A stretch of DNA of 45,917 bases from Deltaproteobacteria bacterium CG11_big_fil_rev_8_21_14_0_20_49_13 (GTDB lineage Bacteria > UBA10199 > GCA-002796325 > 1-14-0-20-49-13). The notes below the pieces were generated by a model that was given only the letters and a program-made list of their open reading frames with translations, did not search any database and had not been told where the DNA came from. The translations under genes and the position numbers were made by a program. Where the stretch lies: assembly GCA_002796305.1 (NCBI GenBank), contig PCWZ01000050.1, forward strand, positions 1 through 45,917, written 5' to 3'. The number at the start of each line of letters is the position of its first letter. Positions within the stretch are counted from its first letter, which is position 1. Positions 1 to 45,917 of this stretch are shown here, piece by piece.

Positions 1-1163
1 TTTATAGAACTCTGATGCAACAAATTGATTTCATCACTGATTGCATTTGAGATAGTGGAAATCTCTTTTTGTTCTTCTTCAAGTTTAGGGATATTAGTTT
101 CGTAGCCTAATATATCGCCAATTCCAATATTGCCTTGAGCACCGCCTTGTGCTTTTTTAGCCATTTCTCGGATAAAACCTTGAGAATTTATTAAACAAAA
201 AAAGAAACCATTATTAATTTTTTTTGGAACTAGTTTTCCTACTCGTTGGTTAAGAAGTGTATCTTGAGTATTGACTCTGCAAACGCGACCAACATTGCCT
301 GTCATTGATATTAATATGTCACCGTTATGTAGCATGTGATGCTCTTGCAGATCTGGCGGCAACGATGCAATTCTGTCACAGCCGCGCGCATGCATGCATC
401 CATCTTGTACATTTGAAATTGTAATTATTGAATACTTCCCTTTTGAATCATAACTTTCACTTTTGAATGCGTATCCATTTTTTAAAGCTGCCACATCATT
501 AAGAGATATTGGAACCCACTGCTCATTGAATTTTTCTAATCTTCGCTTCCCCGTCAACAACTGCTGCATCAGACCTTTTTTTAGTTTTTGTTTAGCAGCA
601 ATCAGTCGTTCGGTTTGGGTGATGGCGGTGTCCCATGTGTTGAGGATTTTCGAGATTTTTAATTGGTTTTCTATTGTTGGAAGATCAAAATGATACTCAG
701 CCAACTCCTCTCTATTAATTTTTGGTATGCCCGTCCGACCAGACATTGAAGCGGTAAAATCAGTAAAATGTTTAGAGAGCAATATATACAATAAATACTG
801 AGGAAGTATTTCGTCTTTGCAGTGGATAGGGTACATATCAGCACTACAAAGCACGTCTTCATCCGCTATAGCTGCTTTGCATAAATAGGGTCGAATTTTT
901 GAATAAAGTACGCATCCTTTTTTGGCATAATATTTCCCGCTGATTGCAGATTGAGTACGAGCAGTCTCTTTTGAAATAATTCTTCCAGTGCATGGTTCAA
1001 TATGGTCCGGTGCGACTAAAATCATTTCATTATATGGAGATTGCTTTGGATCGACCTGTCCACTGACTATTTCAACGACGTTCAGTAAGCTCACTCGTTT
1101 CCATAGTTCTGTGTCACCACTGGCATGCCCATCTTCATAAATATGTACTGCTTCACGTTTCAT
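1..1163 (-). CDS. hsdS: Type I restriction-modification specificity subunit HsdS (partial, 3' end off window)
   Basis: The reading frame opens at 1163 (starting MKREAVHIYEDG) and is still open at the left edge, giving 387 codons. HsdS subunits choose the DNA target of the HsdM/HsdR complex. Two target-recognition domains are visible: one around residues 15-180, then a helical spacer with the typical IAAKQKLKKGLMQQLLTGKR signature, then a second domain beginning WVPISLNDVAALKNGYAFKS. The second domain carries the usual DILISMTGNVGR and GNIGVSDI motifs. The start lies 4 nt after the stop of the membrane-protein gene, so it is probably translated from the same message. It is the last gene of the operon seen here; hsdR, if present, lies beyond the edge. 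AT content is higher than in region 3. Confidence 0.93.
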   Translation of the reverse strand, partial: MKREAVHIYEDGHASGDTELWKRVSLLNVVEIVSGQVDPKQSPYNEMILVAPDHIEPCTGRIISKETARTQSAISGKYYAKKGCVLYSKIRPYLCKAAIADEDVLCSADMYPIHCKDEILPQYLLYILLSKHFTDFTASMSGRTGIPKINREELAEYHFDLPTIENQLKISKILNTWDTAITQTERLIAAKQKLKKGLMQQLLTGKRRLEKFNEQWVPISLNDVAALKNGYAFKSESYDSKGKYSIITISNVQDGCMHARGCDRIASLPPDLQEHHMLHNGDILISMTGNVGRVCRVNTQDTLLNQRVGKLVPKKINNGFFFCLINSQGFIREMAKKAQGGAQGNIGIGDILGYETNIPKLEEEQKEISTISNAISDEINLLHQSSI

Positions 1164-1167
1164 ATTT

Positions 1168-1692
1168 TCACTTTAGTAAGAAAACAATTGTCACAACGAG
1201 ATACCCAATCCCAAAAATGACCGGAATCTTTGATTCCAAATGCGTCAGCGGCCAATACGTTTTTCGCTCGGATCCTTTCTTGAGCAAAAGATCCCATTCA
1301 GCTTTCCCATATGGACTCGCGGGAAGGCGCGATTCAAGTTCCCCGATGATCTGAAATTTAGCCCCGTTCAATTGCTTGTATGAAATAATCAGACGCCACC
1401 AGAAAAAGCATTCAAGTAGCAAAACAGCGAGGGGAAGCAATAAGGCCCAACTGGAAGGCAGGAAATTTTGTTTCTCGAACAGGAAACCGACAGCCCCTAA
1501 AATCAAGCTGTTTAATGTAAGAAAGAACCCATTCGCCACGTCGCGCCGACTACTGATGCGATCAGCCATCTCAATGCAGAGTTTATACTGTTCAAGAATA
1601 TGCTCGTGGTACTGTTCCTCGGATTGGTAACCGTTTTGAGTGGGCTTATCATTCCACAGCGCTTCAGCTAGATCGTTGGTGGGGGTGCTCAT
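1168..1692 (-). CDS. Small multi-helix membrane protein, TIR partner in a putative defence cassette
   Basis: This 174-aa protein is read from MSTPTNDLAEAL. That ATG overlaps the stop of the TIR gene by four bases (ATGA); a longer in-frame start at 1728 lies inside the TIR gene and is less likely. A soluble N-terminus includes EQYKLCIEMADRISSRRDVANG. Two hydrophobic helices follow at about residues 45-62 and 68-90, then a cytoplasmic loop of about 65 residues, and a final helix at the C-terminus (VIFGIGYLVVTIVFLLK). From memory the conserved MADRISSRR segment before the first helix resembles proteins named RipA-family octameric membrane proteins, but this could not be searched. Position next to a TIR gene suggests a membrane effector or sensor; that is inference. 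No enzymatic motif is visible. Confidence 0.8.
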   Translation of the reverse strand: MSTPTNDLAEALWNDKPTQNGYQSEEQYHEHILEQYKLCIEMADRISSRRDVANGFFLTLNSLILGAVGFLFEKQNFLPSSWALLLPLAVLLLECFFWWRLIISYKQLNGAKFQIIGELESRLPASPYGKAEWDLLLKKGSERKTYWPLTHLESKIPVIFGIGYLVVTIVFLLK

Positions 1693-2084
1693 CGGGAACC
1701 CCCGATAAGCAATTTGAGATTGGGCCATGTCCAGTCATACATTTTGTCCTGCTGACCCGCTGTTGTTGGCCAAGTACAATTTTTATCTGAATAACCTTTG
1801 AGCAGAAAATAAGGTTTGCCTGCATCTTTGGTAATTTGAAGTTCAGCCGCCACACCGCTTGCGTTGTGTGTATGTTGACCACAAATGACTATTACAAGAT
1901 TAGCGCGCTGAATTCTGCCCTTAACTTTGACTTTCCAATCTCCTGTCAGATGCTCTTTAACTGAACGATCGATAATTTCAAAAGGGGAGTCATCATTATT
2001 GGCCTGGCCAACAAGGGCTATCCTCAAAAACTCATCATGATCGAAATCAAAGCTGATAAACGCAGATTTTTTGAATAAACTCAT
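1689..2084 (-). CDS. TIR-like (ThsB/DUF1863-type) protein
   Basis: This 131-aa protein has the layout of a stand-alone TIR or MTH538-type flavodoxin-like fold. It starts with the strand KSAFISFDFDHDEF, has a middle helix and strand ending RIQRANLVIVICGQHTHN, and then SGVAAELQITKDAGKPYFLL. Glu81 in the AAEL segment is in the right place for the catalytic glutamate of NAD-consuming TIR domains, though this reading is by eye. In Thoeris-type systems TIR proteins make a NAD-derived signal that activates a partner effector. Here the partner would be the membrane protein, whose ATG overlaps this stop (ATGA). The start itself overlaps the stop of the 57-aa gene in the same way. TIR-family assignment is fairly secure; activity and role are inferred. 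Confidence 0.82.
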   Translation of the reverse strand: MSLFKKSAFISFDFDHDEFLRIALVGQANNDDSPFEIIDRSVKEHLTGDWKVKVKGRIQRANLVIVICGQHTHNASGVAAELQITKDAGKPYFLLKGYSDKNCTWPTTAGQQDKMYDWTWPNLKLLIGGSR

Positions 2085-2254
2085 TTCTCTTTCCTCACGC
2101 CCTTAAAAGGCTTTTTGTCGGACTTCTGATCAATGAAGCGGCCCGTGTCCGTATCACGTTTTACAAAGCGATCCGTTTTTGGATTATGTGTTTGAGACCT
2201 GTCTTTGACAGCCCCTTTACGTCGGTTGTCACCTGGTGGTGGATTTTTAGCCAT
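2081..2254 (-). CDS. 57-aa basic protein of the TIR cassette, function unknown
   Basis: The frame could begin at 2290, but the ATG at 2254 (MAKNPPPGDNRRKGAV) has a good GGAAGG ribosome binding site and is chosen. The product is 57 aa, rich in Lys, Arg and Asp, with no hydrophobic stretch. It contains the segment NPKTDRFVKRDTDTGRF and ends PFKGVRKEK. It looks disordered and could bind nucleic acid or an acidic partner; no family function is known to me. From memory, similar short proteins occur beside TIR genes. Its stop overlaps the TIR start (ATGA), so it is the first gene of a translationally coupled trio. Confidence 0.75.
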   Translation of the reverse strand: MAKNPPPGDNRRKGAVKDRSQTHNPKTDRFVKRDTDTGRFIDQKSDKKPFKGVRKEK

Positions 2255-2278
2255 AATTGGTCCTTCCAATTTTCGAAA

Positions 2279-2303
2279 GGGGGGTGGCATTTTGCCCCCA
2301 CCC
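2279..2303 (-). other. GC-rich hairpin ahead of the TIR cassette
   Basis: An 11-bp stem with two wobble positions and a 3-nt loop lies between the BRO-N gene and the 57-aa gene. It ends about 24 nt before the start codon and has no U-tract, so it is more likely an mRNA processing or stability element than a terminator. Confidence 0.4.
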
Positions 2304-2324
2304 TTGTTCTATGTGCCCCCGAAA

Positions 2325-2350
2325 CCATTTTGCCGACATCGGGAAAATGG
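2325..2350 (-). terminator. Hairpin just after the BRO-N stop, possible partial terminator
   Basis: The two 7-nt arms CCATTTT and AAAATGG enclose a further CCGA/TCGG stem with one C-C mismatch. The hairpin begins about 9 nt after the BRO-N stop codon. There is no long U-tract after it, so read-through into the TIR cassette is likely. It may set the ratio between the upstream R-M genes and the cassette. Confidence 0.4.
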
Positions 2351-2358
2351 TCCTGGGT

Positions 2359-3198
2359 TTACTTTCCCTTCAACTCTTTCTGTTTCTTCGGTGGCAAATA
2401 ATTTCCAGCGGTCACCACTTTGCGCCCTGTTTTGGCTTCCAATTCCTGACGCGCTTTCTTGGCAATCCTGCCACCTTTGATACCAGCCACTTTATTTTCA
2501 TCCATGCCAGTCGCTTTCACACTGTCGGCTATTTGTCGGGTGGAAAGTTCCGCCAAAGCTGTAAAGATCAATTCCGCCTCGCTCATATGGTCACGTAAAT
2601 TTTGAGTTTTGAGTCCTTTGATAGCTTTATGCTCTTTGACGGAAACATCGGACCATTCCTGATGAATAATATTTGTGAGGATGGCGTACTCTTCTCCTTC
2701 CTTGATGCCGTGGTCACTCCAATAGTCGGTCAATTTGTTGCGGGTTTCCTGACCCATCATCCGCTGTTGGATCCACTTTTCGCTACGACCATGCTTTTTC
2801 CACGTATCGCGGGCACGATCGAGTGAGCGGGCGGGGTCGGCCATTTCCTGCATGCGTTCATAGCCCACTTTGGCGAGCCATAGCTTGATGGGTTCCGCTT
2901 TGGGACTGGGGACAGATTGGATAAGCCTAAGAAGAGTTTCGGGAGTGGCCGCATCAGTCAGACGTAACTTGCCGTCTTCAAACAACATTTTCAACTGGTG
3001 ACAATTTGTCACCACTTCACTTCCGTCTTTCTTGAGCCGTTCTTTGAGCTTGTTCCAGTATTTTCTGGCCTTTTGAAATTCAGGCTGGTCAGTCAAAGCC
3101 TGAATAATATCAATCACAGAAAAATACCACGTCTCCGCTTCTTCATCATAAATGCGGCGAATTTTATACTCTTCAAAGATGGCTAAATTATTTTTCAT
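2359..3198 (-). CDS. BRO-N domain protein in the R-M operon
   Basis: This 279-aa protein starts MKNNLAIFEEYKIRRIYD. Residues about 5-110 match the Bro-N antirepressor-type DNA-binding domain: the ETWYFSVIDIIQALTD helix-strand segment, ARKYWNKLKERLKKDG, and LKMLFEDGKLRLTDAA. The C-terminal half is mostly helical and ends in a basic tail (PPKKQKELKGK). BRO-N domains are best known from phage antirepressors and large DNA viruses, and such proteins also occur inside type I restriction loci, where their role is not settled. It lies 46 nt after hsdM on the same strand. A role as operon regulator or as a sensor of foreign DNA is possible but unproven. Confidence 0.85.
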   Translation of the reverse strand: MKNNLAIFEEYKIRRIYDEEAETWYFSVIDIIQALTDQPEFQKARKYWNKLKERLKKDGSEVVTNCHQLKMLFEDGKLRLTDAATPETLLRLIQSVPSPKAEPIKLWLAKVGYERMQEMADPARSLDRARDTWKKHGRSEKWIQQRMMGQETRNKLTDYWSDHGIKEGEEYAILTNIIHQEWSDVSVKEHKAIKGLKTQNLRDHMSEAELIFTALAELSTRQIADSVKATGMDENKVAGIKGGRIAKKARQELEAKTGRKVVTAGNYLPPKKQKELKGK

Positions 3199-3244
3199 AT
3201 TGTCCTCGTTTCAAATATTCAGTTGCACGATTTTTCCGTACAAC

Positions 3245-4741
3245 TCACACCAACCCCAATTCCTTTAAATACTTATCCATCTCCTTGCGTGTCGTAGCCA
3301 GCTCCGCTTCGATCTGTTTGATTTCTTTCTGTACTGCAGGAATATTGACCTCGGCCTCTTCTTCAAAGGTGTCCACATAACGGGGGATATTCAGATTGAA
3401 GTCGTTCTCTTTGATTTCATCGACTGTGGCGCGGTAGGCGTACTTGTCGATGTTTTTGAATGCCTTGAAGGCTTTGACGATTTTTTCGATATCCTGGTCG
3501 CGGAGGTAGTTTTGTTTTTTGCCGTCCAGATATTCCCGGCTGGCATCGATGAAGAGCACGTCTTTGATCTTTTTGTTCTTATCGAAGATAAGAATCGCCG
3601 CCGGGATGCCCGTTCCAAAGAAGAGATTGGCAGGTAAGCCGATCACCGCTTTGAGCAAATTTTCTTCAATCATTGCCTGCCGGATTTTTCCCTCGGCGCC
3701 ACCACGAAACAAGACACCGTGTGGAACAATCACTCCGACGCGGCCATCGCCTTCGAGCGCTGTTTCCACCATGTGACTGATGAAGGCATAATCTCCTTTA
3801 CTCTTGGGAGGAATTCCGCGCCAAAAGCGATTGAACGGATCGTGCGCCGCTTCATCGGCACCCCACTTATCGAGACTAAAAGGGGGGTTCGCCACGACAA
3901 CATTGAATTTCATCAAGCTATCGCCTTCAACCAAACGGGGACTGGTGATGGTATTGCACCATTCAATGCGGGCACTGTCCATGCCATGCAAAAACATATT
4001 CATGCGACAGAGCGCCCAGGTGGAGCCGTTGGACTCTTGGCCAAAGAGGGCAAAATCATGTTTTGGGATTTCTTGGGCAACACGAATCAAAAGCGAGCCC
4101 GACCCGCAGGCCGGGTCACAAATGCGATCACCGGATTTCGGTTCCAACAAACGTGCAAGCAGGGTCGCGACTTCACCGGGGGTATAAAATTCTCCCCCTT
4201 TTTTCCCGGCGTCGGCGGCAAAGTGGGCAATAAGGTATTCATAGGCATTGCCGATGACATCCTGATTGCCAATACGCAAGGGGCGCAGATCGAGTTTGGG
4301 ATTGGCAAAGTCTTCCAAGAGGTGAATCAGTCGGCGGTTTCTGTCTTTGGTTTGTCCCAGGTAGGGTTCACTGTTGAAATCGATATTCCGGAAAACATTT
4401 TCCAGCTTACCCTTGTTGGCATCCTCGATTTTTTCGAGGGCAATATTAATCAGTTCACCAATATTGTTCTCTCTTCGCTTGCTGTGGAGAAATTCAAAAT
4501 CAGATTCCGACGGCATCACAAAGCGCTCGCGTGACAGGGCACGCTCAACCCGCTGTTTGTCTCCGTTGTATTTTGCCTCAAATTGTTCCCGCGTGTCTTT
4601 CCACAGATCACTCATGTATTTGATAAAGAGCATGACGAGGATATAATCTTTGTACTGCGCGGGATCGAGGGTGCCGCGAAAGGTATCGCAGGCGCGCCAA
4701 ACCATGTCGTTGATTTCTTTTTGTGAGACTGAGTTTTCCAT
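3245..4741 (-). CDS. hsdM: Type I restriction-modification DNA methyltransferase subunit HsdM
   Basis: The 498-aa product is of normal family length and transfers a methyl group from S-adenosylmethionine to adenine N6 within the HsdM/HsdS complex. The N-terminal helical domain (residues 1-150) has the typical FRGTLDPAQYKDYILVMLF. The catalytic domain follows, with GGEFYTPGEVATLL near residue 183, the AdoMet-binding DPACGSGSLL near 210 and the catalytic NPPF near 285. The C-terminus is helical (EIKQIEAELATTRKEMDKYL) and should contact HsdS. The start at 4741 follows a GGAG box and lies 15 nt after the half-size specificity gene. No frame damage is visible. Confidence 0.97.
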   Translation of the reverse strand: MENSVSQKEINDMVWRACDTFRGTLDPAQYKDYILVMLFIKYMSDLWKDTREQFEAKYNGDKQRVERALSRERFVMPSESDFEFLHSKRRENNIGELINIALEKIEDANKGKLENVFRNIDFNSEPYLGQTKDRNRRLIHLLEDFANPKLDLRPLRIGNQDVIGNAYEYLIAHFAADAGKKGGEFYTPGEVATLLARLLEPKSGDRICDPACGSGSLLIRVAQEIPKHDFALFGQESNGSTWALCRMNMFLHGMDSARIEWCNTITSPRLVEGDSLMKFNVVVANPPFSLDKWGADEAAHDPFNRFWRGIPPKSKGDYAFISHMVETALEGDGRVGVIVPHGVLFRGGAEGKIRQAMIEENLLKAVIGLPANLFFGTGIPAAILIFDKNKKIKDVLFIDASREYLDGKKQNYLRDQDIEKIVKAFKAFKNIDKYAYRATVDEIKENDFNLNIPRYVDTFEEEAEVNIPAVQKEIKQIEAELATTRKEMDKYLKELGLV

Positions 4742-4756
4742 AATTGTGATCTCCTG

Positions 4757-5344
4757 TTAAGTCTGACTTTCCCCAGTGGCTGCCTTTAATGACAGGCCAT
4801 CGATTAAACGCTTCCGTGAGCGCACCAAATGTTCCATTGCATGCGCCTCTTTCTTTTGAAGCACATCAAGTTCCGCAATGGCCTTTTGCGTATTGAGTGA
4901 AGGAAGTTGGATTTCCAATTCTTCAAAGGTTGATTTGGGCACCATCCTCACAAGGGACCCTTGTCCCGCACTGCCAAAAAAGGCCTGGGCAGAGGGTTGG
5001 TTGATGAACCAAGCGAGGTAATCTGGCAGCACGCGCTTGGGATTGGCGCGGAGGATATAAAAATAATAGGAGGCAAGCGTATTCTCCAGCGGCTGGCGAA
5101 TGGTGATAGCGATATTATTTTGTCCGCGCGATAAAAACAGGACGTCGCCCTTTGTAACGAGATAGCGATCAACACTTCCCGTGGGCGTTATTTTGGAGAG
5201 CTGATCGATGAGGAGATTGCCCGCATTATCCACATCTTTAATTTGGATAAGCGAGTGACTGCCATGATGATTCACAACCCTGGCATGACGCCGCTCACGC
5301 GCTTGGAACCCAAACTGAATGTCTACAACCTCACCAACTTTCAC
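4757..5344 (-). CDS. Half-size (single-TRD) HsdS-like specificity protein
   Basis: The frame is open from 5410, but a GTG at 5344 preceded by a GAGGAGAG ribosome binding site at ideal spacing is the better start, giving 195 aa (VKVGEVVDIQFGF). It has one target-recognition domain, with SLIQIKDVDNAGNL, the KGDVLFLSRGQNN motif and GSLVRMVPKSTFEELEIQLPS, then a short helical tail. A normal HsdS has two such domains. Half-size subunits can act as dimers or pair with another half. It is the first gene of the operon, while a full two-domain HsdS closes it, so the system may assemble two specificities. A truncated relic is an alternative, but the strong start site and intact frame argue against this. 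Confidence 0.85.
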   Translation of the reverse strand: MKVGEVVDIQFGFQARERRHARVVNHHGSHSLIQIKDVDNAGNLLIDQLSKITPTGSVDRYLVTKGDVLFLSRGQNNIAITIRQPLENTLASYYFYILRANPKRVLPDYLAWFINQPSAQAFFGSAGQGSLVRMVPKSTFEELEIQLPSLNTQKAIAELDVLQKKEAHAMEHLVRSRKRLIDGLSLKAATGESQT

Positions 5345-5412
5345 TGATCTCTCCTCACATTTTTTCTCAAACAAGCTACAAATTAAAATGCATCTTTTTT
5401 GATGATTCATGA

Positions 5413-5441
5413 CGAATATACGGTATACGTGCCAATGTCAA
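5413..5441 (-). promoter_or_regulatory. Candidate promoter of the R-M/TIR operon
   Basis: On the minus strand a perfect -35 box TTGACA (5436-5441) is followed by TATATT at 15 nt (5415-5420) or TATTCG at 17 nt (5413-5418). Between them lies a short near-palindrome GTATACCGTATA that could be an operator. The half-size hsdS starts about 70 nt downstream. Confidence 0.5.
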
Positions 5442-5503
5442 TTATTATTTTTGCATCTTTTTATTTACAACATATTTTATAGACCTGTCGATATCACCCT
5501 TGA

Positions 5504-5936
5504 AATGCGTCTCTGAACGATTCACTCACGGATGAGCAGTTCAAAGAGAAACGTCACCAATTGGAGACAGAGATGCCACCTGAAGAAAAATTTGAGAGAG
5601 ACAGAAGATCGGGCTGAGCGTTGGATCGAGGTCGCAGAAAGGGCTTTCAATTTTGCAACACACGCCCGTGAATCCTTCCTTACGGGCAATCTTGAAACCA
5701 AGAAGCAAATACTTATGGCATTAGGCTCGAACTCAACCATCAAAGACGGCAAACTCACTATCCACACCAACGAGTGGCTTGTGCCGATAGAAAATGCCTA
5801 CCCGGCCATTGAATCTAAATACAAAGGGCTAGAACCGGCGCAAAGCCCCGAAAATAAAGAACGAATCGCCCAATTAAGTGCGATTCGTTCCACGTGGCGG
5901 ACCCAGCAGGAATCGAACCTGCGGCATCCTGCTTAG
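5504..5936 (+). pseudogene. Large serine recombinase C-terminal remnant, frameshifted, running into tRNA-Arg
   Basis: Two frames together resemble the end of a large serine recombinase. From 5504 one frame reads NASLNDSLTDEQFKEKRHQL, the usual coiled linker; it hits a stop after about 37 codons. The neighbouring frame, open from 5532, then reads AERWIEVAERAFNFATHARE and LETKKQILMALGSN, typical of the recombinase C-terminus. The switch lies near an A5 run at 5586-5590, so a single frameshift is likely. The zinc-ribbon and catalytic parts are absent. The last codons are simply the antisense of the tRNA-Arg 3' half and acceptor. This is the scar of an integrase that entered at the tRNA gene and was then lost. 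Confidence 0.72.
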
Positions 5937-5970
5937 AAGGCAGGAGCTCTATCCGCTGAGCTATGGGTCC
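5895..5970 (-). tRNA. tRNA-Arg (anticodon TCT)
   Basis: A complete cloverleaf is visible: 7-bp acceptor GGACCCA/TGGGTCC, anticodon arm CCTGC-CTTCTAA-GCAGG with anticodon TCT, and a T-arm with GGTTCGAATCC. The CCA end is encoded at 5897-5895, unlike the other tRNAs in this window. It reads the AGA codon, common in the neighbouring genes. Its 3' end faces the island on the left, the usual orientation for an integration site. Confidence 0.96.
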
Positions 5971-6014
5971 ATAAGATCCGCTCTTAGCAAGTCTTCGAGC
6001 TTAGCGATTCTTAT

Positions 6015-6038
6015 GCCCGCCACGTTTGATCGGCGGGC
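6015..6038. repeat. 7-bp perfect GC hairpin upstream of tRNA-Arg
   Basis: GCCCGCC and GGCGGGC enclose a 10-nt loop. It lies about 45 nt upstream of the tRNA-Arg 5' end and about 90 nt before the NuoEF promoter, in the divergent gap. With no U-tract, its role is unclear. Confidence 0.4.
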
Positions 6039-6128
6039 TGAATTTGTAAGTGAGCTTATGACACAATTTCACTAAACATTTCAACATCAAAATCCTTGGT
6101 CAAAAGCGGCCTCTTTTTTACTCAACAT

Positions 6129-6157
6129 TTGACATTCGAGGCCAAATCCAATTAAAT
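6129..6157 (+). promoter_or_regulatory. Candidate sigma-70-type promoter for the NuoEF operon
   Basis: A perfect TTGACA (6129-6134), exactly 17 nt of spacer and TTAAAT (6152-6157) are visible. Transcription would start near 6164, giving a leader of about 47 nt before the chosen ATG. Confidence 0.6.
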
Positions 6158-6166
6158 GCGCCGTCC

Positions 6167-6191
6167 GGGGACGCGCGCCGAGTGTGTCCCC
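6167..6191 (+). promoter_or_regulatory. Hairpin at the extreme 5' end of the NuoEF leader
   Basis: GGGGACGC pairs with GTGTCCCC (8 bp with one wobble, 9-nt loop). It would sit within a few bases of the predicted transcript start and ends about 19 nt before the ATG. A 5' stem of this kind usually stabilises mRNA; control of translation is also possible. Confidence 0.4.
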
Positions 6192-6210
6192 AGAAAAAGG
6201 GGATATATTT

Positions 6211-8505
6211 ATGACAGAACACGCAAAAGAACTGGACCGTATAATAGAAAAAAGGGGTAAAACGCCTTCCGCCACCATCCCGACACTGCAGGATATACAG
6301 AATAAATACCGCTACCTGCCGCTCGACGACCTTAGATATGTGAGCGAGAAGACCGGCATCTCGGCAACCGGTCTTTACGGTGTGGCGACTTTCTACGCAC
6401 AGTTCCGGCTCTCCCCTGTCGGCCAACATATAATAAAAGTCTGCCACGGCACCGCTTGCCATGTTGCCGGAGCCGTAGGAATATCCGAGTCTCTCTCGGA
6501 ACATTTAGATGCCCCGGAAGGCGGAACGACCGAAGATAACATGTTCACGCTAGAATCGGTAGCCTGCCTTGGCTGCTGCTCGCTTGCCCCCGTCATAATG
6601 ATAGACGAGACCACCTATGGCGGTCTTAACCGAACCAAGGCGCCGAGGGCCGTTGATACTCACCGCAAGAACTGCGAATGCGGCGGCAAAAAGGACTATT
6701 TGGAAGGCGTTGAATGGAAGCGTGGCCAAGAAACAGAGATTGCCGAGGTGGTCATAGGTCTTGGAAGTTGCGGGATAGCCTCCGGAGCCGGGGACGTTCA
6801 CAAACTTTTTGAGGCCGCTAAAAAAGAATATAAGCTTCCAATTAAGGTAACGATAGCCGGCTGTATGGGCCTCTGCCACAGAGAACCCTTGATAGAGCTT
6901 AAGGATAGAAAGGGAACCGCGTATCTTTACGGCAACATCGAACTCTTTAAGGCAAAGAAGCTCCTTTTAGACCATATAGGCGCGAACCAGCCTCATTCAG
7001 AATGGCTTCTCAATGTAGATAACAAAGAATCATCCGAAGGGAAATATTTCAGCAAACAGAAACGCATAGTTCTTGAGAACTGCGGAAAGATAGACCCCGA
7101 ATCGATCGACGACTATATAAAGGCAGGTGGCTACACCGCCATAAAGAAGGCCTTTGAAATGGGGCCCGAGGCAATAATAAACGATGTAACCCTTTCCGGC
7201 CTTCGCGGGCGCGGCGGCGGCGGCTTTTCTACCGGCCTAAAATGGAAGTTCGCGCGCGCGGCTAAGGGCGACCAAAAATATATCATCTGCAACGCCGACG
7301 AAGGAGATCCCGGGGCGTTCATGGACCGTTCTGTCCTTGAAAGCGATCCGCATCGCGTCCTTGAAGGAATGATCATCGCCGGCCTCGCCATTGGCGCGAC
7401 CGAAGGATACATTTACTGCCGCGCGGAATATCCGCTGGCGGTAAGAAGACTCTACAAAGCTATCGATGAGGCCGAAAAGAAGAACCTGCTCGGAAATAAC
7501 ATATTAGGAAAGGGCTATTTTCTTAACATCCACATAAAAGAAGGCGCCGGCGCATTTGTCTGCGGAGAAGAAACGGCCCTCATCGGCTCAATTGAAGGAA
7601 ACAGAGGGATGCCAAGGATACGCCCACCCTTCCCTGCGATTTCCGGACTATGGGGAAAACCGACCAACATAAATAACGTCGAGACGTTCGCAAACATTCC
7701 CTGGATAATCAACAACGGCGGGGGGGCTTTTGCCGCCATGGGAACGGAAAAAAGCAAAGGCTCCAAGGTCTTTGCGCTGGCAGGAAAGATAAAGCGCGGG
7801 GGCCTTGTTGAGGTCCCGATGGGCATCACGCTTCGTGAGATAATAAACGACGTAGGCGGCGGCACTTCCAGCGGCAAGCCTGTCAAAGCGGTGCAGATGG
7901 GCGGACCGTCGGGCGGATGTATCCCAGAAAGTCTTATGAATACGCCGGTCGATTATGACGAGATCACCAAGACCGGCGCCATAATGGGCTCCGGCGGCAT
8001 GGTCGTAATGGACGAGGAGACGTGCATGGTAGATGTGGCCCGTTTCTTTCTCGATTTCACGCAAAAGGAATCGTGCGGAAAGTGCACCTTCTGCAGGATA
8101 GGAACGAAGAGAATGCTCGAAACGCTGGACCGCATCTGCAAGGGGGAAGGCTTCGAATCGGATATCCAGATGCTTGAAGAGCTTGCCCGGCAGATAAAGA
8201 CGACCTCCCTTTGCGGCCTCGGACAAACGGCACCGAATCCGGTTCTAACGACCCTGCGATATTTCCGGCACGAATATGAAGCGCATATCAGGAACAAAAA
8301 GTGTCCGGCCGGCGTCTGCAGGGATCTTATCGAATTCGCAATACTTGTCGAAAAGTGCACGGGATGCGGCGCATGTGTGCGTGCCTGCCCCGTAAAGGCG
8401 ATAGCCGGCGAAAAGAGAAAACCGCACACCCTCGACAAAAAGCTCTGCACACACTGCGGCGCATGCAAGGAAACATGCAAGTTCGAGGCGATACTGGTAA
8501 GCTAG
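6211..8505 (+). CDS. NuoE+NuoF-type NAD(H)-binding iron-sulfur flavoprotein fusion
   Basis: The GTG at 6184 is in frame, but the ATG at 6211 has an AGGGG box and is chosen, giving 764 aa. Domain order is: a NuoE-like thioredoxin-fold [2Fe-2S] domain (to about residue 145; VCHGTACH and CLGCC); a second [2Fe-2S] thioredoxin-like domain (about 165-250; GSCGIASGA and GCMGLCHREP); the NuoF FMN/NADH core (GRGGGGFSTGLKW, CNADEGDPGAFMDR, EGAGAFVCGEETALIGS); an SLBB region; the CGKCTFCRIGTKRML [4Fe-4S] site; and two C-terminal [4Fe-4S] clusters (CTGCGACVRACP, CTHCGACKETC). This is the layout of diaphorase subunits of cytoplasmic NAD-linked hydrogenases and formate dehydrogenases (HndC/HydB type). It should pass electrons between NAD(H) and iron-sulfur partners. 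The fusion of NuoE to NuoF is uncommon, and the catalytic partner is not nearby. Confidence 0.92.
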   Translation: MTEHAKELDRIIEKRGKTPSATIPTLQDIQNKYRYLPLDDLRYVSEKTGISATGLYGVATFYAQFRLSPVGQHIIKVCHGTACHVAGAVGISESLSEHLDAPEGGTTEDNMFTLESVACLGCCSLAPVIMIDETTYGGLNRTKAPRAVDTHRKNCECGGKKDYLEGVEWKRGQETEIAEVVIGLGSCGIASGAGDVHKLFEAAKKEYKLPIKVTIAGCMGLCHREPLIELKDRKGTAYLYGNIELFKAKKLLLDHIGANQPHSEWLLNVDNKESSEGKYFSKQKRIVLENCGKIDPESIDDYIKAGGYTAIKKAFEMGPEAIINDVTLSGLRGRGGGGFSTGLKWKFARAAKGDQKYIICNADEGDPGAFMDRSVLESDPHRVLEGMIIAGLAIGATEGYIYCRAEYPLAVRRLYKAIDEAEKKNLLGNNILGKGYFLNIHIKEGAGAFVCGEETALIGSIEGNRGMPRIRPPFPAISGLWGKPTNINNVETFANIPWIINNGGGAFAAMGTEKSKGSKVFALAGKIKRGGLVEVPMGITLREIINDVGGGTSSGKPVKAVQMGGPSGGCIPESLMNTPVDYDEITKTGAIMGSGGMVVMDEETCMVDVARFFLDFTQKESCGKCTFCRIGTKRMLETLDRICKGEGFESDIQMLEELARQIKTTSLCGLGQTAPNPVLTTLRYFRHEYEAHIRNKKCPAGVCRDLIEFAILVEKCTGCGACVRACPVKAIAGEKRKPHTLDKKLCTHCGACKETCKFEAILVS

Positions 8506-8528
8506 CGCTCATCCTAAGGCCGTTAGGC

Positions 8529-8566
8529 CGAAGGATCCCGGCAACCAAGATGCGGGGGATCCTTCG
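8529..8566. other. Perfect 11-bp hairpin between the two flavoprotein genes
   Basis: CGAAGGATCCC pairs exactly with GGGATCCTTCG across a 16-nt loop. It lies in the 87-nt gap and ends 27 nt before the next start. There is no U-tract, so it is probably an mRNA stability or processing element rather than a terminator. Confidence 0.55.
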
Positions 8567-8592
8567 TTATCGCCCAGGACGACATAAAACAT

Positions 8593-10665
8593 ATGACCAA
8601 TAAATTTAACATCACTGTCAACAACAAGGCATGCGAGGCCGCCGAGGGAGAGACCATCCTTCAGGTAGCGGAGCGGAACGGGTTCAAGATACCGACCCTT
8701 TGCTATCTAAAAGAGACAAAACCTTTTACATCATGCTTCCTATGCGTGGTCGAGGTAAAGGGACGCGCCAACCTTGCCCCTTCGTGTTCGCTTCAGGTCT
8801 CCCCCAATATGGAGATAACGACCGAATCGGAACGTATACGCCAGAGCCGAAAGACGTGTCTTGAGCTCTTAATGTCCGACCACTGCGGCGACTGTCTGGC
8901 CCCGTGCCAGGCGGCATGCCCTGCCGGCTGCGACATCCCCGGTTTCATACATTTCCTCCTCGATAACAAACCTAAAGAAGCGATAAGGATAATAAAGGAG
9001 ACCATTCCCCTCCCCGCCTCCCTCGGACGCGTATGTCCGAGACCGTGCGAAACTGCCTGCAGGCGCGGACTCCTTGAAGGGGCTGTTTCTATCTGTTTCC
9101 TGAAAAGAAAGGTCGCCGATGTCGAGCTTGAATCGGGTGAAGTATATATCCCGGATGTTGGCAGCGATTCCGGTAAAAAAGTGGCGGTGATAGGCGGCGG
9201 ACCGGCCGGGCTGTCTTCTGCTTTCTATCTTAGACAAGCAGGCCACGCGGTGACCATATTTGACGCCCACTCAAAATCGGGCGGCATGCTCCGCTACGGC
9301 ATCCCTGCATACAGGCTTCCACGTGACATCCTTGACAAAGAGATATCGACCATCGAAAAAATGGGGACCGTCTTTAAACAAAATACCGTTTACGGCAAGG
9401 ACTTCGACCTTAACTCTCTTAAGAAAGACGGGTTTGACGCCATATTCGTAGCCGTAGGTGCGCAAATAGCCTCCGCCATGGGAGTTGCCGGCGAAGACGA
9501 CGGCGGCGCCCTTTCGGGGATAGCCTTCCTTGAAGACGCCTCCAAGGGGGCCCAGATAGAGGTAGGCGACCGCGTAGTTGTCGTCGGCGGCGGAAATACC
9601 GCCATAGACGCGGCAAGGACCTCTCTAAGGATCGGCGCCAAAGAGGTCATCATTCTCTACAGAAGGACGCGCCACGAAATGCCCGCGAACGAAATGGAGA
9701 TAGAAGCGGCCGAACAAGAAGGCGTTAAGATGATGTATCTCTCTGCTCCCACCGCCATGAAGCGAACCAATGAAGGGATCGAGCTCACCTGCATCAAGAT
9801 GGAGCTTGGAGAACCCGATTCGTCCGGCAGAAGAAAACCAGTCCCGATGAAGGGAAGCGAATATACAATTGAAGCCTCCACGGTGATATCCGCTATCGGT
9901 CAGAAGGTCGACTCATCAACCTATCAGATGAACAATTTCAATCTTACCAAGTGGAACACTTTAGATGTCAATCCAAACACTTTTGAGACGAACGTTAAAG
10001 GCGTCTTCGCGGGCGGCGACTGCACGTCCGGCGCAGATATCGCTATAAGGGCACTTGCCGCAGGAAGAAAAGGGGCCGCCGCAATAAACCAGTACCTTGA
10101 AGGCGAATACGTGATCGGCGAACCTGCAGAGTTCTATTCAACCATGGGCAAAAAGAAAGAAGACGCACCGAAAGAGATATTGGAGAATGTTTCCAAGGCT
10201 GAACGCGAAAAGATGCCGGAGATGGAAATGGAACCACGTGTAAAGAGCTTTGAAGAGGTCGAGATAGGCTTTGATTATAAATCGGCGTTGAACGAGGCAA
10301 AGAGATGCCTTACCTGCGGATGCACACAGGCCGGCAAATGCAAGATCCAAGACCTTTGCACCGAATACGGGGTTGTTCAGGACCGTTTTAAAGGCGCCAG
10401 AAGAACGTTCTTTGTGGACGATTCTCACCCGTTGGTCCTTTACGAATCGCACAAATGCATACTTTGCGGCAACTGCGTACGCTATTGTTCTGAAGTGAAG
10501 AACCTCGACTGCTTAGGGTTCGTCAAACGCGGCTTTGACACCGTAGTAAGGCCGCCCTTGAATCAGAAGCTTATCGAGACGAAGATCGGCGAATGTCTCG
10601 AGGTGGTCGACCTCTGCCCCACCGGCGCCCTTTCGTTCAAGAACCGATTTGCGGGTAATTGTTAG
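8593..10665 (+). CDS. NuoG-N/GltD-type iron-sulfur flavoprotein (NAD(P)H oxidoreductase subunit)
   Basis: This 690-aa protein combines parts of two families. Residues 1-80 are a plant-type [2Fe-2S] ferredoxin domain (LCYLKETKPFTSCFLCVVEV). Residues about 95-165 carry a cysteine-rich linker leading into the GltD iron-sulfur domain (DHCGDCLAPCQAACPAGCD, GRVCPRPCETACRRG). Residues 175-510 are the GltD-like flavoprotein: an FAD site GGGPAGLSSAFYLRQAG, an NAD(P) site GGGNTAIDAARTSLR and a second FAD motif VFAGGDCTSGADIAIRAL. The C-terminus has two more cluster motifs (CLTCGCTQAGKCKIQDLC and CILCGNCVRYC), the second as in NuoG. No molybdopterin or H-cluster domain follows. It probably works with the preceding NuoEF protein to link NADH, NADPH and a low-potential carrier; bifurcation is possible but unproven. 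Confidence 0.88.
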   Translation: MTNKFNITVNNKACEAAEGETILQVAERNGFKIPTLCYLKETKPFTSCFLCVVEVKGRANLAPSCSLQVSPNMEITTESERIRQSRKTCLELLMSDHCGDCLAPCQAACPAGCDIPGFIHFLLDNKPKEAIRIIKETIPLPASLGRVCPRPCETACRRGLLEGAVSICFLKRKVADVELESGEVYIPDVGSDSGKKVAVIGGGPAGLSSAFYLRQAGHAVTIFDAHSKSGGMLRYGIPAYRLPRDILDKEISTIEKMGTVFKQNTVYGKDFDLNSLKKDGFDAIFVAVGAQIASAMGVAGEDDGGALSGIAFLEDASKGAQIEVGDRVVVVGGGNTAIDAARTSLRIGAKEVIILYRRTRHEMPANEMEIEAAEQEGVKMMYLSAPTAMKRTNEGIELTCIKMELGEPDSSGRRKPVPMKGSEYTIEASTVISAIGQKVDSSTYQMNNFNLTKWNTLDVNPNTFETNVKGVFAGGDCTSGADIAIRALAAGRKGAAAINQYLEGEYVIGEPAEFYSTMGKKKEDAPKEILENVSKAEREKMPEMEMEPRVKSFEEVEIGFDYKSALNEAKRCLTCGCTQAGKCKIQDLCTEYGVVQDRFKGARRTFFVDDSHPLVLYESHKCILCGNCVRYCSEVKNLDCLGFVKRGFDTVVRPPLNQKLIETKIGECLEVVDLCPTGALSFKNRFAGNC

Positions 10666-10701
10666 GTTCGCCGGGCGCTTACGGTTCTATAGTATTTTAA
10701 C

Positions 10702-10948
10702 CGGCTCTTCGCGGATATGGGTGGGTCATTTGCGGGACATTTATGCTGAGTGGCTCATAACATTCTTGGGTGAGTTACCCACCCACGCGCACACCAGCTC
10801 CTTACGGGCTGGTGCGCGTGCGTGGATAACTGCTTGTCGCGCCTGAAAACAACTTTCTTCTTAAGTTTATAAACAGATGATTCGCGTCTAATCGCTTCTT
10901 CCCGCCATCTTGTCCCGCAAATGGCCCACCAGATCGGGAGAAGAGCCG
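10702..10948. repeat. 247-bp imperfect inverted-repeat element (MITE-like) in the convergent gap
   Basis: The 323-bp gap after the flavoprotein operon holds this element. Inner parts of the terminal arms match at 19 of 20 positions (10720-10739 against 10911-10930), and the outer ends match over CGGCTCTTC (10702-10710 against 10940-10948). Between them the arms are diverged. It contains no protein of note, so it could be a miniature transposable element or a large structured convergent terminator. A stronger internal hairpin is listed separately. No target-site duplication is obvious by eye. Confidence 0.5.
10784..10820. terminator. Strong GC hairpin between convergent operons
   Basis: CACGCGCACACCAGC pairs with GCTGGTGCGCGTG with one 2-nt bulge and a 9-nt loop. 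It is preceded by GGGTGAGTTACCC, another small stem. It sits midway between the convergent flavoprotein and TlpA genes and could stop transcription from both sides, but no U-tract follows on either strand. Confidence 0.4.
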
Positions 10949-10989
10949 TAATACCTTTGTTAAAAACTATAAGCGACCGGTGTCCGAAT

Positions 10990-11511
10990 TCACTCAAACG
11001 CCGCGGAATCTGCTATCGAGCCTCGAATAAATGAAGCAACTTTAGGATTGGTCCACGAAACGGCACCGATAAAATGGTGAAGGATCTTACCGTCCTTATC
11101 TATTAAGTAGGTCTCTGGGACCTTGTAGGACTTGTATTTGTCGGCAACGTGCCCCTCAGGATCCAGCAAAACCAAAAATGATGGCTTGATATTTCCGAAG
11201 AACTTAAGGACCGCGTCACTACCGGCCTCATCCTCACTTATGGCGACTACTTTTGCGTCCGGGAATTTTTCGGAGAACTTACTAAGCGACGGAAGTTCTT
11301 CAACACACTGGTTGCACCATGTGGCCCAAAAGTGGACAAGAAGCGGACCGCCGCTAAAATCGGAGAACCTAACGGTCTTGCCGTCGAGATCGCTCAGAGA
11401 GAACTCAGGCGCGGCATCGCCTTTCTTAAATGGAGGCACTATCTGATCGTAAGTGAACTTCCCTAAGATGACCGCAAGCAGAACAAAAAGAAGGGTCAGC
11501 TTTAATTTCAT
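10990..11511 (-). CDS. Membrane-anchored TlpA/ResA-type thiol-disulfide oxidoreductase
   Basis: The 173-aa product has an N-terminal hydrophobic anchor (residues 4-18) and then a periplasmic thioredoxin fold starting APEFSLSDLDGK. The active site is WCNQC (Cys66, Cys69), where many relatives have WCxPC. The cis-proline segment is VPETYLIDKDGKI. TlpA/ResA proteins reduce disulfides outside the inner membrane, for example during cytochrome c maturation. It begins 9 nt after the rplQ stop and is the last gene of the ribosomal run, so it is probably co-transcribed with it, an unusual companion. It ends in the convergent gap holding the inverted-repeat element. Confidence 0.88.
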   Translation of the reverse strand: MKLKLTLLFVLLAVILGKFTYDQIVPPFKKGDAAPEFSLSDLDGKTVRFSDFSGGPLLVHFWATWCNQCVEELPSLSKFSEKFPDAKVVAISEDEAGSDAVLKFFGNIKPSFLVLLDPEGHVADKYKSYKVPETYLIDKDGKILHHFIGAVSWTNPKVASFIRGSIADSAAFE

Positions 11512-11520
11512 GAGAAAAGT

Positions 11521-11952
11521 TTACTTCTTTTCCTTTTTTGCGGGGGCTTTCTTAACCTTTGATGTCTTCTTGCTCTCGGAAGATTCTTTCTTGATCTCAG
11601 CCGTTAAATACTCAAGAATCGCCATCGGAGCGCTGTCACCGTGTCTGAATCCGAGCTTATAGATACGTGTGTATCCGCCTTTTCTCTCTCTGTATCTGTC
11701 CACAAGGGTGGAGAAAAGCTTCTTGACCGATATATCATCTCTCAAAAGGGAAAATGCCGTCCTTCTGGAGCATAGGGTCCCCTTCTTGGCAAGTGTAACC
11801 AGTTTGTCGGCTAGCGGCCTTAACTCTTTTGCCTTGGCAAGAGTTGTCTCTATTCTGTCCCTTGTTACAAGGGCCGAGAGCATGTTCCTAAAAAGCGCCA
11901 GCCTGTGTCCGGTGGTGCGCCCTAATTTTCTGTGTGCGATATTATGTCTCAT
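11521..11952 (-). CDS. rplQ: 50S ribosomal protein L17
   Basis: Read from [20 protein letters not shown] at 11952, 143 aa. A longer frame from 11970 starts inside the preceding repeat and lacks family support. The conserved core with [14 protein letters not shown] and [20 protein letters not shown] is complete. The last 20 or so residues are a lysine-rich low-complexity tail ([12 protein letters not shown]). It follows rpoA, as in most bacteria. Confidence 0.97.
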
Positions 11953-11960
11953 ATTGAATA

Positions 11961-12040
11961 CCGCCAGCAAGGTTCCATGCCAGCAACGCCAGCAAAGTCA
12001 AACCTTGCTTGCTTTGCTGGCCTTGTTTGCCTTGCTGGCC
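11961..12040 (-). repeat. Tandem-unit quasi-palindrome, rpoA-rplQ gap
   Basis: Both arms are made of variants of the 8-9 nt unit GCCAGCAA and its complement TTGCTGGC. In the transcript they fold into a long imperfect stem with a short loop near 11999-12003. The element fills almost the whole gap. It belongs to the set discussed in the findings. Confidence 0.75.
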
Positions 12041-12045
12041 CTTGT

Positions 12046-13056
12046 TTATTCTATCTCTTTCGGTCTGTACTTTTCCGCATCCTTTATGTCGAAACCGTCG
12101 AGCTTCATACCTAATGAAAGCCCCATGGATGTGAGGATCTCTTTTATTTCGTTAAGGGATTTTCTTCCGAAGTTCTTCGTCTTGAGCATCTCAGGTTCTG
12201 ACCTCTCGCAAAGTTCGCCGATATACTTGATGCTGGCGTTCTGCAGACAGTTAGCGCTTCTGACCGAAAGTTCAAGCTCATCGACCCTTCTATAGAGGTT
12301 GGAGTTGAGCTTTGGCAGCTCTTCGATCATCGCCTCTTCTATCGGTTCCACCGTCTCTTCAAAGTTGATGAATATCTGTAGCTGTTCTTTGAGGATCTTT
12401 GCCGAGAACGCCACCGCGTCGTCCGGTCTGACGGAACCATCCGTCCAGACCTCCATCGTAAGCTTATCGTAATCTGTCATCTGACCTACACGGGCGTTCG
12501 TGACGTTGTAGTTGACCTTAAGGATAGGGGTAAAGATAGAATCGATAGGAACAACTCCGATAGGCTGTGACTCCTCCTTGTTGCGCTCTGCGGGGACGTA
12601 TCCTCTCCCCATCTTTACATAGAGCTCCATCTTGAGCTTGCCTTCAGGCCCGAGCGTTGCAATATGAAGGTCCGGGTTCAATATCTCTATCTTGGAGGAT
12701 ATTTTAATATCGGAAGCCTTGATGTCCTTCTCTCCGGAGGCGTTTATGGTCATTATGTCCTGTTCGCCTTCGTTAAGTTTTAAGCGCAGCTCTTTGAGAT
12801 TAAGGATGAGGTTCGTAACGTCTTCGCGAACCCCCGGAATGGTCGAGAACTCGTGAAGGACACCGTCTATTCTGACAGCGTAGATCGCGGCACCCTGAAG
12901 CGACGAAAGGAGGATGCGGCGAAGGGAATTACCCAAGGTTATGCCGTATCCGCGTTCCAGCGGCTTTGCAACGAACCTGCCGTAGGTCGCTGTAAGTGTA
13001 TTCTTTTCAACTTCCAAACCTTTTGGTTTAATAAGATCACGCCAATTTCTATACAT
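12046..13056 (-). CDS. rpoA: RNA polymerase alpha subunit
   Basis: The 336-aa protein is of normal length. The N-terminal dimerisation domain contains [21 protein letters not shown], and a hydrophilic linker follows. The C-terminal domain has [20 protein letters not shown] and [18 protein letters not shown], the helix-hairpin-helix that contacts UP elements and activators. It sits between rpsD and rplQ, as in the usual alpha operon. The start [14 protein letters not shown] at 13056 follows AGGAGTTAAAC. Confidence 0.98.
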
Positions 13057-13079
13057 GTTTAACTCCTATTTTTTTCAAC

Positions 13080-13145
13080 TACGTTCGGGGAACCCCTCAA
13101 ACCGCCTCCGGCGGGCCCGTGGTGACCTTCGCTTCGCTCAGGTCA
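13080..13145 (-). repeat. GC-rich hairpin cluster in the rpsD-rpoA gap
   Basis: The gap holds GGGGAACCCC, CCGCCTCCGGCGGG and the TGACCT/AGGTCA hairpin at 13123-13145, which overlaps the rpsD stop codon. It resembles the GC-rich intergenic repeats near 41100 and 43550 rather than the tandem-unit elements. Confidence 0.5.
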
Positions 13146-13772
13146 TTTAGAATAAAGTTCAACTATCATCTGTTCATTTATCGGCATAGTTATCTGATCG
13201 CGTGCCGGGTAGGCAGCGACGGTGCCGGTGAACTTTTCTTTGTTTATCTGTACCCATTCAGGGATACCGTGACGATCGGCCGATTCAAGCGCGTTCTTCA
13301 CCCAAACGCTTGCGCGCGATTTCTCTTTAATAGAGACAACATCGCCCTGTTTCACAATATATGAAGGGATGGTGTTCCTCTTGTTGTTCACAAGGAAATG
13401 TCCGAGCCTTACCATGTGTCTTGCTTCGGCACGCGATGTGGCAAAACCCATGCGGTAGACCATATTGTCGAGTCTGCGTTCCAACAGCTGGAGCAGGTTC
13501 TCGCCGGTGATGCCGTGCATTCTTTCGGCCATGGAGAAATAGCGCCTGAACTGGCGTTCCATGATGCCGTAGATACGTTTCACCTTCTGCTTTTCGCGAA
13601 GCTGAACGGCATATTCCGTAGGCTTTCTTCCGCCACGCTGGCCGTGCTGGCCGGGCGCGTAGGCCCTGCGCTCAATTGCGCATTTGTCGGTAAAGCAACG
13701 CTCGCCCTTTAAAAAGAGCTTTATTCCATCGCGCCTGCATAATCTACAAACTGCTTCGGTATACTTTGCCAT
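13143..13772 (-). CDS. rpsD: 30S ribosomal protein S4 (zinc-binding form)
   Basis: The 209-aa S4 nucleates 30S assembly on 16S rRNA. The N-terminus has the zinc-ribbon cysteines (CRLCRRDG, then CFTDKC), so this is the C+ type. The S4 RNA-binding domain follows with [20 protein letters not shown] and [10 protein letters not shown]-like elements, and the C-terminus is the usual [15 protein letters not shown]. It lies between rpsK and rpoA. Confidence 0.98.
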
Positions 13773-13778
13773 AATGCT

Positions 13779-14300
13779 TTATATTCTCCTTCTCTTGGGC
13801 GGCCTGCAACCGTTGTGCGGTATCGGAGTCAGGTCGCGGATGGATGAAACTCTTAATCCGGTATGTGCAATGGCTCTCACCGCAGACTCTCTCCCTGCGC
13901 CGGGGCCTCTAACATAGACTGTAACTGATTTCATTCCAAATTCGAGCGCCTTTCTGCATGCTGTTTCGCTTGCCAGCTGTGCGGCGAATGGAGTCCCTTT
14001 TTTGGAACCTTTAAAACCTTTTCCACCCGATGTGGCCCAGCAAAGAACGTTTCCGCTGGGATCGGCTATGGTAATGATAGTGTTGTTGAACGTTGCCTGA
14101 ATATTGACTATGCCTACAGCCACGTTCTTCTTGTTCTTCTTTTTCTTCACCACCGCGACCGCTTCACCTGCCACAGCTACCGCACCTTCAGGTTTCGCAC
14201 CTGCTGGTTTTGCGCCTTCCGGAGCCGCCGTTTTTTCGGGCTTCGGTGGTTTTGGTTTTGCATCCTTTGTCTCTTTTACTTCTTTGATCTCATCTGACAT
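13779..14300 (-). CDS. rpsK: 30S ribosomal protein S11 with a long N-terminal extension
   Basis: The conserved S11 body runs from about residue 58 ([19 protein letters not shown]) to the normal C-terminus ([18 protein letters not shown]). Before it is an extension of about 45 residues rich in Lys, Pro, Ala and Glu (with [12 protein letters not shown] repeats), making 173 aa instead of about 129. The start at 14300 has a GGAG box 7 nt upstream, so the extension is probably translated. It should be disordered on the 30S platform near the mRNA exit; its role is unknown. Confidence 0.97.
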
Positions 14301-14308
14301 ATTTAACT

Positions 14309-14377
14309 CCAGTTAGCAGGTTTCCAGGTTTCCAGGTTTCCAGGTTTTAAACCTGTTAACCTGGAAACCTGTTAACC
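14309..14377 (-). repeat. Tandem-unit quasi-palindrome, rpsM-rpsK gap
   Basis: The plus strand shows four copies of the octamer CCAGGTTT-like unit, then complementary copies around ACCTGGAA. The inner stem AAACCTGG/CCAGGTTT is perfect, and two-base mismatches recur each unit. It fills the gap and leaves only a few bases for the S11 ribosome binding site. Confidence 0.8.
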
Positions 14378-14381
14378 GCTT

Positions 14382-14768
14382 TTACTTTGCGCCCGGGGCC
14401 TGTTTCTTGCCTGCGATCGCCATGCGCGGCCTCCCCTTAGCTGTTCTTGCGTTGGTATGGCTCCTCTGGCCTCTAGCGGGGAGATGCCTTATGTGGCGAA
14501 GTCCCCTGTATGCACCAAGGTCCTTTAAAAGTTTGACGTTAGCCTGAACCTCGCGCCTGAGATCGCCTTCCACCTTGAACTTGGAATCGATGATCTCGCG
14601 GATACTGGCCACTTGCGCATCGGTAAGCTTCTCTGCGCGAAGGTTGGGGTCTATCTTTGCCTCTTCGCAAATATCATTAGCCACCTTTGCCCCGATCCCG
14701 TAGATATAACGGAGCGAGAAAGTTATCTTTTTTTTTGTAGGTATGTCTACACCTGCTAGTCTTGGCAT
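14382..14768 (-). CDS. rpsM: 30S ribosomal protein S13
   Basis: The 128-aa protein starts [19 protein letters not shown]. It has the helix-two-turns-helix part ([17 protein letters not shown]) and the conserved [21 protein letters not shown]-terminal segment that contacts the P-site tRNA and the A-site finger. It lies between rpmJ and rpsK as expected. Confidence 0.98.
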
Positions 14769-14776
14769 ATTTTATA

Positions 14777-14844
14777 TCGTGACTCGTGACTCGTGACTCG
14801 TGAATTGTAAAAAACAAGTCACGGGTTACAAGCTACAAGTTACG
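14777..14844 (-). repeat. Heptamer-armed hairpin, rpmJ-rpsM gap
   Basis: Three to four copies of the heptamer CGTGACT (plus strand) face diverged copies such as CAAGTCACGGGTTACAAGCTAC. By hand pairing the transcript gives a stem of about 30 bp with mismatches at pairs 14, 21 and 28. It ends three bases before the rpmJ stop. Confidence 0.8.
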
Positions 14845-14847
14845 TCA

Positions 14848-14961
14848 TTATCCCTGTTTTTGTTTGTGCTTAGGATTAGAGCAAATGACCCTTACTACGC
14901 CCTTCCTGCGCACTATCTTGCACTTCGTGCAAATCGTTTTAACTGATGATCTTACTTTCAT
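14848..14961 (-). CDS. rpmJ: 50S ribosomal protein L36 (zinc form)
   Basis: A 37-aa gene, too short for many gene finders: [20 protein letters not shown], then [17 protein letters not shown]. The zinc ligands C-x2-C, C and H are all present (CTKC, CSNPKH). It lies between infA and rpsM, its usual place. The start is at 14961. Confidence 0.97.
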
Positions 14962-14965
14962 ATTT

Positions 14966-15024
14966 GTTATGAGTTATGGGTTATGCGTTATGAGCATCTA
15001 CTCTCATCACTCACCACCTATCAC
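14966..15024 (-). repeat. Heptamer-armed hairpin, infA-rpmJ gap
   Basis: Plus strand copies of GTTATGA/GTTATGG/GTTATGC face CTCATCA/CTCACCA/CCTATCA. Hand pairing gives about 22 bp with G-A mismatches at pairs 6, 13 and 20. The outer end overlaps the infA stop codon. Confidence 0.8.
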
Positions 15025-15239
15025 TTTGCCCTGTAAACTACTCTTCCCCTTGTCAGGTCGTAAGGGGACAGCTCTATAGTCACCTTATCGCCCGGCAAGA
15101 TCTTTATAAAATGCATGCGCATCTTACCCGAAATATGCGCCAGTACTTTGTGTCCGGTAGGAAGCTCCACCCGAAACATTGCGTTCGGCAACGTTTCCAG
15201 TACCTTTCCTTCCACTACTATCGAATCTTCTTTTGCCAT
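15021..15239 (-). CDS. infA: Translation initiation factor IF-1
   Basis: The 72-aa protein starts [20 protein letters not shown], the standard length and OB-fold. It contains [20 protein letters not shown] and ends [13 protein letters not shown]-1 occupies the ribosomal A site during initiation. The start overlaps the map stop by one base (TAATG), suggesting translational coupling. Confidence 0.98.
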
Positions 15240-15982
15240 TACTTTCCCAAAACCAAAGGCCCGTTCTCAGTGATCGCCACCGAGTGTTCAAAATGGGCCG
15301 ATAATCCTCCGTCTTGTGTCACCACCGTCCAACCGTCATCCAAGACCTTGACCTTATATCCGCCGGAATTTACCATCGGCTCCAGGGCCAGCACCATTCC
15401 CGGTCTTAATTTAACGCCGGTTCCGGCCTCGCCGAAATTGGGCACCTGTGGATCTTCGTGAAGAGACGCTCCGACCCCGTGTCCAACAAAATCTCTGACA
15501 ACGGAAAATCCGTTCGCCTCCACATATTTCTGAACCGCTGCGGATATATCAAAGAGCCTATTCCCGACCTTCGCCTCACCGGTCCCAATATTAAGGGCCT
15601 CTTTGGTGATCCTAAGGAGCTTCTTCGCGGCATCTGTTATCTCACCAACGGGAAATGTCCTTGCCATGTCGCCGTAAAAACCCTTGTAAAGCACTCCGCA
15701 GTCGACCCCGATAATATCGCCTGTTTTAATTGCGCGCTTGCCGGGGATGCCGTGCACTATCTCCTGATTGATAGATGTGCATAGCGTGTGCTTGTAGCCC
15801 CTGTAACCCTTGAACGCCGCTTTTCCGCCGCGCTTAAGGATAAGCTCTTCCGCTATCCTGTCCAGGTCTCCGGTCGTTACACCTTCCTTGATCTCTTCCG
15901 AGATGACATCAAGAGCCTCGGCAACGATCTTATTTGCCGAGTTCATCTTTTCTATCTCTTCTCGAGACTTAAGAATGATCAT
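15239..15982 (-). CDS. map: Methionine aminopeptidase, type I
   Basis: Read from the ATG at 15982 ([18 protein letters not shown]), which overlaps the adk stop as ATGA; this gives 247 aa. A longer frame from 16006 lies inside adk and is not used. It removes the N-terminal methionine of new proteins. Metal ligands are recognisable: [21 protein letters not shown] (two Asp), the VGHGVG histidine, the LEPMVN glutamate and the [12 protein letters not shown] glutamate. The location between adk and infA is standard. Confidence 0.97.
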
Positions 15983-16623
15983 ACGACCTTGTCTATCAAA
16001 GAACAAATATCCTTAAAAACATCCGCCGGGTTCTTGCTCCCATCAATGTTCTTTAATTCCTTCTTATAAAAATCTATCAGGGCTTTGGTCTTTTCCTTGT
16101 ATACCTTCATTCTGTTCAGGATCGTCGTTTCCTTGTCGTCGTCACGCTGATAAAGCTCGCCGCCGCACTTATCGCAGATCGCCCCTTTTGATGAGGGCGA
16201 GAAAGCCACATGAAAGATGGCTCCGCATTTGCTACACATTCTGCGTCCTGAAAGCCTTTTTATCACTTCATCATCCGAAACATCTATATTTATAACTGCA
16301 TCAAGCGCTACGCCCTTCTTCGTCAAGAGATCCGCAAGTCCCTTTGCCTGTTCGATCGTACGAGGGAAACCGTCTAATATATATCCCTTGTTACAATCGG
16401 GTTCATCAATACGGGCAGACATGAGGTCCAACACCAACTCGTTAGCGACCAGTTCTCCCTTGTTCATGAACACTTCGGCTTTTTTACCGAGGGGCGTTCC
16501 GTTCTTTATCGCCGATCTCAGGATCTCGCCGGTTGAAAGCTGAGGAATGCCATAATTCTTGGCTATTCTCTCCCCCTGCGTTCCCTTGCCCGATCCCGGA
16601 GCTCCAAGTAAGACTAATTTCAT
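15979..16623 (-). CDS. adk: Adenylate kinase (zinc-LID form)
   Basis: The 214-aa enzyme interconverts ATP+AMP and 2 ADP. The P-loop is GAPGSGKGTQ near residue 7, and the AMP site includes STGEILRSAI and GFPRTIEQAKGL. The LID carries four cysteines (CSKCGAIFHV and CDKCGGEL), so it binds zinc. It overlaps map by four bases and follows secY by 2 nt. Confidence 0.98.
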   Translation of the reverse strand: MKLVLLGAPGSGKGTQGERIAKNYGIPQLSTGEILRSAIKNGTPLGKKAEVFMNKGELVANELVLDLMSARIDEPDCNKGYILDGFPRTIEQAKGLADLLTKKGVALDAVINIDVSDDEVIKRLSGRRMCSKCGAIFHVAFSPSSKGAICDKCGGELYQRDDDKETTILNRMKVYKEKTKALIDFYKKELKNIDGSKNPADVFKDICSLIDKVV

Positions 16624-16625
16624 AG

Positions 16626-17930
16626 CTAACCGCGCCTCCCCTTAAATCTACCGCCCGTCTTATTACCAAGGAATCCTTCATAATGACGGCTTAAGAGATG
16701 CGCTTCTATCTGTGCCACCGTATCCATTGCAACGCCTACAACGATCAAAAGCGATGTACCGCCAAAGGTAGATGCCAAGGAGACCGGAATGCCGAATTTA
16801 GATATCAATATGCTCGGCAGGAGACAGACAAAAGTGATATATAATGCTCCGCCAAGCGTGATACGCGTTAAAATGCTATCGATATAATCCGAGGTGCTCT
16901 TCCCAGGCCTGATGCCCGGAATATAACCGCCGAACTTACGCATATTATCAGCGACATCCACCGGATTGAACGTGACCGCAGTGTAGAAATAGCAGAAGAA
17001 TATGATAAGGCCCGCATAGAGGAAGTCGTGAACCCAGCCCTGACTAAGCATCGCCGCCACCGCCTGCATCTTATCTACCTTAACGAACTGAGCTATAGTT
17101 GCCGGGAACAATATTAAACTAGATGCAAAGATGGGAGGAATAACGCCCGCCATGTTAAGCTTGAGCGGCAAATGTGATTCCTGACCGCCATACATCTTTC
17201 TTCCGACTATCCTCTTGGCGTACTGAACCGGTATCCTTCTGTGTGCGCGTTCAAAGTAGATTATAAGAGCGACTATCCCGAATATGAAGGCCAAAAGAAT
17301 GAGGAAGCCGAAAAGACCGCCGAACTGGTCTTTTGTGTTCCATGCATCGCGGAAACCCGATGGAATACGCGTTACGATACCTGCGAAGATGATGAGCGAT
17401 ATTCCGTTACCGATGCCGCGTTCTGATATCTGTTCGCCTAGCCACATTAGGAAGCACGTGCCCGCGGCAAGCGTCACCATTGTCGTGATATAAAAGGCTA
17501 TTCCGCCGACTCCAGTTAAAAGAACGCCCTGCTGTTCAAGACCGTAACTGATGCCGAAGCCCTGAACAAGGCTCAAGAGAACTGTTCCGTATCTCGTATA
17601 CTGGGTTATCTTTCTCCTGCCTGAATCGCCCTCCTTTTGGAGTCTCTCAATGGCCGGAACTGCAACGGCCAAAAGCTGAAAGATAATGGAAGCGCTGATA
17701 TAAGGCATGATGCCAAGCGCAAAAACTGAGAAACGCTCGAGGGCACCTCCCGAAAAGAGATTAAAGATGTCAAAGACCGTTCCTTGAGACATGATCCGTT
17801 TCAACGCGTCTGCGTTGATGCCGGGGGTCGGGACGTAGATCCCGATTCTATATACCGCAAGCATAAATACCGTAAAAATTATTCTTTTTCTTAACTCCGG
17901 TATTTTAGCAATATTACCGACTGACTGCAT
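16626..17930 (-). CDS. secY: Preprotein translocase subunit SecY
   Basis: The 434-aa inner-membrane channel has ten hydrophobic segments in the usual order, starting [20 protein letters not shown]. Plug and loop motifs are visible: [47 protein letters not shown] and the C-terminal [18 protein letters not shown]. It forms the Sec translocon with SecE, also in this window. The N-terminus is short but normal for a lineage with adk-map downstream. Confidence 0.98.
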
Positions 17931-17931
17931 A

Positions 17932-18020
17932 TTAGGTTACCAGGTTAACAGGTTACTAGGTCAACAGGTCTTCAGATTGAACACGATCTCAACCTGCGAA
18001 CCTGACAACCTGCAAACGTG
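17932..18020 (-). repeat. Tandem-unit quasi-palindrome, rplO-secY gap
   Basis: The plus strand carries about five diverged copies of ACAGGTTA-like units and then complementary ACCTGCGA-like units. They form a long interrupted stem with a loop near 17980. It fills the gap. Confidence 0.75.
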
Positions 18021-18458
18021 CTAACTTACTATTTTTCCGCCTGCAGCCTCAATTTTAGCCTTGGCCTGCTTCGAGACCAGCGCACCTTTGATAGTTAAAG
18101 CGTTCCCGACCTTGCCGTCACCCAATATCTTCAGGAAATCGCCTTTCTTGTTGATGACACCCTTTTCAAGAAGCAGTTCCTGGGTGACTTCCGTACCCTT
18201 AGGAAGGGAGTTTAACTTTTCGACGTTGACCACAGTAACAACTCGCTTAAAGATGTTCGTAAAACCCTGTTTCGGAATACGACGTTGCAAAGGCATCTGA
18301 CCGCCTTCGAATCCGCGCTTGTGGTAACCGCCGGAGCGAGATTTCTGCCCCTTGTGACCTCTGGTCGACGTGCCGCCGTGACCGGTTGCATCGCCCCTAC
18401 CAAGCCTTTTTACCCTATGCGTTGCACCAACACCCGGTTGTAATTCATTTAGTTTCAT
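18021..18458 (-). CDS. rplO: 50S ribosomal protein L15
   Basis: The 145-aa protein starts [20 protein letters not shown] and contains the glycine-rich [20 protein letters not shown] segment that threads into 23S rRNA. Its start lies 14 nt inside the end of rpsE, so no room is left for rpmD, which normally stands between these genes. Confidence 0.98.
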
Positions 18459-18939
18459 CGTGATTATTACCTCTTAAATATTTTGTATACTCAAGCGTCC
18501 TGAGATTTAAAAGACCGTTAAGCGTGGCCTTGAGCACATTATGCGGATTGTTCGTTCCAATGCACTTCGTAAGAACGTTAGCGATACCGGCCGCCTCTGC
18601 CACTGCGCGTACAACGCTTCCGGCGATGACGCCTGTACCTTGGACTGCAGGCTTTAGAACGACGCTTGCTGCACCATAACGGCCCAATACCTCATGAGGA
18701 ATAGTACTGTTCTGGATGGGCACGCTCACCATGTTCTTCTTGGCGTGTTCTGTGGCTTTTCTGATAGCATCGGGAACTTCGTTGGCCTTGCCAAGCCCTA
18801 TGCCGACTCGACCGCGGCCGTCTCCTACAACGGCTACCGCCGAAAAGCTGAAACGTTTACCGCCCTTAACAACCTTCGCAACACGAGAGATGTGGACGAT
18901 CTTTTCAATATTCTCACTTGATTTGGTGTATTCGCGCAT
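18445..18939 (-). CDS. rpsE: 30S ribosomal protein S5
   Basis: The 164-aa protein has the double-stranded RNA-binding S5 domain ([38 protein letters not shown]) and the C-terminal domain with [20 protein letters not shown]5 contributes to decoding accuracy. The C-terminus overlaps rplO by 14 nt. Confidence 0.98.
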
Positions 18940-18947
18940 AGTTTACC

Positions 18948-19307
18948 TTAAAAGCTTAAGCCCTTTTCCCTTGCGGCATCCGCAAAGGCCTTGACCCTTC
19001 CATGATATGCAAATCCGTTCCTGTCAAAAACAACGGCCTTTATTCCCTTTGCAATAGCGCGCTCGGCCAAAAGTGCGCCGATCTTCTTGGCGCCTGCGAT
19101 CTTTGGCATATCCTTATCGCTCTTGAACGTCTTTTCAAGCGAAGAGGCGCAAACAAGAGTGCTATGTACCTCGTCATTGATGATCTGACCGGAAATGTGA
19201 CGGTCGCTCTTAAAAATGCTCAAGCGAGGGCGCGCATCGGTACCGGAAAGGTCCCTTCTGATCCTTTTTTTCCTTCTTAATCTTCCTTCTGTTTTTGTCT
19301 TAGCCAT
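18948..19307 (-). CDS. rplR: 50S ribosomal protein L18
   Basis: The 119-aa protein binds 5S rRNA. It shows the basic N-terminus (RRKKRIRRDLSGTDARPRLS) and the conserved C-terminus DRNGFAYHGRVKAFADAARE. It lies between rplF and rpsE, as expected. Confidence 0.98.
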   Translation of the reverse strand: MAKTKTEGRLRRKKRIRRDLSGTDARPRLSIFKSDRHISGQIINDEVHSTLVCASSLEKTFKSDKDMPKIAGAKKIGALLAERAIAKGIKAVVFDRNGFAYHGRVKAFADAAREKGLSF

Positions 19308-19309
19308 AC

Positions 19310-19861
19310 TTACTTGCCTCCAACCGCTGTTGCTGCCTTACCGACCTTTTTCTTGACGATCTCATCGGAATAGCGAACGCCTTTGCCTTTGTAGGGTTCG
19401 GGCGGACGCAGACGGCGCATCTGAGATGCTATTTCACCGACCAAATGTTTATCGGCACCGTTGATCGTAACACGTGCGCCTTTGTCTATTGTAATTTTGA
19501 GGCCTTCGGGTATCGGAAAGGTGATCAGGTGTGAATACCCAAGCGCGAACTCAACGTTCTTCCCCTTCAGCTCCGCCTTATAACCTACTCCGACGATATC
19601 GAGTATCTTCGTATACCCGTGAGATACGCCTACCGCCATGTTATTGATGAGCGAACGATATAGCCCGTGAAGCGCACGGGTGTGTCTCTCTTCGTTAGCC
19701 CTTCCGAGTGTCATGACCTTATCCTTGATCTCAAGGCTAAGTACGCTTGGAACGTTAAGGGTCAAGGTCCCTAATGGGCCGGTGACCTTCAGGACGCTAT
19801 CCTTGAAAGCCGCCGTTACCTTGTCCGCCATCACTACCGGTTGTTTTCCTATTCTTGACAT
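19310..19861 (-). CDS. rplF: 50S ribosomal protein L6
   Basis: The 183-aa protein starts MSRIGKQPVVMADKVTAAFK. It has the two repeated L6 domains; the second ends with RRLRPPEPYKGKGVRYSDEI, the conserved segment near the sarcin-ricin loop. Position and length are normal. Confidence 0.98.
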   Translation of the reverse strand: MSRIGKQPVVMADKVTAAFKDSVLKVTGPLGTLTLNVPSVLSLEIKDKVMTLGRANEERHTRALHGLYRSLINNMAVGVSHGYTKILDIVGVGYKAELKGKNVEFALGYSHLITFPIPEGLKITIDKGARVTINGADKHLVGEIASQMRRLRPPEPYKGKGVRYSDEIVKKKVGKAATAVGGK

Positions 19862-19871
19862 AATTTTATCC

Positions 19872-20270
19872 TTACCAGACCGTGCAGATCCATTCGCCTC
19901 CGACCTTCTGTTGTCGCGCCGAGGTATCGGTCAAGACACCTTTTGGCGTGGAGAGGATCGCGATCCCCATTCCGCCTCTGATCGGCTTGATCCCGTCATG
20001 GGCTACATATCTTCTGTGACCTGGTTTGCTTATCTTCGCAATCACCTCAATCGTGCGCTCTTTCTTAGCGGTATATTTAAGGATAATTACCAGGTTCTTT
20101 CCAGCTCCTTCGCCAACAGTTTCATACGCCTTAATATAACCCTCTTCCTTAAGAACGCGCGCAATGTCCTCTTTGAAACGCGAATGAGGGATCGCAACGT
20201 TCGGAAGAAGCGCCTTGTTGGCGTTCCTGATCCTTGTTAATAGATCTGCTATCGGGTCTGTCATGCTCAT
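19872..20270 (-). CDS. rpsH: 30S ribosomal protein S8
   Basis: The 132-aa protein starts MSMTDPIADLLTRIRNANKA and ends with GILTDTSARQQKVGGEWICTVW-like residues, the conserved rRNA-binding C-terminus. In E. coli S8 represses the spc operon by binding near rplE; no obvious copy of that site was seen here. Confidence 0.98.
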   Translation of the reverse strand: MSMTDPIADLLTRIRNANKALLPNVAIPHSRFKEDIARVLKEEGYIKAYETVGEGAGKNLVIILKYTAKKERTIEVIAKISKPGHRRYVAHDGIKPIRGGMGIAILSTPKGVLTDTSARQQKVGGEWICTVW

Positions 20271-20304
20271 AGTTTTTATTCTCCCCTGCCATCCGGCAGG
20301 CAGG

Positions 20305-20490
20305 CTACCAGCTTGCCTTGATCACTCCGGGCAGTTCCCCTTTAAGCGCCATCTTTCTGAAACACAAACGGCACATGCCGAACCTTCTAATATAGGCACG
20401 GGGCCTGCCGCAAAGCGGACATCTATTATATGCCCTTGTTGCGAACTTGGGTTTTCTTTTCGATTTTGCTATTAGACTTTTCTTTGCCAT
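20305..20490 (-). CDS. rpsN: 30S ribosomal protein S14 type Z (zinc-binding)
   Basis: The 61-aa short form has four zinc cysteines ([20 protein letters not shown]), not the long zinc-free form. It starts [20 protein letters not shown]. It lies between rplE and rpsH, separated from rplE by a single base. Confidence 0.98.
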
Positions 20491-20491
20491 A

Positions 20492-21037
20492 CTATTTGTT
20501 GAAAGGCATTCCCATGAACTTAAGGAGCGCCTTTCCTTCCTTGTCTGTTTTTGCCGTTGTTACGAAAGTTACGTTCATTCCGAAGACCTTCTGTGTCTTA
20601 TCAGGATTGATCTCCGGGAATATGATCTGTTCGGTAAGACCTAACGTATAGTTACCCCTGCCGTCGAACGACTTTGCATCCACACCCTTAAAATCGCGAA
20701 CACGGGGAAGAGCGACGTTCACCAGACGATTTAAAAATTCGAACATTCTTTTCCTGCGAAGCGTCACTCTTGCGCCAATCGCCTGCCCCGCCCTTAATTT
20801 AAAGTTAGAGATCGATTTTTTCGCACGGGTGATCACGGGTTTCTGACCTGTGATGGCAGCCATATCAGCTACCGCCGCATCGAGCACCTTCGAGTCCTGA
20901 AGCGCCTCTTTTAATGAAGTGTTCACAACGATCATCTTGAGCTTTGGCATCTCAAAAGGATTCTTGTAGCCGAATTCCTTCTGAAGGAACGGCACACACT
21001 CATTAAGGAATTTTTGTTCAATGTGTGTTTTGTTCAT
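20492..21037 (-). CDS. rplE: 50S ribosomal protein L5
   Basis: Read from [20 protein letters not shown] at 21037 (181 aa). The longer frame from 21079 overlaps rplX and is unlikely. It carries the conserved [20 protein letters not shown] and [19 protein letters not shown]5 binds 5S rRNA and contacts the P-site tRNA. Confidence 0.98.
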
Positions 21038-21039
21038 AA

Positions 21040-21372
21040 CTATTTCGAAACCTCTACGAGCTCTCCGCACTTGACGCATATACGCCTCTGCTGCTCGTCT
21101 ATTGTTTTATGTTTAATGCGCACGGGTTTGCTGCATTTCGTGCACACGACCATTACGTTCGACCAGTGAATGGAAGCCTCTTTTTCAATGATGCCGCCCT
21201 GCTTGAACTGCTGGTTCGGCTTCATGTGGCGCTTGCAAAGGTTCAGCTTTTCGACAAGCACGCGTTCCTTTTTGGGGTAGACGGTAATGACCTTGCCGGT
21301 CTTACCTTTATCCTTGCCGGTTATAAGCTGGACCGTGTCGCCTTTCTTAATGTGTGCTGTTTCAAATTTCAT
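21040..21372 (-). CDS. rplX: 50S ribosomal protein L24
   Basis: The 110-aa assembly initiator has a KOW motif ([19 protein letters not shown]) and, in the C-terminal half, a CTKC and CVKC pair that makes a likely zinc ribbon. It ends 3 nt before rplE starts. Confidence 0.97.
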
Positions 21373-21376
21373 AATC

Positions 21377-21745
21377 TTATAGAACCTCCGGGGCGAGGGA
21401 GATGATCTTCATGAACTTCTTACTCCTCAGTTCACGCGCCACCGGCCCGAAGATACGTGTACCGATAGGCTCTCCCTGGTTGTCGACCAATACCGCCGAG
21501 TTATCATCGAACCTGATGTATGAACCGTCGGCCCTCTTGAGCTCTTTGGCTGTGCGTACGATCACCGCTCTCTTAACGTCGCCCTTCTTGACCTTTGCCT
21601 TTGGCAGGGCCTCTTTAACTGCCACAACAATAATATCCCCCACGCTCGCGTATCTGCGCCTCGTGCCTCCAAGCACCTTGATACATACGAGCCTCTTGGC
21701 GCCTGAATTGTCCGCGACATCCAATGATGATTGTTGCTGTATCAT
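21377..21745 (-). CDS. rplN: 50S ribosomal protein L14
   Basis: Read from [20 protein letters not shown] at 21745, the family start, giving the usual 122 aa. The in-frame start at 21805 lies in the repeat and is rejected. The conserved [20 protein letters not shown] is present near the end. L14 contacts 16S rRNA in a subunit bridge. Confidence 0.98.
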
Positions 21746-21756
21746 ATATTTGGTCC

Positions 21757-21819
21757 TAAGTGCAGGAGTGTAGAAGTGCAGAAGTTGACTTCTGCACTCA
21801 AACACTCAAACACTTAAAC
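21757..21819 (-). repeat. Tandem-unit quasi-palindrome, rpsQ-rplN gap
   Basis: A perfect 10-bp inner stem (AGAAGTGCAG against its complement) is extended by units related to AGTGTAGA/AACACTCA. UU-type mismatches recur about every nine pairs. The outer end overlaps the rpsQ stop. Confidence 0.78.
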
Positions 21820-22110
21820 GCTTTTTTCTACCGCCGTATCGTCTATTCCCTTCTCTACATAATCTCCCTTTGCAAGGACGCTTGAAAGCTTCCAGCACTT
21901 GGTCTTGCTAATGGGCCTTGTTTCGATGATCCTTACCTTATCGCCCAGCTGGCATATGTTCTTGTCATCGTGAACATGAAATTTCTTGCGCTTGCGGATA
22001 TACTTCTTGTAGGTCGGATGTATAACAAGGCGCTCGACCTCAACAATCACCGATTTATCCCCGCTCCTGCGAATGACAACCCCTGTTTTGTTCTTAATTT
22101 GCCTTTGCAT
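21814..22110 (-). CDS. rpsQ: 30S ribosomal protein S17
   Basis: The 98-aa OB-fold protein starts [20 protein letters not shown]. It contains [20 protein letters not shown] and the [19 protein letters not shown] segment. Length and place (after rpmC) are normal. Confidence 0.98.
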
Positions 22111-22130
22111 TTTTTAAAACCCGCCTCGAT

Positions 22131-22340
22131 TTATTGGCGGGCTCCCTTCTTGTGTTCCTTTTGCCTCTTGAATGTTTCAATGCGCGCGACATCTCTGCGC
22201 AATTCCTTCAAAGCAGATGTTTTCTCAAGCTGGCCCATGGCCTGCTTGAACTTGGTTTTTGCGAGCTCTGCGCGTTTCGTTTCAGAAAGACCCTGAAGGT
22301 CATCAGCTGTTCTTGTCTTTAATTCTTGTTCCTTCTTCAT
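22131..22340 (-). CDS. rpmC: 50S ribosomal protein L29
   Basis: Read from MKKEQELKTRTADDLQGLSE at 22340 (69 aa), with GGTGAGG as ribosome binding site. An upstream GTG at 22349 would add three residues. It is a helical hairpin at the exit of the peptide tunnel, with the conserved RRDVARIETFKRQKE. Confidence 0.96.
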   Translation of the reverse strand: MKKEQELKTRTADDLQGLSETKRAELAKTKFKQAMGQLEKTSALKELRRDVARIETFKRQKEHKKGARQ

Positions 22341-22369
22341 ATACCTCACCTTTTTATGTAGTAATTAAA

Positions 22370-22798
22370 CTACGATCTTGCATCGCGGGTTCCTTCGCGT
22401 GCGACAACCTTGGTCTTAATCGGCAGTTTGTGTGCTGCTACATTTAAAACCTCTTTTGCCTCCGCTTCAGGGAGGCCTTCGATCTCGAAAAGCATCCTTC
22501 CGCGCCGTACAGTTGCAACCCAGAGTTCCACTGCGCCCTTTCCACGTCCCATCCTGACCTCAACCGGCTTCTTGGAAATCGGCTTATGCGGAAAAATTCT
22601 GATCCACATCTTGCCGCCACGTTTTAAAGAACGAGTAATAGCCACGCGGCAAGCTTCTATCTGGCGTGCGGTAATCCATCCGTGTTCAAGCCCTTGAAGT
22701 CCAAAATCTCCGAACGCAAGATTGACACCGCGCACAGCAACGCCTCTGACGCGCCCTTTCTGTTGCTTTCTCCATTTAGTTTTAGCAGGTTGTAACAT
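22370..22798 (-). CDS. rplP: 50S ribosomal protein L16
   Basis: The 142-aa protein starts [20 protein letters not shown] and has the conserved [20 protein letters not shown] and [17 protein letters not shown]. It lies at the tRNA-binding side of the large subunit. It is a little longer than the E. coli protein (136 aa), through its C-terminus. Confidence 0.98.
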
Positions 22799-22809
22799 AA
22801 TTTATCTCT

Positions 22810-23442
22810 CTAGCTTGGCAAAACATCACCCTTATAAACCCAGCATTTCACGCCGATCTGGCCGTACGTTGTCTTGGCCTCTGCAAATCCATAATCGATA
22901 TCGGCCCTTAAGGTCTGAAGGGGAACGCGTCCTTCGCGATACCACTCAGCCCTGGCAATTTCAGCGCCACCCAGACGTCCGCTCACATGGAGCTTGATGC
23001 CTTGTGCGCCAAGCTTCATTGCTATCTGGACCGACTTCTTTATAGCACGCCTGAAAGAGACTCGCCTTTCAAGTTGCATTGCAACGTTCTCGGCCACAAG
23101 TTGTGAATCGAGCTCCGGCTTACGAACTTCTTGTATATTAAGAACAACCTCATGGTGGCTTAACTTTTGCAGATCTGCCGCCAAGGTATCGATACCTGAA
23201 CCTTTCTTTCCTATCACGAGACCGGGACGGGCCGTCCAGATGGTTATTTTGATCTTCTCTGCGGCGCGCTCTATATCGATCTTGGAAATACCGGCGTGGT
23301 AAAGCCTCTCCTTTATCATCTTTCTGAAAAAGACGTCCTCATGGACAAGCTTGGCATAATCCTTGCGAGGCGCGTACCAACGCGAAGACCACGTCTTTGT
23401 AACGCCAAGCCTAAACCCTATTGGATGAGTCTTCTGTCCCAT
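22810..23442 (-). CDS. rpsC: 30S ribosomal protein S3
   Basis: The 210-aa protein starts [20 protein letters not shown]. It has the KH motif ([19 protein letters not shown]) and the conserved C-terminal domain with [21 protein letters not shown]3 lines the mRNA entry channel. The start overlaps the rplV stop by one base. Confidence 0.98.
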
Positions 23443-23768
23443 TATTTCTCTCCTAGTTCGACGCTCAAGTGACTTGAACGTTTTAAAATACTGTGAGCCA
23501 TGCCTCTTGAACGGGCACGAAAACGTCTCTGTATAGTCGCTTTATCAACCGCTATCTTCTTTATATAAAGATTGTCGACATCTACGCCGCCCTTTTGTTT
23601 GGCATTGGCCATGGCCGACTTCACCATCTTTAGGATAGGGAGAGCGGCGCTACGCCTTGTGAAACGTAAGATGCCTATGGCTTCGTTCACGTTCTTACCG
23701 CGAACAAGATTCACAACGCCCCTTACTTTCTGGGGCGAGATCCTGATATGCCTGAATTTTGCATTCAT
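23442..23768 (-). CDS. rplV: 50S ribosomal protein L22
   Basis: The 108-aa protein starts [20 protein letters not shown]. Its extended loop, which lines the nascent-peptide tunnel, ends [20 protein letters not shown]. No deletion in the macrolide-related loop is visible. Confidence 0.98.
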
Positions 23769-23778
23769 AAATTATCTC

Positions 23779-24120
23779 TTATGCTTTTGTCGCCGGCGCT
23801 ACTACCGCCTTCGGCGTTGCCGCTACCGCCGCTCCAGTTGCTCCTCCTCCAACCTCTTTCTTCAATCCGGAGTGACCTCTGAAGACGCGTGTTGGTGAAA
23901 ATTCGCCGAATCTGTGACCAACCATGTTTTCAGTAACGAACACCGGAATAAATTTCTTTCCGTTATGGACAGCGAAGGTAAGCCCTATCATATCCGGGGC
24001 TATCTGAGACCTTCTTGACCATGTCTTTAAAACTTTCTTGCCGCGGTCATTGGCTGAAACTTCGACATTCTTTTGTAGGTGTTCATCAATGAACGGTCCC
24101 TTTTTTAACGATCGGGTCAT
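23779..24120 (-). CDS. rpsS: 30S ribosomal protein S19 with Ala/Val-rich tail
   Basis: The normal S19 body starts [20 protein letters not shown] and ends near [16 protein letters not shown]. An extra tail of about 22 residues follows, rich in Gly, Ala, Val and Thr, making 113 aa instead of about 92. The tail is low in complexity and probably disordered. Confidence 0.98.
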
Positions 24121-24129
24121 ATTGAATTC

Positions 24130-24198
24130 CAGTTATCAGTTATCAGTTATCAGTTATCAGTTTTTTGCCGACTACTGATGACCGATTACCGATTACTG
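24130..24198 (-). repeat. Heptamer-armed 31-bp hairpin, rplB-rpsS gap (clearest example)
   Basis: The plus-strand arm 24130-24160 is CAGTTAT repeated more than four times, followed by a 7-nt loop and the second arm at 24168-24198. Paired by hand in the transcript, 27 of 31 positions pair (four as G-U). The only mismatches fall at pairs 6, 13, 20 and 27, one per heptamer. Confidence 0.9.
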
Positions 24199-24201
24199 CT
24201 T

Positions 24202-25020
24202 TTATTTTCTTCTATCCTTAATAATGAACTTCTGAGTTCGTTTGTTTGTACGGGTCTTATAACCCTTTGCCGGCACACCGGTCGGACTTGACGGATGGTT
24301 ACCGCCTTTCGAGCGACCTTCGCCGCCTCCGTGCGGATGATCAACAGGGTTCATTGCCATACCTCTGACATGAGGTTTCTTTCCTAAGTGACGATTTCTT
24401 CCTGCTTTTCCGATAGAGATATTCTCATGATCAAGATTTCCAATCTGGCCGATGGTCGCCTTGCAATTGATGCTTACAAGCCTGACTTCTCCCGATGGCA
24501 TTCTGATCTGGGCATATTCACCCTCTTTGGCCATGATCTGCGCCTCACCGCCCGCTGAACGGACAAGCTTTCCGCCTCCGCCGACCTTGAGCTCAATGTT
24601 ATGAATGGACGTTCCAAGCGGAATGTTCCTTAAGGGAACTGCGTTTCCGGGCTGAACGTCTGCGTTCTCGGCGGCAATTATTTTGTCGCCTACTTTGAGA
24701 CCAAGAGGCGCGAGAATATATGCCCTTTCACCGTCAATGTACTGGATAAGTGCTATTCTTGCAGTACGGTTGGGATCGTATTCCAACGCGATGACCTTGC
24801 CGGGAACGTTCAGCTTGTTGCGTTTGAAGTCGATTATCCTGTAGTTCCTAGGTGCACCGCCGCCTCTGTGGTCGGTGGTGATAAGGCCCACGTTGTTCCT
24901 TCCGCCTGTGCGTCTAAGTGACGCCAAGAGTCCTTTTTCGGGCCTCTTCTTCGTCAGGTCAGAAAAGTCGTGGCCTGTTTGGAACCTTCTTCCTGGTGAT
25001 GTTGCGTTATAAGTCTTCAT
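24202..25020 (-). CDS. rplB: 50S ribosomal protein L2
   Basis: The 272-aa protein contains the SH3-like fold and, near the C-terminus, [18 protein letters not shown] with the conserved histidine needed near the peptidyl-transferase centre. It overlaps rplW by four bases (ATGA). Confidence 0.98.
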
Positions 25021-25310
25021 ACACCCTCAAATAATTCTATCTTGTTACCTTTCTTCAAAGTAACAATCGCCTTTTTCCATTTTTGCGCAGGTATGGGACG
25101 CCTAGAACGTGGATTGACTCTCGCCTTTCCATGAACCGTTATGGTCCTTACACCGGTCACATTGACCTTAAAAATTTTCTCGACCGCTTTCTTCACATCA
25201 TCCTTGGTGGCCTGAGGATCGACCGAGAAATAATATTTATTCACTTCGGCCTTGCCTTGAGTCACCTTTTCGGTGATCAGCGGTTCTTTTATAACGTAGT
25301 ATACATCCAT
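25017..25310 (-). CDS. rplW: 50S ribosomal protein L23
   Basis: The 97-aa protein starts [20 protein letters not shown] and contains [20 protein letters not shown]. It sits at the tunnel exit and docks trigger factor and SRP. Position and length are normal. Confidence 0.98.
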
Positions 25311-25319
25311 AAAATAAGT

Positions 25320-25353
25320 TTTTAAGTGCTTAAGCGTTTAAGTGTTTATAAGA
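25320..25353 (-). repeat. Short heptamer tract, rplD-rplW gap
   Basis: Diverged copies of TTAAGTG/TTAAGCG/TTTAAGTG give a weak self-complementary tract around CTTAAG. It looks like a degenerate or single-arm member of the hairpin set. Confidence 0.5.
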
Positions 25354-25359
25354 ACCACA

Positions 25360-25983
25360 TTAGACACTAAGCCTATTGGCGATATTGCCAATAGAATCCT
25401 TTGTTAATATCAAATTTTCGTACTTGAACAGATCGAGAATGCTCAGGTCCTTATCGCGAATGACCTTCATATAAGGAATGTTCCTGACCGACCTTTGGGT
25501 CTTATCGTCCGCGTTGTCAGCAACGAAAACACCGCTCTTCATCTCCCACTTTGAAAGTGTCTTTGCCATCTTTGAGGTCTTTCCATCCTTGGAAACAAAA
25601 TCGGAGACGACAAACAACGCCCCTTCCTTGTTCTTAAGAGAGAGAGCCATTCTCAAGGCAACCTTCTTCTGCTTCTTGGGCATCTCAATATGCCAATCCC
25701 TTGGAAGAGGACCGAATGTGACTCCGCCACCCACAAAGATAGGGCTTCTTATCGAACCGTGACGTGCGCGGCCGGTCCCTTTTTGTTTGTACGGCTTCTT
25801 TCCGCCGCCCCTTATCTCGGAGCGCGTTTTAGTCTTAACGGTACCCTGTCTCTTGTTATTGAGCGCGATCGTAACCGCCTGATGAAGGATGGCCTTATTA
25901 ACTTCAACGTTAAATACGGCGTCGGGGAGTTCGATCTCTCCAACCTTCTCCTTGTTAATGTCGTATACTGCTGTAACGGTCAT
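25360..25983 (-). CDS. rplD: 50S ribosomal protein L4
   Basis: The 207-aa protein has the tunnel-lining loop with KTRSEIRGGGKKPYKQKGTG and RHGSIRSPIFVGGG. In E. coli L4 also represses the S10 operon; no matching leader could be assigned here because rpsJ follows tuf directly. The start at 25983 is MTVTAVYDINKEKVGEIELP. Confidence 0.98.
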   Translation of the reverse strand: MTVTAVYDINKEKVGEIELPDAVFNVEVNKAILHQAVTIALNNKRQGTVKTKTRSEIRGGGKKPYKQKGTGRARHGSIRSPIFVGGGVTFGPLPRDWHIEMPKKQKKVALRMALSLKNKEGALFVVSDFVSKDGKTSKMAKTLSKWEMKSGVFVADNADDKTQRSVRNIPYMKVIRDKDLSILDLFKYENLILTKDSIGNIANRLSV

Positions 25984-26001
25984 AAAATGTTCCTTCGTTC
26001 T

Positions 26002-26628
26002 TTATAGAGATTTATTGTTTATAACGACCAATCCGTTCTTTGCACCCGGTATAGATCCATCAACAAACATAAGGTTTCTCTCTTTGTCGATGTCAAAGAC
26101 CTTAAGGTTCTTTACGGTGCGCGAGGTATTACCCAGCTGTCCGGACATGTGGGTTCCAGCCAGAACTCTTCCGGGCCAGGTACGCATACCAACAGAACCG
26201 GCAGTCCTGTGAAACTTGCTTCCATGGCCCGACGGACCACCCTTCATGTGCCAGCGTTTTATGACGCCCTGGAAGCCTTTGCCCTTTGTGACACCGATAA
26301 CATCGATTATGTCGCCCTTTTTAAAAAGCGTGACATCGATCTCCTTGCCGACATCAAGACCTTCCGACTTGGCGGGCTTGAACTCTTTCATATACCTGAA
26401 AGACTTGGTACCTGCCTTCTTGAAGACCCCTGTCATGGGCTTGTTGACGCGCTTTTCCTTGATGACGGGTTCAAAACCTACACAGATGGCATCGTAACCG
26501 TCGGTCGCCTTGGACTTCCTTCTTACGATAGTGCAAGGACCGGCTTCAACAACGGTGACCGAAACGGGTTCTCCGTTCTCACCGAATATCTGTGTCATTC
26601 CCAATTTTTTTCCTAATAAGCCTAGCAT
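26002..26628 (-). CDS. rplC: 50S ribosomal protein L3
   Basis: Read from MLGLLGKKLGMTQIFGENGE at 26628 (208 aa); the frame open from 26679 begins in the repeat. It has KGGPSGHGSKFHRTAGSVGM and PGRVLAGTHMSGQLG. The glutamine that PrmB methylates in E. coli is replaced by methionine in GSVGM. Confidence 0.98.
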   Translation of the reverse strand: MLGLLGKKLGMTQIFGENGEPVSVTVVEAGPCTIVRRKSKATDGYDAICVGFEPVIKEKRVNKPMTGVFKKAGTKSFRYMKEFKPAKSEGLDVGKEIDVTLFKKGDIIDVIGVTKGKGFQGVIKRWHMKGGPSGHGSKFHRTAGSVGMRTWPGRVLAGTHMSGQLGNTSRTVKNLKVFDIDKERNLMFVDGSIPGAKNGLVVINNKSL

Positions 26629-26636
26629 ATTTATTA

Positions 26637-26713
26637 TCAGGTTTATAGGTCTACAGGTCCTTAGGTTCAAAGGATTCAACCTTCCAACCTACTAACTTTC
26701 TAACCTACCAACC
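26637..26713 (-). repeat. Tandem-unit quasi-palindrome, rpsJ-rplC gap
   Basis: About five diverged octamers of the type AGGTTTAT, AGGTCTAC and AGGTCCTT are followed by complementary CCAACCTA/CTAACCTA-like octamers. The inner stem is AGGTT/AACCT. It is more degenerate than the other members. Confidence 0.7.
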
Positions 26714-26717
26714 GCCT

Positions 26718-27040
26718 TTACAACATCTTAATCTCGACTTCCACGCCGCTGGCCAAATCCAGCTTCATCAACGCATCAACCGTCTGTTGCGTCGGTTCCA
26801 GGATATCGATCAGCCTTTTGTGAGTCCTGATCTCAAACTGTTCGCGGGACTTTTTGTCAACGTGCGGGGAACATAGCACAGTGTAACGCTCGATGTCCGT
26901 CGGAAGCGGCACCGGACCAGCCACCATCGCACCTGTCCTCTTGGCTGTTTCGACTATCTCTTTTGTGGATTGGTCTAAGAGCCTTGAGTCAAAGCCCTTG
27001 AGCCTGATCCTTATGCGCTGATTTTTATCGTGTTCGGCCA

Positions 27041-27041
<1 letters not shown>
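26718..27041 (-). CDS. rpsJ: 30S ribosomal protein S10
   Basis: The 107-aa protein contains [20 protein letters not shown] and the conserved loop segment with [19 protein letters not shown]. It also serves as NusE in antitermination. Its start overlaps the tuf stop by one base, so str and S10 operons are joined here. Confidence 0.98.
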
Positions 27042-28246
<1,205 letters not shown>

Positions 28247-28259
28247 AGTTCCTCCCAAG

Positions 28260-30338
28260 TTATTTTTTAGTCAGCTCTTCCAATACATTTTTGGGTACCT
28301 GCTCGTAGTGCGAAAATTGCATCGAGTAGGTCGCCCGACCCTGTGTCACGGAGCGCAAGGATGTAGCATATCCAAACATTTTTGCAAGAGGTACTTGCGC
28401 AACAACTATATGACTTCCGGACCTGATCTCTGAGCGCATAATCTTGCCTCTTCTGGCATTGAGATCGCCCGAAACGGGACCCAAAAAATCGTCCGGTGTG
28501 ACCACTTCCATGCTCATGATAGGCTCCAAAATGGTCGGACCGGCCTTGGCGCAGGCATCCTTAAAACCCATAGATGCCGCTATTTTAAAGGCCATTTCGT
28601 TGGAATCTACCTCATGGTAGCTACCGTCAAACACTGTGACCTTAACATCCACCACCGGATACGATGCCATAACGCCTGCCGAAAGCGCCTCTTCGAGACC
28701 CTTTCGGGCTGCGGTAATGAACTCTCTGGGAACTCGTCCACCCTTAACTTCATCAACAAATTCAAAGCCTTTGCCGCGTTCTGCCGGAGCAACCTTAAGC
28801 CAAACATGGCCGTATTGACCCCTGCCGCCCGTCTGACGGATATATTTGCCTTCTGCCTCTGCCTCTCTTGTGACGGTCTCCCTATAAGCGACCTGAGGCG
28901 CGCCAACGTTAGCATCAACGCTAAATTCACGCTTCATGCGGTCAACAATGATCTCCAAGTGAAGCTCGCCCATACCGGAAATGATCGTCTGGCCGGTATC
29001 GGAATCGACCTTTACCCTGAATGAGGGATCTTCAAGGGCTAATTTTTGAAGGGCAATATCAAGTTTTCCCTGGTCGGCCTTTGTCTTTGGCTCAACCGCA
29101 ACGGCTATGACCGGGTCCGGAAATTCCATAGATTCGAGGACAATAGGCGCTCCGACATCGCAAAGGGTTTCACCAGTTGTCGTGAATTTAAGACCGACCG
29201 CGGCGGCAATATCACCTGTTGTGACAGATTTTACCTCTTCCCTTTTATTTGCGTGCATCCTGACAAGACGCCCGATACGTTCGTTCTTTCTCTTTATCGG
29301 ATTGTAAACAGAGCTACCTGATTCCAACTTGCCCGAATAGACCCTTATATATGTAAGCTGACCGACGTAAGGGTCTGTAGCTATCTTGAATGCAATAGCT
29401 GACAGCGGTTCAGTTTCTGTGGCGTTACGTATTATTTTCTTTTCCTTATCATCTTCATGATAACCTTCGACCGGAGGCCTGTCGAGGGGTGAAGGGAGAA
29501 GATTGACCACGGCATCGAGCAACTGCTGAACGCCCTTGTTCTTAAAGGCGGCTCCGCAAAATACAGGAGTAACCCTCATTGTAAGAGTGGACTCGCGTGC
29601 GCACTTAAGGATCTCGTCTTCTGTCAATGACTGACCTTCAAGATATTTATGAAGGAGCTCTTCATCTGATTCAACCACCGCTTCAATAAGCATCTCCCGG
29701 AGTTCTGCCACTTCATCTATCAGTTCCGCTGGCATCTCTTTTTCGGTTACGGTCGCTCCGCTATCCGATTCCTTATAATAGATGGCCTTTCCCTTTATGA
29801 CATCCACAACCCCGTCAAAATTATCACCGGCACCGATCGGCAGTTGGAAACAGACCGGATGTGTGTGCAGGCGTTCGCGCATCATCTTGACCACACGCCT
29901 AAAATCAGCTCCCGTTCTGTCCATCTTATTAATGAAGGCTATCCTTGGAACATGATACTTTGTGGCCTGGCGCCAGACTGTTTCTGATTGGGGTTCAACT
30001 CCGCCCACTGCGCAGAAAACACCGACCGCACCGTCTAATACGCGCAAAGACCTCTCGACCTCGATCGTGAAATCGACGTGGCCTGGGGTGTCTATGATAT
30101 TGATCTGATGCCCGTCCCACTCGCATGTGGTCGCGGCTGAAGTTATCGTGATGCCGCGCTCCTGCTCCTGTTCCATCCAATCCATAACGGCGGCGCCATT
30201 GTGGACCTCACCTATTTTGTAGGTCTTACCGGTATAAAAAAGTATGCGCTCGGACACGGTGGTCTTACCCGCGTCAATATGGGCCATGATGCCGATATTA
30301 CGCATCTTTTGCAGTTTTTCTTTTTCTTTAGTGTCCAT
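28260..30338 (-). CDS. fusA: Elongation factor G
   Basis: Read from [20 protein letters not shown] at 30338, giving 692 aa. The GTPase that drives translocation shows [33 protein letters not shown] and [10 protein letters not shown], then domains II to V ([30 protein letters not shown]). The start has no ribosome binding site: a hairpin with a U-tract ends 4 nt upstream. An in-frame TTG at 30356 lies inside that hairpin, and Met12 is a second alternative. Confidence 0.98.
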
Positions 30339-30342
30339 ACAT

Positions 30343-30382
30343 AAAAAAAGGCTCAATTGGCAACCAGGCCAACCGAGCCTTT
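30343..30382 (-). terminator. Intrinsic-terminator-like hairpin directly before the fusA start
   Basis: In the transcript, 30382-30368 pairs with 30361-30347 over 15 bp (two G-U pairs, none of which would pair on the other strand), with a 6-nt loop. The U7 tract ends at 30343, 4 nt before the fusA AUG. By shape it is a classic intrinsic terminator or attenuator between rpsG and fusA. Confidence 0.8.
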
Positions 30383-30417
30383 GGTACCTCTTTTAATTAG
30401 AACGCCCGCTAATTTTA

Positions 30418-30486
30418 CCGGCCGCGCTTGCCGCGGAAACCGGGTATCTTCTATTCACCCCCCGAAAGGGCGTTAAACCTTCGGGG
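30418..30486 (-). promoter_or_regulatory. Two further hairpins in the rpsG-fusA gap
   Basis: One stem is CCGG plus CCGCG/CGCGG at 30418-30443. The other is CCCCGAAAGG with CCTTCGGGG at 30460-30486. Together with the terminator-like hairpin they make a folded leader of about 170 nt. It is unlike the tandem-unit repeats of other gaps and may regulate fusA-tuf. Confidence 0.5.
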
Positions 30487-30507
30487 AAGCACTAGAAAAC
30501 ACTGAAT

Positions 30508-30981
30508 TTAGAACTTGAAGTGCGCAAAAGCCTTGTTGGCCTCAGCCATCTTATGTACTTCTTCGCGCTTCTTGCACGCCGCACCCTTGCTCTCAAATGC
30601 TTCAGAAATCTCGCCGGCGAGGCGTTTTTCCATCGTCTTCTCGCTTCTGTTACGGGCCGCCTCTAAAAGCCAGCGGAGTCCCAAACTCTGTTTCCTGTCG
30701 GTGCGGACTTCGGTAGGAACCTGATAGTTGGCTCCGCCTACTCTTCTGGAACGAACTTCAACATAAGGCTTTATGTTCTCCAAAGCCTGCTTGAATATCT
30801 TGACAGGATCGTCCTTCTTCAACTCCTGAATGATATCAAATGCGCCATACGTGATCTTTTCCGCGGTGGATTTCTTTCCATTCCACATGATCTTGTTGAT
30901 CAGCGCGGAGATAAGCTTGTCTCCGAACTTCGGATCGGGAATCACCTCTCTCTTTAACGAACCTCTTTTTCTTCTTGGCAT
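30508..30981 (-). CDS. rpsG: 30S ribosomal protein S7
   Basis: The 157-aa protein starts MPRRKRGSLKREVIPDPKFG and has KPYVEVRSRRVGGANYQVPT and RWLLEAARNRSEKTMEKRLA. It starts assembly of the 30S head. In E. coli it represses its operon by binding between rpsL and rpsG. Confidence 0.98.
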   Translation of the reverse strand: MPRRKRGSLKREVIPDPKFGDKLISALINKIMWNGKKSTAEKITYGAFDIIQELKKDDPVKIFKQALENIKPYVEVRSRRVGGANYQVPTEVRTDRKQSLGLRWLLEAARNRSEKTMEKRLAGEISEAFESKGAACKKREEVHKMAEANKAFAHFKF

Positions 30982-30982
30982 A

Positions 30983-31048
30983 TTAACTGTAGTGAACAGT
31001 TATTAGTTAACAGTTAACAGTGAACTGTTAACTAGTTAACTGTTAACT
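30983..31048 (-). repeat. Heptamer-armed hairpin, rpsL-rpsG gap
   Basis: Units such as AGTTAAC and AGTGAAC are arranged as near-perfect inverted copies. The inner stem of about 11 bp is centred near 31017 and is followed by interrupted pairing to both ends. It reaches the rpsL stop codon. Confidence 0.78.
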
Positions 31049-31418
31049 ATTTGGGCCTTTTGGCTCCGTATTTAGAGCGGCTCTGTTTTCTTTTTTCTAC
31101 TCCCATTGTATCCAACGTTCCTCTTACAATATGATATCTCACACCCGGAAGATCCTTCACACGGCCGCCTCTTACAAGAACAACTGAATGCTCCTGCAGA
31201 TTGTGACCTTCACCGGGGATATATCCTGTCACTTCAAGTCCATTGGTGAGTCTGATACGCGCAACTTTTCTCAAAGCCGAGTTAGGCTTTTTAGGCGTTG
31301 TTGTATAAACCCTTACGCAAACTCCGCGCTTCTGCGGGCATGTTTGAAGTGCCGGCGCGGCGTTGCGCCATCTGACCTTCGTCCTTCCAGAACTCACTAA
31401 CTGATTTATCGTTGGCAT
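31047..31418 (-). CDS. rpsL: 30S ribosomal protein S12
   Basis: The 123-aa decoding-centre protein starts [20 protein letters not shown]. The streptomycin-linked sites have wild-type residues ([10 protein letters not shown] and [13 protein letters not shown]). It is the first gene after a promoter and a tandem repeat leader. Confidence 0.98.
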
Positions 31419-31419
31419 A

Positions 31420-31518
31420 TTAACTGCAGTTAATAGTTACTAGTAAACTGTTCACTGTTCACTGTTCACTGTTCACTGTTCACTGTTCACTGTTCACTGT
31501 TCACTGTTCACTGTTCAC
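31420..31518 (-). repeat. Ten-copy heptamer tandem repeat in the rpsL leader
   Basis: CTGTTCA is repeated ten times without error (31448-31517). Next to it lies a short diverged complementary region (31420-31447, with GCAGTTAATAGTTACTAG) that could pair with the first copies. It lies between the promoter and rpsL, so it would be part of the 5' leader. Copy number is probably unstable. Confidence 0.9.
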
Positions 31519-31536
31519 CTTCTTAAAAGGTGCGGA

Positions 31537-31565
31537 CTCGTAACAAAAACCCTTTGTATTGTCAA
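31537..31565 (-). promoter_or_regulatory. Promoter of the rpsL-rpsG-fusA-tuf operon
   Basis: TTGACA (31565-31560), 17 nt, then TACGAG (31542-31537) and the GC-rich TCCGC. The surrounding sequence AAGTCCTTGACA and TCCGC is shared with the promoter at 44923-44951, which supports both. It lies directly after rpoC on the upstream side. Confidence 0.72.
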
Positions 31566-31587
31566 GGACTTTACTCACGATTATTAT

Positions 31588-34500
31588 TTATGTCCTGGCC
31601 TCTACCTGTTCCTCGGTGACTATGACCTGTTCGGAGGCTAAACCTTCTTTATTTTCAACCTCTTCCGCCTCTATCTTAACATCGCGATATCTCCTAAGCC
31701 CCGTGCCTGCAGGTATCGGACGACCCATGATAACGTTCTCTTTTAATCCGCGCAGATAGTCAACTCTTCCTACCGAAGCCGCCTCGGTGAGGACCTTTGT
31801 TGTCTCCTGGAAGCTTGCCGCGGAGATGAAACTATCGGTCGAAAGAGCCGCCTTCGTGATACCTAAAAGGATAGTTTCCGCAACGGCCGGCTTTCCACCT
31901 TTTTTCTTAATAGCCTCATTGGCTTCGTCGAACGATGACTTGTCGACCTGCTCATCAACGAGGAACAGAGTGTCACCGGCATCTATGATGCGGACATTTC
32001 TGAGCATTCTTCTTACGATGACCTCGATATGTTTGTCATTGATGCGAACACCTTGCAATCTGTAAACTTCCTGCACTTCATCGACAAGATAACTTGCAAG
32101 AGCCTTCTCACCTTTGACCTTTAATATGTCATGCGGATTAGAAGAGCCGTCCATCAAAGCTTCGCCGGACTTCACAATATCTCCTTCGTGCGCTGTAATA
32201 TGTTTTCCGCGGGGGATCAGATATTCCATGGCGCCTCCTACAGGAGGAGTGACAATGATCTTACGTTTACCTTTTGAATCTTTCCCGAAGGAGACAACGC
32301 CGTCGATCTCAGTAATAATGGCGAACTCTTTCGGTTTTCTTGCTTCGAAAAGTTCGGCAACACGCGGAAGGCCGCCGGTGATATCTTTGGTCTTCGTAGT
32401 TTCGCGGGGAATCTTTGCGATAATATCACCAGCCTGCATCGCATTGCCTTCACCAACAACGATATGCGCGCCGACGGGCAGGAGATATCTTGCATCGCGT
32501 TCGCTCCCGGGTATCTTCAGTGTCTTGCCATCGGTGTCCTTGATGGAGATACGCGGCCGAGTGTTCGGATCCTTTGAAATAGAGATGACCTTCTGCGCAA
32601 GACCCGTGACCTCATCGACTTGTTCCGACATCGAGAGACCTTCGACGATATCTCCGAATTTGATAACGCCGGTGACTTCGGTCAGAATAGGCATCGTGTA
32701 AGGATCCCACTCGGCGATCAATGATCCGGCCTTGACCTTATCGCCTTCATTGGCAAGAAGCACTGCCCCGTAGATCAATTTATATTTTTCGCGTTCACGA
32801 CCGTTCTCATCGATTATGCTCGCTTCGCCGTTTCTGTTCATGACGACAAGCTTCTTTTCTCTGTTAACGACCGTGTGGACATTGTGAAATTTCAGAAAGC
32901 CGTCGTGACGAACTTCGAGGGCTGACTGCTCTGCCCTTCTGGATGCGGTGCCGCCGATATGGAACGTTCTCATCGTCAGCTGCGTACCAGGTTCGCCTAT
33001 CGATTGTGCGGCGATGACACCAACCGCTTCGCCGAGGGAAACCACGCGGCCTCTTGCAAGGTCGCGCCCGTAGCATTTTGCGCAGATACCGACCTTGCAC
33101 TGACACGTCATGGCAGAACGGATCACGACCTTTTCAATACCCGCCTCTTCGATCTTTGCCACGTTCTCTTCATCAAGTTCCGCACCTGCCGGAACGATGA
33201 TCTCACCTGTGATCGGATCCAAGATATCCTTTAATGAAACACGGCCCAAGATCCTGTCGCTAAGCGGTTCTATCACTTCGCCACCTTCAACTAGCGGCTC
33301 CATGATGATGCCGTCAAGTGTTCCGCAATCTTCATCTGTCACCGTGCAATCCTGAACGACATCGACAAGACGGCGCGTGAGGTAACCTGAGTTAGCTGTC
33401 TTTAAAGCTGTATCGGCCAAACCTTTACGGGCTCCGTGGGTAGAAATGAAGTATTGGAGTACGTTGAGGCCTTCACGGAAATTGGCGGTGATCGGCGTCT
33501 CGATGATCTCGCCTGATGGTTTCGCCATCAATCCGCGCATGCCGGCCAGCTGTCTTATCTGCTGAGCCGAGCCTCTGGCGCCGGAATCGGCCATGACGAA
33601 TATCGGGTTGAAGCCCGCCGGTTCATTAGCAGTACGACCGGCTTTGATCTCCCTCATCATTTCCGCGGCTACCTGATCCGTGGTTCCTGCCCATATATCG
33701 ACCACCTTATTATATTTTTCGCCTGAGGTGATGAGACCGTTCACATACTGATCTTCAACCTCGCCTATCTCGGCGTTCGCACCATCGATCAACTCCTGTT
33801 TCCTTGTGGGGATCTTCATGTCATCGATGCAGATGGAGATACCGGAGATCGTTGCGAACTTGTAGCCGTAGGAACGGATATGATCCGCAAGAAGTACCGT
33901 CTCTTTGTCACCGCAGAGGCGGTAACATTGATCGATAAGGCTTGCGATCGCCTTCTTGTCCATGACCTTATTCACGTGTTCTTCAAAGTCGATGACCTTG
34001 GGGACTATATCATATAATAGAACGCGTCCGACCGTTGTCTCACGGATACGTCCCTGGAGCCTCACCTTTACCTTTGCCTGAAGGTCGACCTCTCCCTCAT
34101 CGTAGGCGATAGAAAGTTCCGCAGGGGATGAAAAGATCCTCCCCTCGCCCTTTACGGAAGGACGTTCGCGGGTCATCCAGTAGAGACCAAGCACCATATC
34201 CTGCGTGGGACCGATGATAGGTCTGCCGTTGGCAGGGGATAAAATGTTGTTCGTGGACATCATGAGCACACGGGCTTCGATCTGAGATTCGGTCGAGAGC
34301 GGAACGTGAACAGCCATCTGATCACCGTCGAAGTCGGCGTTGAACGCCGTACAAACGAGCGGATGGAGCTGAATGGCCTTGCCTTCGATAAGTACCGGCT
34401 CGAACGCCTGGAGACCTAGCCTATGGAGCGTGGGAGCGCGGTTAAGCATCACTGGATGCTCTTTAATGACCTCTTCCAACGCATCCCAGACCTCAGGTGT

Positions 34501-35712
34501 CTCTTTCTCCACCATGCGCCTCGCGCTCTTGATGGTAGAAACGAGTCCTTTAAGTTCTAATTTGTGATAGATGAACGGCTTGAAAAGCTCGAGCGCCATC
34601 TTCTTCGGAAGACCGCACTGATGCAAACGAAGCTCAGGACCGACGACTATGACAGAACGGCCGGAGTAGTCGACGCGTTTTCCGAGGAGATTCTGACGGA
34701 AACGACCCTGTTTACCCTTGAGCATGTCTGAAAGCGAACGAAGGGCCCTGCGCGAAGGTCCTGTAAAAGGCCTTGCGCGGCGGCCGTTATCAAATAGAGC
34801 GTCCACGGATTCCTGGAGCATTCTCTTTTCGTTCCTGATGATGATCTCCGGAGCGTTCAGGTCCAATAAGCGGCGCAAACGGTTATTTCTGTTGATTACG
34901 CGCCTGTAGAGGTCGTTCAGATCGGATGTTGCGAATCTTCCGCCATCGAGCGGCACCAAAGGCCTTAGATCGGGCGGAAGAACGGGAACCACTTCGAGCA
35001 TCATCCATTCGGGACGATTTCCTGCGTTCTTAAAGTTCTCGGCAAGTTTCAACCTTCTTGAAAGTTTCTTGCGAGTTGCTTCTGATTCGGTCTTTGCAAG
35101 GTCTTTTCGTAAACGTTTTGCAAGCTCGTCAAGATCTACCTTCTTTAGAATGTCGCGGATAACCTCTCCGCCTGTGCCGACCTTGAAGACCGGACCGTAC
35201 TTTTCGATGGCCTTCTGATATTCATTTTCGGTAAGGATTTCTCCCTCTGCAAGATCTGTCGTCGTGGGATCGACCACCGTATAAGCCTCACAATAAAGAA
35301 CTCTTTCGAGAGCCTTAAGAGTGACATCGAGCATCAGGCCGAGACGGCTTGGCAGGCTCTTTAGAAACCAAATATGGGCAACAGGTGAAGCAAGCGTGAT
35401 ATGCCCCATCCTTTCGCGCCGCACCTTTGACTGGATGACCTCGACACCGCACTTTTCGCAAACAATACCTCGGTGTTTCATCCTCTTGTACTTACCGCAG
35501 TTACATTCATAGTCCTTGACAGGCCCGAATATCTTAGCGCAGAAAAGACCGTCGCGCTCGGGCTTGAATGTGCGGTAGTTGATGGTCTCCGGCTTTTTAA
35601 CTTCGCCGTGCGACCATTCTTTTATCCTTTCCGGGGAGGCAAGTTTTATCTTCACTCCCGAGTAAGAGAGAGGATCCTTCGGTTTTTCAAAAAAGCTGTA
35701 GATGTCTGGCAT
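31588..35712 (-). CDS. rpoC: RNA polymerase beta' subunit
   Basis: The 1374-aa subunit is complete. The N-terminal zinc finger is [20 protein letters not shown], the catalytic loop is [16 protein letters not shown], and a second zinc site is [19 protein letters not shown]. The trigger-loop and bridge regions ([20 protein letters not shown]) are present. It lies after rpoB on the same strand, separated by one of the hairpin repeats. Confidence 0.99.
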
Positions 35713-35718
35713 ATTGAT

Positions 35719-35792
35719 GTTAGTTATGAGTTATGAGTTATGAGTTATGAGCATCAAAGCCCATTACCCATTACCCATCACTCATCACTCAT
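35719..35792 (-). repeat. Heptamer-armed hairpin, rpoB-rpoC gap
   Basis: Four copies of GTTATGA on the plus strand face CCCATTA/CTCATCA copies. By hand pairing the transcript forms a stem of about 32 bp with an 8-nt loop, G-U pairs, and A-A or G-A mismatches at pairs 6, 13, 20 and 27. The outer arm overlaps the rpoB stop codon. Confidence 0.88.
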
Positions 35793-38700
35793 TTGGTCTC
35801 TATTAGTTCGGCATCCAGACAAAGCGCCTGGAGTTCCTTTATTAGAACGTTGAACGACTCCGGGAGGCCTGCCTCCAGGGTCAGATCGCCCTTAACGATG
35901 GCTTCGTACATACGAGTTCTGCCGACCACATCATCAGACTTGACCGTGAGGAACTCCTGCAACGCGTTCGAGGCGCCATACGCTTCCATCGCCCAGACTT
36001 CCATTTCTCCGAGTCTCTGTCCGCCAAACTGCGCTTTACCGCCGAGCGGCTGCTGGGTGACCAGCGAATATGGTCCTATGGACCTTGCGTGGATCTTGTC
36101 TTCGACCAGGTGGTGGAGCTTCATCATATACATGATGCCTACCGTGACCGGCTGGCTGAAAGGATCGCCGGTCTTGCCGTCAAAGAGAGTGGTCTGACCG
36201 TCCTCAGGGAGGTCGGCCAGCTTAAGACATTCCTTGATCTCGGATTCGCGTGCGCCGTCAAAGACCGGACAATCCATAAAGATGCCTTGACGAAGCGACC
36301 TTGCGAGGTCCTTAACTTGGGCCTCTGTGGCCTTTTCAAGGAATTCATCCATCGTATCGGACTTATAGACCTTCTTGATCGCCTTAACGAGGGTCTCTTT
36401 ATCGAATTTTGTGTGAAGGACCTTTTCGATCTGCTCTCCGAGACCGCGGGCAGCCCATCCCAAATGACACTCCAGGATCTGTCCGACGTTCATACGGGAA
36501 GGAACACCTAAGGGGTTCAAAACGATATCCACAGGCCTTCCGTCGGCCATGTACGGCATATCTTCTTCGGGGAGTATCCTTGAGATAACACCCTTGTTAC
36601 CGTGGCGGCCGGCCATCTTGTCGCCGACCTGGAGTTTACGTTTGATCGCAATGAATATCTTAACGATCTTGATCACGCCGGGAGGGAGTTCATCGCCCTT
36701 CTTGAGCTTCGTGATCTTCTGATCGTACATCATCTTGACAAGGTCTTCCTGCTCTTCAAGACCTTCTAATATTTCGGCTACCTCCTCTTCCACATCTTCA
36801 CCGCCGGAGACCGATATTTCGCCCCACCTTGACATCGGAATCTTCTCCAGTACGCTTTCGGTGATCTTTTTACCTGATGCGAGAAGTACCGTCTCTTCGT
36901 CCTCGGTCGCCACCTTTGAAGATGACGTCTTGCCAAGGAGAAGCGTTCTCATTCTTTTGGATGCCGTATCTCTAATGACCTTAAGTTCTGCTTCGAGGTC
37001 TTTTCTTAGTTTTGCTGTCTCTTCATCCTGAGGTTCGGCGTCGTTCTCAAGATCTATCCCTTCTCTAGAGAAGGTCTGTGCACCAATGACGATGCCGGCT
37101 ATTCCGGGAGGAACGCGAAGGGATGAGTCTTTAACATCTCCCGCTTTTTCGCCGAATATGGCGCGAAGGAGCTTTTCTTCAGGAGAGAGCTGCGTCTCGC
37201 CCTTTGGTGTGATCTTGCCTACAAGGACATCGCTGGGGTTGACCTCTGCGCCGATGCGGATGATACCGCCTTCGTCGAGGTGCGCCAGCGCTTCTTCGGC
37301 AACGTTAGGGATATCACGTGTGATATCTTCTTTGCCAAGCTTTGTATCTCGAGCAACGCACTCGAACTCTTCTATGTGGATGGATGTAAAGCTGTCATCT
37401 TTCACGACGCGTTCTGAGATCAGCATCGAGTCTTCGAAGTTATATCCGCCCCAAGGCATGAACGCTACCAACATGTTCTGGCCCAGAGCAAGCTCTCCGA
37501 TGTCCGTTGCCGAACCGTCAGCCAGGATATCACCGGCCTTCACTTTTTCACCCGGATGAACTATAGGGATCTGGTTGATGCAGGTGTTCTGATTGCTTCT
37601 CTGATATTTTGTGAGCTGGTAAACATCAATTTCTGGGCCCTTCTTTTTTTTCTTGGAATCTGAAGCCCTTGCCTTGTCCGGTTTCACAACTATCTTCTCG
37701 GCATCGACCGATAAAATGGTACCGTCGCTCTTTGCAATCGCCGTAACGCCCGAGTCACGCGCAACGATAGCTTCTATCTTTGTGCCGATAAGAGGGGCTG
37801 TTGAACGTAACAGAGGGACCGCTTGGCGTTCCATGTTGGAACCCATGAGGGCCCTGTTGGCGTCATCGTTCTCAAGAAACGGAACGAGAGATGCGGCAAT
37901 GGAGACCAGCTGATTGGGAGAGACATCCATTAACTGGACCTCTTCAGCCTTGGCCAGAATGTATTCGCCTCTCTTCCTGCACTGTACAGGTTCGGTGGTA
38001 AACTCGCCCTTTGAGCTGAGCGTCGCATTCGCCTGTGCGATGATATATTTCTCTTCTTCAAGTGCTGAGCAGTAAACGACCTCATCGGCCACGCGGCCGT
38101 TAACGACCTTTCTATAAGGCGTCTCAATAAAACCGAAATCGTTCACCCTGGCATGTGAAGATAAGCTGGCAATTAGACCGATATTCGGACCTTCAGGCGT
38201 TTCAATAGGACATATACGTCCGTAGTGCGTGAAGTGGACATCGCGTACTTCGAAGCCGGCTCTGTCTCTTGTGAGGCCGCCGGGTCCGAGAGCGGAGAGC
38301 CTTCTCTTGTGGGTTATCTCGGAGAGAGGGTTCGTCTGGTCCATGAACTGAGACAGCTGACTTGAGCTGAAGAATTCTTTGACCACCGCCATGACCGGCT
38401 TTGCGTTAACAAGATCGTGAGGCATGAGCGTATCAACTTCCTGCAAACTCATTCTTTCACGAATGGAACGTTCCATCCTGGCTAGGCCCACCCTGAACTG
38501 GTTCTCAAGAAGCTCGCCTACCGGGCGAACACGCCTGTTGCCTAAATGATCGATGTCATCCACTTCGCCGGAACCGTCCTTAAGGTCAAGAAGGTAGCGA
38601 ACGACCGCAAAGATATCTTCTTTACGAAGAGTTCCCATTTCAAGGGGGACGTCGAACCCGAACTTGTAGTTGATCTTGAGACGGCCTACCTTTGAAAGAT

Positions 38701-39916
38701 CATAAAGTTCAGGGTTAAAAAAGAGGTTCTCAAAGAACCTTGTGCCGGTCTCGATCGTAACGGGATCGCCCGGACGGAGACGTTTGTAGACCTCTATGAT
38801 CGCCTCTTCGGGGCTTGTCACCTTATCTATTAAGAGAGTATTCCTTAGATAACCGCCGATATTGAGCTCATCTATATAAAGAAGATCGATATTAGAGGCC
38901 TTGGCATTCTTGATCTTTTCGAACTTGTCGGATGTTAAAGGCTCGTTCACCGCAAGTATGATCTCGCCTGTTGCGGGATCTACTACATCGTGCGCTGAAA
39001 CTCGGCCCACCAGGTCCTCAAGCTCTACCGGGACTTCAACAAGCTTTGCCTTTTTAAGTTTTTCGATGGCGACACGGGTGAACTTCCTACCCTTCTTGAC
39101 CAGCGTCTCTCCATTTGAGGGATCCTTTATATCAGCGCCAGCCTTCTGGAAAAGAAGAAGCTCAGGGACGAAATTCTTCCATATCTTCTTTCCTTCCCAA
39201 GAGATCTTTTCGCTCTCATAGAAGTAATTAAGGAGGTCCTCAACGGAATATCCAAGGGCTCTTAAAAGGATAGTGACCGGTAGTTTTCTGCGCCTGTCTA
39301 TCCTGACATAGAGTATATCCTTTGCGTCGAACTCAAAATCGAGCCACGAACCGCGATAAGGTATCACCCTTGCGGAATAAAGGAGCTTGCCGGAGGCATG
39401 CGTCTTTCCTTTATCGTGTTCAAAGAATATACCGGGTGAACGGTGAAGCTGGCTGACGATAACGCGCTCCGTACCATTAATAATGAACGTGCCGTTCTCG
39501 GTCATCAGGGGTATCTCTCCGAAATATACCTCCTGCTCCTTGACATCGCGTATCGACTGAACGCCTGTCTGTTCGTTACTGTCCCAGATGATGAGGCGTA
39601 CCACGAGCCTCATCGGGGCAGCGTATGTCATGCCGCGGCTACGGCACTCTATCACGTCGTATTTCGGCTCGTCCAGCGCGTAGCTGACGAACTCAAGGGA
39701 CGAGGTCTGATTGAAGTCCTTTATCGGAAAAGAGCTCTTGAAGACCCCTTGAAGACCGGTGTCGGTCTTGTCGTTTGCGGCAACCTCAGCTTGAATGAAC
39801 TGCCGGAAGGAGGCCTTCTGCAATTCGATCAGGTTGGGGATGTCTGTAATCTTCTTTATACGGGAAAAATCCCTTCTAATACGGCGCGGCGTAGTTTTGA
39901 TCATTTCGTTACCCAT
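35789..39916 (-). CDS. rpoB: RNA polymerase beta subunit
   Basis: The 1375-aa subunit is complete. The rifampicin region reads [20 protein letters not shown] and [20 protein letters not shown], without known resistance changes by eye. The catalytic and clamp parts ([41 protein letters not shown]) and the C-terminal [20 protein letters not shown] are present. The start may be MGNEM at 39916 or the Met four codons later at 39904. Confidence 0.99.
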
Positions 39917-39960
39917 TAATGTTTACTGGTAAACTTAATTATAAAAACACACAACACGAA

Positions 39961-40018
39961 GGTCAGGCGCCGGACGTCAGGGGTCTGAATTCTGACCTCT
40001 GACATCCGACATCTGCCA
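39961..40018 (-). repeat. Tandem-unit quasi-palindrome, rplL-rpoB gap
   Basis: GGTCAGGCGCCGGACGTCAG on one arm faces GACATCCGACATCTGCC on the other, with a short loop near 39990. About 20 of 24 pairs form, several as G-U. The units are CGGACGTCAG-like and less regular than heptamers. Confidence 0.75.
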
Positions 40019-40026
40019 TAATCTCT

Positions 40027-40404
40027 TTACTTGATCTCGATCTTTGCACCTGCTTTTTCGAGAGCGGCCTTGATCTTTGCAGCTTCATCCTTGGATGCCG
40101 CTTCTTTGATCGTCTTGGGCGCGCCTTCGACCAGGTCTTTTGCCTCCTTGAGGCCGAGTCCGCTTACCACAACGCGGAGTTCTTTAATGACATTGATCTT
40201 GTTAGCGCCTGCGTCTGTTAGCACAACCGAGAACTCTGTTTTTTCCTCTACTGCTGCGCCTGCCGCGCCTGGGGCTACTGCCATTGCTACCGGTGCCGCT
40301 GCCGACACGCCGAAGGTCGTTTCGAGTTCCTTCACGAGTTCCGAGACCTCCAAAAGGGTCATCCCTTTGAGCGCCTCGACTATCTGTTCTCTTGATACTG
40401 ACAT
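40027..40404 (-). CDS. rplL: 50S ribosomal protein L7/L12
   Basis: The 125-aa stalk protein has the N-terminal dimerisation helix region ([20 protein letters not shown]), an Ala/Gly/Val hinge and the C-terminal factor-binding domain with [20 protein letters not shown]. It follows rplJ, with a hairpin in the gap. The ribosome binding site is GGAGGA. Confidence 0.98.
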
Positions 40405-40486
40405 ATTATCCTCCTGCTTTCCACCCCAGATACCTCCGAACCCCTCGACTCACTCCGTTCGATCGGGGCAAGTCACCAAGGTACGG

Positions 40487-40526
40487 TTAAATGGGCGACC
40501 ACTCTATTAGTAGAGCGGCCATTTAA
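40487..40526 (-). promoter_or_regulatory. Strong hairpin at the start of the rplJ-rplL gap
   Basis: TTAAATGG pairs with CCATTTAA and, inside, CTCTA with TAGAG around a 4-nt loop. It lies just after the rplJ stop and 80 nt before rplL. It could be an RNase III-type processing site or an attenuator that sets L10:L12:RpoB ratios. Confidence 0.6.
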
Positions 40527-40532
40527 GTGAAA

Positions 40533-41048
40533 TTATTGTTTTTTCTCTTTTATTGCGTTCAATGCCGTTACCAGCTGTCTTGGAACCGCTGCAATGACCC
40601 CAACGATGTTCGTTGCAGGTGCGTTCATAGTGCCAAGGAGCTTTGCGAGCAAGATCTCACGCGACGGAAGCGATGCGATTTCGTGCAACATCTTTGCCGT
40701 CATGACCTTGTTATCCATGAAGCCCGCTTTGATCTTAAGCTTTTCATTATCCTTCGCAAAATGTGCAAGTACCTTTGCGGGAAGGATAGGATCATCGTTC
40801 GAATAGACCATCGCTACGGTCCCTTTAAGGAACGTATCGAGGCCTTCGATGGACAGGTCCTTCAATGCGCGCTTAAAAAGGCGGTTCTTTACCACCCTCA
40901 TCGATGATTTGTCCTTGTCAAGCTTGCGCCTGAGGCTGGTCATCTGCGCGACGGTTAGTCCCAAATAATCTGCCAGAATAAAGGCCTTGGCGTTCTTCAC
41001 CTTTTCGGTGAATGTCTTGACCGTTTCTTGTTTTTGTGTGCGATTCAT
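40533..41048 (-). CDS. rplJ: 50S ribosomal protein L10
   Basis: The 171-aa stalk base starts MNRTQKQETVKTFTEKVKNA. It has LRRKLDKDKSSMRVVKNRLF and the C-terminal helix that carries L7/L12 dimers. In many bacteria L10 with L12 represses its own mRNA through a leader just upstream. Confidence 0.98.
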   Translation of the reverse strand: MNRTQKQETVKTFTEKVKNAKAFILADYLGLTVAQMTSLRRKLDKDKSSMRVVKNRLFKRALKDLSIEGLDTFLKGTVAMVYSNDDPILPAKVLAHFAKDNEKLKIKAGFMDNKVMTAKMLHEIASLPSREILLAKLLGTMNAPATNIVGVIAAVPRQLVTALNAIKEKKQ

Positions 41049-41214
41049 AAATTCTCCTATTCAGATGGGGGGAACGACCGCCTCGGAAACCCTCGGCGTT
41101 TCCCCCCAAACCCCTCTCACTCGAACTGGCAAAGCCAGATTCTCGCTCGCTAGTAACATCATATCAGGGGGGAACGACCGCCTCCCCTCAAAACAAAATC
41201 CTTCCTCCTCCTTA
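41049..41214 (-). promoter_or_regulatory. Candidate L10 leader with duplicated GC-rich repeats (rplA-rplJ gap)
   Basis: The 166-nt gap has the position of the L10 autoregulatory leader. It contains GGGGGGAACGACCGCCTC twice, exactly 100 nt apart (41067-41084 and 41167-41184). The first copy folds with nearby TTCCCCCC into a long hairpin. A CTGGC/GCCAG stem lies at 41127-41139. The region 41102-41155 matches the repeats near 43550 and 44860. A match to the canonical L10-leader fold was not established. Confidence 0.45.
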
Positions 41215-41907
41215 TTATACCTTTGCCAAAGCGCCAACGTTTATCTTTACGCTGGGGCTTGTCACGGCAGAAATGGCGATGCTTCTGACATAAGTACCCT
41301 TTGATGAGGATGGTTTCGCCTTCAAAACGGCTTCAAAAAGAGCTATGAAGTTCTCTCTGAGCTTGGTTGCTCCAAAAGAGCGCTTGCCGATCGGTGCATG
41401 GATAATGCCCGCCTTTTCGACCTTGAACTCCACCCTGCCGGCCTTGGATTCCTTGACCGCCTTTGCAACTTCAAATGTAACGGTTCCAAGCTTAGGGTTT
41501 GGCATAAGACCTCTGGGGCCTAATATCTTACCAATTTTGCTGACAACGCCCATCATATCCGGCGTGGCTATTGCCTTGTCGAAATCCATCCAGCCGCCCT
41601 GAATCTTTGCTACGAGCTCATCGCTACCAACTTCATCGGCGCCTGCATCGCGGGCCTCTTTTTCCTTTTCGCCCTTTGCAAAGACGACAACTTTAAGCGT
41701 TTTGCCAAGACCGTGTGGAAGAGGAATAGCTCCCCTTACCATCTGGTCGGACTGCTTCGGGTCAACACCCAAACGAATGGCGACATCCACCGTTTCATCG
41801 TGCTTTGCCTTCTCGAACTGATCGAGAATGCCGAACGCCTCTTCGACGGAATATTTCTTCTGGTCGTCCACCAGTTTTAGGCTTTTTTCATAATTTTTTG
41901 ATGACAT
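41215..41907 (-). CDS. rplA: 50S ribosomal protein L1
   Basis: Read from [20 protein letters not shown] at 41907, 1 nt after the rplK stop (230 aa). The in-frame start at 41970 lies within rplK. The L1 stalk protein has [20 protein letters not shown] and [14 protein letters not shown]. In E. coli L1 represses the rplK-rplA message. Confidence 0.98.
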
Positions 41908-41908
41908 A

Positions 41909-42331
41909 TTATACAACCTCCAATCCCATACTGCGGGCCGTACCCATGATCTGCAGAACTGCCGATTCAAGATTCGTGCAGTTAAGGTCGGGCATCTTTA
42001 TTTTTGCTATCTCTTCGCATTGTTTCTTTGTGACCTTGCCAACCTTTTCTTTGTTGGGCACGCCTGACCCCTTAGCAACTTGAGCCTCTTTCTTAAGAAG
42101 GACTGAAGCGGGGGGTGTCTTCAAGATGAACGAAAAGGTTCTATCGTGATAGACAGTGATAATAGCGGGGATGATCATTCCCGCCTGACTCTGCGTCCTG
42201 GCGTTGAACTGTTTGCAAAACTCCATTATGTTCACGCCGTGCTGACCGAGCGCCGGGCCTACCGGGGGCGCTGGGTTAGCCGATCCTGCCGGGCACTGAA
42301 GTTTTATCTGTGCCGTAATCTTTTTTGCCAT
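41909..42331 (-). CDS. rplK: 50S ribosomal protein L11
   Basis: The 140-aa protein starts [20 protein letters not shown] and has [20 protein letters not shown], the proline-rich N-terminal domain that binds factors and thiostrepton and is needed for stringent response sensing. Length is normal. Confidence 0.98.
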
Positions 42332-42408
42332 AACCTCACCTTTTATCCTTCGGCCTTCCGCGGTAAGAAGCGCACGATCTTTTAACGTGCTACCGTAGCA
42401 TGCCTAAA

Positions 42409-42939
42409 TCAGACCTTTTCTACCTGCGTAAATTCAAGTTCAATGGGGGTTGATCTGCCGAATATGCTGACCATCACCCTTAGTTTTCCTTTTTCACTGT
42501 TCACTTCATCAACTGTGCCTGAGAACGTGGCAAAAGGACCGTTTACGACCTTTACATCCTCGCCCTTTTCGAACTGGACCTTTGGCTTGGGCTTTAACGT
42601 GCCTTCCTCTATCTGCTTAGTGATCCTTGCCACCTCTTCTTCCGGAACCATGGGGGGATTAAGCGAACCGCCCACAAAACCGGTGATCTTCGGTGTTCCT
42701 TTGACGATGTGCCATGTCTTTTCGTTCAGATCCATCTTGACTAGGATATAACCCGGGAAGAACTGGCGCTTGGTCGTCTTCTTTGAACCCTTCTTCACTT
42801 CGACAACGTCTTCCGAAGGAATGAGTATCTCCTCGAACAGATCTTCGGCCCGCGCACTCTTGATCTTTTCCAACAGCGCCTGCTTCGCCTTCTGCTCGTA
42901 GCCTGAATATGTGTGAACTACGTACCAGTTCTTTGCCAT
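42409..42939 (-). CDS. nusG: Transcription antitermination/termination factor NusG
   Basis: The 176-aa protein has the NGN domain (NWYVVHTYSGYEQKAKQALL, FFPGYILVKMDLNEKTWHIV) and a C-terminal KOW domain (FEKGEDVKVVNGPFATFSGT). It binds RNA polymerase and Rho or S10. It lies between secE and rplK, as usual. Confidence 0.98.
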   Translation of the reverse strand: MAKNWYVVHTYSGYEQKAKQALLEKIKSARAEDLFEEILIPSEDVVEVKKGSKKTTKRQFFPGYILVKMDLNEKTWHIVKGTPKITGFVGGSLNPPMVPEEEVARITKQIEEGTLKPKPKVQFEKGEDVKVVNGPFATFSGTVDEVNSEKGKLRVMVSIFGRSTPIELEFTQVEKV

Positions 42940-42947
42940 ATTGACCT

Positions 42948-43319
42948 CTATTGATATAATATCTTAACCAAAGTGCCCCAAAGTGTATCAAAGCCGAAAA
43001 GTATCACAGCGCAGATGGCGACCATAACTGAGACAACAACCGTAGAAAGAAGGGTCTCCTTCCTCGGTGGCCATGTGACCTTTGAGAGCTCTGCAAGGAC
43101 CTCGTTCGAGAACCTGTTGATTCTTTGGTTCTTCTTGATCATTACAAAAGCCGCTACCGCCGCGATAGTGCCGAAAAGATCCGCGGGGGTAAAGGGCCAG
43201 TCCTGAGGAACGGGAAACTTCACAATTCCCCAGATGGTGTCAACGATCTGCTTGACGAATATCCAGACGATGACCCCGATACCTACGAATGCACCGTTCA
43301 CGATCTTTTTATTGTCCAT
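42948..43319 (-). CDS. secE: Preprotein translocase subunit SecE, three-helix form
   Basis: The 123-aa protein has hydrophobic helices near residues 8-25, 47-62 and 93-113. The conserved cytoplasmic part is SNEVLAELSKVTWPPRKETL. Many bacteria have a one-helix SecE of about 60 aa; the three-helix form is typical of gammaproteobacteria and some deltaproteobacteria. It partners the SecY in this window. Confidence 0.97.
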   Translation of the reverse strand: MDNKKIVNGAFVGIGVIVWIFVKQIVDTIWGIVKFPVPQDWPFTPADLFGTIAAVAAFVMIKKNQRINRFSNEVLAELSKVTWPPRKETLLSTVVVSVMVAICAVILFGFDTLWGTLVKILYQ

Positions 43320-43424
43320 ATCTCCTCACAACTTTTCCACTACTTTATGAACTACCTTTCAACCATCCCTGTTGTCCGCCAAACTTCGCGGCGAACGAAT
43401 TTTTCGCCTACAGCAAAAAATTTG

Positions 43425-43497
43425 CAGGGGAGACAGGTCTCGAACCTGCAACCCCCGGTTTTGGAGACCGGTGCTCTTCCAATTGAGCTACTCCCCT
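43425..43497 (-). tRNA. tRNA-Trp (anticodon CCA)
   Basis: Cloverleaf with acceptor AGGGGAG/CTCCCCT, anticodon arm CCGGT-CTCCAAA-ACCGG and T-arm GGTTCGAGACC. The CCA end is not encoded. It directly precedes secE, as in many bacteria. Confidence 0.97.
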
Positions 43498-43504
43498 ATT
43501 TATA

Positions 43505-43627
43505 TGGGGGGAGTACCCCCCAAACCCACACGATCTGAACCGGCAAAGCCGGATTCATCGCTTACTGCTCCTTTCCCCCATACCCCTCTCGCTCACACCG
43601 GCTGAGCCGGATGTTCGCTCGCGTTAC
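43505..43627 (-). repeat. Two copies of the GC-rich intergenic repeat between rpmG and tRNA-Trp
   Basis: Copy one (43516-43567) and copy two (43575-43627) share CCCCAAACCC or CCCATACCCC, an inner CCGGC/GCCGG stem, then GGATTCATCGCT or GGATGTTCGCTC. A GGGGGGAGTACCCCCC palindrome precedes them. The end of copy two forms the last rpmG codon and stop. Related copies lie at 41102-41155 and 44839-44890. Confidence 0.65.
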
Positions 43628-43773
43628 TTCGTCTCCTTGTGATCCGTGTGCTTTCTGCAGTGGGGGCAAAATTTCTTGAGAATAAGCTTGTCCGGCGTAC
43701 GGGTCTTATTCTTCGTAGTCGAATAGTTGCGATTTTTGCACTCACCACACGCCAATTGTATTATCGATCTCAT
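43624..43773 (-). CDS. rpmG: 50S ribosomal protein L33 (zinc form)
   Basis: A 49-aa gene: [20 protein letters not shown], then [20 protein letters not shown] and KHTDHKETK. Two CxxC pairs (CGEC, CPHC) bind zinc. Its stop codon lies in a GC-rich repeat. It stands between the exported-protein gene and tRNA-Trp, a common place for rpmG before secE. Confidence 0.97.
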
Positions 43774-43799
43774 AATTTCCCTTTTCCCTTTTCACTTAT

Positions 43800-44408
43800 T
43801 TATTGTTGTTGCCCTGCCAGCTTGTCTATCTCCTTCTGCAACGTCGGCGACTCCGCTATCTGCAGAACGGTCTCTTCTAAAAGACCGCTCAGCACCGCTT
43901 CCAAACGTTGAATGTTCTTCTTCCGGAGCCCCTTGTCCGATTTTGTTGCTCCAAAATCGTAATCGTATGACGACAATTCGCTCCTCAGATGAAGAGAAAA
44001 AGATGCCTTTGCATCTGTCTCACCGGTGAACCAGCGTTTAACCGAACCCGCAAAGAACTGGTTCACGTCGACGTTCACTGTCACCGCACCGGGCACATTC
44101 TTATCAACCATCGTATATCCACAGTTCTTGAACGCTGTCTTTATCGCGTCACCTATCACCACATCTACGGGACCTGCCAATAGAACATCGAACTCTTCTT
44201 TTCCCTTCTTGAAAGTTCCAACCGCAGGACTAACGCGCTTATCAGATATCTTACCCCAAACCAACGTGACGCCTTTGCCAGGCTGGCTCGCACACTGCGT
44301 CTTTCCAAGATCAGGAGATATCTTGAGCGTGGCGACATGGCTATCTTCCGCAAATGAAGACACGGAAATAAAAACCAGCGCGATAACCATAAAAAATATT
44401 CTTTCCAT
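43800..44408 (-). CDS. Exported protein of unknown function within the tRNA/rpmG cluster
   Basis: Read from MERIFFMVIALVFISVSSFA at 44408 (202 aa), which gives a clear signal peptide with a likely cleavage after SFA. No lipobox cysteine is present. The mature part has a WGKISDKRVSPAVGTFKKGK segment, a helix GPVDVVIGDAIKTAFKNCGY and a strand-rich centre (VNVDVNQFFAGSVKRWFTGE). This resembles YajG-type or other periplasmic proteins that start with a DxR-vG motif, but the match is weak. It lies between tRNA-Thr(GGT) and rpmG, where E. coli has tufB. A housekeeping role at the envelope is possible; no function is assigned. Confidence 0.8.
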   Translation of the reverse strand: MERIFFMVIALVFISVSSFAEDSHVATLKISPDLGKTQCASQPGKGVTLVWGKISDKRVSPAVGTFKKGKEEFDVLLAGPVDVVIGDAIKTAFKNCGYTMVDKNVPGAVTVNVDVNQFFAGSVKRWFTGETDAKASFSLHLRSELSSYDYDFGATKSDKGLRKKNIQRLEAVLSGLLEETVLQIAESPTLQKEIDKLAGQQQ

Positions 44409-44448
44409 GCCTCTTGCCCCTTGCATCCCGCTTCTTGCTTCCATTTTG

Positions 44449-44521
44449 AGCCGACAAACGGAATCGAACCGTTGACCCCCTCCTTACCATGGAGGTGCTC
44501 TACCGGCTGAGCTATGTCGGC
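44449..44521 (-). tRNA. tRNA-Thr (anticodon GGT)
   Basis: Cloverleaf with acceptor GCCGACA/TGTCGGC, anticodon arm CCTCC-ATGGTAA-GGAGG and T-arm GGTTCGATTCC. CCA is not encoded. It is the fourth tRNA of the Thr-Tyr-Gly-Thr cluster. Confidence 0.97.
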
Positions 44522-44529
44522 CTTCCTTG

Positions 44530-44600
<71 letters not shown>

Positions 44601-44606
44601 AAGGTG

Positions 44607-44689
<83 letters not shown>

Positions 44690-44697
44690 AAATTCTG

Positions 44698-44770
44698 AGC
44701 CGACGAAGGGATTCGAACCCCCGACCCTCTGATTACAAATCAGATGCTCTACCAACTGAGCTACGTCGGC
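44698..44770 (-). tRNA. tRNA-Thr (anticodon TGT)
   Basis: Cloverleaf with acceptor GCCGACG/CGTCGGC, anticodon arm TCTGA-TTTGTAA-TCAGA and T-arm GGTTCGAATCC. It is the first tRNA of the cluster, about 145 nt after the promoter. Confidence 0.97.
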
Positions 44771-44779
44771 ATTAGAAAC

Positions 44780-44890
44780 GGTGGGAACGACTCGCTTCCG
44801 CCAGAGGCGGGCCAGCCTCCGGCTGGCGCCCAATCATTCCTCCCAAACCCCTTTCGCCCGCGCTGGATGAATAAGTCGCTCGCTCACAAG
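44780..44890 (-). repeat. GC-rich intergenic repeat in the tRNA leader
   Basis: It starts GTGGGAACGACTCGCTTCCG, like the duplicated unit near 41067, contains a CCAGCCTCCGGCTGG hairpin and continues CCCAAACCCCTTTCGCCC to TCGCTCGCTCAC. It lies between the promoter and the first tRNA, so it would be transcribed in the leader. Confidence 0.6.
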
Positions 44891-44922
44891 TACACGCATA
44901 CACCTATGGCAAAGTTCGCGGA

Positions 44923-44951
44923 TTGTTATTGAAAAACTGAATGGTTGTCAA
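44923..44951 (-). promoter_or_regulatory. Promoter of the tRNA-rpmG-secE-rplKAJL-rpoBC transcript
   Basis: TTGACA (44951-44946), 17 nt, TAACAA (44928-44923) and the GC-rich TCCGC, typical of growth-rate-controlled promoters. It starts 7 nt after the rlmB stop codon. The same AAAGTCCTTGACA and TCCGC frame occurs before rpsL. Confidence 0.75.
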
Positions 44952-44957
44952 GGACTT

Positions 44958-45713
44958 TTAAGGCCTTTTGGCACAATTCTTGCCTAAGCGTTGCCGCACA
45001 ACCTCGGCCATAAAAATGGCCCCAGCAACCGAGACATTAAATGAGTCAATTTTACCCTTCATAGGGATGCTCAAAAGGTCATCGCAACTCTCTTTTACAA
45101 GGCGCCTTAGGCCCTTTCCCTCCCCCCCGAGGACTATCGCCGTTGGGGTTTTGAAGTCATAATCATAAATAGTTTTAGGAGATTCCCCTTCCGCACCAAC
45201 GACCCAAATATCGTTATCTTTCATCAACTTAATGGTTGAGTTTAAATTTGTTACTTTAGCTATTGGAAGATACTCCACAGCACCCGAAGCCACCTTGGTC
45301 GTAGTCGCCGAAACATCGGCTGCATTGTCCTTGGGTATAACTATACCGTGTGCCCCAATTTGATGAGCTGTCCTGATAATGGCCCCTAAGTTGTGGGGGT
45401 CATGGACCTGATCCAATATAATGATAAAGGCCGACTCATTATTGCTTTTTATAAGATTTATAAGTTCTTCGATGGCAAAATATTTAAATGACTCGATCTC
45501 GGCGGCTATCCCCTGATTAGTTTCGACATGGGTAAGGTCCGCGATCTTTCCCTTTGGGACAGGTTTTGTCTTGATGCCCTTCTTGTTTGCAAGGTCTGCG
45601 ATCTCAATGATCGACTGGTTCTGTTTGCCTTCAACGACGTAAAGAGAATAGACTTTCCTCTTTCCCGCCTTTATCGCCTCATAGACAGAATTTATCCCGC
45701 AGATTATATCCAT
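44958..45713 (-). CDS. rlmB: 23S rRNA (guanosine-2'-O-)-methyltransferase RlmB
   Basis: The 251-aa SpoU-type enzyme methylates a guanosine in the 23S P-loop. The N-terminal substrate-binding domain starts MDIICGINSVYEAIKAGKRK. The trefoil-knot motifs are LDQVHDPHNLGAIIRTA, VLGGEGKGLRRLV and FNVSVAGAIFMAEVVRQRL. It is upstream of the tRNA promoter on the same strand, and the promoter follows its stop by only 7 nt. Confidence 0.96.
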   Translation of the reverse strand: MDIICGINSVYEAIKAGKRKVYSLYVVEGKQNQSIIEIADLANKKGIKTKPVPKGKIADLTHVETNQGIAAEIESFKYFAIEELINLIKSNNESAFIIILDQVHDPHNLGAIIRTAHQIGAHGIVIPKDNAADVSATTTKVASGAVEYLPIAKVTNLNSTIKLMKDNDIWVVGAEGESPKTIYDYDFKTPTAIVLGGEGKGLRRLVKESCDDLLSIPMKGKIDSFNVSVAGAIFMAEVVRQRLGKNCAKRP

Positions 45714-45917
45714 TTGGGTTTCATTACATGATAGTTAGACAGCGAGGCAAGGCAATTTTTTGTACAACGTTCACGGCAAAATGTATTCGTGTTTTGGAAA
45801 ACCGTCAAAAAACGCCCATCCCCGGTATAAATTTACCAATTTGATAAAGTCTGGTGATCGGTTATCGGTGGTCAGTTATCGGAAACATCTTTTAAATTCT
45901 TTATGATTTCGTATAGT
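45714..45917. other. Non-coding right edge with a single-arm heptamer tract
   Basis: No gene is supported here. A possible rlmB promoter on the minus strand is TTGCCT, 16 nt, TATCAT. A GGTATAAATTTACC near-palindrome lies at 45830-45843. From 45857 to 45880 there are units of the ATCGGTT/ATCGGTG/GTCAGTT type, related to the heptamer repeats in region 3 but without an opposing arm inside the window. Confidence 0.4.

What the first reader, a model, noticed from the sequence alone, without database searches (positions are those of the whole stretch)
11961..40018. Quasi-palindromes with tandem-unit arms fill the gaps of the ribosomal/RNA polymerase cluster
Twelve well-formed elements, plus weaker tracts at 25320 and 45857, lie in the gaps rpoA-rplQ, rpsM-rpsK, rpmJ-rpsM, infA-rpmJ, rplO-secY, rpsQ-rplN, rplB-rpsS, rpsJ-rplC, rpsL-rpsG, the rpsL leader, rpoB-rpoC and rplL-rpoB. 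Sequences differ, but the plan is the same: several copies of a 7-9 nt unit, a short loop, then diverged complementary copies. In the heptamer cases the mismatches return about every seventh pair. They are not seen in the R-M island or the flavoprotein operon. Shared architecture without shared sequence suggests either a mutational process (slippage plus template switching) or selection for a long RNA stem with periodic bulges.
Basis: partly seen in the sequence, partly recalled or inferred. Interest (0 to 1): 0.72.

Follow-up and report, generated by a model that had tools for sequence, protein, structure and literature searches.

The report
Dispersed hairpin repeats between ribosomal genes
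The odd palindromes between this bacterium's ribosomal genes are real, but they are copies of short hairpin-shaped repeats, built from 7-9 letter units, that have spread through the genome and sit in gaps that are almost absent in sister bacteria; similar repeats occur in several other bacterial phyla.

Summary
In detail: about a dozen gaps of the ribosomal/RNA-polymerase cluster contain two facing arms of 7-9 nt tandem units. Shuffled sequence gives none with the strict detector. The reading 'shared architecture without shared sequence' does not hold. In 614 kb of the same genome I found 31 such elements, and 29 of them have a significant relative elsewhere, the best pairs matching through both arms and the loop. 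The rpoA-rplQ element has about ten full-length copies with sharp ends and unrelated flanks. Sister genera have gaps of -4 to 15 nt where the window has 49-89 nt. Copies also lie in rRNA-operon spacers and in frame inside carB and rlmN, so the elements are not confined to this cluster, although they are roughly ten-fold enriched there per gap. Among copies of one family compensatory changes are almost absent, so most of the pairing is inherited with the copy. Acidobacteria, Chloroflexi, Rhodanobacteraceae and Verrucomicrobiota ribosomal clusters hold equivalent period-7 elements. Best reading: small non-autonomous hairpin insertions with tandem-unit arms, tolerated at stop-start junctions and protein loops. 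This is a variant of a scattered known kind (Geobacter and Xanthomonas heptamer pairs, Nostoc P6b, REP/RPE/MITE). How they spread is unknown.

The parts
11966..12045 (-). rpoA-rplQ element, 9-nt units (GCCAGCAAG/GCAAGCAAG); member of a dispersed family with about ten full-length copies in this genome
   Evidence: MFE z -5.9
14309..14377 (-). rpsM-rpsK element, 8-nt units (AACCTGGA / CAGGTTTC); relatives at 17931-18030 and in L213 and L087
   Evidence: z -7.9
14774..14842 (-). rpmJ-rpsM element, 7-nt units (GTGACTC / GTRACTN); relatives in L089, L207 and between tRNAs of the rRNA operon in L209
14957..15020 (-). infA-rpmJ element, 7-nt units (GTTATGA); relative of the rpoB-rpoC element, 79% identical
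17934..18025 (-). rplO-secY element, 8-nt units (AGGTTAAC); relatives at 14309 and 26634 in the window and in L213
   Evidence: z -4.5
21757..21819 (-). rpsQ-rplN element, 8-nt units; the gap is 68 nt here and -4 nt in sister genus G002
   Evidence: z -7.7
24128..24198 (-). rplB-rpsS element, 7-nt units; the 3' arm in sense is (TAACTGA)n; the gap is 81 nt here and -1 nt in both sister genera; relative in L221 at about 15161
   Evidence: z -8.1
25315..25348 (-). rplD-rplW weak tract of 8-nt units; stem not better than shuffled; the gap is 49 nt here and 3-15 nt in sisters
26634..26713 (-). rpsJ-rplC element, 8-nt units, degenerate; relative of the rplO-secY element; the gap is 89 nt here and 14 nt in G001
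30984..31051 (-). rpsL-rpsG element, 7-nt units (AGTTAAC); other members of the class have different-unit elements in the same gap (G022, G045)
31425..31520 (-). rpsL leader (rpoC-rpsL gap): 10-copy direct array ACTGTTC with a poor partner arm
   Evidence: (z -1.8)
35716..35790 (-). rpoB-rpoC element, 7-nt units (GGGTAAT / CTCATAA)
   Evidence: z -6.7
39945..40020 (-). rplL-rpoB element, 7-nt units (GGTCAGA / TCTGACA); weak relative in L206 upstream of metK
   Evidence: z -4.9
45853..45882 (.). weak 7-nt tract (GGTGATC/AGTTATC), related to arms inside carB (L209) and in L098

Best explanation
The palindromes are members of several families of small, non-coding, dispersed hairpin elements of roughly 60-95 nt. 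Each element has a left arm of degenerate 7-9 nt tandem units, a short loop, and a right arm of complementary units. Shown: family members at unlinked loci resemble each other through arms and loop; for the best family the ends are sharp and the flanks unrelated; orthologous sites are nearly empty in sister genera; sites include stop-start junctions in operons, rRNA-operon spacers and in-frame loops of conserved enzymes. Inferred: the elements are copied to new sites as a hairpin unit by a host or transposase-related process that I could not identify, are then enlarged or shrunk and homogenised arm by arm by slippage, and persist mainly because they land where they do little harm. The transcribed hairpin probably forms, but it is mostly inherited with the copy rather than maintained by selection. 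Loss of the palindrome nuclease SbcCD may help such elements survive; that is only a lead.
For: 29 of 31 elements in 614 kb of G000 have a significant relative elsewhere, the top pairs aligning through both arms and the loop; 12 of 14 window tracts have a copy covering at least 70% elsewhere in the genome or window. The rpoA-rplQ family has about 10 full-length copies in G000, 2 in sister genus G001, 1 in G022 and none in G002, with sharp ends and unrelated flanks. Near-empty sites: rplB-rpsS 81 versus -1/-1 nt, rpsQ-rplN 68 versus -4, rplD-rplW 49 versus 3/15, rpsJ-rplC 89 versus 14. In-frame inserts in CarB (two) and RlmN sit where E. coli and other phylum members have shorter loops. Unit families recur: an identical 7-nt unit elsewhere for 25 of 49 elements against 3.5 for letter-shuffled units. 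Genomes of Acidobacteria and Chloroflexi show the same, each with its own families.
Against: No target-site duplication or dedicated mobilising enzyme was found; Y1 transposases occur in all 16 genomes tested, with or without many elements. Shared units inflate similarity scores between elements of one unit class, and the shuffled null destroys tandem units, so the number of true copies is an upper estimate except for the 9-nt family. Enrichment in the ribosomal cluster is not explained by neutral insertion alone. Two window tracts (21746, 25311) have no detected relative in the third of the genome read.
Confidence: 0.68

Rival explanations
1. Local origin: each palindrome arises in place by template switching (quasi-palindrome formation) and its arms grow by slippage of 7-9 nt units, with no copying between loci.
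For: Arms are homogeneous inside but differ from each other at recurring positions, as slippage would give. In a Verrucomicrobiota family the same gap holds different units in close relatives.
Against: Unlinked elements share arms, loop and ends, and the same units recur far above the letter-shuffled null. Sister genera have essentially no spacer in these gaps from which to build. MutS is present, so loss of that repair step is not the cause of slippage.
Confidence: 0.17
2. Functional intercistronic RNA stems: the hairpins are kept by selection, for example to set mRNA stability, processing or spacing of translation between ribosomal genes.
For: Strong folding z-scores; enrichment in the ribosomal cluster, 9 of 20 versus 9 of 193 co-directional gaps (Fisher); excess of G.U over A.C mismatches in sense, 140:95 and 40:14 in homologous Verrucomicrobiota sets; 5' arm G>C in 13 of 14 oriented G000 elements.
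Against: Almost no compensatory change in the one family with 12 aligned copies; antisense folding is nearly as stable; near-empty gaps in sister genera with the same genes; elements also inside coding sequence, where they only add residues; orientation bias absent or reversed in Acidobacteria.
Confidence: 0.12
3. Assembly or binning artefact.
For: The genome is in 92 contigs, and low-complexity palindromes can be misassembled.
Against: Elements lie inside continuous operons, stay in frame in carB and rlmN, and similar elements occur in independent genomes of several phyla from different studies.
Confidence: 0.02

Closest known systems
Heptanucleotide repeat elements of Geobacter metallireducens (PMC2700814: 49-copy element with four GGGACCG repeats; class 3 sites of five tandem MTYCTGA heptamers, drawn as hairpins)
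   Same: Multicopy, heptamer-built, intergenic and intragenic, and for class 3 displayed as two facing strands
   Different: Interpreted there as regulatory elements or regulator binding sites; different units; no empty-site or in-frame insertion evidence in the passages read
GGGAATC heptamer repeats of Xanthomonas, with 70-75 convergent inverted pairs (PMC4692102)
   Same: Heptamer arrays in facing pairs, mostly between co-directional genes, G-rich arm near the stop codon and C-rich arm near the next start
   Different: One G-quadruplex-forming unit, described as located at conserved genomic positions between two Xanthomonas species; here many units with fast turnover
TAACTGA direct repeats of Beggiatoaceae, cyanobacteria and Bacteroidetes (PMC4679880)
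   Same: The same heptamer occurs in the right arm of the rplB-rpsS element; lies just upstream of start codons, including ribosomal genes
   Different: Direct repeats without a facing arm, apart from a single inverted case
Degenerate heptanucleotide hairpin (P6b) of the Nostoc tRNA-Leu intron (PMC3488679)
   Same: Degenerate heptamers in two arms that pair into a hairpin; copy number varies
   Different: One locus inside an intron, not a dispersed element
Rickettsia palindromic elements and other MITE/REP-type palindromes (review PMC10969869)
   Same: Dispersed palindromes, several families per genome, in-frame insertions in metabolic genes
   Different: About 150 bp, no 7-9 nt unit arms described in the passages read

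Membership tests
MITE (miniature inverted-repeat transposable element) | terminal inverted repeats | tested here: met
   ends GCCAGCAA ... TTGCTGGC in the 9-nt family, and arms largely complementary
MITE (miniature inverted-repeat transposable element) | target-site duplication | tested here: not met
   none evident by inspection of the flanks of the 9-nt family copies; lack of it is also compatible with other insertion routes
MITE (miniature inverted-repeat transposable element) | parent transposase with the same ends | not tested
   only the presence of Y1 transposases was surveyed
REP elements mobilised by RAYT (Y1) transposases | 20-40 bp palindrome with a GTAG or CGTC tag at one end (PMC3733652 abstract) | tested here: not met
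   elements are 60-95 nt and the aligned ends carry no such tag
REP elements mobilised by RAYT (Y1) transposases | Y1 transposase gene in the genome | tested here: met
   8 matches in G000, but matches also in all other genomes tested, so not discriminating
Rickettsia palindromic elements | in-frame insertion into conserved genes | tested here: met
   carB (two) and rlmN
Rickettsia palindromic elements | sequence match to an RPE family | not tested
   no RPE sequences were compared
Xanthomonas/Nostoc G-rich heptamer repeats | GGG-tract in each unit | tested here: not met
   no window unit is of the GGGNATC type; only the TAATGGG units of the rpoB-rpoC left arm have a G-tract
Rfam RNA families | match at gathering score | tested here: not met
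   only tRNAs found in window 11000-45917

The most novel reading that the evidence does not exclude
A widespread, so far unnamed class of mobile hairpin elements whose arms are tandem arrays of about seven nucleotides. It recurs in at least five bacterial phyla with genome-specific sequence families, prefers stop-start junctions of operons and enzyme surface loops, and is moved by a process that acts on the hairpin rather than on a fixed sequence, which would explain why architecture is conserved and sequence is not.
Probability: 0.3. Interest if true: 0.78.

Novelty: new variant of a known kind. Interest (0 to 1): 0.55.

Why it matters
It links several separate curiosities (Geobacter heptamer elements, Xanthomonas inverted GGGAATC pairs, TAACTGA repeats, Nostoc P6b) to one architecture that recurs across phyla, and it shows such elements inserting into the most conserved operon of the cell and into conserved enzymes. 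It also turns open questions into testable ones: why the period is seven, what copies the hairpin, and whether loss of SbcCD lets palindromes accumulate.

Tried and rejected
Rfam search for a known leader or riboswitch: nothing but tRNAs. Idea that 7-nt units are favoured because they carry stop codons in all frames: weak in two sets (P 0.04 and 0.03) and contradicted in Verrucomicrobiota. Loss of mismatch repair: MutS present. A specific link with Y1 (RAYT) transposases: present in every genome tested. SbcCD loss: SbcD found in only 2 of 16 genomes, including element-rich and element-poor ones, against 33 of 50 in a mixed panel; confounded by relatedness and MAG gaps, kept as a lead only. RNA-level selection by G.U:A.C asymmetry: suggestive but not independent, and not supported in the best single family. 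One count of structure pairs failed on string length; pair counts were used.
Full report
WHAT IS THERE. The window is contig C50 of a 1.96-Mb genome in 92 contigs. Its nearest named relatives by RplB are two 'Deltaproteobacteria' MAGs at 78-80% identity, which from matching contig lengths and identities are its two sister genera G002 and G001. On the minus strand runs a cluster of ribosomal-protein, RNA-polymerase and translation-factor genes. A detector that requires periodicity in both arms plus complementarity finds nothing in shuffled sequence with a 24-nt arm and about 0.3 hits per pass with a looser 21-nt arm. Folding z-scores of the best gaps lie between -4.5 and -8.1; a few named tracts (25311, 26671, the rpsL leader) do not fold clearly better than shuffled sequence.

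NOT ONLY THE RIBOSOMAL CLUSTER. I read 614 kb of the same genome as separate stretches. It holds 31 paired elements of period 7-9. Of the co-directional gaps of 30 nt or more, 9 of 20 in the cluster and 9 of 193 elsewhere have one (Fisher P = 2.5e-6, or 1.9e-5 on a conservative count). Elsewhere they lie, for example, in the rRNA operon spacer beside tRNA genes (L209), upstream of metK (L206), between cell-wall genes (L221) and inside reading frames (gene names there are read from the translations). Of the 7-nt arrays, 30 of 51 have an inverted partner within 90 nt, against 1 of 51 with shuffled flanks; 6-nt arrays have none and 12-nt arrays 2 of 15.

THEY ARE FAMILIES OF COPIES. All-against-all comparison gives 29 of 31 elements a relative above the shuffled maximum, and the top alignments run through left arm, loop and right arm. 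Twelve of the 14 window tracts have a copy covering at least 70% of their length elsewhere. The clearest case is the rpoA-rplQ element: a DNA search of 46 genomes of the phylum finds about ten full-length copies in this genome, two in sister genus G001, one in G022 and none in G002 or most others. Aligned copies have sharp ends (GCCAGCAAGG ... CTTTGCTGGC), unrelated flanks and no evident target duplication. Seven-nt units recur between loci: 25 of 49 elements share an identical unit with another, against 3.5 for letter-shuffled units. A caution: the shuffled null destroys tandem units, so for 7- and 8-nt families part of the score reflects shared units only.

NEAR-EMPTY SITES. In the two sister genera the same gene pairs are almost abutting: rplB-rpsS -1 nt in both (81 nt in the window), rpsQ-rplN -4 (68), rplD-rplW 3 and 15 (49), rpsJ-rplC 14 (89). 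In the window the element fills the space from just after the stop codon to a short box before the next start. Two elements sit in carB and one in rlmN; the encoded residues are extra relative to E. coli CarB and RlmN and to other members of the phylum. Sister genus G002 has different inserts at the same loops.

OTHER PHYLA. In ribosomal clusters of other bacteria with 42-65% G+C, the same detector (28-nt arm) gives 16 hits, all of period 7, with none in shuffled sequence. Carriers are Acidobacteria (L010, L022), Chloroflexi (L025, L031), Rhodanobacteraceae (L068, L074) and Verrucomicrobiota (L077, L079, L082). In the Acidobacteria and Chloroflexi genomes elements in successive gaps are relatives of each other. 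In one Verrucomicrobiota family the rplB-rpsS gap holds different hairpins in close relatives (several unit types, plus non-periodic hairpins), and some members have an empty gap: fast turnover with a kept architecture.

RNA OR DNA. If the stem were under strong RNA-level selection, family members should show compensatory pairs. In the 12-sequence family alignment only 1 of 22 pairs has a double change, and A-C breaks are about as common as G-U changes. Across 94 oriented elements G.U exceeds A.C 140:95, and in seven sets of homologous Verrucomicrobiota elements 40:14. These counts are not independent and could also reflect strand-biased mutation. In G000 the 5' arm has more G than C in 13 elements and fewer in 1; Acidobacteria show no such bias or the reverse. 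I conclude that the pairing is mainly inherited with the copy, with room for a weak RNA-level constraint.

MECHANISM. Best supported: small non-autonomous hairpin insertions that spread between loci, with slippage remodelling their arms. Shown: copies, sharp ends in one family, near-empty sites, in-frame insertions. Inferred: the copying step and its enzyme. MutS is present. Y1 transposases are present everywhere tested and so do not discriminate. SbcD was not detected in G000 or in most carriers but is found in 33 of 50 genomes of a mixed panel; relatedness and MAG gaps confound this, so it is a lead only.

WHAT IS KNOWN. Heptamer-built multicopy elements were described in Geobacter metallireducens (PMC2700814). 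Facing GGGAATC pairs are known in Xanthomonas, with the same placement between co-directional genes (PMC4692102). TAACTGA arrays occur upstream of genes including ribosomal ones (PMC4679880); the window's rplB-rpsS element carries exactly this heptamer in its right arm. The Nostoc intron P6b hairpin is made of degenerate heptamers (PMC3488679). In-frame palindromic insertions are known from Rickettsia (PMC10969869). What I did not find described is the combination: dispersed families with unit-array arms, near-empty sites in the ribosomal operon, in-frame copies in enzymes, and recurrence across phyla. The literature library is incomplete, so this is not a claim of priority.

Noticed in passing
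L209 about 6230-6460 (G000 rRNA operon): Two such elements lie in the 16S-23S spacer on either side of a tRNA gene, so they are carried in a stable-RNA precursor as well.
   Followed up: partly
L213 rlmN residues 337-363: A second repeat-derived insert (ACHSRESGN...) in RlmN has copies at several other places in G000 and G002: another class of dispersed coding repeat.
   Followed up: no
L270 and L280 (G002 carB and rlmN): The sister genus has different inserts at the same enzyme loops where G000 has heptamer hairpins, which suggests shared permissive sites for unrelated repeats.
   Followed up: partly
L087, L092 (about 11272), L216 (about 6161): Heptamer arrays appear to encode signal-peptide-like hydrophobic stretches (for example FLPLASCFLLLL) at the N-termini of predicted exported proteins.
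   Followed up: no
window 41049-41214: The rplJ upstream gap contains a different GC-rich repeat with about 25 partial matches in 614 kb, including window 43516-43635 and L208.
   Followed up: no
G000 and relatives: SbcD (palindrome nuclease) was not detected in 14 of 16 genomes tested, G000 included, against 33 of 50 with a match in a mixed panel.
   Followed up: partly
L173-L202, L243-L262: In a Verrucomicrobiota family the rplB-rpsS gap swaps between heptamer hairpins, GGAGGGCGGAGCTCTG hairpins, GTAGCCGCGGCCCTG hairpins and an empty state.
   Followed up: partly
L204 15609-16633: The sequence between two genes looks like a broken REP-type transposase gene interrupted by a palindromic repeat; read by eye only, and parts are masked as N.
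   Followed up: no

Follow-up and report, generated by a model that had tools for sequence, protein, structure and literature searches.

The element at 24130–24198, in the gap between rplB and rpsS, is an intercistronic hairpin built of two facing arrays of 7-bp units, probably inserted in this lineage and belonging to array families that would grow by slippage and disperse throughout the genome. The window, that is, the whole stretch of DNA analysed, is 45,917 nucleotides long, and the hairpin and its neighbours occupy it as follows.

24130–24162, minus strand: start-proximal arm, a tandem heptad array, (CAGTTAT)4.7 on the plus strand, with 100% unit match
24168–24198, minus strand: stop-proximal arm, diverged tandem heptads, approximately (CCGATTA)4 on the plus strand
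24202–25020, minus strand: rplB (ribosomal protein L2), the upstream gene, Pfam PF03947/PF00181
23779–24120, minus strand: rpsS (ribosomal protein S19), the downstream gene, Pfam PF00203

What is the structural basis of this hairpin? The transcribed strand reads the start-proximal arm as (TAACTGA)n, and the stop-proximal arm, listed by tandem-repeat analysis as CCGATTA in 4.1 copies at 24168–24196, is complementary to it except at one position per unit. Positions 24130–24160 pair with 24168–24198 over 31 positions. Counted inwards from the outer end, pairing fails outright at 5, 12, 19 and 26, equivalent to 6, 13, 20 and 27 from the loop; the failures named in the original prediction are confirmed, its numbers being those from the loop end. 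The pair count likewise bears out its four wobble positions: 9, 16, 27 and 30 are A-C on the plus strand and G-U in the transcribed minus strand. On that strand the segment 24118–24205 folds at −30.9 kcal/mol (z = −8.8). The rplB stop codon lies 3 nt from the hairpin and the rpsS ATG lies 9 nt past it. Six registers of the real window contain a 31-bp stem with no more than four failures and a loop no longer than 20 nt, and none was found in 20 trinucleotide-Markov shuffles of the window; a chance origin of the stem is excluded. Among known RNA families, Rfam 15 at gathering score matches only six tRNAs in the window.

The hairpin is not alone in the window, in which the following array elements were also found.

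35719–35792, minus strand: heptad hairpin, rpoB-rpoC gap, AGTTATG/CCCATTA
14777–14844, minus strand: heptad hairpin before rpsM, TCGTGAC/GTTACAA
14966–15024, minus strand: weaker heptad hairpin after infA, GTTATGA array
14312–14377, minus strand: octad (8-bp unit) hairpin, rpsM-rpsK gap, fold z = −8.1
17929–18032, minus strand: octad hairpin, rplO-secY gap, AGGTTAAC units
21757–21823, minus strand: octad hairpin upstream of rplN
30991–31049, minus strand: heptad hairpin, rpsL-rpsG gap, AGTTAAC
31427–31518, minus strand: array of 10 heptads (ACTGTTC), faced by a short, diverged stretch, rpoC-rpsL gap
39964–40015, minus strand: heptad hairpin upstream of rpoB, TCTGACA
25315–25348, minus strand: single octad array, rplD-rplW gap
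26677–26713, minus strand: single octad array, rpsJ-rplC gap

Close to the window end, at 45853–45882, there is also a diverged heptad array (GGTGATC/AGTTATC). The hairpin 35719–35792 pairs over 33 bp and, counted from its outer end, fails at 7, 14, 21 and 28, equivalent to 6, 13, 20 and 27 from the loop; it thus has mismatches at the same four loop-end positions, as had been noted, plus an additional failure at position 3, and G-U pairs at three further positions. For 14966–15024 the previously described series survives only in its outer part. The failures there do recur every 7 bp (3, 10, 17); of the seven innermost pairs, however, five fail too, and the transcribed strand folds far less well (z = −1.3).

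The mismatch spacing follows from the arrays themselves. Within each arm one version of the unit is repeated, and the versions of the two arms differ at one base, so that a failure returns every 7 bp. Across 1.25 Mb of this genome 40 hairpins have period 7, and in them mismatch pairs sharing a phase within an element number 183, compared with 91.7 ± 7.1 under the null, a clustering about 13 standard deviations above expectation. Unit columns in which the two arm consensuses differ account for 144 of the 249 mismatches, and the other 105 are private to single units. The original prediction took fixed phase in unrelated sequences as the strongest hint that the element obeys a rule. Between elements, however, the dominant phase varies (chi-square test, p = 0.12 with phases counted from the outer end and 0.14 from the loop), and phase 6 from the loop is dominant in 5.7 of approximately 39 elements, or about one in seven. 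Random phase in a larger set from the same genome, named beforehand as the outcome that would speak against the idea, is what the 40 hairpins display, and a mismatch phase common to all elements is rejected. The covariance model suggested as a check has no basis here, since no homologous copies share a sequence; counts of pairs and phases address that question directly. There is a rule, as supposed, but it consists of tandem 7-mers facing inverted tandem 7-mers and not of a fixed phase. This removes a false lead, since a constant mismatch phase within a hairpin implies no structural code.

How widespread is the design in this genome? The analysis read contig stretches no longer than 20 kb, approximately 64% of the genome in all, and genes were called by a simple script based on codon usage. 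Period-7 arrays scoring at least 11 number 68 in 0.92 Mb, compared with one in a trinucleotide-Markov shuffle, and 23 of 63 heptad arrays have a facing partner scoring at least 12, compared with 0.1% when the flanks are shuffled. Hairpins with facing arrays, chosen by a stem score that favours in-register pairing, number 50 in 1.25 Mb (40 of period 7, six of period 8 and four of period 9); 35 occupy co-directional gaps, six divergent gaps and none convergent gaps. The usual order is stop codon, a few nucleotides, 5′ arm, short loop, 3′ arm, 3–14 nt and ATG, with about 10 nt between the end of the element and the start codon, and once the element is removed the gap left has a median of 13 nt. 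A Shine-Dalgarno (SD) motif precedes the gene directly after a hairpin in two of 24 cases, as against 438 of 1,054 (42%) other genes (p = 6e-4), counts that are approximate near starts taken from a simple codon model. Hairpin density in the ribosomal and RNA-polymerase window is 196 per Mb versus 34 per Mb, a comparison to be read with the fact that the window was picked after elements had been noticed and thus not blind.

The units fall into families, which are GAAGCAG-like (13), CGTAACT-like (eight), GAAGTCA-like (six) and AGTGAAC/AGTTATC-like (six). The nearest-neighbour distance between units is 0.50, compared with 1.63 for random heptamers. Because the units cluster in few families, the elements of this genome were not each invented separately from random words. 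Longer steps occur as well. Nonad (GCCAGCAAG) arrays, partly facing, at L153:12689-12743, L154:15618-15686, L139:7859-7919 and L136:1398-1445 are a 9-bp version of the design. Octad arrays of a single family (AGTGCGTA and its complement) lie at L011:6466-6500, L151:2970-3004, L160:6202-6235 and L167:13010-13039, inside called reading frames and with no facing partner; they may be coding, or the genes may be mis-called.

Comparison with relatives suggests that the rplB-rpsS hairpin is a lineage-specific insertion. In the two nearest relatives, the Deltaproteobacteria-labelled MAGs L055 and L056, rplB and rpsS overlap by one base, and in most other relatives read the gap is −1 to 2 nt. These relatives belong to the same family at best, and deletion at individual gaps in them is possible. 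The rpsL-rpsG gap contains heptad hairpins in five of 30 class members, the same test finding no element in the other 25, and the five carriers have five different units (AGTTAAC, CGAGTCA, GTCGTTC, GTGAATC and GGTTCTT). Presence at this gap varies even within one genus: G007 has the element, G019 lacks it, and their flanks align at approximately 78–82%. Facing heptad arrays also occur in ribosomal-protein operon gaps of contigs labelled Acidobacteria (L062, L074), Chloroflexota/Chloroflexi (L077, L083), Omnitrophica (L100) and Verrucomicrobia (L134). The array hairpin is thus a widespread but patchy kind of element, gained repeatedly at the same site with unrelated units. At the rpoC-rpsL gap, where our genome has its 10-copy heptad array (GTGAACA), the family-level relative G002 has an octad array, AGGAACAC (L213:4161-4214).

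We propose that the arrays expand and are homogenised most likely through 7-nt replication slippage, and that the second arm would arise as an inverted copy of the first by template switch or snap-back. Unit order is mirrored between the arms (14.1 versus 12.7 for unit-permuted arms, p = 1.6e-4), a modest effect, in elements whose selection by stem score favours in-register pairing, that fits an inverted copy that diverged later. The unit families indicate that hairpins then reach other gaps, perhaps by some copying route, for which no mobiliser was found. Once transcribed, the hairpin would fold away approximately 70 nt, so that about 13 unpaired nucleotides separate stop from start, close to what tightly spaced genes ordinarily have. 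Such insertions could persist in operons because the folded hairpin keeps the next start close, and the array hairpins may accordingly be tolerated, or even used, as intercistronic spacers.

An unlikely but more serious competitor to this slippage-and-copying model is that the hairpins are regulatory RNA in operon mRNA, controlling start-codon access, RNase processing or translation coupling, with their pairing under selection. The transcribed strands fold strongly (z = −8.8, −6.7, −5.6 and −8.1), the elements sit between stop and start codons, SD motifs are depleted after them, and they are enriched in the ribosomal and RNA-polymerase region, albeit in a window not picked blind. If pairing in the transcript were selected, then G-U should exceed A-C on the sense strand. 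The original prediction had seen wobble pairs favouring the transcribed strand in two elements, and in 14777–14844 it had pointed to A-C mismatches on that strand, which are indeed present. Across the 35 co-directional elements the sense strand carries 58 G-U and 57 A-C pairs (95% interval of the G-U share, 0.41–0.60), 29 elements of other genomes carry 34 and 43, and the pooled counts are 92 and 100 (p = 0.61). A G-U preference is thus rejected, and the favourable early examples are chance in a small sample. Likewise, the opposite strand folds comparably in several cases, presence varies between species of one genus, and the units at the same gap are unrelated between genomes. The transcript still folds and a role for the hairpin is possible, yet the sequence record has no sign of selection for it. 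An orientation of the purine-rich arm relative to the transcript, at first significant (p = 0.0005), was dropped because the 5′ arm of a hairpin is identical whichever strand is read; the signal is a polarity of the inverted repeat, whose 5′ arm is G-rich in most elements of this genome, and this polarity fails in the Acidobacteria loci.

Dispersal might be imagined as the work of REP-type mobile hairpins moved by a Y1 (RAYT/IS200-like) transposase, given eight Y1_Tnp matches in the genome and unit families that recur genome-wide. We regard this as quite improbable. No heptad hairpin, and only two single arrays, lie within 900 nt of the five Y1_Tnp genes checked; the Y1-rich class members G026 (10 genes) and G014 (six) have no hairpins in the stretches read, and G024, with two Y1 genes, has many. 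Neither proximity nor correlation therefore links the hairpins to this transposase. The unit families have no sequence core in common, the REP/RAYT arrangement of a common palindrome with copies flanking a Y1 transposase gene was not found, and a comparison of body and core between unit families, as bears on MITEs, showed neither to be shared.

Could the arrays instead be binding sites for a protein that reads DNA or RNA at 7-bp steps, the inverted copy being a second site? The same architecture has been read in this way in Geobacter and Beggiatoaceae (PMC2700814, PMC4679880). In Geobacter metallireducens, classes 1–3 are paired tandem octad and heptad sites read as IHF/HU sites (PMC2700814), and here too tandem 7- and 8-mers form pairs close to genes, with one member on each strand and the distance varying; however, the units differ, and the Geobacter sites are not described as filling stop-to-start gaps. 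With at least four period-7 families, as well as 8- and 9-bp families, in one genome, a single protein would have to recognise very different words, and we consider this reading very unlikely.

The Beggiatoaceae arrays resemble ours even in their letters. TAACTGA arrays in that family lie just before start codons and in ribosomal-protein operons, with few Shine-Dalgarno motifs (MacGregor 2015, PMC4679880), and the start-proximal arm of our hairpin (24130–24162, minus strand) is exactly (TAACTGA)n, 9 nt from the ATG. Beggiatoaceae have 169 direct sets and a single inverted one (PMC4679880), whereas inverted pairs are common here. Moreover, a search of this genome and 45 other class members found (TAACTGA)3 at one place in this genome only, and not at many sites as in Beggiatoaceae. 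Horizontal spread of the word is rejected because it is unique to this genome among the class members searched, and from sequence comparison the common word looks incidental.

Two further candidates concern the junction itself. A split ribosome-binding site, in which a hairpin within the SD-start spacing joins the two halves, has a precedent in T4 genes 25 and 38 (PMC3014915), and the geometry fits. Removal of the element yields an SD motif in six of 24 cases, compared with 5% at control gene ends; nevertheless, random re-pairing of 5′ and 3′ flanks yields 4.96 of 24 (p = 0.35), so that the restored motifs are mostly chance junctions. The flank permutation accounts for them, and we reject this highly improbable explanation. 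An intrinsic terminator is likewise rejected, since none of the 50 hairpins lies in a convergent gap and there is no U run, only a mixed A/T linker of approximately 10 nt before the ATG.

Bacterial heptamer repeats were noted long ago but have been little studied. In Xanthomonas, GGGAATC heptamers form intergenic arrays of mostly about four units, 70–75 times per genome two such arrays face each other at close range, and most lie within 50 nt after a stop codon (coding strand) or before a start codon (non-coding strand) (Rehm et al. 2015, PMC4692102). Our hairpin likewise has two facing arrays of about four heptamers. However, Xanthomonas has a single G-rich, quadruplex-forming unit at sites largely common to two species (PMC4692102), whereas here there are several families, mostly without GGG tracts, with periods of 7, 8 and 9, and the elements are not conserved at the same gap; the GGGNATC quadruplex unit was not found among units such as CAGTTAT, GAAGCAG and CGTAACT. 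In the Nostoc tRNA-Leu intron, the P6b stem is formed by two strands of complementary 7-nt repeats, in which units are gained and lost (PMC4476775); our stems likewise pair complementary 7-nt repeats, but the Nostoc stem sits in a group I intron and not between genes. Finally, heptamers are the commonest long unit among the long simple sequence repeats of Mrazek and colleagues, for which slippage was proposed; as related by the works citing them (PMC4679880, PMC4692102), those are tandem direct repeats, unlike ours. None of the Xanthomonas, Beggiatoaceae, Geobacter and Nostoc works settles the origin of array hairpins, and the kind of element has thus already been seen in other bacteria and left unexplained. 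New here are the variety of unit lengths and families within a single genome, the absence from relatives at the same junction, the repeated gain at one gap, the lack of wobble bias and the occurrence in further phyla.

Unrelated facing units in one genome, together with repeated gain, make the 7-bp step separable from any particular sequence, and the pattern speaks for a process of copying or replication more than for one binding protein. Gene pairs of essential operons offer a test of gain, loss and effect on translation. More tentatively, and with some doubt on our part, one might imagine a process that crosses phyla and builds hairpins of 55–95 nt from tandem 7- to 9-mers precisely between co-transcribed stop and start codons, including those of ribosomal-protein operons, with genome-specific units; these would be an unrecognised dispersing class with its own copying mechanism.

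Other dispersed repeats were observed in the same genome. Three copies of a perfect 28–32 bp palindrome with the common arm GGGGTCAGGCTTGACTTCTTGACTTTAG (L011:15340-15402, L011:16779-16835 and L017:14882-14949) form a separate repeat with no relation to the heptads. Palindromes of the GTCATCCCCGCGCAAGCGGGGATC type, which are REP-like, lie at L008:8572-8637 and L007:2824-2907, and the REP-like core AAGCGGGGATC has seven matches in 1.25 Mb.
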